64,000 nucleotides of DNA from Thiomonas sp. FB-Cd (GTDB lineage: Bacteria > Pseudomonadota > Gammaproteobacteria > Burkholderiales > Burkholderiaceae_C). The stretch is taken from NCBI RefSeq assembly GCF_000733775.1, contig NZ_JPOE01000002.1:620001-684000 (forward strand), given 5' to 3'. Positions within the stretch are counted from its first letter, which is position 1; each line of letters opens with the position of its first letter. Both the position numbers and the translations under genes were made by a program. Below are positions 1 through 64,000 of this stretch, piece after piece. Below the pieces are notes generated by a model. It was not told the DNA's origin. It made no database searches and saw only the letters and a list, made by a program, of their open reading frames with translations.

Positions 1-129
1 GCTAGGCCGGGCGATATCTTGCGTTTGGAAGTTGAGTACCGCGACAGCCACGATCCCCATAGCCGGTTTATCGGGGAATACGTCATCAGCGTCGAACTGC
101 CCAAACTGACTGAGGACAAGGGCTATTAA
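1..129 (+). CDS. 3' end of an unidentified protein
   Basis: An open frame enters at the left edge and ends at TAA 127-129, giving the last 42 residues of a protein. The visible tail is charged and contains EYRDSHDPHSRF and ends in TEDKGY. It has no motif I can recognise. The gene is truncated by the window, so no function is assigned. Confidence 0.6.
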   Translation, partial: ARPGDILRLEVEYRDSHDPHSRFIGEYVISVELPKLTEDKGY

Positions 130-390
130 TCAGCGTATTGGACTGCCGCGGCGATGCCGCGGTTTGTCGTGCCGCTCCAATGCACCGCATCGGCATGGCC
201 ACCGTGGCGCAAAGGCGCAGGAAGGCGATGGTCGGCACCAGCGTAGTCAGGCTTGCCAACCGCCCGAAGGGCCGGGCGCTTGTGCTGGCGCACGGCGACG
301 GCACACGGGGTTTGTGCGCGAGGCGGCGCTCAGGATGCGCTTGCAATTTGAACCGGTTACGGGGACATATGGGACGGTTCCTTCGCCATC
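130..390. other. intergenic stretch, nothing recognised
   Basis: About 260 bp lie between the partial left-edge gene and the convergent flavin reductase gene. Only overlapping G+C-rich open frames with no recognisable product are present. I see no clear terminator hairpin with a T run. Confidence 0.5.
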
Positions 391-927
391 TCATTTCATG
401 CGGGACGGCAGGCGAATCGTGTCGCCAGCGACCATGAAAACGCCATTTCCACGATGATGGAGTGTCTTTGGATTTTTGTTGGATGGATCCACCCACGTCT
501 TTAGGACTTCAAGGATGAACATTCCATACTTGTTAACCAACCGTGTGTCGACGACCTTGCATTCCAGGCTGGCGTAGCACTCGTCGATGATCGGCGCAGC
601 GACCGTGGTGGCAGCTTTGGCTGTCAAGCCAAACTGTTCAAACTTGTCGATGCCTCGACCCGAGGCGTTGCCGCATGCGACGACCTGTGGTGCGAGTTCA
701 AGCGTCGGAATATTGATCACGCATTCCCGCGTCTTTTTCAAAATGGAAAAGGTGTAATCCCCATCGCCAAGGACGCATGCCACCGCTGGCGGCTCGAATT
801 CGACCATGGTGTGCCACGACAGGGTCATGACGTTATTGCGCCCCTTCATTGACGTCGTGAGCAAAACCACGGGTCCCGGTTCAAGCAAACCATAAACGTG
901 AGCTAGGGAAAGCTCTGTCTTGCGCAT
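391..927 (-). CDS. flavin reductase-like FMN-binding protein
   Basis: A 178-residue protein of the flavin reductase-like (split-barrel) family, which usually binds FMN and transfers electrons from NAD(P)H to flavin. The typical N-terminal FMN-binding stretch is seen: VVLLTTSMKGRNNVMTLSWH, then PPAVACVLG and ECVINIP. The ATG at 927 is chosen because GGAG lies about 10 bases upstream and the longer frame adds a basic, Cys-rich leader unlike the family. It is divergent from the nitroreductase gene at 1233, so the two flavoproteins may share a control region. The true substrate is unknown. Confidence 0.8.
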   Translation of the reverse strand: MRKTELSLAHVYGLLEPGPVVLLTTSMKGRNNVMTLSWHTMVEFEPPAVACVLGDGDYTFSILKKTRECVINIPTLELAPQVVACGNASGRGIDKFEQFGLTAKAATTVAAPIIDECYASLECKVVDTRLVNKYGMFILEVLKTWVDPSNKNPKTLHHRGNGVFMVAGDTIRLPSRMK

Positions 928-1232
928 GCCGATGCTCCAACACCATTTGCTGCGTCGACGCGAATGAAACCAGGCCCATTCGCCGTCCAATGTGATGCGG
1001 CCGTCCCTTGCTCGGCCATTTCGCAGGCTCCCATGCAGGGCCACTTCTTGTGCACAAGGGCATGTACGGGGCGCGATTGGACGGCTAGGGCGACATGTAT
1101 AACCACCCTTCTCGTTCATGCTAGGGGCCGGCGCAAGTTAATCAAGTCTGTTATTTGCGATAGGTCAAACGGCTTCAGGCAATTCCGACTAGCCTGCTCA
1201 ATGGGGGCAGGCCGATCGAGTGGAGGAAGTCG

Positions 1233-1874
1233 ATGAGTACGATCACGAAGCTGGCGCTGGGGATGATGGGGCAACTGCGCCCAAAACCCGCGCGGGGGGA
1301 TGCGGCGACATCAATCGTGTTGCCGCCACCGACCATGCACGGCGGCGCGCAGTTGATGGACGCATTGCGCATGCGGCATTCATCGCGCGAGTTTTCGTCT
1401 GCCGAGCTTCCGTTGCCCTTGCTATCGGATCTGCTGTGGGCGGCCTATGGGGTGAACCGGTCCGAAGGCAAGCGCACAGCTCCCTCGGCCCTGAACGCCC
1501 AAGAGGTCGATGTCTTTCTCGCCTTGCCATCCGGTGCCTATCGGTACGATGCCGCCGCCAATGCGCTGCATCGGGTCGCAGCAGGCGATTTGCGTCGCAT
1601 CACGGGCTATCAGGACTTTGTCGACGACGCCCCATTGGATCTTGTTTATGTCGCCGACCATGGGCGGATGGGTATGGTCCCCGTGACGCAACGCGAGTCC
1701 TATGCGTCTGTCGCTGCCGGTGCGATCGCGCAAAATGTTTACCTGTTTGCCGCCTGCCATGGGCTGGCCACGGTTCTACGCGCATGGATCGATCGGGGCG
1801 CCATTGCGGATGCGCTTGGCTTGACCCATGATCAGCAGGTCTTGTTATCCCAAACTGTGGGATATCCCCCATAG
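1233..1874 (+). CDS. nitroreductase family protein (SagB/ThcOx type)
   Basis: A 213-residue FMN-dependent nitroreductase-fold protein. The early block MRHSSREFS and the later block LLWAAYGVNR are characteristic of the SagB-type branch. The middle region (YASVAAGAIAQNVYLFAACHGL) matches the family's dimer and flavin helix. GGAGG lies 5-10 bases before the ATG at 1233. Free-standing members next to stress genes are common and usually have no assigned substrate. There is no azoline synthetase cluster nearby, so a peptide-maturation role is not supported. Confidence 0.8.
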   Translation: MSTITKLALGMMGQLRPKPARGDAATSIVLPPPTMHGGAQLMDALRMRHSSREFSSAELPLPLLSDLLWAAYGVNRSEGKRTAPSALNAQEVDVFLALPSGAYRYDAAANALHRVAAGDLRRITGYQDFVDDAPLDLVYVADHGRMGMVPVTQRESYASVAAGAIAQNVYLFAACHGLATVLRAWIDRGAIADALGLTHDQQVLLSQTVGYPP

Positions 1875-1922
1875 GCGAGTCCTTCGTGGTGCGAGGTGCA
1901 CGGTCACAATGTGAGGGCCGAG

Positions 1923-2132
1923 ATGCCATACGGGTCGAATTTCGATCTTCCACCATCCGTGCGCGAGCATTTGCCCGAGCATGCTCAGGACATTTTTCGT
2001 GAAGCATTCAATGCCGCTTGGGATACCTACGGTGAACGACCCGAAGAACGCGAGGCATTGGCGTTTCGCGTTGCTTGGGCGGCAGTCAAAAGAACCTATC
2101 GGAAGCTCGGCCGCGATTGGGTTCCAAAGTGA
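1923..2132 (+). CDS. chaB: ChaB family protein
   Basis: A 69-residue acidic protein with the ChaB fold signature: LPPSVREHLPEHAQDIFREAFNAAW near the N-terminus (shown here as one block of the motif in separate parts: LPPSVREHLP, HAQDIFREAFN) and RVAWAAVKRTY near the C-terminus. The ATG at 1923 removes an N-terminal extension that the family lacks. ChaB was named as a regulator of the cation antiporter ChaA in E. coli, but its function is poorly established. No chaA is present here. Confidence 0.8.
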   Translation: MPYGSNFDLPPSVREHLPEHAQDIFREAFNAAWDTYGERPEEREALAFRVAWAAVKRTYRKLGRDWVPK

Positions 2133-2515
2133 GTGATTCGTCCGCAGCTGCAAGGTCGGGGCGCGGATCGCCTGCCGGCGCTGCAAGCTCGCCATTTGTC
2201 TTGCGCGCCAGGCTGTCTGCCTGAGGCAAGCGTCGTGAATTCCGCAGCCCTGCTGCAGCCCCGAATAATCGGGCAGGTTTGGTGTGCCCTCAAGGACGGC
2301 GTTCGTCGCGCATCTGCCCTTGCCAGAACCTCGGCAAAGGCGCCACGTACTATGCTGATGCAGCTACCGCGTGGCATCATGCCACGCAAGCGGGGGTCGA
2401 CGCTAACGCCTCGACCCTTCGAGCCTTCCCGGCGGGTGATTGAAATGCCGCTTCCGCTGGACGCCCAAGAGCATTCAGCAAACGAAAATTTGCGAAATCA
2501 TCGGAGAACCACGCT
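2133..2515. other. gene-free stretch before the DUF302 gene
   Basis: About 380 bp without a convincing gene. Open frames here have atypical composition and no recognisable domains. It must contain the promoter of the DUF302 gene, but I could not pick out a confident -35/-10 pair or a regulator site. Confidence 0.5.
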
Positions 2516-2911
2516 ATGTCATCATATGGATTTTCAGTCACGATCGAAGGGCCCTTCGAGGCTGCTGTCGACAAGGTCACGGCCGCTTTGAAGCAGGAAG
2601 GCTTTGGCGTTCTCACAGAAATTGATGTTGCCCAAACGATCAAAGGAAAACTGGGACTTGAAATGGCACCGTACAAGATTCTTGGCGCCTGCAACCCCGG
2701 CTATGCACACAAGGCATTGACTGCGGACCCGGACATCGGACTGCTGCTGCCCTGCAATGTGGTCGTGCGGCAAGAAACCGGCGGGCGTGCCCATGTGAGT
2801 TTCATGGATCCAGAGGCGGTTCTTGGTATGGTCGGGAATGCGCAGGTCACAGCGATCGGGCAAGAGGTCCGTGCGGCTCTGGAGCGTGTGCGCGCAACGC
2901 TCGGCCAATGA
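2516..2911 (+). CDS. DUF302 domain protein
   Basis: A 131-residue single-domain DUF302 protein. It shows the family hallmarks: GFSVTIEGPFEAAVDKV at the start, LKQEGFGVLTEID, then LGACNPGYAHKAL and LLPCNVVV. Two conserved Cys (in GACNP and LPCNV) are present. DUF302 proteins are small cytoplasmic proteins of unknown function, often near metal or sulfur genes. A close paralogue is encoded at 54785-55180 in the copper region, which retains both Cys motifs. Confidence 0.85.
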   Translation: MSSYGFSVTIEGPFEAAVDKVTAALKQEGFGVLTEIDVAQTIKGKLGLEMAPYKILGACNPGYAHKALTADPDIGLLLPCNVVVRQETGGRAHVSFMDPEAVLGMVGNAQVTAIGQEVRAALERVRATLGQ

Positions 2912-3047
2912 GTGTCATGGGTTCACGCTTCCTCGCCCATCGCCATTAAAGGCGCTGGGGATGGCTGCGAATCGAGCGTGGTGGCCAGGGGACATGCCCA
3001 GGGTGGCCTAAGCGCCCGTTCACCAGCCACGAATTGAAAAACGCGCC

Positions 3048-4355
3048 TCAGGCCTGCCTTGACCCGAGGGCCTCATGGTCCGAAGGGGTGCTTACCTCCA
3101 TCGTCAGATGGGATATGTCGTGAAACCGCGAAAGCAGGCGTCGATAATGGGCAACATCGCGAGCGCCGGTGCGACTTCGAACAGCCACGATCGCTCCGAG
3201 GTGACCCGGACCAAGGCGCCAAAGGTGAAGATCGGAGATGCTGTCGCCCTGCGCCTTCACCAGAGCAGTGATGTCACGACTCAGGGCTGTGTCCGGATTC
3301 ATGTCCAGCAAGATTGCGCCGGTGTCTCGGATCAATCCAAGGGACCAGTTGGCGATGACAACAGCGCCCACGATACCCATCACGGGATCCATGAAGGTCA
3401 GTCCGTAGAACTTGCCTGCCGCAAGCCCGAGAATGGCCAGGACGGAAACCGCGGCATCGGCCGCCACGTGCACAAACGCGGCGCGCATGTTGTGGTCGCG
3501 ATGGTGGCTGCCATGTGCACCGGTGGCGTGCGCATGGCCCTCGGCTTCGCTGTAAAAGATGCTCTGCGTGAATGGAGTTCCACCAGCACGGATTTCCACA
3601 CGCGCCTCGAAGGCGTGGGGCTCGGGGATGCTATTCGTTGACTCCCAATAGCTCCCGGCATCGCGGAATCGAAACGTCTGCGATTGCCCGTCGGCTCGCA
3701 GGGTCGTCAAAGTGACGTCCGAGCACGCAAGGGATCCTGGGGCTGAGCCAGTCGACACGTACTGAATTCGAAAACGCGGCGGCACGCCATCTTCATGGAT
3801 GGCGATTTGCAGCGACCCAACCGGGGTTTCAACGACATGCGTGTCGTCCTCATGCCCATGTGCGCCGTGTTTTGGGCCGTGCGAATGCCCGTGTGCGTGT
3901 GCACCGCCGCTGAGAAGCCAGGCACTCGCGACATTCACGACCAGGCCGAGGAACGCAATCGCAATCGCCTGATTGAAGTCAATGTGCACTGGTTCAATCA
4001 GGCGTGCGATGGCTTCATAGCCAATGAGCAACGCAATCATCGCCAAGATGATTGCACTGGAAAAACCCGCGAGATCCCCAACCTTGCCAGTGCCAAAGCT
4101 GAATCGGGAGTCACGGGCGTGCGTGCGTGCGTAACGGTAGGCGAGCGCGGCGATCAGCATGGCAGCAGCGTGAGTACTCATGTGCATGCCGTCAGCAATC
4201 ACTGCGAGAGAGCCGTAACGCCAGCCGCCGACCAGTTCGACAACCATGACGACCGTACACAAGACGATCACCGACCACGTCTTGCGCGCGTTGCGATCGT
4301 GGCCCTCGCCGAGAAAGATGTGGCTGTGCTCTGCGTCAAATGGGGTGGCGGCCAT
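3048..4355 (-). CDS. dmeF: cation diffusion facilitator DmeF-like (Co/Ni/Zn efflux)
   Basis: A 435-residue cation diffusion facilitator that exports divalent metal across the inner membrane by proton exchange. The metal site is visible as ADGMHMS in TM2 (about residues 54-60) and HVAAD in TM5 (about 296-300). A His cluster (HAHGHSHG, 153-160) follows TM4. Residues 175-270 form a polar, beta-rich insert, followed by a second His cluster before TM5, so the protein is longer than the usual CDF of about 300-350 residues. It starts 5 bp after dmeR, so the two form an operon. DmeF is known for cobalt and nickel; zinc cannot be excluded. Confidence 0.88.
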   Translation of the reverse strand: MAATPFDAEHSHIFLGEGHDRNARKTWSVIVLCTVVMVVELVGGWRYGSLAVIADGMHMSTHAAAMLIAALAYRYARTHARDSRFSFGTGKVGDLAGFSSAIILAMIALLIGYEAIARLIEPVHIDFNQAIAIAFLGLVVNVASAWLLSGGAHAHGHSHGPKHGAHGHEDDTHVVETPVGSLQIAIHEDGVPPRFRIQYVSTGSAPGSLACSDVTLTTLRADGQSQTFRFRDAGSYWESTNSIPEPHAFEARVEIRAGGTPFTQSIFYSEAEGHAHATGAHGSHHRDHNMRAAFVHVAADAAVSVLAILGLAAGKFYGLTFMDPVMGIVGAVVIANWSLGLIRDTGAILLDMNPDTALSRDITALVKAQGDSISDLHLWRLGPGHLGAIVAVRSRTGARDVAHYRRLLSRFHDISHLTMEVSTPSDHEALGSRQA

Positions 4356-4360
4356 GTGGA

Positions 4361-4639
4361 CTATTTGAAGTAGCGGCGTAGGACATCGATCAACTGCTCG
4401 GCTGCTTGGGCGGATTCCGCTTGGTGCCCTTCAAGTGGGTCAATCAAATGGGTCTGAATGTGATCCTCAACAACTTCACTCAGCAACCCGTTCATGGCAC
4501 CGCGGCAGGCAGCAATTACGTGCATCACATGTTCACAATCGGCTTCACTTTCGAGGGCGCGCTCGATCGCATCGACGAGCCCCCGAATGCGCCGCACGCG
4601 ATTGAGAAGTTTTGTTTTCTGACGGACCGTGTGTGTCAT
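4361..4639 (-). CDS. dmeR: RcnR/CsoR-family metal-sensing repressor DmeR
   Basis: A 92-residue all-alpha repressor of the CsoR/RcnR/FrmR family that represses dmeF until cobalt or nickel binds. It starts MTHTVRQKTKLLNRVRRIRG, which carries the RcnR-type N-terminal His and the basic DNA-binding helix. The Cys at DCEHVMHVI (about residue 35) is the conserved W/X/Y/Z-box Cys. The ATG at 4639 is chosen because the longer frame adds a non-conserved leader. A G-tract inverted repeat lies immediately upstream, consistent with autoregulation. Confidence 0.88.
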   Translation of the reverse strand: MTHTVRQKTKLLNRVRRIRGLVDAIERALESEADCEHVMHVIAACRGAMNGLLSEVVEDHIQTHLIDPLEGHQAESAQAAEQLIDVLRRYFK

Positions 4640-4647
4640 GTGAACAG

Positions 4648-4666
4648 TATAGGGGGGTAACCTATA
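4648..4666 (-). promoter_or_regulatory. DmeR operator overlapping the dmeRF promoter
   Basis: TATAGG at 4648-4653 and CCTATA at 4661-4666 form a perfect inverted repeat around a G-rich/AT core. This matches the known RcnR/FrmR-type operator (AT arms around a G/C tract). On the minus strand TATACT (4651-4646) resembles a -10 box, and +1 would fall on or next to the A of the dmeR ATG. The operator therefore covers the promoter. Confidence 0.7.
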
Positions 4667-4789
4667 ACCATGCCTAAGACGTCCTTCTGCCGCCTGGCCT
4701 GCACGGCTGATGAAGACGGCGGGCGTGCAGTGCAGGCGCAGCTTGCCGAGGCGAACCCTGCAGGGCAATGCTGAGCACGCTAAAGCATT

Positions 4790-4816
4790 GCGACATGTGC
4801 GCGCGACAGATGTCGC
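4790..4816 (+). promoter_or_regulatory. candidate activator site (UAS) for the aco-like operon
   Basis: GCGACAT at 4790-4796 and ATGTCGC at 4810-4816 form a perfect inverted repeat with a 13-base spacer. A nested TGTC-N4-GACA follows directly. It lies about 170-190 bp upstream of a sigma-54-type promoter, the usual position for an enhancer-binding activator, and the AcoR-like gene is in the same cluster. Assignment to AcoR is inference. Confidence 0.4.
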
Positions 4817-4983
4817 GGGACACGCAACAAGCTCATCGGAAACGCAGCAATTCGTGTGCATCCAGGGATGAAATCGGGAACGCCATGCGAAGGCCCTCTT
4901 CAGAGTCCCCAATGCTGCTAACGGCAAGATCCGGCCCCGCCTCCACGCTCATCAGACTGCCATTGAACCGGGGGGCTTTTCAT

Positions 4984-4999
4984 TGGAATGATTATTGCA
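4984..4999 (+). promoter_or_regulatory. sigma-54 promoter of the E1 alpha operon
   Basis: TGGAAT-N5-TTGC has the -24 GG and -12 GC separated by exactly 10 bases, and matches the sigma-54 consensus TGGCAC-N5-TTGC at all but two fixed bases. It lies about 67 bp before the ATG at 5066. A sigma-54 activator gene (8287) is in the same cluster. A perfect hairpin (CGTGCC 5016-5021, GGCACG 5027-5032) follows in the predicted leader. Confidence 0.65.
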
Positions 5000-5065
5000 C
5001 CGCCTGATTGCGCGCCGTGCCGTCAAGGCACGCTCGTTGATGCAGTCACAAAAGGAGACCTTCTC

Positions 5066-6073
5066 ATGAGTGCCAGTCAAGAACACATGCTCTGGATGTA
5101 CGAGAAAATGATTGAAATCCGCCTTTATGAGGAGACCATGGCAAAGGTCTACCTTGAAGGCAAGCTGCCACCGGCCATCCAGAAGGGGCTGGCTTTTGAT
5201 ATTGGAAGCGGGCCAGTGCCGGGCGAAATGCACTTGGCTGCAGGTCAGGAACCCGTGGCCGTCGGGGTTTGCGCGCACTTGCGAACGGAAGATACTGTCG
5301 TCGGTGCCCATCGGCCACACCATTTCGCGATTGCCAAGGGAGTCCCACTCAAAGCCATGACCGCTGAGATGTTCGGCAAGGAAACCGGCTTGGGGCATGG
5401 CAAGGGCGGCCATATGCATCTCTTTGATCCTGCGCATAAATTTAGCTGCAGCGGCATCGTCGGGGCGAGCATGCCACCAGCGTGTGGCGCTGCATTGGCT
5501 GCGAAAAAGCGCGGCAAGGACTGGGTCGCCGTCGCGTTCTTCGGCGAAGGCGCTGCCAATCAAGGTGCATTTCACGAGTCGCTGAACTTAGCCTCTCTGT
5601 GGCACCTTCCCGTGGTCTTTGTCTGCGAGGACAACAAGTACGCCATCTCGGTCGAAAAGACCGATTCAACATCGGTCAGTTCGGACGCGGATCGTGCTGC
5701 AGCCTACGGAATGCCTGGCGTACGCGTGGGGCGCAACGACGCCCTGTCCGTGTATGAGGCGGCCGCGGCCGCTGTTGACCGGGCGCGGCGGGGACAGGGT
5801 CCATCCCTCATCGAAGTCAAGACCGATCGTTACCTCGGTCACTTTCAAGGCGACGCTGAAGCGTATCGGCCCAAGGGAGAGGTTGAGGAACTGCGCAAGC
5901 ATGACCCGATTCCCCATCTCGGCGAGCATTTACGCAAGCTCGGGCTACTCGATGATGCGATGGATCAGGCCCTGCGTTCCCGCGTGGAATCGCGCGTGGC
6001 CGAAGCCTATGACTATGCCCGCACGAGTCCTTATCCAAAGCCCGAAGATGCACTGCATCATGTCTTTCATTGA
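5066..6073 (+). CDS. acoA: TPP-dependent dehydrogenase E1 alpha (acetoin/2-oxoacid type)
   Basis: A 335-residue E1 alpha subunit that binds thiamine diphosphate and, with E1 beta, decarboxylates or cleaves its substrate and passes the acyl group to a lipoyl arm. The TPP motif is clear: GEGAANQGAFHESLN through EDNKYA (about residues 160-193). HRPHHFAIAKG and GHGKGGHMHLF are the usual active-site loops. AAAGGAGA precedes the ATG at 5066. The size and the AcoR-like neighbour favour the acetoin dehydrogenase branch over pyruvate dehydrogenase, but a branched-chain or other 2-oxoacid is possible. Confidence 0.85.
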   Translation: MSASQEHMLWMYEKMIEIRLYEETMAKVYLEGKLPPAIQKGLAFDIGSGPVPGEMHLAAGQEPVAVGVCAHLRTEDTVVGAHRPHHFAIAKGVPLKAMTAEMFGKETGLGHGKGGHMHLFDPAHKFSCSGIVGASMPPACGAALAAKKRGKDWVAVAFFGEGAANQGAFHESLNLASLWHLPVVFVCEDNKYAISVEKTDSTSVSSDADRAAAYGMPGVRVGRNDALSVYEAAAAAVDRARRGQGPSLIEVKTDRYLGHFQGDAEAYRPKGEVEELRKHDPIPHLGEHLRKLGLLDDAMDQALRSRVESRVAEAYDYARTSPYPKPEDALHHVFH

Positions 6074-6088
6074 TGGGAGGTTCCAGCT

Positions 6089-7129
6089 ATGAGCACAGCA
6101 CGCAAACTGACAATGGCGGCGGCAATTTCCGAAGCGATTGGACAGGCGATCGAGCGCGACCCGGATGTCTTCGTGATGGGTGAGGACATCGGTAAGTACG
6201 GCGGCATCTTTGGCGCCACTGGAGGGTTGTTTGCGAAGTACGGGCGGGATCGCATCATGGATACGCCGATCTCGGAGACGGCATTCATCGGAGCCGCCAT
6301 CGGTGCAGCAGCCGAAGGCATGCGCCCGATCGTCGAGCTGATGTTTGTCGACTTTTTTGGCGTCTGTATGGACATGATTTACAACCATCTGGCCAAAAAT
6401 ACCTACATGTCGGGTGGCAACGTTCGATTGCCGGTTGTGCTGATGACGGCCATCGGCGGCGGTTACAACGATGCAGCACAGCATTCCCAATGTCTGTACT
6501 CGACTTTTGCCCACATGCCTGGCCTCAAGGTCGTTGTCCCTTCCAACGCCTACGATGCTAAGGGCCTGATGAACCAGGCCATCCGCGATGACAACCCGGT
6601 CATTTACATGTTCCACAAGGGGATCATGGGGCTGCCCTGGATGGCCTATTTTGAGGGCAGCACGACCGAAGTGCCCGAGGACAATTACACGATTCCCTTT
6701 GGCCAAGCCAAAGTCGTGCGCGCAGGAAGCGACGTGACGATCGTGACACTGAGCCAGATGGTGCATAAGTCGTTGCTTGCGGCGCAGAAACTGGCGCAGT
6801 CCGGGATCGACGCGGAGGTGCTGGATCTGCGCACGCTTGTGCCGCTGGACCGTGCCGCGGTTTTGCAATCCGTGCGCAAGACGGGCCGCCTGCTCGTGGC
6901 GGACGAAGACTATCTAAGCTTCGGGATGTCTGCGGAGATCTCGGCTCTGGTGGCGGAAAATCTCGATTCCGTGCGATTGAAGGCTCCAGTCAAGCGCTTG
7001 GCAGTGCCCGACGTGCCAATACCCTATAGCCGACCACTGGAGCAGTTCGTCATCCCGCAAGTCGACGCCATCGTGAGGGCATGCTCAGACTTGATAAAGG
7101 CTGGCAAACCTGAGGCGGTGGTTGCATGA
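6089..7129 (+). CDS. acoB: TPP-dependent dehydrogenase E1 beta (acetoin/2-oxoacid type)
   Basis: A 346-residue E1 beta (transketolase pyrimidine-binding plus C-terminal domain) that forms the heterotetramer with the preceding E1 alpha. The family blocks MGEDIGKYGG, DTPISETAFIGAAIGAA and PSNAYDAKGL are present, and the C-terminal half has VLDLRTLVPLD. GGGAGG lies upstream of the ATG, 15 bp after the E1 alpha stop. The 3' end overlaps the next gene by an ATGA junction, so translation is probably coupled. Confidence 0.87.
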   Translation: MSTARKLTMAAAISEAIGQAIERDPDVFVMGEDIGKYGGIFGATGGLFAKYGRDRIMDTPISETAFIGAAIGAAAEGMRPIVELMFVDFFGVCMDMIYNHLAKNTYMSGGNVRLPVVLMTAIGGGYNDAAQHSQCLYSTFAHMPGLKVVVPSNAYDAKGLMNQAIRDDNPVIYMFHKGIMGLPWMAYFEGSTTEVPEDNYTIPFGQAKVVRAGSDVTIVTLSQMVHKSLLAAQKLAQSGIDAEVLDLRTLVPLDRAAVLQSVRKTGRLLVADEDYLSFGMSAEISALVAENLDSVRLKAPVKRLAVPDVPIPYSRPLEQFVIPQVDAIVRACSDLIKAGKPEAVVA

Positions 7130-7377
7130 TTGAGATCAAACTTGACCCGGAACTCTGGAAGGATATTGATCCAGGAACCGAGGGGCTTGTTGACGCGTGG
7201 CGTGTCAAGGAGGGAGAGCGTGTGCAGGCTGGCCAGGCCTTGGTGACGGTGATTCTGGTGAAGACGACCCAGGAGTTGGTCGCTCCACGTGCCGGCACCG
7301 TGACGCAGATCCTCGTTCCCGCTGAAGCCAACTTCAAGCAGGGGCAGACCTTGGCCCTGCTGGAGGAGAGCATTTGA
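7126..7377 (+). CDS. free-standing lipoyl-domain protein
   Basis: An 83-residue protein that is only a lipoyl/biotinyl domain. It has the E2-type hammerhead fold: EGLVDAWRVKEGERVQAGQAL, then the turn lysine in ILVKTTQ (Lys46), then VAPRAGTV and the mirrored half. The usual DKA around the lysine is replaced by VKT. It overlaps E1 beta by ATGA. A normal acetoin dehydrogenase E2 also carries an E1/E3-binding and an acyltransferase domain of about 250 residues; these are absent here. It probably carries lipoate and accepts acyl groups from the E1 subunits. Confidence 0.8.
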   Translation: MIEIKLDPELWKDIDPGTEGLVDAWRVKEGERVQAGQALVTVILVKTTQELVAPRAGTVTQILVPAEANFKQGQTLALLEESI

Positions 7378-7447
7378 CGCAGGCGCGCCAGACTTTCAGG
7401 GTGAGGTTCTACAGCAGGAGGCGCGTGCGCCTCACGTCGGACTGGGC

Positions 7448-8176
7448 ATGACGCCGACGCTGCTGACCGTTTCCGCGTTGGTTGAGCAGGGGTGGAACGA
7501 TCGGGTCCTTCTGGACCCGATCGTCACGCCTGTCTGGCGGCTTTGGACCTATGCACAGCCAGCGGTTGTTCTGGGGCTGGCACAGCGTGGGATGCAACTG
7601 CCCGTGAGGCCTGACGCAGTTTTGCCGGTTATGGTTCGAAGTTCGGGCGGGGGTGCGGTGTTGGTCGGGCCGTGGATGCTTAGCATTTCGGTGGCGCTTC
7701 CAGTGGAGCACCCACTCGTGAGCGATGGCGTGGTTGCCAGCTATGGATGGCTCGGGCGCGGCATTGCGCAGGCATTGGAAAGTGTTGGCGTGCACGCTCA
7801 GGTCCTGTCGCCCGAGCAACTTCACGCCCGCCGCGCGGACCGGCCGGTACCGACGCTCGACTGGGCATGCTTTGGAGACGTCTCACCGTGGGAAGTGCTC
7901 GCCCACGAGCGCAAGCTTGTTGGGTTGGCGCAGATCAGGCGGCGCAACGGTGTACTGTTGACGGCCGGCATCCTTCTTCGGTCATGCCCTTGGGAAACGC
8001 TATGCGAACGCCTGGGCAGGTCACGCAGCGACGCTGAACGCCTGCGGCAGTGCACCATCAGTTGTGAGGAATTTGTGGGTACAGCGCTGCAAGCGCAGGC
8101 GCTGGTGCGTTCCCTGCATGCGATGCTGGGCACGGAATGTTCGCCGGGCGATCAGGGCGCCAGGGCTCCGGAGTAG
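7448..8176 (+). CDS. lipoate-protein ligase A-like protein
   Basis: A 242-residue BPL/LplA-fold protein. It shows SSGGGAVLVGPWMLSISV (family R-x-x-GGGAV loop, with S-S before GGG) and, later, ERKLVGLAQIRRRNGVLL, which carries the conserved lysine. It should attach lipoate to the lipoyl domain encoded just upstream. It starts 70 bp after that gene in the same direction, and is shorter than E. coli LplA, lacking the C-terminal accessory domain. An octanoyltransferase role is an alternative. Confidence 0.7.
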   Translation: MTPTLLTVSALVEQGWNDRVLLDPIVTPVWRLWTYAQPAVVLGLAQRGMQLPVRPDAVLPVMVRSSGGGAVLVGPWMLSISVALPVEHPLVSDGVVASYGWLGRGIAQALESVGVHAQVLSPEQLHARRADRPVPTLDWACFGDVSPWEVLAHERKLVGLAQIRRRNGVLLTAGILLRSCPWETLCERLGRSRSDAERLRQCTISCEEFVGTALQAQALVRSLHAMLGTECSPGDQGARAPE

Positions 8177-8286
8177 ATCGTTGGCCACCGCCATGCCTGG
8201 TGGCTACGAGCGACCTTTCGTGCTACACAATGGCGGAGTACGATTCACGCAAGCTGCGAAGACGGCACCATCTTGGAGGCATGCCA

Positions 8287-10263
8287 ATGACGTCTGTCCT
8301 TGCTTCGCCCGCTGGCGCGACACCGCGGTGGGCGACAGTTCCAGAGCCTGACGGCGCCGAGCCGCTGATTACGCGGTCATGGCAGCGCTCGATCCAGTTG
8401 CATGGGCTCGACCGCGCACAAAACCGCCCACGTGTGCTGACGCAGTCCGCACTGCGCGAACGCCGACAGGCGCTGGAGCCATTGCTCAGTCTTGCGCGCA
8501 GTGGGTTGGAATCCTTGTTTCAGGAAATCTATGGCGCTGGCTACATCGTCCTGCTCACCGATGCGGAGGGAGTCGCGGTTGACTTCATTCCCAACCCATC
8601 GATTGAGGTTGAGGCGCGCCGCGCCGGTTTGGCGATGGGGGCTTGCTGGACCGAAGGCGAAGAGGGCGCTTGCGCCGTGGGGATTGCGCTTGCTGAAAAA
8701 CTGCCGATCACGGTTCACCGCACTGAGCATTTTCTCGCGGCAAACAGCGAACTGACGTGCAGTGCCGTGCCGATTTTCGATACCGATGGGCGCACGTTGG
8801 CGATCCTGGACGTCTCCGCGCTGGACTCCCCGCAAGACCGGCAAAGCCAACACCTGGTGCTGAAGATGCTCCAGGCGACCGCGCGCTCAATCGAGGACGC
8901 TTATTTCTTGAGGCAGTTTGAGCAGCAGGTGGTGTTGCGCACCGGGTGCCGCCGTGAGTTTCTGGAAGTGTGTACTGACGGGCTCGTGGCGCTCGATGAG
9001 GATGGCACCATCCTTGCGGCCAACCAGCGATTCGTGCGAAGTTTGGACCTTTCGCCTGAGACGGTGCGGGGGGCGCATCTGGCGGATATTTTCGAACTCA
9101 CCCGTGATGAACTGCTCAGTGCCTTGAATCGCTCGGGGGCGGAGCGATTTGCGTGGCGTGTCCGGCGGACGACGGACTTGCACTTTGCGCAAGTACGCCA
9201 GCCGCGCCAGGGTGTGTCTCGTCTTGCCGCCTCGAACGGTGCGCGCGCGAGCATGGCCCCCGAGTCGCGGCTGCGAGCCGATTCGCAGCACGAGGCGCTA
9301 GAAGTCCTTGGTGGTGCCGACTCACGCATGCAGGCCAATGTCAATCGTGCACGACGAATCCTCGACAAAGAGATCGCCGTGCTGCTGCTGGGGGAGTCAG
9401 GTACGGGCAAGGAGCTTTTCGCCAGAGCCATGCATGCCGCCAGCGGCCGCGCGTGCCGACCCTTCATTGCGATCAATTGCGCTGCCATTCCCGAAACTCT
9501 CCTCGAGAGCGAACTCTTCGGCTATAGCGCCGGTGCCTTCACCGGTGCCCGCGCCAAGGGAGTGCGAGGGAAAATCATGCAGGCGCATGGCGGCACATTG
9601 TTTCTTGACGAAATTGGAGATATGCCCTTGGCCATGCAAACCAGGCTGCTACGCGTTCTCGCTGAGCGTGAAGTCAGCCCGCTTGGAGCGGAGCACGCGG
9701 TTCCAGTTGACGTGCAGGTCATCAGTGCCACGCATCAGGCGCTGGAGGATCTCGTTGCCTCGGAACGATTCCGTCTCGATCTCTATTACCGCATCAATGG
9801 TCTGAGCTTGACGCTGCCGCCGCTGCGCGAACGCGAAGATCGGCATCAGCTCATCGAAGATATTCTGGCCGAGGAGGCGCGACGGGCTGGGCGTCCGGCA
9901 TTGCAGTTGTCCGTTGATGCGCTGGAAATTCTCGACAAGCAACGCTGGCCGGGTAATCTGCGGCAGCTTCGTCATGCACTGCAGCTTGCTGTGGCGCTTT
10001 GTGACGGCAATGTGGTCCGTCTTGAGCATCTACCTGACGATCTGGTCCAGCGCCAAGCCGGCGAGCCGGAGGGCGGTTGGGCAGCAGCCTCGGCTCGAGC
10101 CATTAACGAGTCAAATGGACCGCAAATGCTTGTCGAGGCGCTGCAGGGATGTCAATGGAATATCACCATTGCGGCACGCAAACTGGGCATTAGCCGGTCC
10201 ACACTGTATAGGCAGATGTCCCGCTTCAACATCATCGAGCCAAACCGGCGCGAGCCGCGATAA
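8287..10263 (+). CDS. acoR: AcoR-like sigma-54-dependent transcriptional activator
   Basis: A 658-residue enhancer-binding protein. The N-terminal half (about 60-330) is a sensor with GAF-type (GYIVLLTDAEGVAVDF) and PAS-like (GLVALDEDGTILAANQRF) regions. The AAA+ domain has Walker A GESGTGKE, the intact sigma-54 contact loop GAFTGA, and Walker B LFLDEIGD. A Fis-type HTH (ITIAARKLGISRSTLYRQM) ends the protein. GGAGG at 8275-8279 fixes the ATG at 8287. It probably activates the sigma-54 promoter at 4984; the inducer is likely acetoin or the true E1 substrate. Confidence 0.87.
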   Translation: MTSVLASPAGATPRWATVPEPDGAEPLITRSWQRSIQLHGLDRAQNRPRVLTQSALRERRQALEPLLSLARSGLESLFQEIYGAGYIVLLTDAEGVAVDFIPNPSIEVEARRAGLAMGACWTEGEEGACAVGIALAEKLPITVHRTEHFLAANSELTCSAVPIFDTDGRTLAILDVSALDSPQDRQSQHLVLKMLQATARSIEDAYFLRQFEQQVVLRTGCRREFLEVCTDGLVALDEDGTILAANQRFVRSLDLSPETVRGAHLADIFELTRDELLSALNRSGAERFAWRVRRTTDLHFAQVRQPRQGVSRLAASNGARASMAPESRLRADSQHEALEVLGGADSRMQANVNRARRILDKEIAVLLLGESGTGKELFARAMHAASGRACRPFIAINCAAIPETLLESELFGYSAGAFTGARAKGVRGKIMQAHGGTLFLDEIGDMPLAMQTRLLRVLAEREVSPLGAEHAVPVDVQVISATHQALEDLVASERFRLDLYYRINGLSLTLPPLREREDRHQLIEDILAEEARRAGRPALQLSVDALEILDKQRWPGNLRQLRHALQLAVALCDGNVVRLEHLPDDLVQRQAGEPEGGWAAASARAINESNGPQMLVEALQGCQWNITIAARKLGISRSTLYRQMSRFNIIEPNRREPR

Positions 10264-10390
10264 ATGCGCTTGATGTGCATGGCGCAGATGCGGTGGTTCG
10301 GACATGGAATCCGCCCCGCGAGGCCGGAAATCGTGCTACCTTTTCATCGTGTGGCCTAGAAATCGGGCAACGATCCATTTGGAGATTCTT

Positions 10391-10555
10391 ATGACGCAGC
10401 ACGCGAAAGGGCAACCCCAGAAACCAGGTCAGCCCGAACAGCATCGACCGCTCCCCACCGAAGACGTCAACAAGCCCAAGGAAAGGGCTGAACAGGAAGA
10501 GGTTGCCGGGCGGCACAAAAATAGCGGGCAGAAGGATCACAAAGGCGCCCGCTGA
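10391..10555 (+). CDS. small hydrophilic protein of unknown function
   Basis: A 54-residue, strongly charged protein rich in Gln, Lys, Pro and Glu, with no hydrophobic core. TTGGAG precedes the ATG at 10391 at good spacing, which supports translation. It lies between acoR and a convergent alcohol dehydrogenase gene. Low-complexity proteins of this type are common beside stress genes, but no family is recognised. Confidence 0.45.
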   Translation: MTQHAKGQPQKPGQPEQHRPLPTEDVNKPKERAEQEEVAGRHKNSGQKDHKGAR

Positions 10556-10770
10556 GCGAACACCGCACGCAGCTGCGCGAAAGCCCTTCGCCGGCACGGG
10601 GTCGGCGCCGCCAGCTCAAATCGATGTTTTGGGGCGCGGAGCCCCAAGACACCCAGGCCCGGGCGTCCGCGCGGCTGGTTGGTACGGGGCGTGTGCTGCA
10701 ATCAGCGAGGACGAAATCCTGTTCAGGCCTTCTCACGCACGTGCGATGGATGGCCTTATGGCAGATTCGT

Positions 10771-11754
10771 TCACACGACCAAGACGGCGGCTCCGTTGAA
10801 TTGACCAGCACGCAGATCCGCTAGCGCTTGGTTGGCCTGCCTCAGGGGGTAGCGAGTGATGGTTGTTTTGAGGCCGATTTGCGGTGCCAAGCGCAGGAAA
10901 TCGACTCCATCGCGGCGCGTCAGGTTCGCCACGGAGACCAACTGACGCTCTTGCCACATGAGTTGATATGGGAAACTCGGGATGTCACTCATATGGATCC
11001 CGGCACAAACAACCCGCCCGCCTTTACGCACCGCCTTGAGCGCTCGCGGAATCAGCCCGCCAACGGGCGCGAAAATAATTGCAGCGTCGAGTTCGGCCGG
11101 AGGGATTTCATCAGATCCGCCCGCCCACGCGGCACCAAGGTTGCGCGCAAATTCCTGGCCTTCCACGTCACCCGGTCGCGTGAACGCAAAGACCGACCGC
11201 GCTTGCCAGTCTGCAATCTGCGCAACGATATGCGCCGCCGCTCCGAAACCGAAAAGGCCGAGTTTGTTGCCGTCACCCGCGATAACAAGCGAACGCCAGC
11301 CGATGAGCCCCGCACAAAGCCATGGCGCGATAGAGGCATCATCCCCGACCTCACCCAAGGCAAAGGCATAACGCGCATCGGCAATGGTGGCTGTGGCAAA
11401 GCCTCCGTCGCGTGTGTAGCCCGTGAACAGCGGGTGGTCGCAAAGGTTCTCGTGGCCCGCCGTGCAATACGGGCAAGTGCCACAGGTATAGCCAAGCCAG
11501 GGAACGCCAACGCGCTCGCCGATGCGCAGCCCCTCCACGCCGGCGCCGATCGCATCGACTCGGCCAACGATCTCATGTCCCGGAATGATCGGTAGCTTCA
11601 GAGCGGGCAAGTCGCCGTCAACGACATGAAGGTCAGTGCGACAGACGCCGCAGGCCGTGACCTGAAGCCGAATTTGCCCTGCGCCCGGCTGGCGTTCCGG
11701 GAGCTGCACCCACTCAAGCGGGCTACCCGGCTTCTTGAGCACCATCGCGTCCAT
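10771..11754 (-). CDS. zinc-dependent alcohol dehydrogenase
   Basis: A 327-residue medium-chain dehydrogenase. The catalytic zinc site is seen in ACGVCRTDLHVV and GHEIVGRV, and the structural zinc site in CGTCPYCTAGHENLC. The Rossmann region has GLFGFGAAAHIVAQIA, which is the AdhP/AdhA-like branch. It probably interconverts primary alcohols and aldehydes with NAD(P). It lies downstream of the CBS gene (78 bp) in the same direction, within a group of stress-response genes. Confidence 0.85.
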   Translation of the reverse strand: MDAMVLKKPGSPLEWVQLPERQPGAGQIRLQVTACGVCRTDLHVVDGDLPALKLPIIPGHEIVGRVDAIGAGVEGLRIGERVGVPWLGYTCGTCPYCTAGHENLCDHPLFTGYTRDGGFATATIADARYAFALGEVGDDASIAPWLCAGLIGWRSLVIAGDGNKLGLFGFGAAAHIVAQIADWQARSVFAFTRPGDVEGQEFARNLGAAWAGGSDEIPPAELDAAIIFAPVGGLIPRALKAVRKGGRVVCAGIHMSDIPSFPYQLMWQERQLVSVANLTRRDGVDFLRLAPQIGLKTTITRYPLRQANQALADLRAGQFNGAAVLVV

Positions 11755-11831
11755 GGTTGCGCCGCGGCTTCAGAAGAAACGGGCAATACCGGAGCGGATC
11801 GCTTGCCCGACTTCGGGTGTTCCAACGCAGA

Positions 11832-12296
11832 TCATGGGTGTAGCGGTGACTGAACGCTTCCCGTCCGCTCGCGCTGTTGTTCGCTGCGCAGGATGCTTGT
11901 CAACAAGACCCAATCGCGACCGAGTGCCTCGATGACATCATCGAGTGCGAGCAGGCCAAGCACCGTTTCATCGTCCTCAGTCACAACCAATCGCCTCACG
12001 CCATGGCTGAACATGGCTTGCATCGCATCAGTAAGCTCAGCGGAGCGGCTGATCGTGACGGCCCCTGGCGTCATGACCTCGGCGACCAGGGTGCTAAGCG
12101 GGGATGCCCCATTGGCAATGGCCTTGAGCACCATGTCTCGATCCGTAATGATGCCCAGCGTGCCCCGCTCGCTCATCCCGTCCGTGACAATGAGCGCGCC
12201 GACATGCTGCTTGCGCATTTGCACAGCCGCTTCCTGCAGATTGCAGGATTGGGGAATGTGAACCGCGCCTGGGGTATAGATTTCGTGTACTTTCAT
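11832..12296 (-). CDS. tandem CBS-domain protein
   Basis: A 154-residue protein made of two CBS motifs: residues about 8-60 (GALIVTDG...GIITDRDMV) and 73-130 (GVRRLVVTEDDETVLGLLALDDVIEAL). Such proteins bind adenine nucleotides and often act as energy sensors or stress proteins. AGGAG lies 8-12 bases upstream of the ATG at 12296, which rejects the longer frame. It is followed by the alcohol dehydrogenase gene and preceded by a hydrolase gene. Confidence 0.85.
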   Translation of the reverse strand: MKVHEIYTPGAVHIPQSCNLQEAAVQMRKQHVGALIVTDGMSERGTLGIITDRDMVLKAIANGASPLSTLVAEVMTPGAVTISRSAELTDAMQAMFSHGVRRLVVTEDDETVLGLLALDDVIEALGRDWVLLTSILRSEQQRERTGSVQSPLHP

Positions 12297-12395
12297 GAAC
12301 AACTCCTGATTGCATGAGAAAGAGACCTGATGGAATCGGTTTTGGAATGGCCATCCGACCAGGGCCAACGGGTTGCAAAAAATCAGATCAGCGAT

Positions 12396-13061
12396 TCACC
12401 CGCTTGCTGCGGTTAGATGGGTGCCAAACCACGCCGCAGCTAATCGGGAAACTTCATCAAGCTTGCCTGGCTCCTCGAAAAGATGTGTCGCCTCGGGGAT
12501 GATGATCGTGCGGTGTTCGCAGCTCAGTTTCTTCGCTGCCTGTTCGTTCAAGGCAATGACCTCGGTATCCCAGCCGCCCACAATGAGCAGGGTCGGGGCC
12601 AGCACGCGATGGAGGGCCTCGCCAGCAAGATCGGGCCGTCCACCTCGGGAGACGACAGCACCCACCCGTCGTGGCCGTTCTGCAGCGGCGATCAGAGCTG
12701 CTGCGGCTCCCGTACTGGCACCGAACAGACCGATCCCCAACGCTCGCGTTTGTGCCTGTATGGCGAGCCAGTCGATTGCATCAGTCAGTCGGCGTGCGAG
12801 CAGTGGGATATCAAAGCGGAATTCGGCAGTGAACTCATCAACGCTGTTTTCTCCCTGGGTCAGGAGATCGAACAGCAAGGTTCCCAAGAGGGCTTGGTTG
12901 AGGTATTGCGCAACGCGCTGGTTGCGACGGCTGAATCTGCTGCTGCCGCTCCCATGCGCGAAAGCAACGATTCCCTTGGCCTGGGCTGGCAGCGCGAAGG
13001 TGCCATGAAGCGTGGCGTCACGGACGGTAATCGCCACCTCGGCGGATTGCATGTCGCTCAT
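12396..13061 (-). CDS. alpha/beta hydrolase (dienelactone hydrolase-like)
   Basis: A 221-residue alpha/beta hydrolase. FAHGSGSSRFSRRN carries the oxyanion loop, FGASTGAAAAL the nucleophile elbow (G-x-S-x-G), LIVGGWDTEV the acid and EATHLFEEPG the catalytic His. The ATG at 13061 is used; a TTG nine codons earlier (13088) is possible. It follows the erythromycin esterase-like gene by a short gap. Hydrolase, phosphoribosyltransferase and esterase genes of these families often occur together in stress clusters. The substrate is unknown. Confidence 0.8.
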   Translation of the reverse strand: MSDMQSAEVAITVRDATLHGTFALPAQAKGIVAFAHGSGSSRFSRRNQRVAQYLNQALLGTLLFDLLTQGENSVDEFTAEFRFDIPLLARRLTDAIDWLAIQAQTRALGIGLFGASTGAAAALIAAAERPRRVGAVVSRGGRPDLAGEALHRVLAPTLLIVGGWDTEVIALNEQAAKKLSCEHRTIIIPEATHLFEEPGKLDEVSRLAAAWFGTHLTAASG

Positions 13062-13093
13062 GGAACAGCGCCTGGTCGGGTTGCCCAACGCGG

Positions 13094-14413
13094 TTAGGCC
13101 ACCGGCGCGACCGTGTCAGGCCGCCGATGCCATTGCGAAGAGGCATCAAGCGGCTCAAGTGCTGCGGTTTCGTCGAGATGGAACACGGCATCGAACTGTT
13201 GGGCCAGGGATGCTTCAAAATAGTGGCTGGCGCGCTCAGTCTGAGGAAGGTAGAGGACGCCAATTGCCCGCTGCAGCATTGGCTCGCGAAGCGCTTCGGC
13301 GCCTGCGATGCTCAGCGGTAAAAAGAAGCGGTCGAGCCCTGTCGTGTGAAACAGGTGCTCATAGCTGTCGCGCAGAGCCGGGCGCACCCATTTATGCTCT
13401 GCCTCACCGTCCCATTCCGAGGCGGCAGAAACGTAGCCCGTGTATGTCGTGAAACCGACGAGCAACGTCTTCGCGCCGGTTTCTTGCCGCATGAGCTGAC
13501 CGAGATTCCATTCGCCTCGCCAATGCGATTCCGTCGCACGCGCATCACCAAGATGCGAGTTGTGCGCCCAGACCACAATGCGTCCGGTGCCACCTCGACG
13601 CGCGCGGTATTCGGCGAGCGCCAGCAACGTGTCACGCATATGTGCGTCGCGCAAGTTCCACGTGTTGACCCGACCTCCAAACATGGCACGGTAATACGTC
13701 TCGGCATTGACCACGACCTGGGCATTGCGCTCGGCAAAGAAATGCGCGTCAATTGCGGTGAGGCCGTTGCGCTCGAGGTACCCTTCGGCTTCAGTGCGCA
13801 GTTGCAGCAACTGTGCAACTGCGCCCTCATGTGCAGCGGGTCGTTGACCAAAAGCCGCTTGATAGCCATACACTTGGGGCTCGCGCACGTGGTCAAGCGC
13901 GGCATAGCGCCTCCGCGCGATCTGGGCTTCATCGGCATCCACCTGTTCCAGATACTGGATCACGGCGTCGGCAGAGCGGTACAGGCTATAAAGGTCCAGG
14001 CCGTAGAAGCCGACGCGCTCTGGGATGTCACTGCGCGCATTGAAGTGGTGTAGCCATGTGATGAACTCCAAGACCTCGCGGTTGCGCCACATCCATTGTG
14101 GAAACCGCGCGAAATCCCCCAGCGCAGATGCCGGGTCATCCGCGCTGTCACCCTGCACAAATCGATTGACACGCCAGGCATCTGGCCAATCGCCTTCGAT
14201 GGCAACGGCATCGAATCCCTGTTCGGCAATGAGACGACGCGTGATATCAGCACGCATGCGATAGAAATCCTGCGTGCCGTGGGTGGCCTCGCCCAACAGC
14301 ACGAAACGCTTGCCCTCTGCCATGGCAAGCAGCGCGTCGTAATCTGTGGTCTTCCCGTCAAGCCGGCTCGCCAAATCGCGTGCTGCAAGAAAGGGCGTCT
14401 TTGCAGGATGCAT
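13094..14413 (-). CDS. erythromycin esterase family protein
   Basis: A 439-residue protein of the erythromycin esterase/EreA fold. It begins with the family signature LLGEATHGTQDFYRMR and contains VAIEGDWPDAWRVN, GFYGLDLYSLY and VVWAHNSHLGDARAT, which supply the catalytic His and Glu residues. The ATG at 14413 overlaps the phosphoribosyltransferase stop in TGATG, so translation is probably coupled. Chromosomal members next to phosphoribosyltransferases are not normally macrolide-resistance genes; a stress-linked esterase role is more likely. Confidence 0.85.
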   Translation of the reverse strand: MHPAKTPFLAARDLASRLDGKTTDYDALLAMAEGKRFVLLGEATHGTQDFYRMRADITRRLIAEQGFDAVAIEGDWPDAWRVNRFVQGDSADDPASALGDFARFPQWMWRNREVLEFITWLHHFNARSDIPERVGFYGLDLYSLYRSADAVIQYLEQVDADEAQIARRRYAALDHVREPQVYGYQAAFGQRPAAHEGAVAQLLQLRTEAEGYLERNGLTAIDAHFFAERNAQVVVNAETYYRAMFGGRVNTWNLRDAHMRDTLLALAEYRARRGGTGRIVVWAHNSHLGDARATESHWRGEWNLGQLMRQETGAKTLLVGFTTYTGYVSAASEWDGEAEHKWVRPALRDSYEHLFHTTGLDRFFLPLSIAGAEALREPMLQRAIGVLYLPQTERASHYFEASLAQQFDAVFHLDETAALEPLDASSQWHRRPDTVAPVA

Positions 14414-15072
14414 CACCGTGTCTCCGCGCGCGACCTGTCCAGAAGCGCGCGCACTTCCTCGTCGCTTGTCTGGTCGAAGCGTTCATAGAACTGGCCTACG
14501 GCATAGAAGGGCTCGGGTGTCATGACGCTGATAAATACGTCAGTCGCCGCTCCTAATCGCTCCTGCGTTTGCGCGGGGGCAACTGGAACTGCAACGATGA
14601 TGCGCGCCGGATGCTTCGACCGCAGGGCCAAAAGAGCAGCGTGCATGGAGGCCCCCGTCGCGATTCCGTCGTCCACCACAATGACCGTGCGTCCTTCCAC
14701 ACGTACGTCTGGACGCGATCCGCGATACAGCAATTCGCGGCGGGCCAATTCCTCGCGCTCAGCTTTCAGGACGGATTCAATCTCGGCTTTCGTCACGCCC
14801 GTCAAGGCAATGAGATCGCGATTCAGGTACAACGCGTCGCCTGAGCTGATGGCACCCAAGGCCAATTCGGGTTGGTGAGGGACACCGAGCTTGCGCACGA
14901 TGAGCACATCGAGCTCGGCCCCGAGCGCTCGGGCAACCTCGAACGCGACCGGAACTCCCCCGCGTGGCAACGCCAAGACAAGGAGGTCGCGCTGCGCGGC
15001 GTAAGCCTGCAAAGCCCGCGCCAGTGCGCGTCCAGCGGCAAATCGGTCTTCAAAACGCGAATCCATTGCCAT
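14413..15072 (-). CDS. phosphoribosyltransferase family protein
   Basis: A 219-residue type I phosphoribosyltransferase. The PRPP loop is VIVVDDGIATGAS (about residues 126-138), preceded by the family blocks LALPRGGVPVAFEVA and VRKLGVPHQPELALGAI. The ATG at 15072 has GGGAG seven bases upstream. It is the first gene of a minus-strand operon, with an FNR/ANR-like box about 50 bp upstream. Free-standing members of this branch are of unknown substrate, and often accompany erythromycin esterase-like proteins. Confidence 0.85.
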   Translation of the reverse strand: MAMDSRFEDRFAAGRALARALQAYAAQRDLLVLALPRGGVPVAFEVARALGAELDVLIVRKLGVPHQPELALGAISSGDALYLNRDLIALTGVTKAEIESVLKAEREELARRELLYRGSRPDVRVEGRTVIVVDDGIATGASMHAALLALRSKHPARIIVAVPVAPAQTQERLGAATDVFISVMTPEPFYAVGQFYERFDQTSDEEVRALLDRSRAETR

Positions 15073-15094
15073 TGCGCTACTCCCAACGTTTTTT

Positions 15095-15136
15095 AGGTTA
15101 GGAGCATCTGGACCGGGCGGCTTTGATGTGGATCAG
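15095..15136 (-). promoter_or_regulatory. FNR/ANR-type promoter of the stress operon
   Basis: TTGAT-GTGG-ATCAG at 15123-15136 matches the FNR/ANR box TTGAT-N4-ATCAA at 9 of 10 positions. On the minus strand TAACCT at 15100-15095 is a weak -10. The start would be near 15088, placing the box centre near -41.5, the class II activator position. This suggests oxygen-limited expression of the genes from 15072 down to about 12396. No FNR protein is encoded in the window. Confidence 0.5.
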
Positions 15137-15253
15137 CATGTCGAAGGGGAGTTGCCGGCCCGATTGGGCTTGGCGCTTCGCCCATCGCTGGCGGAGTGCA
15201 ATACGGACTGAGCGCATTGAGCGCGCAGCCGGCGTCCCAGACGCAGCGGATGA

Positions 15254-15820
15254 CTAGACTCCCGTCCAGTGACGGACCTGCCCGACGTCGACATGCACGA
15301 AGTCCGAATGCGGATAAAACCCGACGCCGCCAGCCCGCAAGGTCATCGCGGCGTTCCGTAGTTGCACCAGATTGTGGCCGGGGATGCGGATATCGGCGGC
15401 CATGCCATCCATGTGCAGGCTGTGCTTGGCGACCTCGGAACTGCGTGCATGCAACCGCGCATTGGTTGCTCGAGAGCGGTATCCGGAGATCAACTGGATC
15501 GGCTGGCTGGTGCCCAAGCGGCCGGTAATCGTGTACAGGAGATCCAGTAGGTCGGGGGCAATGGCTTTGCTTTCATTCGTGCGGAAATCGCGCAAAATAT
15601 GGTCAATTTCCGCCAGGGACTCGGGGAGATATTGTCCGTCCGCCCAGTAGACCGTGCGCAGGCGCTCACCGGTGTGGAGGTTATCAAGCGCCAGGGCGCG
15701 TGGTGTCGTTGGCGCCGTGCTGGCGAAGGCTTTCCGAGACATGACGCTAATCCCCGCGGCCATGGCGCCCGGTCCAAGCGCGAGAATCCGACGGCGTCCT
15801 TTTGACGGGAATGAATGCAA
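15254..15820 (-). CDS. YcbK/MepK-like murein endopeptidase (DUF882)
   Basis: A 188-residue exported peptidase of the M15/DUF882 family, which cleaves peptidoglycan cross-links. The first 34 residues look like a twin-arginine-type signal (RRRILALG then AFAST). Zinc-site motifs are seen as KHSLHMDGMAADI and DFVHVDVG near the C-terminus. TTG at 15820 is the start, supported by AGGAG at good spacing. The next gene upstream, an L,D-transpeptidase, fits a role in cross-link turnover. Confidence 0.82.
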   Translation of the reverse strand: MHSFPSKGRRRILALGPGAMAAGISVMSRKAFASTAPTTPRALALDNLHTGERLRTVYWADGQYLPESLAEIDHILRDFRTNESKAIAPDLLDLLYTITGRLGTSQPIQLISGYRSRATNARLHARSSEVAKHSLHMDGMAADIRIPGHNLVQLRNAAMTLRAGGVGFYPHSDFVHVDVGQVRHWTGV

Positions 15821-15842
15821 TGGTGGCTCCTATGGGGCGGGT

Positions 15843-16772
15843 TTACGGTGAAGGCGATTCCCGCGGAACATTGCCAAGGGGCGGAAACTGTCGATCAACC
15901 CTTGTGGCAACCCCTTCTTGCAGCGCGACGACCTGAGCAGCACGCTGCCAGTCGATGCGCGCAGTGAGTCCATGTTCAGCAGCCAGCGATTGCAGGAGAG
16001 CCCAAGCATCGCCCGCTTGGTGGTAGATGTCTGGGTTTACCTCAAGTTCGATGGACTGGTCAGGTAGTTCGGCAAGCAAAACAGGTTGATAGACGATTTG
16101 TCCGCGCATGCCGATGTTCACCTGCGCGAACAATTGTTCGGCATCGCTTGGGTGAAGGCGGATGCAGCCATGGGACTGGAAATGATAAACGCTGGGCGGA
16201 GCGTTGGTGCCGTGGATGCCGTACCCGGCGATGCTTAGCCCAATCCACTCCTTGCCCAGAGGGTTGTCGGGGCCGGGCGCGACATGGGTCTGAATGGCCT
16301 TGCCTTCCCGCCGCATTTCCTCCTGGATCGAGTGGGGAACGTTCCAGGTGGGGTCTTTGCGCAACTCCGTGATTCGGAACGTGCCTGCGGGGGTGGGCCA
16401 TGTGGGCTTTCCGAGGCCGACGGGGTGTGCGCCATCGAGACGACCATCACGGAAGATAAAAAGCATGCGCTGCGGCAGGTTGATCAGCACACCGTTGTCC
16501 ACCCCAGGCGGAACAATATGTCGATTGTCGATCGAGATGCGTTGGCCGGGATGGATGACATCGTTTGCGTTGAGTCCGTTGCGCCTGGCAATCGCGGCGA
16601 CGGACTCGCCCGCGCGCGCACCGATAGCCGTCAGGCTGTCTCCAGATCGGATCACATATTCCGAGACTCTGCCGACTAATGCATGGGCCACATCCGTCGT
16701 TTGCGCGAATCCCGGTGCGGCAACCCCCAAGAAGAGGCTCAGGCTGAAGATCAAAGTTGCCGTTCGCTTCAT
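15843..16772 (-). CDS. L,D-transpeptidase with LysM domain
   Basis: A 309-residue periplasmic cross-linking enzyme of the ErfK/YbiS/YnhG family. It has an N-terminal signal peptide, a LysM domain (YVIRSGDSLTAIGARAGES to GQRISI, about 38-82) and the catalytic SHGCIRLHPSDAE, with the Cys nucleophile. It forms 3-3 cross-links in peptidoglycan or attaches proteins to it. It lies 22 bp upstream of the YcbK-like endopeptidase gene on the same strand. Confidence 0.88.
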   Translation of the reverse strand: MKRTATLIFSLSLFLGVAAPGFAQTTDVAHALVGRVSEYVIRSGDSLTAIGARAGESVAAIARRNGLNANDVIHPGQRISIDNRHIVPPGVDNGVLINLPQRMLFIFRDGRLDGAHPVGLGKPTWPTPAGTFRITELRKDPTWNVPHSIQEEMRREGKAIQTHVAPGPDNPLGKEWIGLSIAGYGIHGTNAPPSVYHFQSHGCIRLHPSDAEQLFAQVNIGMRGQIVYQPVLLAELPDQSIELEVNPDIYHQAGDAWALLQSLAAEHGLTARIDWQRAAQVVALQEGVATRVDRQFPPLGNVPRESPSP

Positions 16773-16802
16773 GCGGTCCGCGTGGATGTCTATCGGGTTT
16801 CT

Positions 16803-19622
16803 TTAGAGTGTGGGCACAGCGGCATCCGTTTCATCGATCTTCTGAAGGATGAAGGCCCTTGCTTGGTCCCGGAGCAAAACAGCGGACAAAAAATGATCCG
16901 CCGGCCCATCGGGCGCAGCAATGGTATCGCCGAACGTTACGGTGACTGGAAATCGGCGGGGCAACCACTTCTCATCGGCGAGGACCGATCGGGTGCCGCG
17001 GATCGCCACCGGAAGAATTGGAACATGGGCCCGCACTGCCGTGGAGAACGCTCCCAGGTGAAAGGCCAAAAGTCCTGGCGCCCGTCTGAAGGTTCCTTCG
17101 GGAAAGATGCACAGCGGAGCCCCGTCACTTGCGATCGCTGCAAGACGATCCGCATCGGCGACGCTTTGCTGGGCGACAGAACGCTCGACAAAGACGCTAC
17201 CAAGGCGTTGGAGGTAAACCCGCGCCATCCAGTTCCCGAGCAATTCACGCTTCGCAATGAAACGATGAGGCCGGCGCATCACGGCGAGCAGGATCAGGCT
17301 ATCCAGATAGCTTGCGTGATTCGGAACGAGGATGTGGCCACCGCGGCGCGGGTCTGGCATACGACCATTCACTCGCACTGAAATTCCGGAGACCCGGATA
17401 AACAGCTTTGCCATCCAGTGGCTGAAGCACCAAGCCCACGAAGGGACGACCAGGACGGCAGTGACGAGCCAGACTATCGGGGCAAGGACGAGGAAGAGAC
17501 CGACGACATAGATTCCATACAAGAATCGGCCCATTGAAGTCAGTCTTTCCCGCGCTTGGGTGGCCACGGCCATCCAGCCAAGTCGGGCGAGTTGCCACCA
17601 GAGCGAGCGTGACGGTGAACCCACTTGGCCGGCCTCATACACAGCGCGTGTTGCGGCGCGACGGATTTTTCCGCTGGACGTCTTGAGCACCGTATGAGGC
17701 GGCGCGAGGATCACGTCGTCTGGGGGCTCGCCCAGCAGGTCGGTGATGCCGCGAATGATTGCTGCGTGCAGGGACTCGCGTGCAGCACGATCCGTCTCAC
17801 GTGTTTCCGCCAGAACGACTAGGCGCTCCGTGCCCAGCGACGGATCCTGGCTGCCGAATGCCGCCACACATCCCTTGCGTACGCCACCGATGGCACCGAC
17901 GGCCTCTTCGATTTCGTGGGGATACAGGTGATGCCCGCCACGAATGATGATGTCCTTGACACGACCGGTGATGTAAACCTCGCCTGCAGCGACGTAGGCA
18001 CGGTCGGCTGTGTCCAGCCAGGCGCCATGAATCAGGCGATCGGTTTCTTCAGGGTTACGAAAATAACCAGCAGTGGCCGAAGGCCCCCGGAACTCCAGCC
18101 GGCCCTCCATCCGTTCGCCAACCTCGAAGCCGGCATCGTCGACGAGCCGGACATGGTGACCTGGAATCGGTTTTCCGCAAGCGACGAAGCGAAGCGGATT
18201 CGGATCGCCGGGGGATGCAATTTGCGCCTGGCGATCGCGCATGAAGGCATTTCGGTCGACGAGATCCACCAAAGGCCCGCGGCCGAGCGGCGGTACCAAC
18301 AGCGCAACCGTGGACTCGGCCAAACCGTAAACCGGGGTCATCGCTGTTTGCGGAAAACCGTAGGCCCGAAATCGTGCCGCAAAGCGAGCGATTGTGTCCG
18401 GACTCACGGCTTCCGAGCCGTTGGCTGCAACGCGTAGGTGGCTGAGGTCCAGCCCCTGAATTTGCTGGTCCTTGATATGCCGGAGGCAAAGCTCGTAGGC
18501 GAAATTGGGGGCTGCCGTGAGCGTGCCGCGGTGGCGATGAATCGCCCAAAGCCAGCTTTCCGGGCGTGCCAGAAAAGCCATGGGCGACATCACCACCAAG
18601 GGGTTACCAAAATACAAGCTTGCCAGCCAGGCTGCGATAAGTCCCATGTCGTGGTACAGCGGGAGCCAGCTCACAAAAACGTCATCGGGCGTGATCTGAA
18701 TCGCTTCCCCGATGCACCGGATGTTGGCGAGCAAATTGGCATGCGTGAGTACCACACCCTTGGGATTTCCGGTGCTTCCGGACGTGTATTGCAGGAAGGC
18801 AATGTCTGTGCCTTGAACTGCAACCTCCTGGCGCGTCGCATGGGGACCGGGCCGGTCTATGACCGAGACGACCCTTCGCAAGCCTGGCACGACCGCTTCA
18901 AGCAGGTGCGCCACAGCCATGGCCTCGGGTACGGTGACGAGCACCGCCGCCTGCGCGTTGGAAAGGATGAACGCATGGCGTTTGACGTGTTCCTCGATCT
19001 GGGAGGGACGAGCTGGCGGGTAGATGGGAACCGGGATGGCTCCGGAAAGAAGAATGCCGAAATAGGTATAGAAATACGCGGGGCAGGTCGGCAGCATGAT
19101 CGCGACGGCCTGCCTGGCCAGTACGCCCAGGTGCTGAAGCCATGATGCGACCGCCTGCGCCTCCCGCATCAAGGCCGCGTATGAGATTTCTTCCTCACCG
19201 GCATCGGATAGCACGACGATTTGGCCACGGTTGGGGTGGCGTTGAAGATGCCAATCGAGAACGTCGAGAAGCGTGGATGCGTCCAGAGGTTGGCCTTGAT
19301 CAGGCTCGGATCGGTTGCGCTCAAGAACAACCGCTGGGGCGAGAGACGTCACCTTGCCTGCGGCTTTCACAGCATTCAGAAGATCGCGTGGTGTCTCCGC
19401 AAGTGCGAGCGTGTTCTCCGGTAGCCGGACGCTGAAGGCATTCTCGATGCGCAGGATCAACTCAACGCGTGCGAGGCTGTCAAAGCCAAGATCGCGATCC
19501 AACGAACTATCCAGGCGAAAATCAGTCGCGGATGCCGGGCGCTGGTTGAGGTCCTGATACGCTTGGCGTATGACCTCAAACAACGTCGATTCGATTTCAG
19601 GCGGGGCGCGATCTTGGCTCAT
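16803..19622 (-). CDS. fused ACP - fatty acyl-AMP ligase - PlsC acyltransferase
   Basis: A 939-residue three-domain fusion. Residues about 10-85 are an acyl carrier domain with the phosphopantetheine site DLGFDSLARVEL. Residues about 110-690 are a fatty acyl-AMP ligase (YTSGSTGNPKGVVLTHAN, YGLAESTVALL). The C-terminal part has membrane helices and a PlsC-type lysophospholipid acyltransferase (NHASYLDSLILL, FPEGTFRRAPG). The ATG at 19622 is chosen for GGGGA upstream. It probably activates a fatty acid on its own carrier and hands it to a lipid acceptor, acting at the inner membrane. Confidence 0.87.
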   Translation of the reverse strand: MSQDRAPPEIESTLFEVIRQAYQDLNQRPASATDFRLDSSLDRDLGFDSLARVELILRIENAFSVRLPENTLALAETPRDLLNAVKAAGKVTSLAPAVVLERNRSEPDQGQPLDASTLLDVLDWHLQRHPNRGQIVVLSDAGEEEISYAALMREAQAVASWLQHLGVLARQAVAIMLPTCPAYFYTYFGILLSGAIPVPIYPPARPSQIEEHVKRHAFILSNAQAAVLVTVPEAMAVAHLLEAVVPGLRRVVSVIDRPGPHATRQEVAVQGTDIAFLQYTSGSTGNPKGVVLTHANLLANIRCIGEAIQITPDDVFVSWLPLYHDMGLIAAWLASLYFGNPLVVMSPMAFLARPESWLWAIHRHRGTLTAAPNFAYELCLRHIKDQQIQGLDLSHLRVAANGSEAVSPDTIARFAARFRAYGFPQTAMTPVYGLAESTVALLVPPLGRGPLVDLVDRNAFMRDRQAQIASPGDPNPLRFVACGKPIPGHHVRLVDDAGFEVGERMEGRLEFRGPSATAGYFRNPEETDRLIHGAWLDTADRAYVAAGEVYITGRVKDIIIRGGHHLYPHEIEEAVGAIGGVRKGCVAAFGSQDPSLGTERLVVLAETRETDRAARESLHAAIIRGITDLLGEPPDDVILAPPHTVLKTSSGKIRRAATRAVYEAGQVGSPSRSLWWQLARLGWMAVATQARERLTSMGRFLYGIYVVGLFLVLAPIVWLVTAVLVVPSWAWCFSHWMAKLFIRVSGISVRVNGRMPDPRRGGHILVPNHASYLDSLILLAVMRRPHRFIAKRELLGNWMARVYLQRLGSVFVERSVAQQSVADADRLAAIASDGAPLCIFPEGTFRRAPGLLAFHLGAFSTAVRAHVPILPVAIRGTRSVLADEKWLPRRFPVTVTFGDTIAAPDGPADHFLSAVLLRDQARAFILQKIDETDAAVPTL

Positions 19623-20188
19623 GCCAGTCCCCAGATCACAAAGCGACGCCTTCGCCATGCGCCGCAGTGACAACCCATCTCGAGCCGTCATCAATGGGTA
19701 TCGAAGAATTCGTGAATTGCATGATCAGGCGGTAAGCCAATAGCCCATGTCTGGTGGTCCCGCAGCATCGAAGGGTTGCAACAGTGGGCGCGGTCTGGGG
19801 TGGTTGCCGCGCGGCGTTCCTTGGTAACGCATGCGCGTGGAAATATCAAGTACCAAGCGCGCTGCCCATGCGCTGAGCCGGTCCTTTCGCGTCGGTAGCG
19901 GGTCTCACGCGCTCAGGGCATCTCCAGTGCAGTCCAAGAACACAAGTTTAGGGCGCAATTGCGCACGCGTCGGGTGCCTTTGTACGACGAGGCGATCCGT
20001 CGAACGATGGAATGCGGGGCGTACTTGCCAAAACGCAGCACGTTGTGGGAACAGCGAGCGCGCATGGGAAAATCGGCTCCCGACCCGTACCGACGATGCG
20101 CGGGATTTGGGGGGAAGACGGACTTCCAGGTCGAGCATTCGGTCAAGCCTATCGTCCAACATTTCAACGTTTCAACGTTTCAAACGCA
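19623..20188. other. long gene-free stretch with short direct repeats at its end
   Basis: About 565 bp lie between the divergent acyl ligase and BaiN-like genes. Open frames on both strands are arginine/serine-rich and look spurious. The only structure I see is a run of TTTCAACG at 20162-20169 and 20170-20177, then TTTCAAACG at 20178-20186, directly before the BaiN-like ATG. No tRNA or terminator was recognised. Confidence 0.5.
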
Positions 20189-21376
20189 ATGCACCCAGAC
20201 AGCCATGACGTGGCAATCATCGGCGCAGGCGCTGCGGGCATGATGTGCGCCGCCGTCGCTGGGCAACGCGGGCGGCGAGTCGTGCTCATTGAACACTCCG
20301 TTCACGTGGGGGAGAAGATCCGGATTTCCGGCGGTGGGCGCTGCAATTTCACCAACACGCAAGCCGAGCTCAAACATTACATAGGGTGTCATCCACGGTT
20401 TGCCCGTCAAACCCTGGCGGGGTATACGCCACGCGACTTCATCGCCCTGGTACGCAAGCACCGCATCGGGTTTCACGAGAAGCATAAGGGCCAACTGTTC
20501 TGCGACGACAGCAGCCAGCGCATCATTGACATGCTGCGTGGCGAATGCTCGCAGGGTCGCGTGCAGTGGATGCAGCCAGCCAAGGTGCATGAGGTGCGCA
20601 GGCAGGGCAAGGGTTTTGCATTGACCACCAGCCAAGGTAACGTGCATGCGGAGCGGTTGGTTGTGGCCACGGGCGGACTTCCCGTACCCAAGATCGGAGC
20701 TACGGATTACGGCCTGCGCCTGGCTCAGCGGTTTGGCCTGCACGTGGTTCCTCCGAAGCCGGCACTGGTGCCGCTGACGTTTGCGCCCGAGTCTTGGAAG
20801 CCTTATGCCGAACTCGCGGGGGTGGCAGGCGCGGTACGGGTGCGGTGCGGGGAGCAGTCCTTCGACGAAGATCTGCTGTTTACGCATCGGGGCCTTTCCG
20901 GTCCAGCCATTTTGCAGATATCCAGTTTTTGGAACCCAGGTGACAGTCTCACAATCGACCTTGCGCCGGGGCGGGATATCGGAGTCCTACTTCGCCAAGC
21001 CAAAGCGCAGTCCCGCCAATCGGTGCTGAATGTGCTTGCGCAGACCTTGCCGCGGCGGCTCGCGCAGACCTGGGTACAGAACCTTGGTTTGGCAGGCGAG
21101 CGGCGGATTGCAGAACTGCCGGATGCAAAACTGGCAGCGCTGGGTGCCGCGCTCGCAGGTTGGACGGTGCAGCCCACCGGAACCGAAGGTTGGCGAAAGG
21201 CGGAGGTCATGCGCGGTGGCGTGGATACGGCGGAAGTGCATCCCGTGACCCTTGAAGCCCGCCAGGTTCCCGGCCTGCACTTCATCGGCGAAGTCTTGGA
21301 CGTGACGGGCTGGCTGGGCGGCTACAACTTTCAATGGGCTTGGGCAAGTGGTTATGCGGCGGGCATGGCCGTTTGA
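20189..21376 (+). CDS. BaiN/HI0933-like FAD-dependent oxidoreductase
   Basis: A 395-residue flavoprotein of the HI0933/BaiN family. The FAD motif is DVAIIGAGAAGMMCAAVAG, followed by the family marker KIRISGGGRCNFTN. GEVLDVTGWLGGYNFQWAWASGYAAG closes the protein in two parts typical of the family. The ATG at 20189 is taken because the FAD motif begins nine residues later; no clear Shine-Dalgarno sequence is seen. The substrate is unknown; misannotation as aminoacetone oxidase is common. Confidence 0.88.
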   Translation: MHPDSHDVAIIGAGAAGMMCAAVAGQRGRRVVLIEHSVHVGEKIRISGGGRCNFTNTQAELKHYIGCHPRFARQTLAGYTPRDFIALVRKHRIGFHEKHKGQLFCDDSSQRIIDMLRGECSQGRVQWMQPAKVHEVRRQGKGFALTTSQGNVHAERLVVATGGLPVPKIGATDYGLRLAQRFGLHVVPPKPALVPLTFAPESWKPYAELAGVAGAVRVRCGEQSFDEDLLFTHRGLSGPAILQISSFWNPGDSLTIDLAPGRDIGVLLRQAKAQSRQSVLNVLAQTLPRRLAQTWVQNLGLAGERRIAELPDAKLAALGAALAGWTVQPTGTEGWRKAEVMRGGVDTAEVHPVTLEARQVPGLHFIGEVLDVTGWLGGYNFQWAWASGYAAGMAV

Positions 21377-21497
21377 TACACGGCGATGCCGCACCTGGTC
21401 AGCATAAGGTTTGCTTGTCCTCTATGCTGAGGGTGCGCAACTCCGATGGCGGGCTAAGGCATCCTTGCAAGCCCGCTTCTCAGCCAAGCCTCCAATC

Positions 21498-22508
21498 ATG
21501 TCCAAGCCCATGACCACATCCTCCAGCCGCCCCTTGGACGCGGGGCCGAGCCCCGAGATGCAGAATCTGCTCCAACGCATCGCTCGCGCCGGGCGCCCGG
21601 CCTTGTGGGACCTGGGAGTCGAACAAGCTAGGCAAGCGTACGCGGCTTCGTCGGATGTGCTTGACATCCCACCACCAAAACTGACCGAGGTCCTGGACCT
21701 TGATTGCGAAGCACGTGATGGCGTGCGGTTGCGCGTACGCCGTTATCGGAATGACGTCGAGCGCAGCACGGCGGGAGAGGCCTTGCCAGCCTTGCTGTAT
21801 CTGCACGGGGGCGGTTTCGTCATCGGCAGCGTCGAGACGCATGACATTTTGTGCCGGCAATTGGCACTGTACGCCGGGTGTGCGGTATTTGCGCTTGACT
21901 ATCGCCTCGCACCGGAATACCCGTTTCCGACTGCGGTGAACGATGCGTGGGACGCTCTGGTCTGGCTGCGCGAGAACGGTCCAATGCTCGGTGTGGACCC
22001 ACAGAGCATCGCCATTGGCGGCGATAGCGCGGGAGGAACTCTGGCTACGGTAGGCGCAATCATGGCACGCGACGAAGGCTGGAGGCTGGCCTTGCAACTC
22101 CTGTTTTACCCAGGTACCGCCGGCTGGGCGCAAACGGCTTCCGCATTGCATTACGGCCACGGCTACCTTCTCGAGCGGGAACATCTTGACTGGTTTTTTG
22201 GGCGCTATCTGCGCGATCCTGCGCAGCGAAATGACTGGCGGTTCGCGCCGATGTTCGCGCCCGATCTGCGCGGCGTCGCGCCTGCATGGATGGGTCTTGC
22301 TGGGTGCGACTTGTTGCACGATGAAGGCGTGCTGTACGCCGAGCGGCTGAGGCACGCTGGCGTGCCCGTGACCTTGCGCGAGTGGCCGGGCGTCACACAT
22401 GATTTCATCCGTATGGGCCGCGCCTTACCCCAAGCTGGGCAGGCGATCCGTTCGGCGGCAGATGCCTTGCTGCAAGCATTCAGCGGCGCATCGGCGAAGG
22501 CGGCTTGA
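21498..22508 (+). CDS. alpha/beta hydrolase, hormone-sensitive lipase type
   Basis: A 336-residue esterase of family IV. The oxyanion motif LYLHGGGFVIGS, nucleophile elbow GGDSAGG, acid in LAGCDLLHDEG and catalytic His in GVTHDFIRM are all present. It acts on short acyl esters in known members. The ATG at 21498 leaves a short N-terminal cap; 21510 is an alternative. The next gene begins 24 bp later in the same direction. Confidence 0.88.
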   Translation: MSKPMTTSSSRPLDAGPSPEMQNLLQRIARAGRPALWDLGVEQARQAYAASSDVLDIPPPKLTEVLDLDCEARDGVRLRVRRYRNDVERSTAGEALPALLYLHGGGFVIGSVETHDILCRQLALYAGCAVFALDYRLAPEYPFPTAVNDAWDALVWLRENGPMLGVDPQSIAIGGDSAGGTLATVGAIMARDEGWRLALQLLFYPGTAGWAQTASALHYGHGYLLEREHLDWFFGRYLRDPAQRNDWRFAPMFAPDLRGVAPAWMGLAGCDLLHDEGVLYAERLRHAGVPVTLREWPGVTHDFIRMGRALPQAGQAIRSAADALLQAFSGASAKAA

Positions 22509-22532
22509 TTCGCCCTGGAACGCACCCTCACC

Positions 22533-23414
22533 ATGACATCGAGACAACGTCACGCATTTGGTTTTTTCCACCGGTTACAGGTGCGCTGGGCCGAGGTGGA
22601 CATGCAGCAAGTGGTATTCAACGGTCACTACCTGCTGTATTTCGACACGGCCATGAGCGCCTACTGGAAAGCGCTCGGCCTGCCTTACATGGAGGCATTG
22701 CAGCTGCTCCGCGGTGACTTTTACGTCAAGAAGGCAAGCCTCACCTACCACAGCCCCGCGCGGCTCGATGACTGGATCGACGTCGGCATCGAGCCGGCGC
22801 ACCTGGGACGAAGCAGCATGACCCTGCGTACTGCCATGTACGTGCAGGATCGCCTGCTTGTAGATGGGGAGATTGTGTATGTTTTTACGACGTTGGGCCC
22901 GCGTGCAAAGGCACAGACCTTGCCACCCAGCTTGCGGGAGTTGTTGCAAGCCCACGCGCACGGCGAGTCGATGCTGCAGGTGCAGCTCGGCACCTGGGCT
23001 GAACTGGGAGGGCTTGCGGCGGCGGTGCGTACGGCCGTGTTTGTGCATGAGCAGGGCATCCCGGCTGAGCTTGAGTGGGACGCTTTCGATACCAACTGCC
23101 TGCATGCAGTGGTCCGCAATCGGCTAGGGCAAGCCGTGGCCTGCGGCAGGCTTTTGCCTGACGGGCATATCGGTCGCGTGGCTGTGGTCCAAGCGCTGCG
23201 TGGAAGCCAAGCGGGTCGTCTGGTGATGAAGTCCTTGATGGGTGAGGCGCGTGCGGCCGGCCATGCCCATGTCGAAATCTCGGCTCAATCGGCCGTCGCC
23301 GGCTTTTACCGCAAGCTCGGTTTCGTTAGCTATGGCGAGCCGTATGACGATGCTGGCATCCCGCATATTCGGATGCGCGCAGCCCTGCTGCAGGAGATCG
23401 AGGCTATAGGCTGA
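22533..23414 (+). CDS. fused YbgC-type acyl-CoA thioesterase and GNAT acetyltransferase
   Basis: A 293-residue two-domain fusion. Residues about 10-145 are a hot-dog thioesterase with the 4-hydroxybenzoyl-CoA-type signature VRWAEVDMQQVVFNGHYL. Residues about 150-290 are a GNAT/ElaA-like acetyltransferase (VFVHEQGIPAELEWD, GRVAVVQALRGSQAGRLVM, FYRKLGF). The fusion is seen in other Burkholderiales. A substrate is not known. Confidence 0.85.
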   Translation: MTSRQRHAFGFFHRLQVRWAEVDMQQVVFNGHYLLYFDTAMSAYWKALGLPYMEALQLLRGDFYVKKASLTYHSPARLDDWIDVGIEPAHLGRSSMTLRTAMYVQDRLLVDGEIVYVFTTLGPRAKAQTLPPSLRELLQAHAHGESMLQVQLGTWAELGGLAAAVRTAVFVHEQGIPAELEWDAFDTNCLHAVVRNRLGQAVACGRLLPDGHIGRVAVVQALRGSQAGRLVMKSLMGEARAAGHAHVEISAQSAVAGFYRKLGFVSYGEPYDDAGIPHIRMRAALLQEIEAIG

Positions 23415-23426
23415 GCCTTGCCTGGT

Positions 23427-24254
23427 TCAGTCTTCCTCGTGCCAGTTCCAGATGAAGTCTGCGGGTTCGGCAGGCGCGGGTTGGTGCTGGATTTCGCGCA
23501 CATGTATGCGTGAATTGCTATCTGTGCGCAGCAGTGTGGAGCAGCGTGTACCGTAACCGGGGTCGCCGGGCACGCGGATGAAGGCGGCTGACAATGCCCG
23601 CTCCCATGCCGGGGTCACGCCTGTGCTCGGCAATTGGGCGTCGGGTGCCGTATTGCTGTCGGTCAATGCTGCCTGCAACGCGGCAAACTGCCCCGCGGCC
23701 GGTCGCCGGGCTTGCTGTGCGAGGGCCGTCTGCAGCGCACGCACCTTGGGCCACGGCGTATCCAGCGCGGCGTTTGACAGACCATGCACGCCGGGCTCCA
23801 CACGACACAAACGTGCCGGATGATTGGAAAGCCAGATCAGTTCACTGCGCGCCATATCGCCAAGCAAAAGGTTGAAGCCCGCATATTCATGCGCAACAAA
23901 TTGCGCCGCCTCAGCATATTGGGAAGGCGCGCAGTCGGGCATGGGTGTGCCGTCCTTGGGTTGCTGCGCAAGCAAAAAGCGCAACGCCAGCAGGCCACGC
24001 GAGGGGGCGAGCGGACGCTCGAGCGCCGGGTCGCGCACGTTGGTGATGGCGGCAAAGCGCCCGCTACGTGTGACTCCAAGCCAGATACCCCCGCTGCGCA
24101 GGTCTCTGCCGCTCAAAATCTCAGTGGGCTTTGTTGGGTGGGGCCGCCACCAGCGCATGGACAGAGTGGGGCGGTCCAGCCACTCGTCACGGTTCGCCGC
24201 AAGCAGCAAGGGTTGTTCCGTCCCGGGTTGCCAGTTCCAGGCGATCAGGCACAT
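23427..24254 (-). CDS. NRDE family protein (Ser/Thr-rich protein T10 type)
   Basis: A 275-residue protein with the N-terminal MCLIAWNW and the name-giving NRDE in LLAANRDEWLDRPT. The rest matches the family (GGIWLGVTRSGRFAAITNVRDP, GYGTRCSTLL). The N-terminal Cys suggests an Ntn-hydrolase-like fold. The start at 24254 is set by the conserved MCLI. The function is unknown. It lies 10 bp beyond the stop of the broken ygfZ gene. Confidence 0.85.
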   Translation of the reverse strand: MCLIAWNWQPGTEQPLLLAANRDEWLDRPTLSMRWWRPHPTKPTEILSGRDLRSGGIWLGVTRSGRFAAITNVRDPALERPLAPSRGLLALRFLLAQQPKDGTPMPDCAPSQYAEAAQFVAHEYAGFNLLLGDMARSELIWLSNHPARLCRVEPGVHGLSNAALDTPWPKVRALQTALAQQARRPAAGQFAALQAALTDSNTAPDAQLPSTGVTPAWERALSAAFIRVPGDPGYGTRCSTLLRTDSNSRIHVREIQHQPAPAEPADFIWNWHEED

Positions 24255-24264
24255 GGCGGCGAGC

Positions 24265-25211
24265 TTAATCCTGTGGCGGCAGCGCGTAGGGCAGGGTGGC
24301 CAGGGAAAGCGCGGGGCCATCAATTGATCGAGCATGCAACGTGCCAGGCGTGGCGGTTGCAGCGATTTTGAGTTCGGCCAGAGCCTCCCAATCCCTCGTG
24401 GCTGGCGCTGCTGCCACCACCATGCCGCAAGGCTGGTTCGGGTCGTCGCTTTGGAAAATCTCATCGCCCGCAGCCAAGGGTCCGGGACCGACGAGCCGAT
24501 AGGTGCGCCGCTTGATGGTGCCACGGTACTGTGTGCGGGCCACGATTTCCTGGCCGGGATAACAGCCTTTCTTGAAGTCGACCGCGCCCAGCGCTTCGTA
24601 GTTCAGCATTTGGGCACAAATTGCTGAGTCGTGGCCTCCGTGACATGGCCAATCCCGGCACGAACCTCGGCAAGCATCCATTCCTCCTTCGTGCCTTCCG
24701 CGATTTGGGTGCGCAGTCCTTCGATGTCGCGGAGCCCGAATGGACTTTCGGACACAAGCAGCAGCCGGCGCGTACCTGGGGCGTCGGGCAGACGGATCAG
24801 CACGATTCCTTCGCGTCGCTGCATGGACCATGGCTCGGCGGGGCAAGACCACCCATCCGGCCCCAACACGTCGTCCTCGCCCGGCGATTGCAGAACGCCA
24901 TACAACGTCTGCTCAGCGCTGGCGTCATCGACCTTGCATTGCAGACGGAGAATGAACATGCGTAGGCGCCTGAGGGTGGCATCCGCCAGCGAGGAGTCCA
25001 GGGCCATGGCAATGTCACCGGCACTTGTCTTCCACAGCAAGAAATCGGCCAGCATGCGGCCCTGAGGCGTGCAAAACGCCGCCATGCGCGCTGTGTCCGC
25101 TGGCCAGTGATGCACTTCCTGGGTGAACTGTGCCTGGAGCAAATCGGCGGCTTGGGGGCCATGCGCGAGAAGCACGCTCAGGTGAGATAGAGGGGTGAGG
25201 GTGGCAGGCAT
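24265..25211 (-). pseudogene. ygfZ: YgfZ folate-binding protein gene, frameshifted
   Basis: The frame from ATG 25211 encodes the YgfZ/GcvT-like N-terminal region through AEVRAGIGHVTEATTQQFVP, then stops at 24603. The second frame continues with QMLNYEALGAVDFKKGCYPGQEIVART, containing the family signature KGCYPGQE. A single extra C in the run read as CCC at 24612-24614 would restore CCC CAA ATG and one protein of about 315 residues. YgfZ supports Fe-S enzyme repair. A sequencing error is at least as likely as a mutation. Confidence 0.8.
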
Positions 25212-25332
25212 GCGTGGACGATGTGTGAAACCAAGGGGCGGGGCGCACGATGCAGCACTCGCGTCGCGTTGGCACGCGACAATGGGATTTGCGCGATGCT
25301 CGGCTAGTATAGAAAGTTGACGCATTTGTTTG

Positions 25333-26352
25333 GTGAGCTCGTTTTTGAAACCCCGCTGGCCTGTTCGTTTTCTTGCACTCGGCGTGGCCGTGGGGCTGGC
25401 CATGGTCGCCGCCTTCGCTTGGTGGGCGCTGGCACCAATACGGCTGCACGCATCGCCGCTGGATTTCTCGGTCAAGCCCGGTAGCACAGCGCGCACTGCT
25501 GCCGTGCAGGTGCGTGCACAAGGGACCGAGATTTCACCTCGGCTGTTTTATTGGCTGGCGCGCATCACCGGCAAAGGTACCGAGATCAAGGCAGGGAGCT
25601 ATGAGATCGAGGCGGGAACCAGCCCCTGGGATCTGTTGCAGAAAATGGCGCGGGGCGACCAGTCCCTGCTCGCCATCACGGTTCCAGAGGGATGGACCTT
25701 CGCGCAGTTCGTTCATGCACTCAATGCGGCACCGGGCCTGGACCATGACGCCCAAGGGCTGAGCGGCGCGCAAATTATGGATCGCATCGGCGCGCCACCG
25801 GGCACACCACCCGAAGGCTGGTTTTTCCCGGACACCTACCTTTATGCGCGCGACTCATCCGAACTGGCTGTGCTAAGGCGCGCTTACCAGGCCATGCAAA
25901 GGCAGCTCAGCGGCGCATGGGCTGCGCGCCAGCCGGGTTTGCCATTGCACACGCCCTACCAAGCTCTGATCCTGGCGTCGGTGGTCGAAAAGGAAACAGG
26001 ACTGCCCAGTGACCGGCGCAAGATCGCGGCCGTGTTCCTCAACCGCTTGCGCGCCGGTATGCCCCTCCAAAGCGACCCCACGGTCATCTATGCGTTGGGC
26101 AGTCGTTACTCGGGCGCGCTGACGCGCAAGAACCTGCAGGTGGCATCGTCATACAACACCTATGTCAACAGCGGGTTGCCACCAACGCCCATTGCCCTTC
26201 CCGGCGATGCTTCGATGCAAGCCGTGCTGCACCCCGCGAACACCCGCGCCCTATATTTTGTCGCTCGCGGCGATGGCAGCAGCGTCTTTTCGGATACTCT
26301 TGGCGAGCACAATGCAGCCGTGGATCGCTATATCTTGAAGAGGTCTCCTTGA
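25333..26352 (+). CDS. mltG: endolytic murein transglycosylase MltG
   Basis: A 339-residue inner-membrane lytic transglycosylase that ends glycan-strand growth. One N-terminal TM segment (about 10-35) is followed by a LysM-like region and the YceG domain. The catalytic glutamate lies in ILASVVEKETGLPSDR. GTG at 25333 is used; TTG at 25330 is possible. The stop overlaps the TTG start of tmk, consistent with the conserved mltG-tmk-holB order. Confidence 0.9.
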   Translation: MSSFLKPRWPVRFLALGVAVGLAMVAAFAWWALAPIRLHASPLDFSVKPGSTARTAAVQVRAQGTEISPRLFYWLARITGKGTEIKAGSYEIEAGTSPWDLLQKMARGDQSLLAITVPEGWTFAQFVHALNAAPGLDHDAQGLSGAQIMDRIGAPPGTPPEGWFFPDTYLYARDSSELAVLRRAYQAMQRQLSGAWAARQPGLPLHTPYQALILASVVEKETGLPSDRRKIAAVFLNRLRAGMPLQSDPTVIYALGSRYSGALTRKNLQVASSYNTYVNSGLPPTPIALPGDASMQAVLHPANTRALYFVARGDGSSVFSDTLGEHNAAVDRYILKRSP

Positions 26353-26987
26353 ATCAGTCGAGCAATCGTGGCTTGTTCATCACGCTGGAAGGTATCGACG
26401 GCGCCGGTAAAACGACGCAGTTCGATGCGGTCGTACGCACGCTGCGCGGGGCCGGACGCCATGTGACGGCCACGCGCGAGCCCGGGGGGACGCCTCTGGG
26501 CGAACGCATACGCGAGTTGCTGCTTCACGAGACTATGACGACGTCCACCGAGGTCTTGTTGATGTTCGCGGCGCGCCAGGAGCATGTGCTGCGCGTGATC
26601 GAACCCGCGCTTCTGCGGGGGCATGATGTTGTGTGCGACCGGTTTACGGACGCCACGCTGGCGTACCAGGGCGCGGGCAAAGGGATTCCGCAGGATCGCC
26701 TGCAGACACTGGCGCGCTGGGTCCATCCGGGGCTGCAGCCGGATTTCACCCTGTTGATTGATGTACCTGTTGAACTTGCTGTTCAGCGCCTGCATGCGCA
26801 GCAGCGCGAGACGGATCGATTTGAACGCGAGTCAGCCGAATTTTTCGCCCGCGTGCGCCAGCACTACTTGGGCATGGCGGCCGCTGAACCCGAGCGTTGG
26901 AGGGTGATCGATGGTGAGCGCAATGTTGACTTGGTGCGTGACGATGTAATATTTAACATTAAAAAAATCATCCAACATATTGAATAA
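26349..26987 (+). CDS. tmk: thymidylate kinase
   Basis: A 212-residue dTMP kinase, essential for dTTP synthesis. The P-loop is EGIDGAGKTTQ (about 14-24), and VVCDRFTDATLAYQGAGKG is the dTMP/DR motif. It begins with TTG, the start overlapping the mltG stop (TTGA), and its 3' end overlaps holB. The end of the gene is unusually A/T-rich for the region. Confidence 0.93.
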   Translation: MNQSSNRGLFITLEGIDGAGKTTQFDAVVRTLRGAGRHVTATREPGGTPLGERIRELLLHETMTTSTEVLLMFAARQEHVLRVIEPALLRGHDVVCDRFTDATLAYQGAGKGIPQDRLQTLARWVHPGLQPDFTLLIDVPVELAVQRLHAQQRETDRFERESAEFFARVRQHYLGMAAAEPERWRVIDGERNVDLVRDDVIFNIKKIIQHIE

Positions 26988-27990
26988 AAACAAAGATATC
27001 CAAGCAGTTCTCCTGCACGGTGCAGTCGGTTTGGGGATCTGGGAGGCACTGTACGATGCAGCGCGTGCCGTGCTTTGCGAAGCTCCGGTTGCTGCAGCAT
27101 CGCCCCAATTGGGCGTCTCGCAGGACGTGGGCCTGAAGGCCTGTGGCCATTGCGCGGCATGCCGCTTGATGGCGGCCGGTACCCATCCCGATCTGATGGT
27201 CCTCGTGCCCGACGCGCTGTTGCCCGAATTAGGGGTCGGCACCCAGGAATCGACTGAAGTGCCCGTGGCGAGCGAAAAACGCGCACCGAGCAAGGAAATT
27301 GGAATCGACGCCATTCGTGGCCTTGTGGTATGGGCCCACGGCACCAGTCACCGTGGGGGCTCGAAAGTCGCGGTGATCTATCCGCTCGACGCCATGGCAT
27401 TGCCAGCGGCGAACGCAATGTTGAAAACACTTGAAGAACCACCTCCAGGCCTTTATTTGTACATGGGAACCCATCGGCAGGATCGCGTGTTACCGACCAT
27501 ACGCAGTCGCTGTCGCCTCATGACGATGCCGCGCCCGGGCCGGGCCGAGGCCATGCAGCTTTTGCAATCACGGGAATTGGCCAGCGCGGAGCAAATCGCC
27601 GATTGGTGCCGCAATGCCGTGCATGACATTGAGCCGCAGCGCGGCATGGAATGGGCGCGCAAAATGCTCGCAGCAGTGGCGTCGGGTCAGGGCAGTGTGA
27701 CTGCTGGCGAAGTGGGGCCAGTCCCGGTAATGCCAGCGGCTGTTGCAGCGTTGCAGAAAATCAGTGTGGATTTAATGCGTGTGCGCCTTGGTCTTGATCC
27801 GGTCTACATGCCAAGCGAAAAGGCTGCCCTGCAGCGGCTTGCCACGATGGCTGAAGCGCGCCCGCTGCAGGCCTTCTGGCAGCGTCTCACGACATTAAGC
27901 AGCACGGCCAGCTTCCCTTTGCATGCGGCGCTTGCTTCGGAAAGTTTGGTCCTAGAATTCAAGCAACTTTTCATGCGAAGTACGCATTGA
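26980..27990 (+). CDS. holB: DNA polymerase III subunit delta prime
   Basis: A 336-residue clamp-loader subunit. It has the zinc motif KACGHCAACRLM, the delta-prime/gamma-type LPAANAMLKTLEEPPPGLYL and DRVLPTIRSRCRLM. The P-loop region (HGAVGLGIWEAL) is degenerate, as is normal for delta prime. TTG at 26980 overlaps the tmk stop. The order tmk-holB-PilZ-tatD is typical of Betaproteobacteria. Confidence 0.9.
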   Translation: MNKNKDIQAVLLHGAVGLGIWEALYDAARAVLCEAPVAAASPQLGVSQDVGLKACGHCAACRLMAAGTHPDLMVLVPDALLPELGVGTQESTEVPVASEKRAPSKEIGIDAIRGLVVWAHGTSHRGGSKVAVIYPLDAMALPAANAMLKTLEEPPPGLYLYMGTHRQDRVLPTIRSRCRLMTMPRPGRAEAMQLLQSRELASAEQIADWCRNAVHDIEPQRGMEWARKMLAAVASGQGSVTAGEVGPVPVMPAAVAALQKISVDLMRVRLGLDPVYMPSEKAALQRLATMAEARPLQAFWQRLTTLSSTASFPLHAALASESLVLEFKQLFMRSTH

Positions 27991-27991
27991 T

Positions 27992-28375
27992 ATGGCTACC
28001 AACTCTCCTGCTGCTGTCAATGCTTCGTCTAGCGCACGACCGAGCGTCATTCAGCTCGCAATCAAGGAAAGGGCGGCGCTTTACGATGCGTTCATTCCCT
28101 TTTTCGCCGAAGGCGGAATCTTCGTCCCCACCTCGCGTAGCTACCGGCTTGGTGACGAGGTTTATCTTCTGCTGACCATCATGGACAACCCGCAGCGGTT
28201 TCCCGTGGCTGGAAGGGTTGCATGGATTACTCCCGCCAACGCCGCCGGTAACAAGCCTCAAGGCATCGGGGTGCGCTTTCCTTCAGACGAGAAAGCGAAA
28301 CAATTGCGCCATGTAATTGAAGATATTTTGGGCCCAGCCGCAGAGGCGGCGAGTCGCCCGACCCACACGCTTTAA
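27992..28375 (+). CDS. PilZ-domain protein
   Basis: A 127-residue PilZ protein of the type IV pilus kind. It has FFAEGGIFVPTSRSYRLGDEVYLLLT (split here as FFAEGGIFVPTS and YRLGDEVYLLLT), then GRVAWITP and GIGVRFP. The classical RxxxR c-di-GMP motif is not obvious, as in many PilZ proteins acting in pilus biogenesis. It follows holB by one base. Confidence 0.85.
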   Translation: MATNSPAAVNASSSARPSVIQLAIKERAALYDAFIPFFAEGGIFVPTSRSYRLGDEVYLLLTIMDNPQRFPVAGRVAWITPANAAGNKPQGIGVRFPSDEKAKQLRHVIEDILGPAAEAASRPTHTL

Positions 28376-28494
28376 CCCAAGGGCCAACGATTGTGCCGGT
28401 GCCGAGGCAGGGCGTGGCCGTCCGCCTGATGTGAGGCACATTGCGCGCTTTCCTTGCCTGCGTCAAATACGCCAACCTAGCGGCACTCAACCCC

Positions 28495-29289
28495 ATGGCC
28501 CTCACTGACTCCCACTGTCACCTCAATTTCCCGGGTCTGCGCGAAAAGCTCGATGATGTTCTAGCGTCCATGCATGAACTTGGCGTTGCGCGAGCCGTCA
28601 ACATCTGCACCCAGATCGAAGAGTTTGATGACGTGCTCGCCTGCGCCGTGCAACATCCCCATATCTGGGCGACGGTCGGTGTCCATCCGGACCAGGAAGG
28701 TCTGACCGAGCCGAGCGTCGAGGATCTGGCGCAACGGGCTCGCCACCCACGCGTGGTGGCAATTGGCGAGACTGGGCTGGACTACTACCGACTCGAAGGC
28801 AGGACCGTTGCCGACATGGAATGGCAGCGCGAGCGCTTTCGTGCTCACATCAAGGCTGCGCGCGAGGTCGGTAAGCCACTCGTCATCCATACCCGCGCGG
28901 CTGCGGACGACACCTTGGCTATTCTGAAAGAGCAGGGTGCGGATACGATCGGAGGCGTATTCCATTGCTTTACAGAGACCTGGGATGTGGCGCGGCGTGC
29001 GCTTGATCTGGGCTTCTACATCTCGCTTTCTGGCATCCTGACATTCAAGAATGCCGAGCACTTGCGCGAGATTGCAAAGAAATTGCCTGATGATCGCATT
29101 CTGGTGGAAACCGATAGTCCGTACCTCGCGCCAGTTCCCCACCGGGGCAAAACCAATCAGCCTGCCTATACCCGATACGTCGCTCGTTGTCTTGCGGACA
29201 TTCGCGGGTGCTCGGAGCAGGACGTCGAAGCCTTTACGGAAGAGAATTTTGAGTGTCTATTCAAACAGGTACGAGCGACAGCGAATTGA
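28495..29289 (+). CDS. tatD: TatD family metal-dependent deoxyribonuclease
   Basis: A 264-residue TIM-barrel metalloenzyme. Metal ligands are seen in DSHCHL at the N-terminus, GETGLDYYR, VIHTRAAADD, GVFHCFTET and VETDSPYLAP. It acts as a 3'-5' nuclease or D-aminoacyl-tRNA hydrolase-like enzyme in known members. ATG 28495 is used so that the metal motif begins at residue 4. A PilZ gene precedes it, as in other Burkholderiales. Confidence 0.9.
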   Translation: MALTDSHCHLNFPGLREKLDDVLASMHELGVARAVNICTQIEEFDDVLACAVQHPHIWATVGVHPDQEGLTEPSVEDLAQRARHPRVVAIGETGLDYYRLEGRTVADMEWQRERFRAHIKAAREVGKPLVIHTRAAADDTLAILKEQGADTIGGVFHCFTETWDVARRALDLGFYISLSGILTFKNAEHLREIAKKLPDDRILVETDSPYLAPVPHRGKTNQPAYTRYVARCLADIRGCSEQDVEAFTEENFECLFKQVRATAN

Positions 29290-29345
29290 AGTTCGAGCTT
29301 CATGTTGCGCGTTGATTGGGATTGCTCGTCGACCACGTCCACTTC

Positions 29346-30017
29346 ATGTTCATGTTAAAGAAAATATCGTATAGAACGGTTTTTATTGGAATAATTTTTC
29401 TTGCGGCCTTGGCTGCGCACGCCGGTTCCTACACGGATTTTTTCCGTGCCATTGATGTTGATGACGTGAGCGCCGTGCAGTCTTTGCTGCAGGAGGGATT
29501 CGATCCCAACGCTGTCAATGGCAAGGGAAATTCGGCTCTGTACATGGCTTTGCGTGATAAATCACTCAAGGTTGCCAAGCTGTTGATCGAGCAGCCGAAG
29601 ATCAATCTCAACCAGCTCAATCCAAGTGGCGAAAACGCGTTGATGATCGCGTGTTTGCAGGGCGATCTTGGGTTAGTCAAACGCATGGTTGAGCGCGGCG
29701 CTGAAATCAACAAACCGGGCTGGACCCCTTTGGCTTACGCAGCGACCAACGGCCACACGGCGATCGTCAAATTTCTGCTCGATCATGCCGCATATATCGA
29801 CGCGGCGGCACCGAATGGGACAACCCCCTTGATGATGGCTGCGTATTTCGGCCAATCTGCAACCGTGCAGTTGCTTCTTGATGAGGGCGCGGATCCGAAT
29901 TTGAAGAATGCCATGGGGTTCACGGCCCTTGAGCTGGCCGTGCATCGGGGACACAAGCTGGAAGCGCAGATGATTGCGAGCCACATGACCAAGGACAGGC
30001 CGAAGGGGCACTGGTGA
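29346..30017 (+). CDS. exported ankyrin-repeat protein
   Basis: A 223-residue protein with a signal peptide (FIGIIFLAALAAHAGS) and about five ankyrin repeats (for example NALMIACLQGDLGLVKRMVERG and TPLMMAAYFGQSATVQLLLDEG in parts). Ankyrin repeats mediate protein binding, so this is probably a periplasmic partner protein. Two ATGs (29346, 29352) are possible. It is conserved next to tatD in this group. Confidence 0.85.
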   Translation: MFMLKKISYRTVFIGIIFLAALAAHAGSYTDFFRAIDVDDVSAVQSLLQEGFDPNAVNGKGNSALYMALRDKSLKVAKLLIEQPKINLNQLNPSGENALMIACLQGDLGLVKRMVERGAEINKPGWTPLAYAATNGHTAIVKFLLDHAAYIDAAAPNGTTPLMMAAYFGQSATVQLLLDEGADPNLKNAMGFTALELAVHRGHKLEAQMIASHMTKDRPKGHW

Positions 30018-30222
30018 GGTGCCCAGGCCGGCTTGGTCAAAACACTGGGGCTTGTGCGTTCATGTTCGCTCCAAAACGGAGCATATTTGCATTATGTTAA
30101 ATAACGGTTTTAGTTGATAGACGGACTGGAGATCGAAGTTAGTCGGCAGTTGGCCTTCCGGCGAAGTAAATGTGTACGAAGTGCGCGAAGTAAAAGTGGT
30201 TCACCGAGCTCGCCTGGAGCTT

Positions 30223-30525
30223 TCAGCCTGCGACTTCCAGGAGGTCCCCCACTCGAATGCCGCTGGGGTCGCGCGATCGCTGCCCAGGCCGTAGATTGGC
30301 AACTCGGTACGCCCTGCGTGCCCCCTGGTTGCCTAGGTAGACAACATCACCATCGGTCAACCCGGGATGCGAGGTCACAAGCATCAACCCCCCGTTCGCA
30401 GACGCTCTGACCTTGGCAATCACCGTGTCGTCGTCAGGGCGTTCGAAGACCTTCAGATGGCCACGGCGCTGCGCTACGGAAAAGTCTTGCTTCGCTTCAT
30501 CCACGGCCATCGTAGCTGCCCTCAT
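30223..30525 (-). CDS. hypothetical small protein
   Basis: A possible 100-residue protein with no recognised domain. Its composition is balanced (charged N-terminus, then VVYLGNQGARRAYRV and GIRVGDLLEVAG), which favours a real gene over a shadow. An AGGA sits upstream of the ATG at 30525; an ATG at 30510 is an alternative. It lies between the core genes and the start of the mobile region. Confidence 0.4.
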   Translation of the reverse strand: MRAATMAVDEAKQDFSVAQRRGHLKVFERPDDDTVIAKVRASANGGLMLVTSHPGLTDGDVVYLGNQGARRAYRVANLRPGQRSRDPSGIRVGDLLEVAG

Positions 30526-30762
30526 CAGTCCTATCCCGAAGAAATCCTAGGCACGATTGGACTCCGACGCGTCCAACAAATTCACGGTTCATGCGAAAGT
30601 TGAGGCCGGAGTCCGTGGCCCCGTTTCACGAGCGTGACGGGCCCGCCAGGGACCGAGCCTGCTCTCCAAGGGGTTGATCGCCGTGTTCGGAAGCGGCATG
30701 CCGGCGCAACTCTCCGAAAGCCGTGGACGCGGCACCAGGGTCCTGGAGCAGGGCTGAAGGCC

Positions 30763-31760
30763 TCAACGCGTGCGCGCAAGCGACGGTGTGCTTGGCGCAC
30801 GCTTGCGCGCGGCCGGAGTGGTTTTTCGCGTGGCCAATTCGGCCAAGGTCGCCAAGCGATCCAGCGACGCTTGCAGTGTGGCGATCTGCGCGCGCGCCGC
30901 CGCCGCGTCCGCGGCACTGGCCTCAAGGGCGGCTCGCAGGTCCGCGATGCGCTCGCGCTCCAGCGTCAGTTCGGCAGCGGCTGCCGCATGGAAGGTGGCC
31001 TGCGCCTGCTCGCGGTCACGTGCGGCATTCAGCAGCGCTTGCGCTTGCTCCCCAGCGGCCAAGGTCGCTTGGCGCTCGGCGCTCAGGGCGCGCTGAAGCG
31101 CCTCCACCTGGCGTTCGGCCTTGGCACGCGCCATGCGCTCGCGCTCGAGTTCCAGCGCGACGCGCCGATCCGCGGCGTCGGCGCGCTGGAGTGCCGCTTC
31201 GAGTTGCCGCCTGAGCTCGGCCATTTCGACGGTCGCCTTGCCTTGGTGCTCCCGAAGGGTGCTGGACGCCGTGTCCAGTGCGACCCGGGCCCCTCGAGAC
31301 GCGCGCGCTCCGCGGCGAGGTCCTGGTGGGCGGCGTCGAGTTGGTGGCCCCGCTGCGTCAACTGCTGCTCGAGCCGCGCGGCTGTCGCCTGGGCTTCGCG
31401 CGCAGCTGCTACCGCTTGCTCGGCTCGCTCCTTTTCCGCCTCGACGTTGGCGGCCGCTGTCGCGAGGCCGTCGCGCAGTCGCGCATCAAAGTCGGCGCGC
31501 GTGTGCGCAAGCGCCGTCTCCCAGAAATGCTGCGCGGCCTGGAGGATGGGCTCGGGCACGTCGGGCGGCGCGGCAAAGGCGCCGGGATCCTGCAGGCGTC
31601 GCCCGAGCCCTTTGAACCAGGCGTCCAGCATGGGGCTGACGGTGTTGGGCGAGCCGCGCCCGATGCTCTGGCGCACCCGATCGATGGTCGGACGCGCGCC
31701 CGCGAGCAGCAGCGCGTCGCAGGCGGCGAAGACATCGTGCTCGGTGATACCGCGTGCCAT
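30763..31760 (-). pseudogene. tnpT: TnpT/KfrA-like DNA-binding coiled-coil protein, frameshifted
   Basis: The first frame (ATG 31760) has a KfrA-type N-terminal DNA-binding domain (ITEHDVFAACDALLLAGARPTIDRVRQSIG in parts), followed by Ala/Glu/Arg-rich heptads. It goes out of frame at about 31284-31293 (GGG/CCC run); the second frame (to 30763) carries the rest of the coiled coil and a basic tail. One added base restores about 332 residues. It is divergent from a tyrosine recombinase, as tnpT is from tnpS in Tn4651-type transposons. Confidence 0.65.
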
Positions 31761-31807
31761 GCTGAGATTTCCTGGATCGGCGCCCTGCTTTGCGCCATAA
31801 TAAGTCA

Positions 31808-31826
31808 CGATAATGGATAGTTATCG
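31808..31826. repeat. candidate recombination core between tnpT-like and tnpS-like genes
   Basis: CGATAA at 31808-31813 and TTATCG at 31821-31826 form a perfect inverted repeat with a 7-base spacer. Extended to 14-bp arms it matches at 11 of 14 positions. Two inverted arms around a 6-8 bp spacer are the usual form of a tyrosine-recombinase crossover site, and the site sits in the 122-bp gap between the divergent genes. Confidence 0.45.
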
Positions 31827-31882
31827 CGATCTATGCGCTAATTGCGTTAGACATCTTACATGCACAATACGATTTCAAACTT

Positions 31883-33055
31883 ATGGCTACCCGTCGCCTG
31901 ATCGCCCCCGTCGAGCTGCCGCTGGTCGAGGTCGGTACGCTGGACCCCAGTGTGCTTGCGCCCTTCACGTCCGCCGCGGTCGAGGCGCTGCTGGCCGAGG
32001 GCGAATCCGCCCACACCGTGCGCAGCTACCAGGCCGCGCTGCGCTATTGGGCTGCCTGGTACTGGATGCGCTACCGGAAGGCCATCGCCCTGCCCGTTCC
32101 GGTCGCCGCCGTGCAGCAGTTCCTCGTCGACCACCTGGAGCGCAAGACGCCAGCCGGCCTGGCCTGCGAAATGCCGCCCGCGCTCGACCAGGCGCTCGTC
32201 GAAGGCGGTTTCAAGGCCAAGCCGGGGGCGCCGGCACTGGCCACCGTCCTGCACCGCCTGAGCGTACTGTCCAAGGCCCACCAGCTCCAGGGAGGCTCCA
32301 ACCCGGTGCAGCACGCCCACGTGCGCGAACTCGTCGCCAGGGCCCGTCGAGCCTACGCCAAACGAGGCATGCGGCCGGACAAAAAGGCGGCGATCACGCT
32401 GGAGCCCTTGCAGGCGATGTTGGCCACCTGCGACGAATCGCTGCGCGGCGTGCGCGACCGCGCCCTCCTCCTCTTCGCCTGGGCCAGCGGCGGGCGCCGG
32501 CGCTCGGAGGTCACGGACGCGACTTTCGAGAACACGCGCAAGGTTGGGCCTCGCGCTTATTCGTTCACGCTGCTGCGATCCAAGACCAACCAGGCGGGCG
32601 ATCTGCGCCCCGACAGCGAAAAGCCCATCCTCGACGAGGCTGCCGATGCGCTGGAGGCGTGGATTCGGCGCAGTGGGCTGACGCAAGGGGCGATCTTCCG
32701 GCGGATACGGCGCGGCGACTCGGTCGGCGAGGCGCTTGCGCCGGCGGCCGTGCGCGACATCGTCAGGGCGCGCGCGGCGCTGGCGGGCTTGCCCGACACC
32801 TTCGCGGCGCACTCGTTGCGCTCGGGCTTCGTGACCGAGGCCGCACGCCAGAACGTGCCTCTGGGCGAGACCATGGCGCTGACCGGGCATACCTCAGCCG
32901 CTTCGCTCATCGGGTACTTCCGCGCGGCGGAGTCGGCGCGCAGCGCGGGGGCCAGAATGTTGTCGACAGGCACTACTGCCGGATCGACGGGAAACGCCCG
33001 GGACCATGAACATGGATCAAGCGATGGGCCACGGCAGCGTGACCCTCCAAGCTGA
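31883..33055 (+). CDS. tnpS: tyrosine recombinase (TnpS-like integrase)
   Basis: A 390-residue tyrosine recombinase. The N-terminal SAM-like core-binding domain (about 25-110) is followed by the catalytic domain. Catalytic residues are visible in SGGRRRSEVTD (Arg I), LLRSKTNQ (Lys), AAHSLRSGFVTEA (His/Arg) and LTGHTS, GYFRA (His, Tyr). It is divergent from a KfrA-like coiled-coil gene and next to mer genes, as in Tn5041/Tn4651-type elements, where the pair resolves cointegrates. No tnpA is seen here. Confidence 0.8.
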   Translation: MATRRLIAPVELPLVEVGTLDPSVLAPFTSAAVEALLAEGESAHTVRSYQAALRYWAAWYWMRYRKAIALPVPVAAVQQFLVDHLERKTPAGLACEMPPALDQALVEGGFKAKPGAPALATVLHRLSVLSKAHQLQGGSNPVQHAHVRELVARARRAYAKRGMRPDKKAAITLEPLQAMLATCDESLRGVRDRALLLFAWASGGRRRSEVTDATFENTRKVGPRAYSFTLLRSKTNQAGDLRPDSEKPILDEAADALEAWIRRSGLTQGAIFRRIRRGDSVGEALAPAAVRDIVRARAALAGLPDTFAAHSLRSGFVTEAARQNVPLGETMALTGHTSAASLIGYFRAAESARSAGARMLSTGTTAGSTGNARDHEHGSSDGPRQRDPPS

Positions 33056-33087
33056 CACAGCGGTTTGTTCTACCTCGGACACCTGCG

Positions 33088-33504
33088 TCATGGGCGATCG
33101 TCCTGCTGGAGCGTTGCGATGAGGGGGCACGAAACCCTGCCTGAAGCGCCATGGCAGGCGTGCACCAGTTCCGACAGGACGCTCTCGATGCCCTGCAGGT
33201 CCCGCAGGCGCTCGCGCACATCGGCCAGGCGCGACTCGGCCACTGCGGCGGCTTCGTCGCACTGGGTGCCGTCGTCCAGCCGGAGCAGTTGCCCGGCCTC
33301 GTCCAGGCTGAACCCCAGGCGCTGCGCCGCCTTGATAAAGCGCACCCGTGCTACGTCGGCGGCAACGTAGCGCCGGATACCCTGCGCGGGGCGACCCGGC
33401 ACGCGCAGCAAACCCTTGAGTTGGTAGAAGCGGATCGTCTCCACGTGCACACCGGCTGCCTTCGCCAGTGCCCCGATGCTCAAAGCTGCAGACGCCTGTT
33501 CCAT
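33088..33504 (-). CDS. merR: mercury-responsive regulator MerR
   Basis: A 138-residue Mer[24 protein letters not shown] is followed by [14 protein letters not shown], and a dimer helix. The three mercury-binding Cys are present: one in DGTQCDEA and two in [14 protein letters not shown]. It is divergent from the thioredoxin-like gene, with a 19-bp-spaced promoter in between, so it represses and, with Hg(II), activates that operon. Confidence 0.9.
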
Positions 33505-33509
33505 GGGAC

Positions 33510-33540
33510 TTGACTCCGTAGTTGACTACGGGAATAAGGT
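33510..33540 (+). promoter_or_regulatory. MerR-controlled mer promoter
   Basis: TTGACT (33510-33515) and TAAGGT (33535-33540) are separated by 19 bp, the over-long spacer that MerR untwists. The dyad CCGTA-N6-TACGG (33516-33531) lies in the spacer. Both hexamers resemble the canonical merT promoter. The first gene starts at 33599 with AAGGAG upstream. Confidence 0.85.
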
Positions 33541-33598
33541 AGCAGCCATCGCGCCGCTTCCGCAGGGCGTTGTCTGTTCCGACAAGGAGTCCTTCCCC

Positions 33599-34170
33599 AT
33601 GGTCCCCGTTTCCACGCCGCGCGTGATCGCCCAGGCCGGGCTGATCGCATCCCTCCTGCTGGCAGGCAGCGCAGCTCATGCCGTGGCTGTCGCCGCCACG
33701 GTCGCGCACCCCGCGTCACCCGTGGCTACGCTCGGCCAGCTTGCACCCGATGCGCCGTTCACGACGGTGAACGGCAAGGTCGTCCAGCTGGACGCTTACA
33801 AGGGGCATCCCGTCATCGTGTGGCAGGTCACGACCTGGTGCCCGAGCTGCGCCGCCGGGCTGCGCACCTTCGCCGATCACCAGGCCCAGATCGACCACTC
33901 GGACATCACGGTACTGGTGCTTCGCGACTACCAGAACGGCGGATATCCGGGCCCGGGAATGCGCGACTTCGCCAAGTCGATCGCCGCCCCGCTGCTGGAG
34001 GACCCGCACTTCGTCTTCGGCGAAGACACCAAAGCGCTGTTCGACCGCTACAACCCACGCAAGTTCGTCGACATCTACCAGGTCATCGCAGCCGATGGCC
34101 GCGTGCGACTGGCGTCCTCGTCGCCGTCCGCGACCTTCGGCAAGATCGAAGCCTTCATCCAGCCCAGGCC

Positions 34171-34174
<4 letters not shown>
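33599..34174 (+). CDS. exported thioredoxin-fold protein of the mer operon
   Basis: A 191-residue protein with an N-terminal signal (LIASLLLAGSAAHA) and a TlpA-like thioredoxin fold. The redox motif is TTWCPSCAAGL. It is the first gene after the MerR promoter, where merT and merP normally sit. It overlaps the next gene by ATGA. It probably binds Hg(II) through its Cys pair and passes it to the downstream membrane protein, in place of MerP; this is inference. Confidence 0.75.
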
Positions 34175-36208
<2,034 letters not shown>

Positions 36209-36224
36209 GCGGCGTCCTCGAGGT

Positions 36225-36752
36225 TCACATCATGTTGCGCATCATCGCCGGCATGCCTTCCTGGACGAAGCGGTCGAGCTCGCGCGCGTGCGCCTTGATG
36301 ACTCGGACCATTGCGGGATTGGCGGAGGTCTCGGTCACGGCTACACCGTCGGGCAGCAGCTCGAGCTTGCGCTGATATCCCGTCGGGTCGGCGAACATCT
36401 GCGGCACGCTGTTGCTCATGGGGTACGCAAACGGGCGGTTCTCATCCAAGCGCCTGTACATGTCCGCCACATGCTCCTGGATCAGCGCTGCCGTGGCGGG
36501 ATCGTCCGAAACGGTGACGCTGCGCACGCCATCTGTGAGTTCGGTGACATGGCGCTGCATCAATCGGTGGCGCTCGAACAATTCCATGCCGGTACGCATC
36601 GGCCCGCGCATGTTCTCGGGCGACATCATCTCGCCCATCATCGCGTCCATCGTGGTCCCAGCACGGGCTGCCGTCGAACGGCGACCGAGCAAGTAGGCGG
36701 ACAAGGTTCCCGCGAGGCTCGCGGCGAGGCTCAATAAGGATCGACGTTTCAT
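36225..36752 (-). CDS. exported protein of unknown function, Met-rich
   Basis: A 175-residue protein with a twin-arginine-like start (MKRRSLLSLAASLAG) and a Met-rich mature region (DAMMGEMMSPENMRG), ending in EGMPAMMRNMM. A conserved-looking helix has HARELDRFVQEGMPAM. Similar exported proteins occur near mercury and copper genes and are sometimes called aspartate carbamoyltransferase without support. It is convergent with merA. Confidence 0.6.
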   Translation of the reverse strand: MKRRSLLSLAASLAGTLSAYLLGRRSTAARAGTTMDAMMGEMMSPENMRGPMRTGMELFERHRLMQRHVTELTDGVRSVTVSDDPATAALIQEHVADMYRRLDENRPFAYPMSNSVPQMFADPTGYQRKLELLPDGVAVTETSANPAMVRVIKAHARELDRFVQEGMPAMMRNMM

Positions 36753-36938
36753 GATCAACTTTCCATGAGGTTCAAAGGGGTGGAGCCTGGCAACGGAATT
36801 TCGGCCCGATGGCCGCTCGCTCCAGGTCGCCAGACCGGTGGGGCGTTCGTGACGCACGTGCACAGTAGCCCGGCGTGGATTGCGCAGCCCAGCTGCATCG
36901 GCGGGCTCCCACAGCGACGCTGGAAGGCGAGCGAGGGG

Positions 36939-37382
36939 TCAGGCGCGAGGCGGGCGGTACGGCAGCTCTCGCGGAGTCATGGGCAGTCGACGAACGTGGG
37001 GCTGCGACGCGTGGTCCGCGCTCGTGGGTACGAAGGCCCAGCCCGGCGCCCCAGGGAGGGCAAGGACCAGACAGCCCACCAAGTGGCACGCCGCCTGTCC
37101 CATGCGGCAAGCGCCTGCGCCGCGCATCGGCGCCGCAGGCTGGCCGGCCCCCGGGAGCGACATCACCTGTTGTCCACACAGGGACCGGGGCGAACCTGTC
37201 GGCGCTGCGCCGCTGCCCCCTGCGCGGGCGCCTCCGACCCCTATGGCCGAGGAGCCTGCAGTCGCGCAGCAACCGACCGCGCCCAGCATGGCGCTCGCGG
37301 TGGATGGGCTTGCCGCGGCCCCGCTACCCAAGGCCAGGATGAGCAGCAGCGCCCAAATGTCAAAGTGGCGAACGAGAGTCAT
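36939..37382 (-). CDS. small exported Ala/Gly-rich protein, hypothetical
   Basis: A possible 147-residue protein. It begins with a good signal peptide (DIWALLLILALGSGAAA) and contains several Cys. Its C-terminal PRELPYRPPRA resembles the end of the exported protein at 49258-49641 (DTLYRPPRA). The composition suggests a DUF2946-like metal-region protein. The reading frame may also be fortuitous, as this is a decayed zone. Confidence 0.4.
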   Translation of the reverse strand: MTLVRHFDIWALLLILALGSGAAASPSTASAMLGAVGCCATAGSSAIGVGGARAGGSGAAPTGSPRSLCGQQVMSLPGAGQPAAPMRGAGACRMGQAACHLVGCLVLALPGAPGWAFVPTSADHASQPHVRRLPMTPRELPYRPPRA

Positions 37383-37527
37383 GGGTCGGGAGGTCGAGAC
37401 ACGCAACTCTTCACGCGAGCCGGGGGTGAGCATAACCCGAGTGATCCCGATGCGCGCTGCGCGGCGTGCCGATGCCGGTCGTACCCCTCTGCTCGTCAGC
37501 AGTTGCAACGCCACCGACTGTTGCGCG

Positions 37528-37597
37528 ACGGCGTTATAACGAGGAACGGCCGCACAGCAGTCTCGGCTACCGGACCCCGAATGAGTTCGTGCAGCAA
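37528..37597 (+). pseudogene. IS3-family transposase fragment (orfB 3' end)
   Basis: The frame reads RRYNEERPHSSLGYRTPNEF VQQ, which is the conserved C-terminal YN-RPH-SLGY-TP-EF signature of IS3-family OrfB transposases. Nothing else of the element (DDE residues, orfA, terminal repeats) is present. It marks a deletion boundary. Confidence 0.8.
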
Positions 37598-37693
37598 GGA
37601 TGTTCACCTGTAAAATGGGCAGCACTCGAAGCTCCCATTCCGCGCTTCATCAGTACATCCGCGTCGCGAAAGGCCTGACAGCCCCGGCCCAGG

Positions 37694-38056
37694 GATGGAT
37701 TATTTCTGCGCGCCGAGAGCTTCTTCAACGTAGCCACCGAGATCTAGGCCCTGGACTCGGAGCCGGCTTCCGGCCTCAGGGTGATCGACTCCTACGGCGG
37801 CCGGGCGCTGCATGAGCAGTCCCATGGCGAGTCCATTGTCGCCCTCATGATGCATCTCTTCGGCGGCAAAGGCATCTACATCCTGGACGAGCCTGGAGCC
37901 GCGCTGTCGCCCAGCGGCAACTCGCCGTTCTGTCCCGCATGCACGACCTCGTCTGCGACGACTCGCAATTCATCATCGCCACCTATTCCCCGATTCTCAT
38001 GGCGGACAAGGACGCCTGGATCTACGCCTGTTCGGAATCCGGGCTGTCCCAGGCCA
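37694..38056 (+). pseudogene. AAA-type ATPase fragment, degenerate
   Basis: Three pieces of a predicted ABC/AAA ATPase are visible: LFLRAESFFNVATEI, an in-frame TAG (37745), then IDSYGGRALHEQSHGES and GIYILDEPGAALSP (Walker B). A one-base deletion near 37912 is followed by RQLAVLSRMHDLVCDDSQFI and ATYSPILM in another frame. Both ends are missing. The nonsense codon and the frameshift indicate a dead gene. Confidence 0.75.
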
Positions 38057-38147
38057 TCCAACTCTTGTGCTTAGCGATCAGCCGCTCCGCAGCACACGAA
38101 TTGGCCGGCGCGCCCAATCGCCCCGTGAAAGCACCTAGTAAATCATC

Positions 38148-38162
38148 ATTCGCTTATGCGAT
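38148..38162 (+). promoter_or_regulatory. operator of the ArsR-rhodanese regulator
   Basis: ATTCGC-TTA-TGCGAT is a palindromic element 12 bp before the ATG at 38174. ArsR-family repressors commonly bind such AT-edged palindromes over their own promoters. It is proposed as the autoregulatory site of the downstream sulfur operon. Confidence 0.5.
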
Positions 38163-38173
38163 AGACTGTTCGC

Positions 38174-38842
38174 ATGAAACCGCGCGAGATCAAGGATCAT
38201 CTTTACGCCCAGGTGGCGCGCATGGGGGCTGCCTTGTCCAGTCCCAAGCGCCTGGAGCTGCTGGAGCTTCTGGCGCAAGGCGAGAAGTCGGTCGAAGCCC
38301 TGGCGCAAGGGGCTGACATCGACGTCAAGCTGGCCAGCGCACACCTTCGCGTGCTGCGCGATGCGCAATTGGTGGAGGCCAGGCGCGATGGCAAGAACCG
38401 CATCCACCGGCTCAGCGGACCCGATGTGTCGGACTTGTGGGTGAGCCTGCGCGAGCTGGCCGAGTCGCACCTGGCCGAACTGCAGCTTGCCATGGCCCGC
38501 CTGGTCGCCGAGCCCGAGCGACTCACGCCCGAGACGGCCCAGTCGTTGCTGGACAAGGTGCGCTCCGGCGACGTGGTGCTGCTGGACGTTCGCCCCGCGG
38601 CCGAGTTCCGTGTCGCGCACATCCCTGGCGCGCGATCGGTTCCGCTGGAGGAATTGCAGGCGCGAATTCGGGAATTGCCCCGCGACAAGGACATCGTTGC
38701 GTATTGCCGCGGCCCGTTCTGCCTGATGTCGGAGTCCGCCGTGGCTCTGCTGAAAAACCACGGCTTTCGAGCTCGCAAGTCCGCGGAGGGTGTGCCCGAG
38801 TGGCGCGCTGCCGGGATGCCCGTGGACTGCGTGGCGGCCTGA
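38174..38842 (+). CDS. ArsR-type repressor fused to a rhodanese domain
   Basis: A 222-residue fusion. Residues about 10-100 are an ArsR winged helix (LSSPKRLELLELLAQGEKSVEALAQ and VKLASAHLRVLRDAQLV in parts). Residues about 125-220 are a rhodanese domain (VVLLDVRPAAEFRVAHIPGARSVP) with the active loop CRGPFC. It probably senses persulfide or thiosulfate and represses the following sulfur genes. It is the first gene of that unit, 15 bp before the DsrE gene. Confidence 0.85.
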   Translation: MKPREIKDHLYAQVARMGAALSSPKRLELLELLAQGEKSVEALAQGADIDVKLASAHLRVLRDAQLVEARRDGKNRIHRLSGPDVSDLWVSLRELAESHLAELQLAMARLVAEPERLTPETAQSLLDKVRSGDVVLLDVRPAAEFRVAHIPGARSVPLEELQARIRELPRDKDIVAYCRGPFCLMSESAVALLKNHGFRARKSAEGVPEWRAAGMPVDCVAA

Positions 38843-38857
38843 ACCTGGGAGAGCAGC

Positions 38858-39208
38858 ATGGCCGACGTCTTGTTCATCCTCAACGAAGCTCCATACGGCA
38901 GCGAGCGAACCTACAACGCGCTGCGCCTTGCCGTCACGTTGTCGGCGCAGCCGGAGCAGCGCGTGCGCATGTTCCTCATGGGCGACGCCGTGCTGTCGGC
39001 CAAGGCTGGACAAAGGGTTCCTGCCGGCTACTACAACGTCGAGACCATGCTCCACAAGGTCGCGCAGCGTGGCGAGGTCGCCTTGTGCGGCACCTGCCTG
39101 GAAGCCCGCGGGCTCCAGGACGAAGATCTCCTGGCAGATTGCAGGCGCTCGACCATGGTCGAACTCGGACGCTGGACAAGTGAAGCCGAGAAAGTCCTGG
39201 TGTTCTGA
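38858..39208 (+). CDS. DsrE-family sulfur-relay protein
   Basis: A 116-residue DsrE/DsrF-like protein. The family start VLFILNEAPYGSERTYNALRLA (in parts) and FLMGDAVLSA are clear, and the candidate persulfide-carrying Cys lies in LCGTCLEARG. It is cytoplasmic and should carry sulfane sulfur between rhodanese and acceptor. It lies between the ArsR-rhodanese and persulfide dioxygenase-like genes. Confidence 0.85.
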   Translation: MADVLFILNEAPYGSERTYNALRLAVTLSAQPEQRVRMFLMGDAVLSAKAGQRVPAGYYNVETMLHKVAQRGEVALCGTCLEARGLQDEDLLADCRRSTMVELGRWTSEAEKVLVF

Positions 39209-39235
39209 ACCATCCAACAAGGGCAGCCTCCCATC

Positions 39236-39967
39236 ATGTTCTTCAAGCAACTCCCCACCCGGGACGCCAGCCTGTCGTACCTGTTCGGCTGCGCCGGACT
39301 CGGCAAGGCAGTCGCCGTCGACGTGGTCGCCGGCGATGAGGACTGGTTCGTCGAGCAGGCGCAGCAGGCCGGGGCGCGGATCACTCACGTGATCGACACC
39401 CACGTGCACGCCGACCACCTCAGTGGCGGCAGGAGCCTCGCGCGCAGGGTGGATGCGCCCTACTGCCTGCACGAGGCGGCGCGCGAGTTCGTGCGCTTCG
39501 ACTTCGAGGCCCTGCGCGACGAGCAGCTGATCGAGGTCGGCAACGTCAGCGTGCGCGTGCTGCACACTCCCGGGCACACGCCCGACAGCATGTGCCTGCT
39601 GGTCACCGACCGTCGCCGCGGCGACGCGCCGTGGTTCGTGCTCACCGGCGACACCCTGTTCGTCGGCGCCGTCGGCCGCCCCGACCTGGCCGGGCGCGAG
39701 CGCGAGATGGCGGGCACCCTGTACGACTCGCTGCACGGGCGCCTGCTGAGCCTGCCCGCAGAGCTGGAGATCTACCCCGGGCACCAGGCGGGCAGCGCCT
39801 GCGGCGCCGGACTGTCGGGCAAGCCGGCGTCGACCCTGGCCTTCGAGAAACGCTTCAACCCGCTGCTCGGACTGTCACGCACGGCCTTCGTCGAGCAACT
39901 GTGCGCCGACATCCCGCCGCGCCCGGCCGACATGGAGCGCATTATCGCGGCGAACGTCTTGCCATGA
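39236..39967 (+). CDS. metallo-beta-lactamase fold persulfide dioxygenase-like protein
   Basis: A 243-residue ETHE1/Blh-type protein. The metal site THVHADHLSG, then HTPGHTPDSM and GDTLFVGAVGRPDL, which is the ETHE1-family block, are all present, and YPGHQAGSACG completes it. These enzymes oxidise glutathione persulfide to sulfite. Its 3' end overlaps the MFS gene by ATGA. It is probably the main detoxifying enzyme of the sulfur unit. Confidence 0.85.
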   Translation: MFFKQLPTRDASLSYLFGCAGLGKAVAVDVVAGDEDWFVEQAQQAGARITHVIDTHVHADHLSGGRSLARRVDAPYCLHEAAREFVRFDFEALRDEQLIEVGNVSVRVLHTPGHTPDSMCLLVTDRRRGDAPWFVLTGDTLFVGAVGRPDLAGREREMAGTLYDSLHGRLLSLPAELEIYPGHQAGSACGAGLSGKPASTLAFEKRFNPLLGLSRTAFVEQLCADIPPRPADMERIIAANVLP

Positions 39968-41292
39968 ACGGGCAGGCCACCGCGACCGCATCGCCCCACG
40001 ACGCCTACCTGCGGGGCATTCGCGTCAACCTGCACCAGTTCGTCTGGCAGGCGGTGCAGGTGTTCCTGGTCGGACTGGTCATCGGCATGGAGCGTACCGT
40101 GCTGCCGGTGGTCGCGGCGCGCGACTTCGGCGTGCCCAGGTCCTCGTTTTTGTACCTGCTGAGCTTCGTCATCTCCTTCGGCCTGGTCAAGGGCGCTCTG
40201 AACTTCGTCGCCGGGCGGCTGTCCGAGCGCATCGGGCGCAAGACCGTGCTGGTGCTCGGCTGGCTGGCCGCCATCCCCATCCCGCTTCTGATCTTTTCCG
40301 CGCAATCGTGGTGGTGGATCGTCGCCGCCAACCTGTTCCTGGGCGTCAACCAGGGATTCGCGTGGAGCATGACCGTCACCAGCAAGGTGGACATCACGCG
40401 CGCCGAGCAGCGCGGCCTGGCCACCGGAATCAACGAGTTCGCCGGCTACGCCGCCGTCGGGCTGGCGGGCCTGGCCACCGCCTGGCTGGCGCAGCGCTAC
40501 GGGCCGCGCGTGGCCTTGCTGGGTTTCGCCAGCGTGGTGATTGCCATCGCGCTGCTGACGGCGCTGCTGTTCGTGCGCGAGACCCTGCCGTGGGCACGGG
40601 CCGAACGCCATCGCCATGCCAGCGGCACCCACTCCGGGCCGCGCCCGCGCTTCGCCGACGGCCTGAGCGAGCACCCGAGCTCGCGCCAGGTGTTCGCCTA
40701 CGTGTCCTTCGGGCACCCGACCTTCTCGGCGCTTTGCCAGGCCGGCGTCGCCAACAAGGTCGCCGACACCCTGCTGTGGGTGCTGTTCCCGCTGTACCTG
40801 CACGGCCACGGCCTGAGCCTGGTGCAGGTCGGCTGGGTCACCGGCGTGTACGGGCTGAGCTGGGGCGCCTCGCAGCTGTGGACCGGGCCGCTGTCGGACC
40901 GCATCGGCCGCCGCTCGCCGGTGGTGGCCGGCCTGTGGCTGCTCGCCGCCGGCGTGGCCTGCGCGGTGCTGGTGCGGGGCTTCGCGGCCTGGCTGGCCAG
41001 CGCCGTGGTCATGGGCGCGGGCATGGCGCTGCTCTACCCGAACCTGATCGCCGCGGTGGCCGACATCGCCCACCCGAGCTGGCGCAGCTCGGCACTGGGC
41101 ACCTACCGCTACTGGCGTGACACCGGCTACGCCATCGGCGCGTTGGTGCTCGGGCTGGTGGCGCAGGCGCGCGGCGCCATCGAGCCGGCATTCTGGGTCA
41201 CCACGGTCTGGCTGCTGGCCTCCGGCGCCTGGGTGCTGATGCGCGTGCAGGAAACCCATCCGGGCCACCCTCCGAAGGAACCACGCCCTTGA
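39964..41292 (+). CDS. MFS transporter of the sulfur unit
   Basis: A 442-residue major facilitator protein with 12 predicted helices. The loop motif AGRLSERIGRKTVLV (helix 2-3) and its counterpart GPLSDRIGRRSPVV (helix 8-9) are clear. It overlaps the dioxygenase gene and the YeeE/YedE gene, so it is translated in the same operon. Export of sulfite or another sulfur oxyanion is plausible but not shown. Confidence 0.85.
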   Translation: MNGQATATASPHDAYLRGIRVNLHQFVWQAVQVFLVGLVIGMERTVLPVVAARDFGVPRSSFLYLLSFVISFGLVKGALNFVAGRLSERIGRKTVLVLGWLAAIPIPLLIFSAQSWWWIVAANLFLGVNQGFAWSMTVTSKVDITRAEQRGLATGINEFAGYAAVGLAGLATAWLAQRYGPRVALLGFASVVIAIALLTALLFVRETLPWARAERHRHASGTHSGPRPRFADGLSEHPSSRQVFAYVSFGHPTFSALCQAGVANKVADTLLWVLFPLYLHGHGLSLVQVGWVTGVYGLSWGASQLWTGPLSDRIGRRSPVVAGLWLLAAGVACAVLVRGFAAWLASAVVMGAGMALLYPNLIAAVADIAHPSWRSSALGTYRYWRDTGYAIGALVLGLVAQARGAIEPAFWVTTVWLLASGAWVLMRVQETHPGHPPKEPRP

Positions 41293-42416
41293 ACTCGATC
41301 GTGCAGTTGCTCGCGGGCGGCTTCCTCGTCTCGCTGGTGCTCGGCGGCGCTGCGCAGGCATCGCAGTTCTGTCCACAAGGAGGACTGCGGGAGGCCGTGC
41401 TCGAGGGTCGGCCGCAGCGCCTGGCGGCCTACTTCGCCGCCACCGGCTTCGCCCTGCTCGCCGTGGCGGGGCTGCAATGGCTGCTGCACCAAGGTCTGCA
41501 GCCCTCGCACCCACCGTATCTGTCGCCGCAGTTCCCCTGGGGGCGCTACGTGCTCGGTGGCTTGCTGTTCGGCTCGGGTATGGTGCTTGCGCGCGGCTGC
41601 CCGCTGCGCACGCTCGTGCTCAGCGCGCAAGGCAGTGTGCCGGCCCTGTTGTCGCTGGGCGCGATGAGCGTCGCCGCCTTCGCGATGACCAGCGGCTTCG
41701 TGTTCAACGACTGGATCGCGCCTTGGATCCTGCGGCTCAACCTGGACCTGGGCCGCTGGGGATGGCAGAGCCAGGGACTCGATGCGCTGCTGGGCCTGCA
41801 TGGCTGGCAGGCCCGCGCGCTGCTCGGCCTTGCCCTGGGCGCGCTGGTGCTGGTGCTGGCCGCGCGCGCATCGGCAGGCGAGACGCGTCGCATGCGCTGG
41901 GCAGGCTCGGCACTGATCGGCTTGATGGTGGCCGACGGCTACTGGCTGACCGCCGGCCCGCTCGGAACACGCGCGGCGAACGACGCTGCGTTCATGAGCC
42001 AGCCTCCGGACGGCATGGGCGTGCAATCCTTCAGCTTCGCCGGCCCCTTGAGTGATCTGGCGCATTTCGCCATGCATGCCCACGCGCAGACTTTCACCTT
42101 CGGCGTGGTGCTGGTTCTCGGCACCTTCCTCGGCGCGGCGATCTCGGCCCTCGTGCGCCGGGAATTCCGCGTGCAGCTGCCGCGCGGGCCGCGCGATCTG
42201 GCACGGCGTCTGCTGGGCGCCTTGATGACCGGAGCAGGCGCCGTGCTCGGCCTGGGCTGCACGGTCGGCCATGGACTCAGCGGACTGTCCGTGCTGTCGC
42301 TGGGCTCGGCGCTCGGACTGGCCTGCATTTTCGCGGGCGCTCTGGGCACGATCTGGATCGAATCGCGCTGTGGCGCCAAGGCCTCGGTCGGGCTTCGTGC
42401 GCAATGGGAGAGTTGA
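41289..42416 (+). CDS. YeeE/YedE (TsuA-like) sulfur transporter
   Basis: A 375-residue inner-membrane protein of the YeeE/YedE family, which takes up thiosulfate or moves sulfane sulfur. The family Cys motifs are LARGCPLRTLVL in the first half and LGLGCTVGHGLSGLS in the second half. TTG at 41289 overlaps the MFS stop. About nine TM helices are present. It is the last full gene of the sulfur operon. Confidence 0.85.
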   Translation: MNSIVQLLAGGFLVSLVLGGAAQASQFCPQGGLREAVLEGRPQRLAAYFAATGFALLAVAGLQWLLHQGLQPSHPPYLSPQFPWGRYVLGGLLFGSGMVLARGCPLRTLVLSAQGSVPALLSLGAMSVAAFAMTSGFVFNDWIAPWILRLNLDLGRWGWQSQGLDALLGLHGWQARALLGLALGALVLVLAARASAGETRRMRWAGSALIGLMVADGYWLTAGPLGTRAANDAAFMSQPPDGMGVQSFSFAGPLSDLAHFAMHAHAQTFTFGVVLVLGTFLGAAISALVRREFRVQLPRGPRDLARRLLGALMTGAGAVLGLGCTVGHGLSGLSVLSLGSALGLACIFAGALGTIWIESRCGAKASVGLRAQWES

Positions 42417-42963
42417 GCGTGCTGCGCTGCATCTTGCTGATGAATCTGATGGTCCTTGCCTCCTGGCAAACCGCTGAAGCGGCAACCGCGACCAGCGTCC
42501 CGCCGACCTGGCAGAGCCAGGGTGCCCGGTTCAGCGTGCAATTGACGCCGCTGGACGGCGAGCAGGCGCAGGCTTTTTTCGAGAACATGGGATACCCCAA
42601 GGCGCGGTACGCGAGGTCGCCGCGGTGTGCGTGTTCGGCACGACCATCCGCAATTCCGCGGGGCAGCCCGTGCGCTATGACGTCAGCCGGTGGCGCGCTG
42701 TCGCGACGGATGGCAAGCGGCACCGCCTGATCACCAAGACCGATTGGCTGGCGCGCTGGAAGGCCTTCGGCCTCGCCGCAGACTGGTCCATCCTGCCGCC
42801 GCGCCAGACCCTGCAACCGGGCGACTGGGCGCAGGGTTTCACCACGGTCGACCTGCCTGCCGGAACCCGTTTCAACCTGAACTACGAGTGGAAGCAAGAT
42901 GCCATCGAACACCATGCCGTGGTGCGCGGCGCCCAATGCGCACCCCGCAATTCGCGGCCTTGA
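42404..42963 (+). pseudogene. exported hypothetical protein, frameshifted
   Basis: Frame one (ATG 42404) has a signal peptide (LMVLASWQTAEA) and runs to QAQAFFENMGYPK. Frame two continues with AVREVAAVCVFGTTIRNSAG and on to [12 protein letters not shown], ending at TGA 42961. One missing base at about 42602 explains the shift. The gene overlaps YeeE/YedE at its start and TlpA at its end. The function is unknown. Confidence 0.65.
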
Positions 42964-43483
42964 TCGCGTCAGACACCTGGCGGCCGCCGGCCTGGTCGCG
43001 CTGGCAGGCTTTGGCGCCTCGGCGCATGGCGCGGCCCCGTTCATGACCCCGGTGGAGCCTGCACGCGCAGCCCCGTCCTTCACGCTGAAGGACATCGACG
43101 GCAAGACTCACACCCTGGCCGAATACCGCGGCAAGGTCGTGCTGGTGAACTTCTGGGCCACCTGGTGCCCGCCGTGCCGCGCCGAGATGCCGTCGATCGA
43201 GAGGCTCTACGCGTCGATGAAGGGCAAGCCCTTCGTTGTGCTCGCGCTGGACCAGGGCAAAAGCGTTGACAGCGTGTTCGCCTTCATGGGACAACTTTCT
43301 CCCTCGCCCACCTTCCCGGTACTGCTGGACGGCAAGAGCCAGGCGGCCCATGCCTTCGGCGTCATGGGGATCCCCTCGACCTACCTGATCGACAAGCAGG
43401 GGAACATCGTTGCCCAAGCCATCGGCGGGCGCGACTACGACTCGGCGGCCATGCGCACGCTGCTGGATCGCCTCATGAAGTGA
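42899..43483 (+). CDS. TlpA-family thioredoxin-fold protein
   Basis: A 194-residue exported thiol-disulfide protein. The N-terminus has a signal-like helix ([19 protein letters not shown]), and the redox motif is [15 protein letters not shown] with PST as the cis-Pro loop (GIPSTYLID). It is probably a periplasmic reductant for metal-binding cysteines. It is convergent with the cupredoxin gene at 44135. Confidence 0.85.
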
Positions 43484-43550
43484 ACCATCGGGCCTATCGC
43501 GGTGCCCATCGCCCGGGCAGCGTGCCGCCCGGCCGTCGAGCCCACCGCGT

Positions 43551-44135
43551 TCAGTCGACGATGAATCGCCCGATCATTCCCTGCTGCATATGTCCGGGCA
43601 TGGTGCAGGCGAACGGCACCGTGCCGGGCTGTCCGAAGCGCCAGATCAGTTCGCCCTGACCCTGCGGCGCCACGGCCACCATGTTGGGCTCCTTGCCATT
43701 GGGCATGTCCGGCATCGCGGCCATCATCTTCGCGTGCTCCTCGAGCTCCGACTGGACGCCGATGGTGAGTTCATGGCGCGCCTGGCCCTGGTTGACGACG
43801 ACGATGCGAACGGTCTCGCCCGGCTTGACATGCACCACGTCAGGCGAGAAGCGCATCCTGTCGTCGGCCAAGATGCGAATCGTCCGGCTCACCGCGGAGG
43901 CCGTGCCCGGCCCACCCACGCTCACCGGGTTCCCGGGAACCGCGGGCTGCGGCATTGCCTGACCCTGGGACATGGAAGCCATGCCGGGCATCGAACCCAT
44001 GCCCGGCATCGAGGCCATCGGCGCGGCGGCGGGGGTGGACCAGGCGCTGGCGCAAAGGCCGCCAAGCGCCAGCGTCGCCAGGACATTCTTGATCTTGAAC
44101 ATGCAGTGCATCCAGAAGGTGGGTTGAAGGAACAT
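43551..44135 (-). CDS. exported cupredoxin
   Basis: A 194-residue protein with a signal peptide and a type 1 copper cupredoxin domain. The Met-rich linker (MASMPGMGSMPGMASM) precedes the domain, which ends GTVPFACTMPGHMQQGMIGRF; the Cys, His and Met ligands of a blue-copper site are visible, and the first His is in ARHELTIG. ATG 44135 overlaps copB by TGATG; ATG 44102 fits the signal peptide better. It is the third gene after copA. Confidence 0.85.
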   Translation of the reverse strand: MFLQPTFWMHCMFKIKNVLATLALGGLCASAWSTPAAAPMASMPGMGSMPGMASMSQGQAMPQPAVPGNPVSVGGPGTASAVSRTIRILADDRMRFSPDVVHVKPGETVRIVVVNQGQARHELTIGVQSELEEHAKMMAAMPDMPNGKEPNMVAVAPQGQGELIWRFGQPGTVPFACTMPGHMQQGMIGRFIVD

Positions 44136-45139
44136 CAGAACCAGAAATGCACACCGGCGACCACGTCGGTGGTGTCGCGGCGCTCGCCTGCCGCCTGGGC
44201 GTAGTCACCGGTGCGCCCGAAGCGCCCGCTCCACTCCACGCCGATGTAGGGCGAGAACTGGCGCGAGATGTCATAGCGCAGGCGCAGCCCGGCGGTGGCG
44301 TCGGACAGGCCGCTGCCGATGCCGCGCGCCGGATCGTCCTTGCCGTAGGCGTTGAGCTCGAGCTGCGGCTGCAACACCACGCGCTGGGTCAGCAGCAGTT
44401 CATAGCTGGCGCTCAGGCGCAAGGCGCTGCGTCCCTGGTCGCCCAGGTAGCCGGTGGCCTCGACGTTGAACCAGTACGGCGCCAGGCCCTGCACGCCGAA
44501 GGCCAGCCAGTTGCGGTCGGGGCCTCCGCCGTTGTCGTGGCGCACACCGAGTTGCGAGTCCCAGTACGCGGCGATGGCGTGGCCCCACAGCAGTTCGGTA
44601 CGCGCATCCTGCAGACGCCCCTGCGAGGCCTGCCCCTCTGCCTTGAGCACCAGGCGGTTGAAGTCGCGCCCGTACCAGGCCTGCACGTCGTAGGTGGTCC
44701 AGTTGCCGGAGTCGTGGCTGTAGGCGCGCTCCAGGCGGTCCACCAGCACCGAGCCGAAGCTCTCCTGGTCCGCCAGGCGTGGCGACCTTACACCGGCCGG
44801 GATGTACGGCCCGGTGGTGAGCGTGTAGCCGCCCGAATCGGCGTCGGCCGTGCGAGGCGCTGTCTGCGCGGAAGCCGGGGTCGCGCTCGCGGACATCGCC
44901 ATGCCCGGCATGGCGTTCGACGCCGCCCCCGGGCCGGGCGAGGCCTTTGCGGGGGCCGACGCCGGCTTCGCGGACATGTCCATGCCCTGCATCGCAGTGG
45001 AGGCCATCGCAGCGGCGGCGGGGCTGGCCGGCATGGTCATGCCCTGCATGTCCATCGCCTGCGCCGACGCCGGAATCGCGGCCGCGATGGCTGCCGCGAG
45101 GAGGCTCGCATGGAAGGTCGTGTGGATCGTCTTGTGCAT
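44135..45139 (-). CDS. copB: copper-resistance outer membrane protein CopB
   Basis: A 334-residue outer-membrane beta-barrel of the CopB family. A signal peptide is followed by Met-rich repeats (MDMQGMTMP, MPGMAMS) that bind copper, then the barrel with DDPARGIGSGLSDATAGLRL in parts and the final VVAGVHFWF. It lies 10 bp after copA and before the cupredoxin gene. Confidence 0.9.
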   Translation of the reverse strand: MHKTIHTTFHASLLAAAIAAAIPASAQAMDMQGMTMPASPAAAAMASTAMQGMDMSAKPASAPAKASPGPGAASNAMPGMAMSASATPASAQTAPRTADADSGGYTLTTGPYIPAGVRSPRLADQESFGSVLVDRLERAYSHDSGNWTTYDVQAWYGRDFNRLVLKAEGQASQGRLQDARTELLWGHAIAAYWDSQLGVRHDNGGGPDRNWLAFGVQGLAPYWFNVEATGYLGDQGRSALRLSASYELLLTQRVVLQPQLELNAYGKDDPARGIGSGLSDATAGLRLRYDISRQFSPYIGVEWSGRFGRTGDYAQAAGERRDTTDVVAGVHFWF

Positions 45140-45149
45140 GTTCGTTCCC

Positions 45150-46880
45150 TCAGGCCACCAGGATTTCGCGGAACATTCCCGCATCCATGTGCATCATCAT
45201 GTGGCAATGCCAGGCCCAGCGCCCCACAGCATCGGCCGTGACGAGGTAGCTGACCTGCTGCGCCGGCTGCACTGGCACGGTGTGCTTGCGCACCAGGAAC
45301 CGGCCCTTCGCGTCCTCGACCTCGCTCCACATGCCGTGCATGTGCATCGGATGGGTCATCATCGTGTCGTTGACCAGCGTGACGCGCAGGCGCTCGCCGT
45401 GGTGGAACAGGATCGGCGCGGAGTCGCCGAAGGTCACCCCGTCGATGGACCAGACGTAACGCTCCATGTTGCCGGTGAGGTGGAACTCCAGCGTGCGCCC
45501 CGGCTCGCGCGCATCGAGCGGGCCGCCCACGGTGTGCAGGTCGGCCAGCGTGAGCACACGCCGTCCGTTGCCACGCAACCCCACGCCGGGGTCGTCCAGG
45601 TTGGTACGCGGATGGTCGACGCGGGCGTCCACGCCGGGACCGTACTCGGTGGGTGCGTGACGCGCCGCGGGCGAGGAACCCATGTCCATGCCCGGCATGG
45701 AACCCATTCCCGCCATGCCGGACATCGACGACATACCCATGTCCAGCATGGTCAGGTTCTGGCGCGGATCCATCGCCGGCACAGGGGCGCTCAGCCCCGG
45801 GCGGGCCGCCAGCGTGCCGCGTGCGTAGCCGGTACGGTCCATGCTTTGCGCGAAGATCGTGTACGCATCGTCGGTCGGGCGCACCAGCACGTCATAGGTC
45901 TCGCCAGGGCCGAAGCGGAATTCGTCCACCGTCACCGGCTCCACGTCCTGGCCGTCGGTGGACACCACGGTGAGTTTCAGGCCCGGGATGCGCACGTCGT
46001 AGAAAGTGTTCCCGGCGCCGTTGATGAAGCGCAGGCGCGCCACCTTGCCGGGCTTCACCTGCGCCGTCCAGTTGCCGGCCGGCGTGGTGCCGTTGGCCAG
46101 GTAGGTGAGCGTGGCGCCCGACAGATCGGACAGGTCGCCCCAGCTCATGCGCATCTGCTGCCACATGGCGCGCTTGTCCAGCGCTGCGCGCAGGCCGTTG
46201 CGCCTGACGTCCTCGAAAAAGTCCCCCGCGGTGGGTTGGTGGTAGTTGTCGAAGCCGCTGTCGGCCTTGAGCTTGGCCAGCACCCGCATGGGATCTGCAT
46301 CCATCCAGTCCGAAAGCAACACCACGTGGTCGCTGTCGGCCTGTACCGTGTGTCCGTGGGCGGGGTCGATGACGATCGCGCCGTACAGCCCGGTCTGCTC
46401 CTGCATGCCAGCGTGCGAGTGGTACCAGAAAGTGCCCGACTGGCGCACGCGGAAACGGTAGACGAAGGTCTGGCCGGGGGCGATGCCGGCGAAGCTCAGG
46501 CCCGGGACCCCATCCATCTGGTAGGGCAGCAGCATGCCGTGCCAGTGGATCGACGTCATGCGGGCCATGCGGTTGGTGACGCGAATGCTCACCGTGTCGC
46601 CTTCGCGCCAGCGCAGCGTGGGCCCAGGCAGCGAGCCGTTGACGGTGGTGGCCATGCGCGCATGGCCGGTGAAGTTCACCGGGGTCTCGGCGATCACCAG
46701 GTCGAATTCGGTGCCGCGAAGCTCCGGGGCGCCGCCCGTGTGCGTGGCTGCGGGGAGGCCCTGCGCATGAGCAGCCAGCGTGGGCAGGCCGAACAGCACG
46801 CCGCCGGCGGCCAAGCCCTGGACGAAGCGGCGCCGGGCGATTCCAGCCCCACGAAGCGCATCTGGGTATGAACGTTGCAT
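45150..46880 (-). CDS. copA: copper-resistance multicopper oxidase CopA (PcoA type)
   Basis: A 576-residue periplasmic multicopper oxidase of the PcoA/CopA type, with a Tat signal (ARRRFVQGLAAGG). Copper motifs are IHWHG and HSHAG in the first domain, and HPMHMHGMW and HCHMMMHMDAGM in the last. A Met-rich loop (MSSMSGMAGMGSMPGMDMG) lies in between. Transcription probably starts near 46965, driven by the box at 47000-47026, with two strong hairpins in the leader. Confidence 0.93.
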   Translation of the reverse strand: MQRSYPDALRGAGIARRRFVQGLAAGGVLFGLPTLAAHAQGLPAATHTGGAPELRGTEFDLVIAETPVNFTGHARMATTVNGSLPGPTLRWREGDTVSIRVTNRMARMTSIHWHGMLLPYQMDGVPGLSFAGIAPGQTFVYRFRVRQSGTFWYHSHAGMQEQTGLYGAIVIDPAHGHTVQADSDHVVLLSDWMDADPMRVLAKLKADSGFDNYHQPTAGDFFEDVRRNGLRAALDKRAMWQQMRMSWGDLSDLSGATLTYLANGTTPAGNWTAQVKPGKVARLRFINGAGNTFYDVRIPGLKLTVVSTDGQDVEPVTVDEFRFGPGETYDVLVRPTDDAYTIFAQSMDRTGYARGTLAARPGLSAPVPAMDPRQNLTMLDMGMSSMSGMAGMGSMPGMDMGSSPAARHAPTEYGPGVDARVDHPRTNLDDPGVGLRGNGRRVLTLADLHTVGGPLDAREPGRTLEFHLTGNMERYVWSIDGVTFGDSAPILFHHGERLRVTLVNDTMMTHPMHMHGMWSEVEDAKGRFLVRKHTVPVQPAQQVSYLVTADAVGRWAWHCHMMMHMDAGMFREILVA

Positions 46881-46907
46881 GGATTCCTCGATTCCTGAGG
46901 GAATTCT

Positions 46908-46962
46908 CCGCGCGGCGGGTTCATGCCGCGCGGACCGTTGTGGAGTGGACGCTGTCCACTCC
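46908..46962 (-). promoter_or_regulatory. two perfect hairpins in the copA leader
   Basis: GGAGTGGAC and GTCCACTCC (46942-46962, 3-base loop) and CCGCGCGGC and GCCGCGCGG (46908-46933, 8-base loop) are perfect 9-bp inverted repeats. The first lies directly at the predicted 5' end of the copA transcript. They could stabilise the mRNA, block ribosome access, or bind a protein as DNA. Confidence 0.55.
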
Positions 46963-46971
46963 GAGCAACGC

Positions 46972-47026
46972 ATGCTAGAAACGCCATACTTTCCGGAGCA
47001 TGACCGTCAGATGACGGTTTTGTCAT
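46972..47026 (-). promoter_or_regulatory. copper-region box A and -10, copA promoter
   Basis: ATGAC-CGTCAG-ATGAC-GGTTTT-GTCAT at 47000-47026, then 22 bp, then the minus-strand hexamer TAGCAT at 46977-46972. The arrangement is shared with five other sites in the window. It is the presumed copA promoter, and the two-component regulator encoded at 62392 is the likely ligand. Confidence 0.7.
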
Positions 47027-47057
47027 CTGCGGCCCCACGGATGTCATCCAGCTCGGA

Positions 47058-48641
47058 TCACCCCGCCGGAGGTCTCGCCACGATGGTCGCCGGCGGCAGG
47101 CACAAGCCCGAATCCTTGCAGGCTTGCACCCGCACGCGCACTTGCACCGCGCGCAAGTCGGTCAGCCCCGGCAGACCGATCCTCACCCCGTTCTCATAGA
47201 CCAGGATGGTCTGGCGTGCAATGCGCATACCGATGTCCTGGCCCGGCGGATAGCGAGGAGTGATCGACAGCGCGTGTCCCGCGCGAAAGGCCGTCACGCT
47301 GGCCGGGATCAGGTACCGAGTGGAGGGCGGGTTGGAATACACGTGCCACCCTCGCGCGATGTCCAGCGTCACCACGGCCCCTGCCGGCGTCGAGGCCATG
47401 CGGGCGCCCACCTCATCCGCCGAGTCGCGCGGTGCGCCGGCGTCGGTGGACACGATCGAGGTGGGCAACTCGTGCAGGCGGCCGATCAACGCGCCAGCGG
47501 TGAACAGCCCCGAGAAATGCCCGACCTCCCGGCCCCTGCTGTCGAGTACGGCAAGAAACGGCAGCCCCGCTCCGCCGTAGCGTGTGAGCAGTGTCTGCAA
47601 TGCCGGGTCGGGGCGGGTCAGGTCGGCCTGAAGCGCGATCGCACCGGACTCACGCACGGCCTTCAACACCTCGGGGTCGCGGTAGACCGTGCGTTCCATG
47701 ACCCTGCAGTTCAGGCACCATGCCGCGGTGAACTCGACCAGCGCCGGCCTGTGCAGCCCGGAGATCTGCGCCACGGCGTCGGCGTGAAGCGGCTGCCACG
47801 GCATACCCTGCCCCACCACGGGCCAGACTCCGGAGCCGAAGTAGGCAAGCACCAATGCCGGCAAGGCCGCGAGCACTGCCGCCCAGCGACTGCGTTGGTC
47901 GCGGGCACGCATCGCGACGAACACGACCCACAACGCCAGCGCAGCGAGCCAGACCAGCCACAGCGCGTTGCCGAGCCAGCCTGGCAGCAGGCTTTGCGCG
48001 AAGAACAGCGCGGCCGCGAACAGCAGCCAGCCGAAACTTCGCCGAACCACCTCGGTCCACGCTCCGGCCCGCGGCAGGCGCTGCAACCAGGAAGGACGAA
48101 GCAGCAAGAGCACGTATGGCAAGGCCATGCCCAGGCCGATGGCGACAAACAGGGTGACGATGTCGAGCGTGGGTCGGGTCAGCGCAAAAACCAGCACGCC
48201 CCCCAATAGCGGACCGGTGCATGGCGTCGATAGGATGCCCCCAGCCATGCCCGAAGCGAAGGGCTCGAAATACCGTGCGCCACCCAGCTGTGCAAGGGCG
48301 CCGGGGATCGGAAGCGAGCGCCTGCTGAAGCTGGCCGCTGCGAGCAGCACAAGTATCAGGATCAGCCCCGTGAGCACCCAACGCGACTGGAACAGCACGC
48401 CCCATTGCAGGTGCGCGAGCGCCGTGAGCAGTCCGAGAGCCGCGAAGAACGAAACCGAACCCAGGGTGAACAAGGTCGCCGACAACGCCCGCGAGCCAGC
48501 CGTTTCGCCCGCCTCGCGCAAGATGGTGCGTACCTTGATGGGGACCGCCGGAAGCACGCATGGCGTAAGGTTGAGCAGCGCGCCGGCGAACATTGCAAGC
48601 CCGGCCTCGATCAAGAAGGAAGGATTCATCATCATGCTCAC
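47058..48641 (-). CDS. DsbD-type thiol:disulfide interchange protein, permuted domain order
   Basis: A 527-residue inner-membrane electron carrier. The TM domain comes first (LTPCVLPAVPIK and STPCTGPLLGG, with the redox Cys), then a thioredoxin domain (FTAAWCLNCRVMERTVY), then a DsbD-alpha-like domain with VQACKDSGLCLPPA at the C-terminus. In E. coli DsbD the alpha domain is N-terminal. GTG at 48641 overlaps the TlpA stop (GTGA). It probably supplies electrons to periplasmic copper-handling proteins. Confidence 0.85.
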   Translation of the reverse strand: MSMMMNPSFLIEAGLAMFAGALLNLTPCVLPAVPIKVRTILREAGETAGSRALSATLFTLGSVSFFAALGLLTALAHLQWGVLFQSRWVLTGLILILVLLAAASFSRRSLPIPGALAQLGGARYFEPFASGMAGGILSTPCTGPLLGGVLVFALTRPTLDIVTLFVAIGLGMALPYVLLLLRPSWLQRLPRAGAWTEVVRRSFGWLLFAAALFFAQSLLPGWLGNALWLVWLAALALWVVFVAMRARDQRSRWAAVLAALPALVLAYFGSGVWPVVGQGMPWQPLHADAVAQISGLHRPALVEFTAAWCLNCRVMERTVYRDPEVLKAVRESGAIALQADLTRPDPALQTLLTRYGGAGLPFLAVLDSRGREVGHFSGLFTAGALIGRLHELPTSIVSTDAGAPRDSADEVGARMASTPAGAVVTLDIARGWHVYSNPPSTRYLIPASVTAFRAGHALSITPRYPPGQDIGMRIARQTILVYENGVRIGLPGLTDLRAVQVRVRVQACKDSGLCLPPATIVARPPAG

Positions 48642-49147
48642 GCCGGGCGCGCCAATTCATCGCGGATCAGGGCATCCAGCGTCGCGAAATCCGGACGCCC
48701 GAGAATTCGCTTGACCACATGGCCCTGCTTGTCCACCAGGAAGGTCGTGGGGGTCATGCGTACGTCGTAGAACGCCCTAGCGACCTGACCGCTTCCGTCC
48801 AATGCGACCTGGAACGGTAGATGCCGCGTGCGGCTGTAATCTGCCACGTAGTTGGCAGGGTCGTAGCTCATCGCCACGGCGATGAAATCAAAGTCCTTGC
48901 CACGAAAGCGCTCGTAGGTCTGGATCATCTGCGGCATCTCCGCGATGCACGTGGCACAGCTCGTGGCCCAGAAGTCCACCAAGTAGACCTTGCCACGCAG
49001 TTGCCCCGTACTCAGCGTACGCCCGGAGAGCAGGGAAAATGTCGCGCGCGGTGCACGAGGGCTGTCGGTCAGGAAAAAGTAAGACGCGGCTGCAGCCATG
49101 GCCACCACCATGACGCCAGCAGCCGCCCAACGCATCGGCATACGCAT
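48638..49147 (-). CDS. TlpA-family protein with CATC motif
   Basis: A 169-residue thioredoxin-fold protein anchored by an N-terminal helix (VMVVAMAAAASYFF). The redox motif is FWATSCATCIAEMP, unusual in having Cys-Ala-Thr-Cys, and MTPTTFLVDKQG is the cis-Pro loop. GGAGG lies upstream of the ATG at 49147. It probably exchanges electrons with the DsbD encoded in the next, overlapping gene. Confidence 0.85.
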   Translation of the reverse strand: MRMPMRWAAAGVMVVAMAAAASYFFLTDSPRAPRATFSLLSGRTLSTGQLRGKVYLVDFWATSCATCIAEMPQMIQTYERFRGKDFDFIAVAMSYDPANYVADYSRTRHLPFQVALDGSGQVARAFYDVRMTPTTFLVDKQGHVVKRILGRPDFATLDALIRDELARPA

Positions 49148-49257
49148 AGGACCACCTCCATCGGTTGTCGTCCGGGAGCCCGCGGGCGCGGAGTCCCTGG
49201 TCATCGGCGATTGGCGATGGGCACAAGGCTCCATCGCCGTGTTCGGGGAACGCCGAT

Positions 49258-49641
49258 TCAGGCCCTGGGAGGACGATAGAGAGTGTCGATGCGCCCCGCC
49301 ACCAGCCAACGTACAACGCTTGGGCGCAAGCTACCATCCCCCTTCGGCACGACCAGTCGCATCGGGACGGGCGCGGCGCCCAACGTGAGGGTGCCGGATG
49401 CGTGGCACGCGTGCTGCACCACGTCATCCCCCGCAATCCCCGATCTGTGGATGCCGATGCGGGCGCCGGCCTTGAACAGCACCGGACGCTCAGCGCGCGG
49501 CGCGAACGTCGCCGCGCTTGGCGCGGCGCCGGCCCGCGGGCAAGCATGTCCTGGTAGGGCAGCCGCTGCGAACGCGCCGCCGCCACCCGTCGACACAGCG
49601 ACGAGCATCAGGGCCAGCAGGAGGTCACGCAGCAGCTTCAT
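49258..49641 (-). CDS. small exported protein, hypothetical
   Basis: A 127-residue protein with a signal peptide (LLLALMLVAVSTGGGGAFA), two or three Cys and a C-terminal RIDTLYRPPRA. No domain is recognised. It shares its end (YRPPRA) with the exported protein at 36939-37382. It starts the minus-strand run TlpA-DsbD, so a role in copper or thiol handling is possible. Confidence 0.55.
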   Translation of the reverse strand: MKLLRDLLLALMLVAVSTGGGGAFAAAALPGHACPRAGAAPSAATFAPRAERPVLFKAGARIGIHRSGIAGDDVVQHACHASGTLTLGAAPVPMRLVVPKGDGSLRPSVVRWLVAGRIDTLYRPPRA

Positions 49642-49701
49642 GGGATCAAGGCACACTCGACTGGAATTCTATCCAAGACCGGTGTGGCAGCGAAGGCTTC
49701 G

Positions 49702-50544
49702 TTACACCCTGGGTTCGTCGTGCACAGAGTGCGGCCCCTTGGAACCGGAACCGCCGGCTTTCCGGCCTGTGAGTTCGATACGCCATTGCTGCAGTTCATC
49801 GCGCATGGCTGCCACGTCGCAGTGCAAGGCGTGCCGGGCGAGCGATTCCGCCTGGCCCACGAATAGCGCCGCAATTCCGCCCGTGATCAGCGAGAACACG
49901 GCGTAGCCGACCACCACGTCGAGCGCGGCCAGGACCTTGGCAGCTGCCCTGGTCGGCACGATGTCGCCTTAGCCGACGGTGGCCGCCGTCGTGAAGGCCA
50001 GCCATACGGCTTGTCTATAACTGTGCACGGTAGGTTCGATGCGGCAGAACCCCACTGCTGCCAGCGGCACGGCACCGAGACCCAGCAACGTGGCAAAGGG
50101 GATGACGTTCCGGGAGAACGCGGCGCGCACATGCCTGAGCAGCCAGGCGAACACAAGGGCGACGTAGATCAGCTGCAGCAGGTGCGCAACCGGCGTCGCA
50201 TGAACCCTTGCGCCCCACAGCACCAGGCCCGACGATGCGACGATGAGGAGCTTGAGCCAGTTTGCCAGCAGGTAGCGTGCCGGCTTGCGACACAGTGCCA
50301 GCATGAATGCCGTCTCGAGCACGAAGGCGGCGAGAATGAAGCCATCGATGCGGAGCCCCCACAGCGCAGGTGCGGCGCTGCGTTGAAGGTCCTCCAGGTA
50401 GAACGAGATCACGGCCAGCAACGCGATGCCTGCCATCCACGGAGCCGTTGCGCGTCCCAGTGCCCGCACCGCCATGCGCTCTCCGGTGGGCACCTCGTTG
50501 AATCCGATCCACGAGCGCCGGGCTTTCACGATATCTCTGGGCAT
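49702..50544 (-). pseudogene. voltage-gated-type potassium channel gene with a stop in the selectivity filter
   Basis: A channel-like protein with six predicted TM segments. The pore helix reads AVWLAFTTAATVG, then TAA at 49971-49969, then GDIVPTRAAAKVL in the same frame. The expected filter is TVGYGD, so the stop replaces tyrosine (TAC/TAT). The downstream part (to 49702) has the last TM helix and a cytoplasmic tail. A point mutation, a sequencing error or readthrough are possible. Confidence 0.8.
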
Positions 50545-50545
50545 G

Positions 50546-50848
50546 CTATGCCGCCTCACTGTTCGCGCCATTGCGGTGGGTTCGCCTCGCGGGCGCGGGG
50601 GCCTTGCCGACAGCAGCTCCGGCCTTCGTTACGGTCGGACCGAACCAGGCCACGAAACTTCGGTCCGGAAGGGCATGGTCGAGGGTGTCGGCGGCAGACG
50701 GCACGCGCGCGGCGGGAGCCGCATGCGCAGGGACCGCAGGTACCGCGGGTGCCGTGCGCGCAGGGATCGCGGGTACCGTGGCAGCCATATGGGGCCGGCT
50801 AGCGGGCGCCGCACGGCGAGGTATCTTCGGGCGCGTGGTGTCTGGCAT
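50546..50848 (-). CDS. Ala/Pro-rich hypothetical protein
   Basis: A possible 100-residue protein rich in Ala, Pro and Val with short repeats (VPAIPART, VPAVPAHA). It lies between the DUF5676-type membrane gene and the channel gene on the same strand. No Shine-Dalgarno sequence is evident and the repeats could make the frame fortuitous. Its last part (PDRSFVAWFGPTV) looks more protein-like. Confidence 0.35.
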   Translation of the reverse strand: MPDTTRPKIPRRAAPASRPHMAATVPAIPARTAPAVPAVPAHAAPAARVPSAADTLDHALPDRSFVAWFGPTVTKAGAAVGKAPAPARRTHRNGANSEAA

Positions 50849-50867
50849 GACGAGGGGGCAGCCGGCT

Positions 50868-51296
50868 TCAGCCAGCCACAACGGACGAGAAGTAGTTGTA
50901 CAGGGGTCCGAAGATCAGAGCGACGTACCAGCCGTAAGCCAGGCTCTCGAGCACCCCGAGCAGGAAGCTGCTCCAACTGAGCCAGGTAAAGCCCGGCAGC
51001 AGCGGCATCCAGACCCTGGCCATGGCTTGGGCGGGAAACAACAGGTCGAAGCCTACGCAGGCCACAAAGGTCAGCACCAGGAACAGCCCGAGGCTCATGC
51101 CCAGCCCAATCACGGGCAGGCGTGCAGGCCGTGCAGCATCGCCCCGGGCGCTCGGGCCCGTTGCGCCGAGGGACGCCGCGGGCATGTCGAGCGCCGGATC
51201 CTTGCGACTTCGGCCCATCACATGGCCTCCGCAGCCGAAGCGCATGAGCAGCACGAAGATCCCTGCCACCAGCAGGAAATACAACCAGGATTCCAT
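50868..51296 (-). CDS. membrane protein, DUF2933-like plus DUF5676-like
   Basis: A 142-residue protein. The N-terminal helix and FGCGGH resemble small DUF2933-type metal-region proteins; the C-terminal half (SLGLFLVLTFVACVGFDLLFP, then WLSWSSFLLGVLESLAYGWY in parts) resembles DUF5676. Three TM helices are seen. It follows the MFS gene by 16 bp. The two modules are normally separate proteins, so this is probably a fusion. The function is unknown. Confidence 0.65.
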   Translation of the reverse strand: MESWLYFLLVAGIFVLLMRFGCGGHVMGRSRKDPALDMPAASLGATGPSARGDAARPARLPVIGLGMSLGLFLVLTFVACVGFDLLFPAQAMARVWMPLLPGFTWLSWSSFLLGVLESLAYGWYVALIFGPLYNYFSSVVAG

Positions 51297-51312
51297 GATG
51301 GCCTCACTCCTT

Positions 51313-52506
51313 TCACGAGACCTCGGCGCGCGCGGGCGTGCAAGGTCTCCAGTACAGCCATGCGCCCGCGGATCCGCACAGCAGCAAAAGCGCGGCCAGC
51401 ACGAAGGGAGCTTCCGGACGCAACGAAAACAGGCCACCTGAGACGAAGGCCCCGAGCGCCTGCCCAAGGTTGCCCGCAGCGGCCAGGCGTCCGAGCTTGG
51501 CGCCCTTCGCGCCGGCGTCATGGTCCAGCAGGGCGTAGGCCAGCGACGGCGCGACCAACCCAATGCTGAGCGCCACGGCCGCGACCGTCATGCCCAGCGA
51601 CAGCATGTCTGGCGAGCGCGGCGCCGACAGCATGAACCCAGCGCCGAGTGCCAACACCGCGGCCATCCACCGACGCTCGAAGCGCTCGCGCAGCGGGCGC
51701 CAGGCAAGCAGCCCCTGGGCCACCAGCATGAAGCCGCTGCACACGACGAACAACAAGGCGATCGCTCCGACGGCTGCCCCCAGGCGTAACGCCCCCAGCA
51801 GGTTGAAGGCAGTCTCAAAACTGCCGACCGCGTAGGCGGCCAGGCCTGCCAGGATCATGCTCACCCCTGCGAAGCGCCGGTCGCGGATCGCCGGCATGGC
51901 ACCGGCATCGTCGATGGCCTGCGGAGCCGGCGCGTGCAGGCTCCATGCCAGCATGGGCAGGAGCATGACCCCTAGCGCGGCCACGACCGCGAGAGGCAGC
52001 TTCACCATCCAGGGCATGGCCTGCGTGCTCATGCGCATCACCGGCCCGGCCAGCCAGGTTCCGAGCAGCGGGCCGGTGACGAAACCGATGAAGCTGGCGC
52101 TGGCCAGCAGCGCGAATCGGCGGTTGCGTGCGGGACGGTCACTGACGTCGGCCAGATAGGCCTGCGCCGCCGGGATCACCGCGGCGGCGCCGACGCCGGA
52201 CAAGATGCGAGCCGCGTAGGCCTGCGCCAGGCTCGCGGCCAGGGCGGAGCCGAACATGCCCACGAGATAGGCGGTAAATCCCGCCATCAGCACCAGACGC
52301 CGACCATGCCGGTCCGAAAGGCGTCCCCACCATGCAGCGCTGGCGAACAAGGCCAGCGTATAGGCCCCGCTCAGCAGTCCCACGTTGCTTGCAATCTCCG
52401 CGGTGCTTCCGGGCGCAACGTAGCTGTGCAGATAAAGGGGCAGTAGCGGCATCCATGCGCTGTATCCGAGCGCCTGCACAAATGCGGCAGCCAGCAGCAC
52501 GGCCAC
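51313..52506 (-). CDS. MFS transporter of the copper region
   Basis: A 397-residue major facilitator with 12 predicted helices and the loop GRLSDRHGRRLVLMAG after helix 2. The frame is open further upstream without an ATG, so the start is uncertain; GTG at 52506 is used. It is in the minus-strand run beginning at box F (53378). The cargo is unknown; copper, a metallophore or a drug are possible. Confidence 0.75.
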   Translation of the reverse strand: MAVLLAAAFVQALGYSAWMPLLPLYLHSYVAPGSTAEIASNVGLLSGAYTLALFASAAWWGRLSDRHGRRLVLMAGFTAYLVGMFGSALAASLAQAYAARILSGVGAAAVIPAAQAYLADVSDRPARNRRFALLASASFIGFVTGPLLGTWLAGPVMRMSTQAMPWMVKLPLAVVAALGVMLLPMLAWSLHAPAPQAIDDAGAMPAIRDRRFAGVSMILAGLAAYAVGSFETAFNLLGALRLGAAVGAIALLFVVCSGFMLVAQGLLAWRPLRERFERRWMAAVLALGAGFMLSAPRSPDMLSLGMTVAAVALSIGLVAPSLAYALLDHDAGAKGAKLGRLAAAGNLGQALGAFVSGGLFSLRPEAPFVLAALLLLCGSAGAWLYWRPCTPARAEVS

Positions 52507-52596
52507 GGCCCTGCGCGGCGTGCCGTGGCCCGTGGCTTGCCGGGGGCGCCCTCGGAAGCGGCGCCGGCACGGATCGTAGGGTTTGTCATCGCGGGC

Positions 52597-52815
52597 CTAC
52601 TTGCAGCAGCCGTGCCCAGCATGTTCGGCGTGCCTGCATCCGCCCGAGTGCGGGGCCGCAGGCTGCGCCGCCTGCGCGTAGCGTGCAGGATCCTGGCGGA
52701 ATTTGACGCGGCATGCGGCCGAGCACAGGTAGTAGGTCTGGCCGCCGTGGTTCTCGGCGGCGAAGGCCGCGGCGGAATCGATGTCCATGCCGCAAATCGG
52801 ATCCTTGGTTTTCAT
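52597..52815 (-). CDS. YHS-domain protein with Cys/His tail
   Basis: A 72-residue protein with a YHS (TRASH-like) metal-binding domain: KDPICGMDIDSAAAF and YYLCSAACRVKF. A His/Cys-rich tail (GGCRHAEHAGHGCCK) follows. YHS domains bind copper or other soft metals. The gene precedes the MFS gene and follows another YHS-containing gene. Confidence 0.8.
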   Translation of the reverse strand: MKTKDPICGMDIDSAAAFAAENHGGQTYYLCSAACRVKFRQDPARYAQAAQPAAPHSGGCRHAEHAGHGCCK

Positions 52816-52916
52816 GTTGTACTCCTTGGTGAGTTCATGGATTGCGCCTGCTGGCCGGCGCCCGCCGTGACCCGCCCGGGCGTGCCCGCCGCCTGGCGCA
52901 GCTCCCTTCTGATGCC

Positions 52917-53273
52917 TTAGCAACCGCCGTGGCGGTGAGACTGGGGCTTCTGGGCCTGCGTCAGCGCGAACTGTCCGGGAGCGGCCTCGAAGCGGTCGCG
53001 GTTCTCGCGCGATTCAAAGTACACGGGCAGGCCGCGATACACCGTGCTGATTGCGGTGGAAGGGTCCACCCGGCGCCCGCTCACCGGGTCGATAGCCTGC
53101 GCCGGCATCGGTGCCTGGCCATGATCGTGCGACGAAGCGCCGTCAGCGCTCCCGCCCTGCCCTCTGCGCATGCCACCGCCCATGCCGCAGCCCATGCCGC
53201 CACTGCGCATCATGAAGAAGATCACCCCCGCGCCAAGCAGCACAAAGAGCCAGTTCTGTTCAAGCCATTGCAT
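52917..53273 (-). CDS. membrane-anchored YHS-like protein
   Basis: A 118-residue fusion. One TM helix (WLFVLLGAGVIFFMM) is followed by a Met/Gly/Cys-rich linker (GGMGCGMGGGMRRG), then a YHS-like module (IDPVSGRRVDPSTAISTVYRG and VYFESRENRDRF in parts), ending in QSHRHGGC. It is the first gene after box F. It probably binds copper at the membrane. Confidence 0.7.
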   Translation of the reverse strand: MQWLEQNWLFVLLGAGVIFFMMRSGGMGCGMGGGMRRGQGGSADGASSHDHGQAPMPAQAIDPVSGRRVDPSTAISTVYRGLPVYFESRENRDRFEAAPGQFALTQAQKPQSHRHGGC

Positions 53274-53349
53274 TTCGACCTCCATCCGGTTCTAGCGTTC
53301 TGGACGCACCCGGAGGGCATCCAACGCGTGTCTGACGTTCTTGCGATCC

Positions 53350-53404
53350 ACTCTAGGCCGCGGCTGCGCACACGACGATGACGCGCGAGTTACGTTGCGG
53401 TCAT
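53350..53404 (-). promoter_or_regulatory. copper-region box F and -10
   Basis: ATGAC-GCGCGA-GTTAC-GTTGCG-GTCAT at 53378-53404, then 22 bp, then minus-strand TAGAGT (53355-53350). It faces the YHS/MFS gene run starting at 53273, about 75 bp from the -10 to the ATG. Confidence 0.65.
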
Positions 53405-53463
53405 CTCCGTCCTCAGCCGCGCTTGGGCGCACGCGGACTCGACGCCGCCCCGCGCGCCCGGCC

Positions 53464-54595
53464 TCAGTCCACCGTGAACTGCCCCATCATTCCGTTGCCC
53501 TCGTGCTCCAGAATGTGGCAGTGGCACATAAAGGGGTGCGCCTCGTCGGCCCGCGGCGTAAAGCGCATGGCCAGGCGCACGCGCTGGTTGATCAGGTTCA
53601 TTTGCATGAATTGATCGTTGATCGAGAACAGATCCTGTCCGCCAATACCGGGGCTCATGCCGCCCGGGCCCGAGTCGACCAGGGCGCCGCGGTCCGCGTT
53701 GCCCAACGCATCATCGAACCCATGCGCATGGCCTACAGCGCGAAGCGCCTCACTCTGGCTGCTGCGAGAGGAACAGGATCTATTTCGACCAGTTTGGCGG
53801 GAACACCGGACCTCGCGCAGTTCGGCGCGCCCACGCGCAGTTGCAGCAAGTCAATGGTGCGCCGCTCCCAGGCGTCGGCGTCCATGGGCGATCCGTTGAG
53901 GATGTCGATCACTTTGGCGGAACGGCTTTGCAGCACGAGTTGCCTTCCTTGATCGCCGGATAAATCGACGACGATCTCGGCCCGCTCTCCCGGCGCGAGC
54001 ACCGGGCGGCGGATCGTCGCGGGACGGACCAGCAGTCCTACATCCGACGCGATGACCTGGAAGGCTCGCCCGTCGTCGAAGGCGAAGTTGTAGATGCGGG
54101 CGTTCGAGCCGTTGCGCAGGTTCAGGCGAACGTGTTGCGCCGGCGCCGCGGCATAGCGCTGCCCACGCCCGTTGACCAGGAAGCGATCGCCTTTCATTCC
54201 CCTCAGGTCGTGCATGCGGGTCATGTAAAGCAGCGTGCCGTCGGTCGCGATGCGGAGGTCCTGAACGATCACCCGGATGTCGTCGATTCCCCAGGTGCGC
54301 GTTTCGGGGTGGGGATGAATCTACGGCGTCGCGCCGGGTTGATCGAGCCTGAAGTGAATCCGCCTCGTTCGCCCCGTTGGGATGTTCGATCCGCCTCGGT
54401 CCTTGCGGACGCGCGGCGCGCGTGAACAGGGATGAAGCGGCTGGCGTGGCCGATGCCAGCAGCAGCGTGCGGTGCCGTGCATCGAGAATGTCTGCCCGCG
54501 GGGCCTGAATACTCGCGCTCCTCGCGCGGCGCACCGATTTCCAGAATTCCATGAGACCAGACCTTTGCGTGCAGGACTGGGATCGTGTCGGTCAT
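53464..54595 (-). pseudogene. multicopper oxidase remnant
   Basis: Pieces of a bilirubin oxidase/CotA-like multicopper oxidase lie in different frames. Frames at 54272-53733 give NGRGQRYAAAPAQHVRLNLRNGSNARI (in parts) and VLAPGERAEIVVDLSG; the piece 53706-53464 ends with AHPFMCHCHILEHEGNGMMGQF, a copper-ligand block. An N-terminal piece lies at 54595-54269. The middle and most copper sites are missing. Its promoter (box E) looks intact. Confidence 0.75.
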
Positions 54596-54630
54596 GATGC
54601 GCGCCGTGCGCAGATCCGACCCGCGAAACC

Positions 54631-54685
54631 AGCCTACCTATCCGGTGCTGTCGGCTCGATGACGGCTGCGTGAGATTGCTGTCAT
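54631..54685 (-). promoter_or_regulatory. copper-region box E and -10
   Basis: ATGAC-GGCTGC-GTGAG-ATTGCT-GTCAT at 54659-54685, then 22 bp, then minus-strand TAGGCT (54636-54631). It faces the multicopper oxidase remnant whose first frame begins at 54595. Confidence 0.65.
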
Positions 54686-54784
54686 CTTCAAGCCGCATCC
54701 GCGCGGTACCTGCCGCGCCCGCGATTCAACGTGCGACCTGCCAGGCCTCGCTGCTTCCGGGCTGGCAAGGCTCGATCGAGGGCA

Positions 54785-55180
54785 TCAGCGGCGCAGCGAC
54801 GCGGCCACACGCTGCAACCTGGAACGAACCTCCCGTCCCAGGCTTTCGATCTCCGGCCGGGCGACCATGCCCAGCACGGGCTGCGGGTCCATGAACACGA
54901 CATGAACCCTGCCATCGGCATCCTCGCGCACGACCACGTTGCAGGGAAGCAGGGCACCGATGTCCGGGTCGGCCTGCAAAGCCTGGTGCGCGAACTGGGG
55001 GTTGCAGGCCCCCAGAATCGTGTACGGGCGCTGCTCGACGCCCAGCTTGGCCTTGAGCGTGGCCTGCACGTCGATCGTCGTCAGCACGCCGAAGCCCTCC
55101 TGCTTGAGCGCCTCGGTGACGGCCTGCACGGTGGCCTCGAAGCCCTTCGGGCTCTGCACACTGAAAACATACGAACTCAT
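54785..55180 (-). CDS. DUF302 domain protein (copper region copy)
   Basis: A 131-residue DUF302 protein. YVFSVQSPKGFEATVQAV, LKQEGFGVLTTID, LGACNPQFAHQAL and LLPCNVVV match the paralogue at 2516-2911 along nearly the whole length. Both Cys motifs are kept. It lies 62 bp after the copper ATPase gene in the same direction, so it may be cotranscribed. The function is unknown. Confidence 0.85.
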   Translation of the reverse strand: MSSYVFSVQSPKGFEATVQAVTEALKQEGFGVLTTIDVQATLKAKLGVEQRPYTILGACNPQFAHQALQADPDIGALLPCNVVVREDADGRVHVVFMDPQPVLGMVARPEIESLGREVRSRLQRVAASLRR

Positions 55181-55242
55181 GACTCTCTCCTCGTATGAGT
55201 TGGGATGGGCGCATTCATCTTGCCGTTTCGCGACTCGCGCCT

Positions 55243-57621
55243 CTACACCTTCGCGCGCCGCAGGCGCAGCGCGTTGGCCACCACCGAGACTGAACTAAAG
55301 GACATCGCGGCGGCGGCGATCACCGGCGACAGCAGCACGCCGAAGAAGGGGTACAGGATGCCGGCTGCCACCGGAACGCCCAGGCTGTTGTAGACAAAGG
55401 CGAAGAACAGGTTCTGGCGGATATTGCCCAGCGTGGCGCGGCTCAGGTGGCGCGCGCGCACGATGCCCCGCAGATCGCCCTGGATCAGAGTCACGCCCGC
55501 GCTTTCCATGGCGACGTCGGTGCCGGTGCCCATCGCGATGCCCACCTGCGCCTGGGCCAGCGCCGGCGCGTCGTTGATGCCGTCGCCGGCCATCGCCACG
55601 AAACGCCCCTCGGCCTGCAGGCGCTTGACGTGCTGTGCCTTCTGGTCGGGAAGCACGCCGGCGATCACGTCGTCGATGCCCAGGTCACGGGCCACGGCCT
55701 TGGCCGTGGTCTCGTTGTCTCCGGTGAGCATGACGATGCGCAAGCCGTCCTCGTGCAATTCGCGGATCGCCTGCGGCGTGGTGGTCTTGACCGGGTCGGC
55801 CACCGCCACCAGACCGGCCGGCTGGCCGTCCACGGCCAGGAACATGGCCGTGCGCCCCTGCGTGCGCTGTACCTCGGCCGGCGCGGCCAGCGCCGAGATG
55901 CCGATGCCGTGCCCCGACAGCAGCGCGGCGTTGCCCAGCAACACCTCACGCCCGCCGATGCGCCCGCTGACGCCCTTGCCCGCCGCGGCCTGGAAGTCCG
56001 TCGGAGCCTCCAACGCGAGCTCGCGCTGCTGCGCGCCCTGCACGATCGCCGCCGCCAGCGGGTGCTCGCTGCCCCGCTCAAGGCTGGCCGCCAGGCGCAG
56101 CACCTCGTCGGCGTCCCAGCCCTGGATCGGCACCACCTCCTGCAGGCGCGGCTTGCCTTCGGTGAGGGTTCCGGTCTTGTCCACCACCAGAGTGTCGACC
56201 TTGCGCAGGGTCTCGATGGCCTCGGCGTTCTTGAACAGCACGCCCATCGTGGCACCTTTGCCCGTGGCCACCATGATGGACATCGGAGTGGCCAGGCCCA
56301 GTGCACAGGGGCAGGCGATGATCAACACAGCCACGGCGTTGATCACGGCATAGGCCATGGAAGGCGCCGGGCCTAGCCACGCCCACAGCGCGAACGTGAG
56401 CAGCGCCACCGCGACCACGATGGGCACGAACCAGGCGGCCGCGATGTCGGCCAGGCGCTGGATGGGGGCGCGGCTGCGCGAGGCCTCCGAAACCATGTGG
56501 ACGATCTGCGCCAGCAGCGTGTCCGCGCCCACGCGCCGGGCCTCGATGACCAGCGAGCCGCTGCCGTTGACGGTCGCGCCCACCACTTTGTCACCGGCCG
56601 TTTTTTCGGCCGGAATGGGCTCGCCGGTGATCATCGACTCGTCCACCGACGAAGCGCCTTCCAGCACCACGCCGTCCACCGGGATCTTCTCGCCCGGGCG
56701 CACGCGCAGGCGATCGCCCACCTGCACCTGCTCCAGCGGAACGTCCGACTCCGAGCCGTCGGCCACGATGCGCCGAGCCATCTTCGGCGCCATGCCCAGC
56801 AGCGCGCGGATCGCCGCGTTGGTGTTGCTGCGCGCGCGCAGTTCCAGAACCTGACCCAGCAGCACCAGGGTCACGATCACCGCGGCCGCCTCGAAATACA
56901 CGTCCACCGCACCGGTGGCCGGATCGCGGAACGCCGGGGGAAAGATCTGCGGCGCCAGCTGCGCCACCATGCTGTACAGGTAGGCCACGCCGACACCGAG
57001 GGCGATCAGCGTGAACATGTTCAGGTTGCGCGTGCGCAGCGAATCCCAGCCCTTAACGAAAAACGGCCAGCCGCCCCACAGCACCACCGGAGACGCCAGC
57101 GCGAACTCGGCCCACGAGAATCCCACCTGATGGGGCCCGAGCACGCCCGCCAGACCGGGAACGTCATGGCCCATCGCAAGCGCCAGCACGGGAATGGCGA
57201 GCATGAGACTGGCCCAGAAACGCCGGGTCATCGAATCGAGCTCCGGGTTGCGCTCCGGCTCCGTGGCCACGCTGCGCGGCTCCAGCGCCATGCCGCACTT
57301 CGGACAGGAACCCGGAGCATCGCGCACGATCTCCGGGTGCATCGGGCACACCCACTGCGTGCGCGACGCCGGTGCCGCCGGCATCACGGGCTCCAGCGCC
57401 ATGCCGCACTTAGGGCACGCGCCCGGAGAATCGCTGACGACTTCCGGGTGCATCGGGCAGGTGTAGCGCGTGGCGGGCATAGTGCCCGCATGCGCAGCCT
57501 GCATCGAGCCAACATCTTCATGCTGGTGTCCGTGTCCGTGCACATGTTGTTGGCCATGATCGTGTTCGTGCGAGCGCACCGGCGCTTGCATTGTCGGCTG
57601 CTCGTGCCTTCGGTCGTCCAT
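55243..57621 (-). CDS. copper-translocating P-type ATPase
   Basis: A 792-residue P1B-type ATPase that exports copper from the cytoplasm. The N-terminus is His-rich and has two heavy-metal-binding CPMHPE...CPKCGMAL modules (about 54-80 and 91-117) instead of a standard HMA domain. [11 protein letters not shown] is the TM copper site, DKTGTLTEG the phosphorylation site, and [10 protein letters not shown] the hinge. Its promoter is box B (57757). Confidence 0.93.
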
Positions 57622-57728
57622 CGTGCTCCCTCCTGATCGTTATCACGTCGCCCGGCGCCCATCCAAGTGCCGCGAGCACCGCGCTCGCAGGCTCGCGCGA
57701 AGCCTCGACTCCTTCGCTGGTCGTTTAC

Positions 57729-57783
57729 AGTTTAGGCATTCATTTGCGTCGAGCACATGACCGCCCAATGACGATCCTGTCAT
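57729..57783 (-). promoter_or_regulatory. copper-region box B and -10, ATPase promoter
   Basis: ATGAC-CGCCCA-ATGAC-GATCCT-GTCAT at 57757-57783, then 22 bp, then minus-strand TAAACT (57734-57729). It faces the copper ATPase gene (57621). The site also lies 138 bp before the divergent DsbA gene at 57921, which could use it in the opposite direction. Confidence 0.7.
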
Positions 57784-57920
57784 GATTGAGGGCGCGCCGG
57801 CTCAGGGTTGGCCTGACATCGATTCCGGCTGCTCCAAGTCAAGGACCCTCCGGTCGACCACAGCTACGGTTTGCTGCGGCGGGCCGATGCCGAACGCCTC
57901 ACCGAATCGAGAACACAATC

Positions 57921-58589
57921 ATGAATGAACATCCGATACAACGCCTCCTCGCCCTGCTTGCAATGCTTCTCGCGATCGCCGCGGGCTCCACGATTACGCA
58001 AGCCGCCGCACCCTTCCAGAAGGGCACGGGCTACAACGAGTTGTCCGCCCGGCAGCCGGTGGGGCACCCAGGCAAGGTCGTGGTCACGGAGTTCTTCTGG
58101 TACAACTGCCCGCACTGCAATGCACTCGAGCCCGAACTCGACGCGTGGGTGCGCACGCAGCCGTCCTACGTGGTGGTCGAACGCGTTCCGGTGGCCTTCA
58201 CGGCGCAGTTCATCCCGCAGCAAAAGCTCTACTACACGCTGCTGGCACTGGGCAAGGTCGACAGCCTGCAGGGCGCCGTTTTCCAGGCCATCCATGAACA
58301 GCACATCGCGCTGAACACTCCGGACCAGATGGCCACATGGCTGGCCGCGCACGGCATTGCCAGGCAAACTTTTCTTGCGACCTTCAACTCCTTCGGCGTA
58401 GCCATGCAGGCCCGACGCGCCACGCAGATGATGAAGGACTATGGCATCGACGGCGTTCCGACCATGGCGGTAGAAGGCACCTACGAGGTCTCGGGCGATC
58501 TTCCGCAGACCCCGACCGACGAACGCATCCTGAAAGCCGTCGATTACCTCGTGGGCCAGGTCCACGCGCAGCAGGCCAGCGCGAGGTAA
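57921..58589 (+). CDS. DsbA-type thiol:disulfide oxidoreductase
   Basis: A 222-residue periplasmic protein. A signal peptide (LLALLAMLLAIAAGSTITQA) is followed by a DsbA fold with FFWYNCPHCNALEP (CPHC, as in E. coli DsbA) and GVPTMAVEG as the cis-Pro loop. The ATG at 57921 is set by the signal peptide. It is divergent from the copper ATPase gene, and probably re-oxidises or repairs periplasmic thiols damaged by copper. Confidence 0.88.
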   Translation: MNEHPIQRLLALLAMLLAIAAGSTITQAAAPFQKGTGYNELSARQPVGHPGKVVVTEFFWYNCPHCNALEPELDAWVRTQPSYVVVERVPVAFTAQFIPQQKLYYTLLALGKVDSLQGAVFQAIHEQHIALNTPDQMATWLAAHGIARQTFLATFNSFGVAMQARRATQMMKDYGIDGVPTMAVEGTYEVSGDLPQTPTDERILKAVDYLVGQVHAQQASAR

Positions 58590-58637
58590 CCTCGGCCGTC
58601 GGGCCGCCGGGGCCTCGGCGAGGGGACCGCGCGGCTG

Positions 58638-59093
58638 CTACGCTGCTTCCGTGCGCGCCGTGATCCATGTGCCTGAAAGGCCCGTAACCGTAACACGCTG
58701 CCCCGGTTCGAGGCAGGGATGCTGCATCATCGCGTGGGTATGAACCACCACGATGCGCATGCCGTTGTCAAGGTCGATCCCGTTGTGGCAATGGCTCAGG
58801 CCACGAGCGTCGGGCGCGCAGTTCGTGTCGCTGGTCACGGTCCCGCGCAGCGTCGCTCCGCGCGGCAGCGCGATGCCGCCGATGATCTGCAGCAGGGACA
58901 GGCCCCCTTGGCCATTGTCGGCCCAGCTTCCTATCGGTGCACCGGCAGGAATGCGAGGCTCACCGGGCACCGCGAACTGCGTGGCGTGAGCATGGGACAC
59001 CCAGAACAGCGCTCCCCCCACCGTGCCGGCGAGTGCCAACGTAGCGGCGACACGCCGAACCGAGGCGAGGGAAAGGCTTCGTGAGGCTTGCAT
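58638..59093 (-). CDS. exported hypothetical protein
   Basis: A 151-residue protein with a signal peptide (VAATLALAGTVGGALFWVSHAHA). The mature part contains LSHCHNGIDL and VVVHTHAMMQHPC, where His, Cys and Met residues could bind metal. No family is recognised. It is the only gene behind box C (59184). A copper role is inferred only from its position. Confidence 0.65.
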   Translation of the reverse strand: MQASRSLSLASVRRVAATLALAGTVGGALFWVSHAHATQFAVPGEPRIPAGAPIGSWADNGQGGLSLLQIIGGIALPRGATLRGTVTSDTNCAPDARGLSHCHNGIDLDNGMRIVVVHTHAMMQHPCLEPGQRVTVTGLSGTWITARTEAA

Positions 59094-59155
59094 GGTCGTC
59101 GATCTCCGTGCGAATCAGGGATGGGGACAGGCGCGTTGCGCCTGCGTTGCCAACC

Positions 59156-59210
59156 ATGATCGCGCTCCGTTCCCGACACGCCGATGACTGTGCGATGACA
59201 ATTCCGTCAG
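59156..59210 (-). promoter_or_regulatory. copper-region box C and -10
   Basis: ATGAC-TGTGCG-ATGAC-AATTCC-GTCAG at 59184-59210 (last base differs from the other five), then 22 bp, then minus-strand GATCAT (59161-59156). It faces the gene at 59093, 63 bp from the -10 to the ATG. Confidence 0.65.
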
Positions 59211-59259
59211 GTTCGCGCGGCACCTGCCGTACCGGGCCCGCGCAACCCGCGTGTAGGCG

Positions 59260-59964
59260 TCACCGGATGATGAACCGGCCGACCATGCCCTTCTCGGCGT
59301 GCTCCGGTGTCGGACATACATACCAGTACGTTCCCGGCTCGCCAGCGACGAAGCTGGTGGAAAGCGCCGCGTAGCTTGCAGCCCGCAGACGGCTGTCGCT
59401 GCGCCACGGCAGCAAAGGCTCGAGCTGCACCAGCCCCGGTCCGGTCGCCATCATGGCCATGTAGGGATAGGGCGGCGGAACCGCAGTGATGATCAACCCG
59501 TGCTCCATGTTGCGGCCGTAGTCCATGTTGACCAGGTCGATGCGCACGGTGGCACCGCGAGGAACCACCAGCGTCGGGTTGGTCAATCCGGCCACCTCGA
59601 AGGTCTGGTCCGGGTGGCCGGGCTGCACCGCGACCATCGCGATGCGCACGTCACGGCCGCTGAAGGTCACCGTATGGGTGCGGGCATCCACCCGGGCGCC
59701 CTGCGTGCTGCCTGCCAGAAAGTCACGCACCTGCGCGTAATCCAGCACCGCTCCGCCCCAGCCGGGCTCGACGGGACGGTCGGACTGGGCGAAGCCCATC
59801 ATGCCGCCGCCCATCATGCCTCCCCCCATCATGCCGCCGTAACCTCCGTAGGCTCCGTCGCCTCCACCGGGCATTTGCGCCTGGGCGCTGGGGCCCCAGG
59901 CCGCGACCAGCAGGGCCGCCATCACGACGGTGCTACGCGTGCGGCGCCTGATCGTCAGTTTCAT
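59260..59964 (-). CDS. sulfocyanin/rusticyanin-like cupredoxin
   Basis: A 234-residue exported cupredoxin. After a signal peptide comes a Gly/Met-rich segment (GGMMGGGMMGGGMMG), then a cupredoxin domain with NMDYGRNMEHGLII (His ligand) and GTYWYVCPTPEHAEKGMVG (Cys, His, Met ligands). The length and the ligand block fit sulfocyanin-type blue-copper proteins. It is the third gene of a minus-strand run from 61077. Confidence 0.8.
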   Translation of the reverse strand: MKLTIRRRTRSTVVMAALLVAAWGPSAQAQMPGGGDGAYGGYGGMMGGGMMGGGMMGFAQSDRPVEPGWGGAVLDYAQVRDFLAGSTQGARVDARTHTVTFSGRDVRIAMVAVQPGHPDQTFEVAGLTNPTLVVPRGATVRIDLVNMDYGRNMEHGLIITAVPPPYPYMAMMATGPGLVQLEPLLPWRSDSRLRAASYAALSTSFVAGEPGTYWYVCPTPEHAEKGMVGRFIIR

Positions 59965-60087
59965 CGCATGCTCCTGTTTGGCGAGTTCCGTCACGCGCCC
60001 CGAAGGACACCGGGGCTCGACAAGGTTCCGCCGGGCCGGCAGGCGGGGGACCTTGCCCCGTCAGGCGCCGCCCCGGCAGGACAAGGC

Positions 60088-60782
60088 TCAAGGCGCCTCG
60101 ACGAGGCTTTCACGCTGCTGCGGCGTCAGCACCGCGTCGACCTGACGGGCCGCCTCCAGGCGATTGCGCAGCATCTGCAGGCGCAAGCTCGACAGCGCGG
60201 TGGCCCGCTTCATGATCCCCTCGACATCGAGCTTGTTGCCGGCTGGCGCCCCCCAGGACTCGAACATGACCTTCTGCATGGACTGCATCAGCGGCCACTG
60301 CTTGTCGAACAAGGCCTTCTCGATGCCCGCGAACTTCATGCGCTGAGCGTCACTGAGCTGGGGATTCACGCCCCATCCTCCGTAGGCGCCGAAGCCTCCC
60401 ATCATGCCGGGGCCGAAGCCGCCGTAGCCAGCCATCATCCCCGGACCGAAACCGCCATAGCCTCCCATCATCCCCGGACCGAAGCCGCCATAGCCTCCCA
60501 TCATGCCGGGACCGTAGCCCCGTAGCCGCCACGTGCCCAGCCCGGCGCGTGCGCACCCACGGATCCACGCTGCCAGGCACCGCCCGCATAGCCCGGACCA
60601 TAGCCGCCCATCATGCCCGGGCCCATACCGTAGCCGTAGCCCGGGCCGTAGGCGTCGGACTGGGCCGTCGTCGCTGGAGCGCTGGCCGTGCCTGCCGCCA
60701 GGGCAGGAAGCGCAGCCGCGCCGAGGATCATCACGGGCGCGGCCACCAGGCCGAGCGCCAGACGCTTGTTCCACTTGATCAT
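60088..60782 (-). pseudogene. Gly/Met-repeat exported protein, frameshifted
   Basis: The frame from ATG 60782 has a signal peptide (LGLVAAPVMILGAAALPALA) and the start of GYGPGMM repeats, then goes out of frame in a CCCC run at 60518-60521. The other frame gives more repeats (GFGPGMMGGYGG) and then a Spy/CpxP-like helical domain (LSDAQRMKFAGIEKALF). One added G restores about 231 residues. It probably binds copper in the periplasm. Confidence 0.75.
60389..60516 (-). repeat. 36-bp tandem repeat coding GFGPGMMGGYGG
   Basis: About 3.5 copies of a 36-bp unit encode a 12-residue Gly/Met motif. The units differ by single bases (GCCGTAGCC versus GCCATAGCC). The repeat lies inside the frameshifted exported protein gene and next to the frameshift point, so slippage is likely. 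Confidence 0.75.
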
Positions 60783-60813
60783 GATTCGCTCCTTTGCGAA
60801 CAGAAAATCCGAT

Positions 60814-61077
60814 TCAATGCAGGTCCAGGTCGGCGCGCCGGCGTTTGTACTCATCGGCGTCGATCTCGCCCCGCGCATAACGCTCGTCCAGGATGGCCCG
60901 CGCGGAGGACCCGGGAGCCCTCGACGCGCCGTGATGTCCACGCATGCCGACGAACACGTCGCGCAGCAGTCCCACCACGAGCGCCACCACCACGATGACC
61001 AGCAGCAGCATGAAGACCCATCCGAAGCCGCCCATCATCCCGTAGCCCCATCCACCCGGTTGTCCGTACCACATCAT
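60814..61077 (-). CDS. membrane protein with SHOCT domain
   Basis: An 87-residue protein. A Gly/Met-rich start (GGWGYGMMGGFGW) is followed by one TM helix (VFMLLLVIVVVALVVGLL) and a C-terminal SHOCT motif (AILDERYARGEIDADEYKRR). SHOCT tails are common in oligomerising membrane proteins of unknown role. It is the first gene of the run whose promoter was split from box D by the IS630 element. Confidence 0.8.
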   Translation of the reverse strand: MMWYGQPGGWGYGMMGGFGWVFMLLLVIVVVALVVGLLRDVFVGMRGHHGASRAPGSSARAILDERYARGEIDADEYKRRRADLDLH

Positions 61078-61160
61078 GTCGTTCTCCTTTCGGTCGGTTC
61101 GCGTCTCACGGTCGCGGCAAGTCGCCTTGCGCGCAGCCACCGGATGCTTGATACCAACCT

Positions 61161-62280
61161 TATTGATTCGGCCCGCAAACAGATTCAAGCTGCATAGCGG
61201 ACGTAGGGATCCTGGAAGTAGGCTTTGACGCGCTCGGGTTCGCGGGTGATAACGGCCATGTGCTCCTCGGTGACGGCCTGCAGGCGTGCCTTGGTGCGCA
61301 CCGGCACCTTCTTGCGCATGACGTGCTTCAAGTCGGCGTTCAGCCGCTCCTCGGGGTTGAGCTCCGGGCTGTAGCTGGGCAGATAGAACACCTCGATTGC
61401 CTCGTTGTGCTGGGCCAGCCACTGCTTCACGGGTTTGCAGTGATGCACGCTGAGGTTGTCCAGAATGAGGAAGACCTTGCCGCGGGCATCCTTCACCAGC
61501 GCTTCAAAGAACTCGATCAGGCGCTCATGGTTGAACGCCCCGTCGATGATCATCCAGCGCGCCTTGCCCTGGTTGGTGACGCTGGCGATCATCGACAGCT
61601 TCTGGCGCGTGCCGCCCACGGCCATCGCCACAGGTGTCTTGCCCCTGGGCGCAAAGCTGCGGCCACGCGCATCGGTGTTGACCAGCGCCGTCTCGTCACC
61701 CCAATGGATTTCACCCTTCTCGGCCTTGGCGCGCTCGGCAAGGGCTGGGTACTCCGTCTCCAGCCAGGCCCGTACCGCAGCAGGGGACTGCTCATAGGCG
61801 CGGCGGATGGGCTTTTGCGGGGTGAACCCCCAGCGCGCCAGGTACTTGCCTACCGAGCGCACCTGCAAGGCCATGCCGCATTCACGTTCGATGAGTTGCA
61901 TCACGGCAGCCCGGCTCCACAGGGCAAAGTCCATTTTGAGTTGCTCAGGACGGTGATCACAGATCATGTGCTGGATGTGCGCTTCCTGTTCCGCACTGAG
62001 CACACGCTGCTCCCCCGTGCGGCGGCCTCGGCGCCGGGGAGCCAGCGCCGCCATGCCGCCGGCTTCATAGCGGTCAATCGTCTTGCTCACCGCCGTGTAG
62101 CTCAGTCCCACGTCGGCGGCAATCTGCGTGCGTGTGCGCCCACGTTTGTGCGCCCGTATGACCTGCCTGCGCCGCTCATGTTGCTCGGCTGGCGTCAGCC
62201 GTCTTGCATCGTCTTTGTCCATGCAAACTCCGACTCGCACTTGCCCCGAAAGTTCAATCTATTTATGGGCCTAATCTATA
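61161..62280 (-). mobile_element. IS630-family insertion sequence
   Basis: The element is about 1.12 kb, bounded by TA at 61161-61162 and 62279-62280. Its ends are imperfect inverted repeats (left TTGATTCGGCCCGCAAA, right TAGATTAGGCCCATAAA on the minus strand), 20-odd bp long. TA duplication is typical of IS630. The left repeat overlaps the transposase stop. The right end sits in the -10 of box D. Confidence 0.8.
61185..62222 (-). CDS. IS630-family transposase
   Basis: A 345-residue DDE transposase. An HTH (RTQIAADVGLSYTAVSKTIDR) comes first; catalytic residues lie in IHWGDETALVN, LILDNLSVHHCK and SPELNPEERLNADLK. It is intact, so the element may be active. ATG 62222 is chosen over an upstream start. 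A TATAGA -10 supplied by the IS end, behind box D, could transcribe it. Confidence 0.9.
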   Translation of the reverse strand: MDKDDARRLTPAEQHERRRQVIRAHKRGRTRTQIAADVGLSYTAVSKTIDRYEAGGMAALAPRRRGRRTGEQRVLSAEQEAHIQHMICDHRPEQLKMDFALWSRAAVMQLIERECGMALQVRSVGKYLARWGFTPQKPIRRAYEQSPAAVRAWLETEYPALAERAKAEKGEIHWGDETALVNTDARGRSFAPRGKTPVAMAVGGTRQKLSMIASVTNQGKARWMIIDGAFNHERLIEFFEALVKDARGKVFLILDNLSVHHCKPVKQWLAQHNEAIEVFYLPSYSPELNPEERLNADLKHVMRKKVPVRTKARLQAVTEEHMAVITREPERVKAYFQDPYVRYAA

Positions 62281-62329
62281 GTATCCGGCGCCTGTCCCTC
62301 GAATGACCCGTCGATTACATTGATGTCAT
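62275..62329 (-). promoter_or_regulatory. copper-region box D with IS-derived -10
   Basis: ATGAC-CCGTCG-ATTAC-ATTGAT-GTCAT at 62303-62329, then 22 bp, then minus-strand TATAGA (62280-62275), which belongs to the IS end. On the other side of the IS, TAAGGT (62280/61160 junction) would be the original -10. The box also lies 63 bp before copR (62392), and may work in both directions. Confidence 0.65.
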
Positions 62330-62391
62330 CTTGCGGTCATGCTTGCGCAACCATGCGCGGGCTAGAGTGTGCGGGTAAGGACGGTGTATCG

Positions 62392-63078
62392 ATGAAACTG
62401 CTCGTGGTCGAAGACGAGGCGAAGACGGCCGACTACCTGCGCCAGGGTCTGAGCGAAGCCGGCTTCGTCGTCGATCTCGCGCGCAACGGTCTGGACGGAC
62501 ACCACTTGGCGATGACCGGCGACCACGAGTTGATCGTGCTCGACGTGATGCTGCCCGACGTCGACGGCTGGCGCATCCTGCGCGCGCTGCGCGAGGCCGG
62601 GCGCGACGTGCCCGTGCTGTTCCTGACCGCGCGCGACAGCGTGGAGGACCGCGTCAAGGGGCTGGAGCTCGGCGCCGACGACTACCTGGTCAAGCCCTTC
62701 GCCTTCACCGAGTTGCTGGCGCGCGTGCGCACGTTGCTGCGCCGCGGTCGCAATCCGGCGCTGGCCGAAAAGCTTCAGGTGGCCGACCTGGTTCTCGACC
62801 TGCCTCGGCGGCGAGCCAGCCGCGGCGGCACGCGCATCAATTTGAGCAACAAGGAGTTCGCGCTGCTCGAGCTGCTGGTGCGGCGCCAGGGCGAGGTGCT
62901 GCCACGTTCGCTGATCGCCTCGCAGGTCTGGGACATGAACTTCGACAGCGACACGAACGTGATCGACGTGGCCATCCGGCGCCTGCGCGCGAAGGTCGAC
63001 GACGCCTTCTCGCCCAAGCTGATCCGCACCGTGCGCGGCATGGGCTACACCCTGGACCTGCCCGATGCCGACGATTGA
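62392..63078 (+). CDS. copR: copper-responsive response regulator (CopR/CusR type)
   Basis: A 228-residue OmpR-family regulator. Receiver residues are [12 protein letters not shown] (acid pair), [14 protein letters not shown] (phospho-Asp) and [12 protein letters not shown] (Lys). The C-terminal winged helix ([16 protein letters not shown]) is standard. ATG 62392 is used. It overlaps the kinase gene by 14 bp. Neighbouring copper genes make it the likely reader of boxes A-F. Confidence 0.88.
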
Positions 63079-64000
63079 GCCGGGCGCGCCCCGCATCGGA
63101 CGCCGCGCACGCCGCCCGGCGTCGCTGGCATTGCGCGTGACCGCGTGGGTCGGCCTCGCCACCACGCTGACCTTCCTGGTCGCCGCGTGGGCGATCGAGG
63201 TCGCGATCGAGGCGCACTTCGCGGGCCAGGACCTGGGGCAGCTTCGTCCGGTGGCGCAGACCCTGCGCCTGGCCCTCGACGATGCGGCCGCCGGCGCCGG
63301 GGGCGAGGCCCTGCAACAGCGTTTCGCGCAGACCATCGCGGACCATCACGAGGTGTACTTCCGGGTCGAGAGGGCGGACGGACGCCTGCTGTACGACGCC
63401 ACGCCCCCGGGACTTGCCGCGAGGGCGCATGCCGACCCGGCCGTGCAGCAGCTGGACGCTGGCGCGCTGCGTATCTGGAGCACCGGCGGGCGCAGCTACC
63501 GCGGCGCGGTGCTGCGCATCGGCCGCGACACCGTGATTCTGGCGACCGCCATCGACTACCACCTGCGCTTCCTGGCGGCGCTGCGGCGTGCGCTGTGGCT
63601 GGGCACGCTGCTCGCCAGTGCCTTCAGCGTGCTCGTGGCCTGGCTGGCGGTCCGTCAGGGACATGCGCCGATCCGGCGTATCGGCGCGCGCATGCGCGAG
63701 GTCAGATCGGAACGCCTGGATGTCCGCCTCGACCCGGACAAGGTGCCGGTGGAGCTGGCCGGGCTCGTCGCCTCGTTCAACGCGATGCTCGAACGCATCG
63801 GTCAGAGTTTCGTGCGTCTGTCCAATTTTTCCGCCGACATCGCGCATGAGCTGCGAACACCCGTCACCAACCTGCGCACCCAGACCCAGGTCGCGCTCTC
63901 CCGCGCACGCAGTGCCGACGATTACCGCGAGGTCCTTTACTCCAACCTCGAGGAGTACGAGCGCATGAGCGCGATGATCGGCGACATGCTGTTCCTGGCC
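63065..64000 (+). CDS. copS: sensor histidine kinase (CopS/CusS type), partial
   Basis: The first 312 residues of a membrane kinase, cut by the window edge. TM1 ([17 protein letters not shown]) is followed by a periplasmic sensor region, TM2 ([20 protein letters not shown] in parts), HAMP and the H-box [15 protein letters not shown]. The ATG at 63065 overlaps copR. It should phosphorylate CopR in response to periplasmic copper or silver. Confidence 0.85.

Follow-up and report, generated by a model that had tools for sequence, protein, structure and literature searches.

The boxes described here are predicted operators of an OmpR-type response regulator of the CusR/CopR family, most likely the CopR encoded at 62392, arranged as a ladder of half-sites and switched by copper (probability about 0.92). 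Seven of them lie in the window, i.e. the whole stretch of 64,000 nucleotides that was analysed, and each is followed at 22 bp by a -10-like hexamer, as found by pattern matching and strand reading. The element is real and neatly built; it looks like the known CopR/CusR type and does not represent a new kind of switch. Features are listed below with mismatches to the consensus and weight matrix scores.

46972-47026, minus: copA promoter; box 47000-47026 (ATGAC-N6-GTCAT-N6-GTCAT), 22 bp, -10 TAGCAT at 46972-46977; 0 mismatches, matrix 40.9
45150-46973, minus: ORF of copA, multicopper oxidase (Cu-oxidase domains); the true start is probably further in
53350-53404, minus: promoter before the gene with a weak YHS match; box 53378-53404, -10 TAGAGT at 53350-53355; 1 mismatch, matrix 27.8
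52917-53285, minus: weak YHS match (21.6 bits against a cut-off of 30.3)
54631-54685, minus: promoter ahead of a multicopper oxidase remnant; box 54659-54685, -10 TAGGCT at 54631-54636; 2 mismatches, matrix 33.2
53464-53706: multicopper oxidase remnant (Cu-oxidase_2 tail)
57729-57783, minus: promoter of the heavy-metal P-type ATPase; box 57757-57783, -10 TAAACT at 57729-57734; 0 mismatches, matrix 38.6
55243-57621, minus: heavy-metal P-type ATPase (E1-E2_ATPase and HMBD)
59156-59210, minus: promoter ahead of a small protein; box 59184-59210 with CTGAC as distal half-site, -10 GATCAT (weak) at 59156-59161; 2 mismatches, matrix 30.1
58638-59093, minus: small protein without a Pfam match
61161-62280, minus: IS630-type element with terminal repeats; transposase 61185-62240 (Pfam DDE_3)
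62275-62329, minus: minus side of a divergent promoter; box 62303-62329, present hexamer TATAGA at 62275-62280; 1 mismatch, matrix 32.5
62314-62368, plus: copR promoter; box 62314-62340 (ATTAC-N6-GTCAT-N6-GTCAT), 22 bp, -10 TAGAGT at 62363-62368; 0 mismatches, matrix 33.6
62392-63078, plus: CopR, OmpR-family heavy-metal response regulator (Pfam Response_reg and Trans_reg_C), the probable binder

Anatomy and register of the boxes

A preliminary description of this DNA had reported six boxes, all of which were found at the coordinates given, although the window contains seven and the genome twelve. The pattern ATGAC-N7-TNA-N7-GTCAT is exact in five of the six, with one mismatch at 59184 (GTCAG) that had been pointed out. 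The 22-bp spacing and the six minus-strand hexamers are likewise as listed, except that GATCAT is a poor -10 and TATAGA derives partly from the IS630-type element. The central motif A/G-T-G/T-A-C/G is present but is itself a half-site (GTMAT read the other way), and the box therefore consists of three half-sites at 11-bp steps. Read in the direction of transcription, the consensus ATGAC-N6-GTCAT-N6-GTCAT is the CusR/CopR/AgrR inverted repeat with a third half-site 11 bp further on.

The inverted repeat ATKAC-N6-GTMAT, which defines operators of the CusR/CopR/AgrR type, is exact at 47000, 57757, 62303 and 62314, deviates at one position at 53378 (GTAAC) and 59184 (CTGAC), and at two at 54659 (CTCAC). 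The third half-site GTCAT is found at +11 in all seven promoters, and TANNNT follows at 22 bp in five, the exceptions being GATCAT and the IS-altered TATAGA. The promoters have the box in a class II position with a -10 and without a -35, the absence of the latter being judged by box position; the proposal that the box stands in place of a -35 is supported. Apart from the duplicated copA promoter, the spacers of the window promoters vary widely while half-sites and distance are kept.

Among 100 dinucleotide shuffles of the window a mean of 1.03 matches was obtained at up to 2 mismatches, and none reached the observed 7. A weight matrix trained on 36 promoters, all from other genomes, picked exactly these seven sites in the window at a score of at least 9 and no others there, the best score in 10 Markov shuffles being 7.4. 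Two of the training sites (L066 +6338, L077 +3827) resemble chance matches, and related Pseudomonas or Limnobacter contributed several; all were kept. Together with the reversed-pattern control given below, these results rule out a chance origin of the boxes.

The probable divergent copR operator

The match at 62314-62340 is very probably a seventh promoter, facing copR on the plus strand, 22 bp from TAGAGT; the statement that all boxes face the minus strand consequently does not hold. The palindrome 62314-62329 is common to this promoter and to the one on the minus side, giving a bidirectional operator of four half-sites. On the minus side the hexamer TATAGA consists of an original TA joined to the end of the IS630-type element, which has TA on both flanks (62279-62280 and 61161-61162). 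Judged by these junctions, the element split the -10 of the 62303 promoter by inserting at its TA. Related IS630-type copies occur elsewhere in the genome, two of them (L139, L141) with the same ends and flanking TA. The first ORF downstream of 62303 is the IS630-type transposase (DDE_3) and no copper gene. Nor are the promoters, though distinct, unlinked as had been stated, since all fall within about 15 kb.

The regulator

With a score of 346.2 against NCBIfam TIGR01387 (cztR_silR_copR; cut-off 279.2), 69% identity to E. coli CusR and 75% to CH34 CopR1, CopR of the window agrees with the suggested OmpR-type activator of the CopR kind. Because its score against the CusR equivalog NF007346 (364.5) is below the cut-off of 420, it is filed as CusR-like and not as CusR proper. 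A second CopR-type regulator of the genome, at locus L013, is 64% identical to CopR and also exceeds the TIGR01387 cut-off (325.3 against 279.2).

Sites elsewhere in the genome

The composite of box, 22 bp and TANNNT occurs in the genome at 12 sites with up to 2 mismatches and at 14 with up to 3, while the reversed pattern at up to 3 mismatches gave 1 forward and 0 reverse matches. The 12 comprise the seven of the window cluster and five elsewhere:

1427104: before a second copA
outside the window: before a copper ATPase
2741606: efflux/response-regulator locus L013 (OEP and ACR_tran domains), between the L013 regulator and the efflux genes; poor hexamer CAACAT
outside the window: before a DsbA-like gene that shares 60% identity over 187 residues with another DsbA-like gene of the window cluster
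outside the window: before SHOCT/Spy-like genes, with two related genes in the window cluster

The promoters of copA at 47000 and 1427104 are clear duplicates and agree in spacer and flanks as well. Of the two sites at 3 mismatches, one is the reverse side of the copA-paralog box and the other overlaps an ORF start. Many unrelated hits, the outcome named beforehand as a refutation, did not turn up: all 12 sites are copper, metal-efflux or cluster-related, and the idea of one regulon motif is supported. Exact ATKAC-N6-GTMAT palindromes number 15 (control 2); seven of them, next to copper, efflux or cluster-related genes in every case, form composite-site cores and are the ones kept when third half-site, 22 bp and -10 are required with one mismatch allowed. 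The other eight, all within mechanically listed ORFs (at least 130 codons), lack both a third half-site GTMAT and a TANNNT at 22 or 33 bp. As judged from its neighbours, the full pattern is nearly restricted to copper, metal-efflux and related loci of this genome.

Register in other genomes

Exact palindromes numbered 41 in 80 copR loci taken from named genomes and were read on both strands, giving 82 readings. TANNNT was found 33 bp from the core in 19 and 22 bp from it in 9; other offsets had a mean of 0.61 and a maximum of 4 (at 19 and 32). The GTMAT third half-site was located at +11 in 15 readings and at +22 in 2, and at no other distance from 5 to 25. Counts from the first 57 of the 80 loci speak against our interpretation: in 23 the 350 bp ahead of copR, or fewer where a contig ended early, contained no core at up to 1 mismatch, and in the 34 with a core TANNNT at 22 or 33 bp was absent on the divergent side in 16 and on the copR side in 26.

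In a motif-first search of 120 genomes of the same order, the exact directional box was found in 8, our own included, and the reversed control in none of the 120. TANNNT stands at 22 bp in 4 of the 7 foreign sites. Three of the 7 adjoin a response regulator, as seen by eye from ORF starts, and a fourth a P-type ATPase, by Pfam; of the remainder, one is within a large ORF and two are without clear context, one of these upstream of a TetR-type gene. Given these mixed contexts, an exact box taken by itself is only moderately reliable in a foreign genome.

Comparison with known systems

The motif had been called unrecognised, which is not the case: in the passages of the literature compared, the core is the same as the published CusR/CopR/AgrR box, an additional half-site in phase is described for AgrR (PMC7380067), and CH34 has a published 37-bp cop motif (PMC7563307). 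According to the text consulted of PMC7380067, operators of AgrR from Cupriavidus metallidurans NA4 combine the inverted repeat with an in-phase extra half-site in a class II position; their Pribnow box is reasonably good, their -35 absent or poor. The same passages place the core at -43.5 or ‘slightly more upstream’, give footprints and mutants in which a changed proximal direct repeat largely reduced activation, and report unphosphorylated AgrR to be active. In that description some operators carry the extra half-site, in imperfect form, whereas every one of the seven window promoters has GTCAT at 22 bp from its hexamer.

The CusR box of E. coli cusC, AAAATGACAAnnTTGTCATTTT as quoted in the part seen of PMC11195947, has the same palindrome as the window boxes, with a more symmetric spacer. 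In NC_000913 the layout is shared (ATGAC-AATTTT-GTCAT-TTTTCT-GTCAC-22 bp-TAAAGT), including a third half-site GTCAC, 22 bp from TAAAGT, and a weak fourth, ATCAG; the cusR side gave no three-half-site match at up to 3 mismatches.

On CH34 pMOL30, the proposed CopR1 site is a 37-bp motif located some 50 bp ahead of mapped cop starts (PMC7563307, in part). It is similar in length to the window's four-half-site ladder (38 bp) and, matched by published description and sequences, is probably a box of the same type. For copA1 the 22-bp rule predicts a start at 191245, 2 bp from the copper-only start at 191,243 given in the sections consulted of that paper. Counting against our interpretation, copA1 matches the box only at 3 mismatches, and the weight matrix gave 7 hits of at least 9 in 49 kb of pMOL30, about four preceding cop genes by position, while the same sections list mapped starts for 15 cop transcription units. 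The CH34 sites found have a degenerate distal half-site (CTGTC, TTTCT). The TGACA-N4-TGTCA sites bound by CopR in Pseudomonas putida and P. aeruginosa belong to the same half-site family with several half-sites inside footprints, and the part of PMC12428095 considered describes no fixed -10 register for them. In the portions seen of the open-access literature searched, the strict 22/33-bp register and the weak fourth half-site were not found stated.

Discussion

Box anatomy, register and regulator family are, at the level of sequence, as described; we infer that CopR binds the boxes, that copper is the signal, and how the polymerase is contacted. Regulator protomers would bind half-sites GTMAT at 11-bp spacing, the two distal ones acting as the classical inverted repeat ATGAC-N6-GTCAT and the third as an in-phase direct repeat, with a fourth (GWCAG) probably bound weakly. 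The partner kinase would sense copper, and copA, the P-type ATPase and adjacent genes would be switched on together with copR.

The sites might instead be operators of the regulator at L013, or common to both regulators, the regulon then being multi-metal. This is unlikely, although L013, with its TIGR01387 assignment and 64% identity to CopR, could recognise them too, is separated from the adjacent RND efflux genes by a box of this type (2741606), and cross-binding of CopR, CusR and CzcR is reported in the literature as far as consulted. Its efflux-side box, however, has the poor hexamer CAACAT, while the seven window boxes surround copR, which has its own perfect composite site. That the hexamers at 22 bp are not -10 elements, the boxes being real and another sigma factor or start being used, is considerably less probable. 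GATCAT and TATAGA, two of the original six, are poor, and unusual -10/-35-like motifs are reported at P. putida cop promoters in the literature seen in part. Against this stand the 33- and 22-bp peaks among foreign readings (19 and 9 of 82, next highest offsets 4), the mapped CH34 copA1 start within 2 bp of prediction and the Pribnow boxes of AgrR promoters (PMC7563307 and PMC7380067, as consulted). Recent copying of a single promoter, without selection on the box, could explain the duplicated copA promoters at 47000 and 1427104, but as a general account it is very improbable: the other window promoters keep half-sites and distance despite widely different spacers, E. coli cusC and other named genera share the layout, and the cross-species register peak already largely refutes it.

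For the CopR reading, a single grammar of the CusR/CopR family can be proposed tentatively, at somewhat less than even odds as a whole. An 11-bp half-site ladder would lie in register with the -10, its proximal half-site always at 22 bp; in a shared operator the palindrome would stand 33 bp from the -10 towards the structural gene and 22 bp from that towards the regulator, with a conserved weak fourth half-site GWCAG in the spacer; and the number of ladder steps, not the palindrome alone, would set direction and strength of firing.

The 12 sites constitute a concrete candidate copper regulon for this genome. Third half-site, 22 bp and -10, with one mismatch allowed, would make a stricter search for CopR/CusR promoters than the palindrome alone, and the ladder may offer a simple reading of how one shared operator serves two promoters of different geometry.

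Boxes and promoters of the copper region

The six boxes (47000, 53378, 54659, 57757, 59184 and 62303, named by their starts; minus strand) were found where the preliminary description had placed them, five exact and one with a single-base difference; in 100 shuffles of the window the match count was never reached. The 22-bp spacing and the hexamers TAGCAT, TAGAGT, TAGGCT, TAAACT, GATCAT and TATAGA were likewise borne out on the minus strand. Read 5' to 3' along the minus strand, the first half-site is ATGAC (CTGAC in 59184), the middle one, N6 beyond it, is, in the same order, GTCAT, GTAAC, CTCAC, GTCAT, GTCAT and GTAAT, and the third is GTCAT, N6 beyond the middle one and 22 bp before the hexamer. 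The central element once taken for a separate signature does exist, as one half-site, the inner one, of an inverted repeat; one helical turn (11 bp) further on it recurs in direct orientation as the last GTCAT. The regulon motif is thus real, clean and was correctly seen, and the guess made about it was largely correct; it is not an unrecognised motif, since it belongs to an already known kind.

A further match, very probably a seventh promoter, overlaps box 62303:

62314-62340, plus strand, box ATTAC-N6-GTCAT-N6-GTCAT, exactly 22 bp, TAGAGT

As the plus-strand reading gives the full layout, 62303-62340 is a two-way operator with four half-sites. It lies, nearly symmetric, between copR (62392-63078, plus strand, OmpR-family response regulator) and the divergent genes. 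The predicted start of the plus-side promoter is near 62375, and the likely copR start codon follows 17 bp on, at 62392. With a weight matrix built from 36 promoters of other genomes (none from Thiomonas sp. FB-Cd), exactly seven sites in the 64-kb window scored at least 9, all of them the seven boxes (27.8 to 40.9); ten Markov shuffles gave at most 7.4.

The minus-side promoter 62303 runs into an IS630-type element (61161-62280) with matching terminal repeats at its ends. The -10 begins with its left TA, at which the element was inserted into the minus-facing copper promoter. The hexamer TATAGA is therefore partly insertion sequence, which accounts for its deviation from TANNNT; the promoter may be lost to the genes past the element. 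The genome contains 33 matches to the element, those near full length being one 91% and four 77% identical. Two of these relatives (L139, L141) have the same ends and are TA-flanked; the other three gave no match to the search pattern for the element ends.

A degraded gene was also observed:

53464-54600, minus strand, multicopper-oxidase remnant

Only the end of Cu-oxidase_2 is present in a short ORF, the rest being apparently split across frames; a CopR-type promoter is retained at 54631-54685.

Genome-wide sites

The proposed whole-genome scan for box, 22 bp and hexamer (TANNNT) gave 14 composite sites in 4.39 Mb with up to 3 mismatches allowed, 12 of which have no more than 2; with up to 3 allowed, the reversed control gave 1 forward and 0 reverse. 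Five of the 12 lie outside the window, at copper/efflux or cluster-related genes.

Composite sites outside the window (each upstream of the named gene unless placed between genes)
Second copA (TIGR01480, 867.7 vs 478.95); promoter 1427076-1427130
Copper ATPase (TIGR01511, 599.5 vs 397)
Between a heavy-metal response regulator (TIGR01387, 325.3 vs 279.2) and efflux genes (Pfam OEP, ACR_tran)
DsbA-like gene (Pfam DSBA, 49.1 vs 25.6)
SHOCT gene, then Spy/CpxP-like gene

The second copA promoter is near-identical to the 47000 promoter, spacer included, so the two sites are not independent; the gene with its copied promoter is a duplicated copper module. The DsbA-like and SHOCT sites are linked to the copper cluster through related genes rather than through a metal domain of their own: the DsbA-like protein shares 60% identity over 187 residues with the window ORF 57786-58589, and the SHOCT and Spy/CpxP-like genes are kin to window-cluster ORFs (SHOCT portion, 25/27 residues; 54% over 85 residues). 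The fourth half-site position opens with G in 12/12 composite sites.

Exact two-half-site palindromes (ATKAC-N6-GTMAT) numbered 15 in the genome and 2 in the control. Seven form the core of a composite site; one of these has GTCAC as its third half-site and one has CAACAT as its hexamer. The remaining eight sit inside ORFs of 130 codons or more from a mechanical listing, with no GTMAT at +11 and no TANNNT at 22 or 33 bp.

Register in foreign copR loci

Eighty foreign loci were picked by CopR similarity alone, the motif not being used. They held 41 exact palindromes in 32 loci, giving 82 strand-readings, in which TANNNT lay 33 bp from the palindrome in 19 cases and 22 bp from it in 9. The mean over 54 offsets (8-65, without 21, 22, 32 and 33) was 0.61, and the next highest count was 4 (offsets 19 and 32). 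A third half-site was seen at +11 in 15 readings, at +22 in 2 and at no other distance from 5 to 25.

From 362 readings, 36 promoters (28 loci, related Pseudomonas among them, perhaps two chance matches) were selected by palindrome (at most 1 mismatch) and TANNNT at 33 bp only. The third half-site, unused in selection, was kept (G 0.83, T 0.75, C 0.72, A 0.89, T 0.50), and a weaker fourth followed 11 bp past it (G 0.89, C 0.58, A 0.67, G 0.67; second base T 0.47, otherwise mostly A). In loci L034-L104, a conserved G with a weak GWCAG was observed in the 22-bp spacer, 11 bp past the third half-site.

Shared operators were counted in the first 57 of the 80 loci, over 350 bp upstream of copR or to the contig end. 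Thirty-four of these had a core with no more than 1 mismatch, and 23 had none in this interval. The divergent side followed the 33-bp rule in 18/34 and neither rule in 16/34; the copR side had its -10 at 22 bp in 7/34, at 33 bp in 1/34 and at neither in 26/34. Where the register was readable, the copR side mostly carried the palindrome alone, at 22 bp, and the operators were mostly asymmetric, the palindrome lying one helical turn nearer the copR -10. The window operator follows the 33-bp rule on both sides (its minus-side hexamer altered by the insertion), an uncommon arrangement among these loci.

Comparison with measured promoters

The cusC promoter of E. coli K-12 has the same layout (ATGAC-AATTTT-GTCAT-TTTTCT-GTCAC, 22 bp, TAAAGT); the published CusR box, as quoted in PMC11195947, is the palindrome alone. 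On pMOL30 of C. metallidurans CH34, copA1 is preceded by CTGTC-N6-GTAAT-N6-GTAAG, 22 bp and TACTCT, with 3 mismatches to the box. Its start is predicted at 191245, the published copper-only start being 191,243 if the paper's numbering is that of NC_007971.2; that paper (PMC7563307) reports validation of the copA start by 5' RACE. Of 7 matrix matches scoring at least 9 in 49 kb of pMOL30, about four, by position, precede cop genes, so the matrix fails to pick up the greater part of the 15 cop units whose starts are mapped in PMC7563307.

AgrR of C. metallidurans protects 31-35 nt; the centre of its core lies at -43.5 in the promoter of its own gene and, elsewhere, 'slightly more upstream'. These centres would fit those that the 22- and 33-bp rules predict, about -42.5 and -53.5.

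Putative mechanism and functional context

CopR would bind the boxes, the proximal protomer standing in for the -35 contact, and the signal is presumably copper. Neither the strict register nor the weak fourth half-site was found stated in the parts of open-access papers covered by the search.

Thiol-redox genes (DsbD-, TlpA/ResA- and DsbA-like) lie in the copper cluster or directly 3' of a box:

47058-49309
57786-58589
4134-4778 of the fetched locus L011

Their placement suggests that copper stress is linked to periplasmic disulfide handling.
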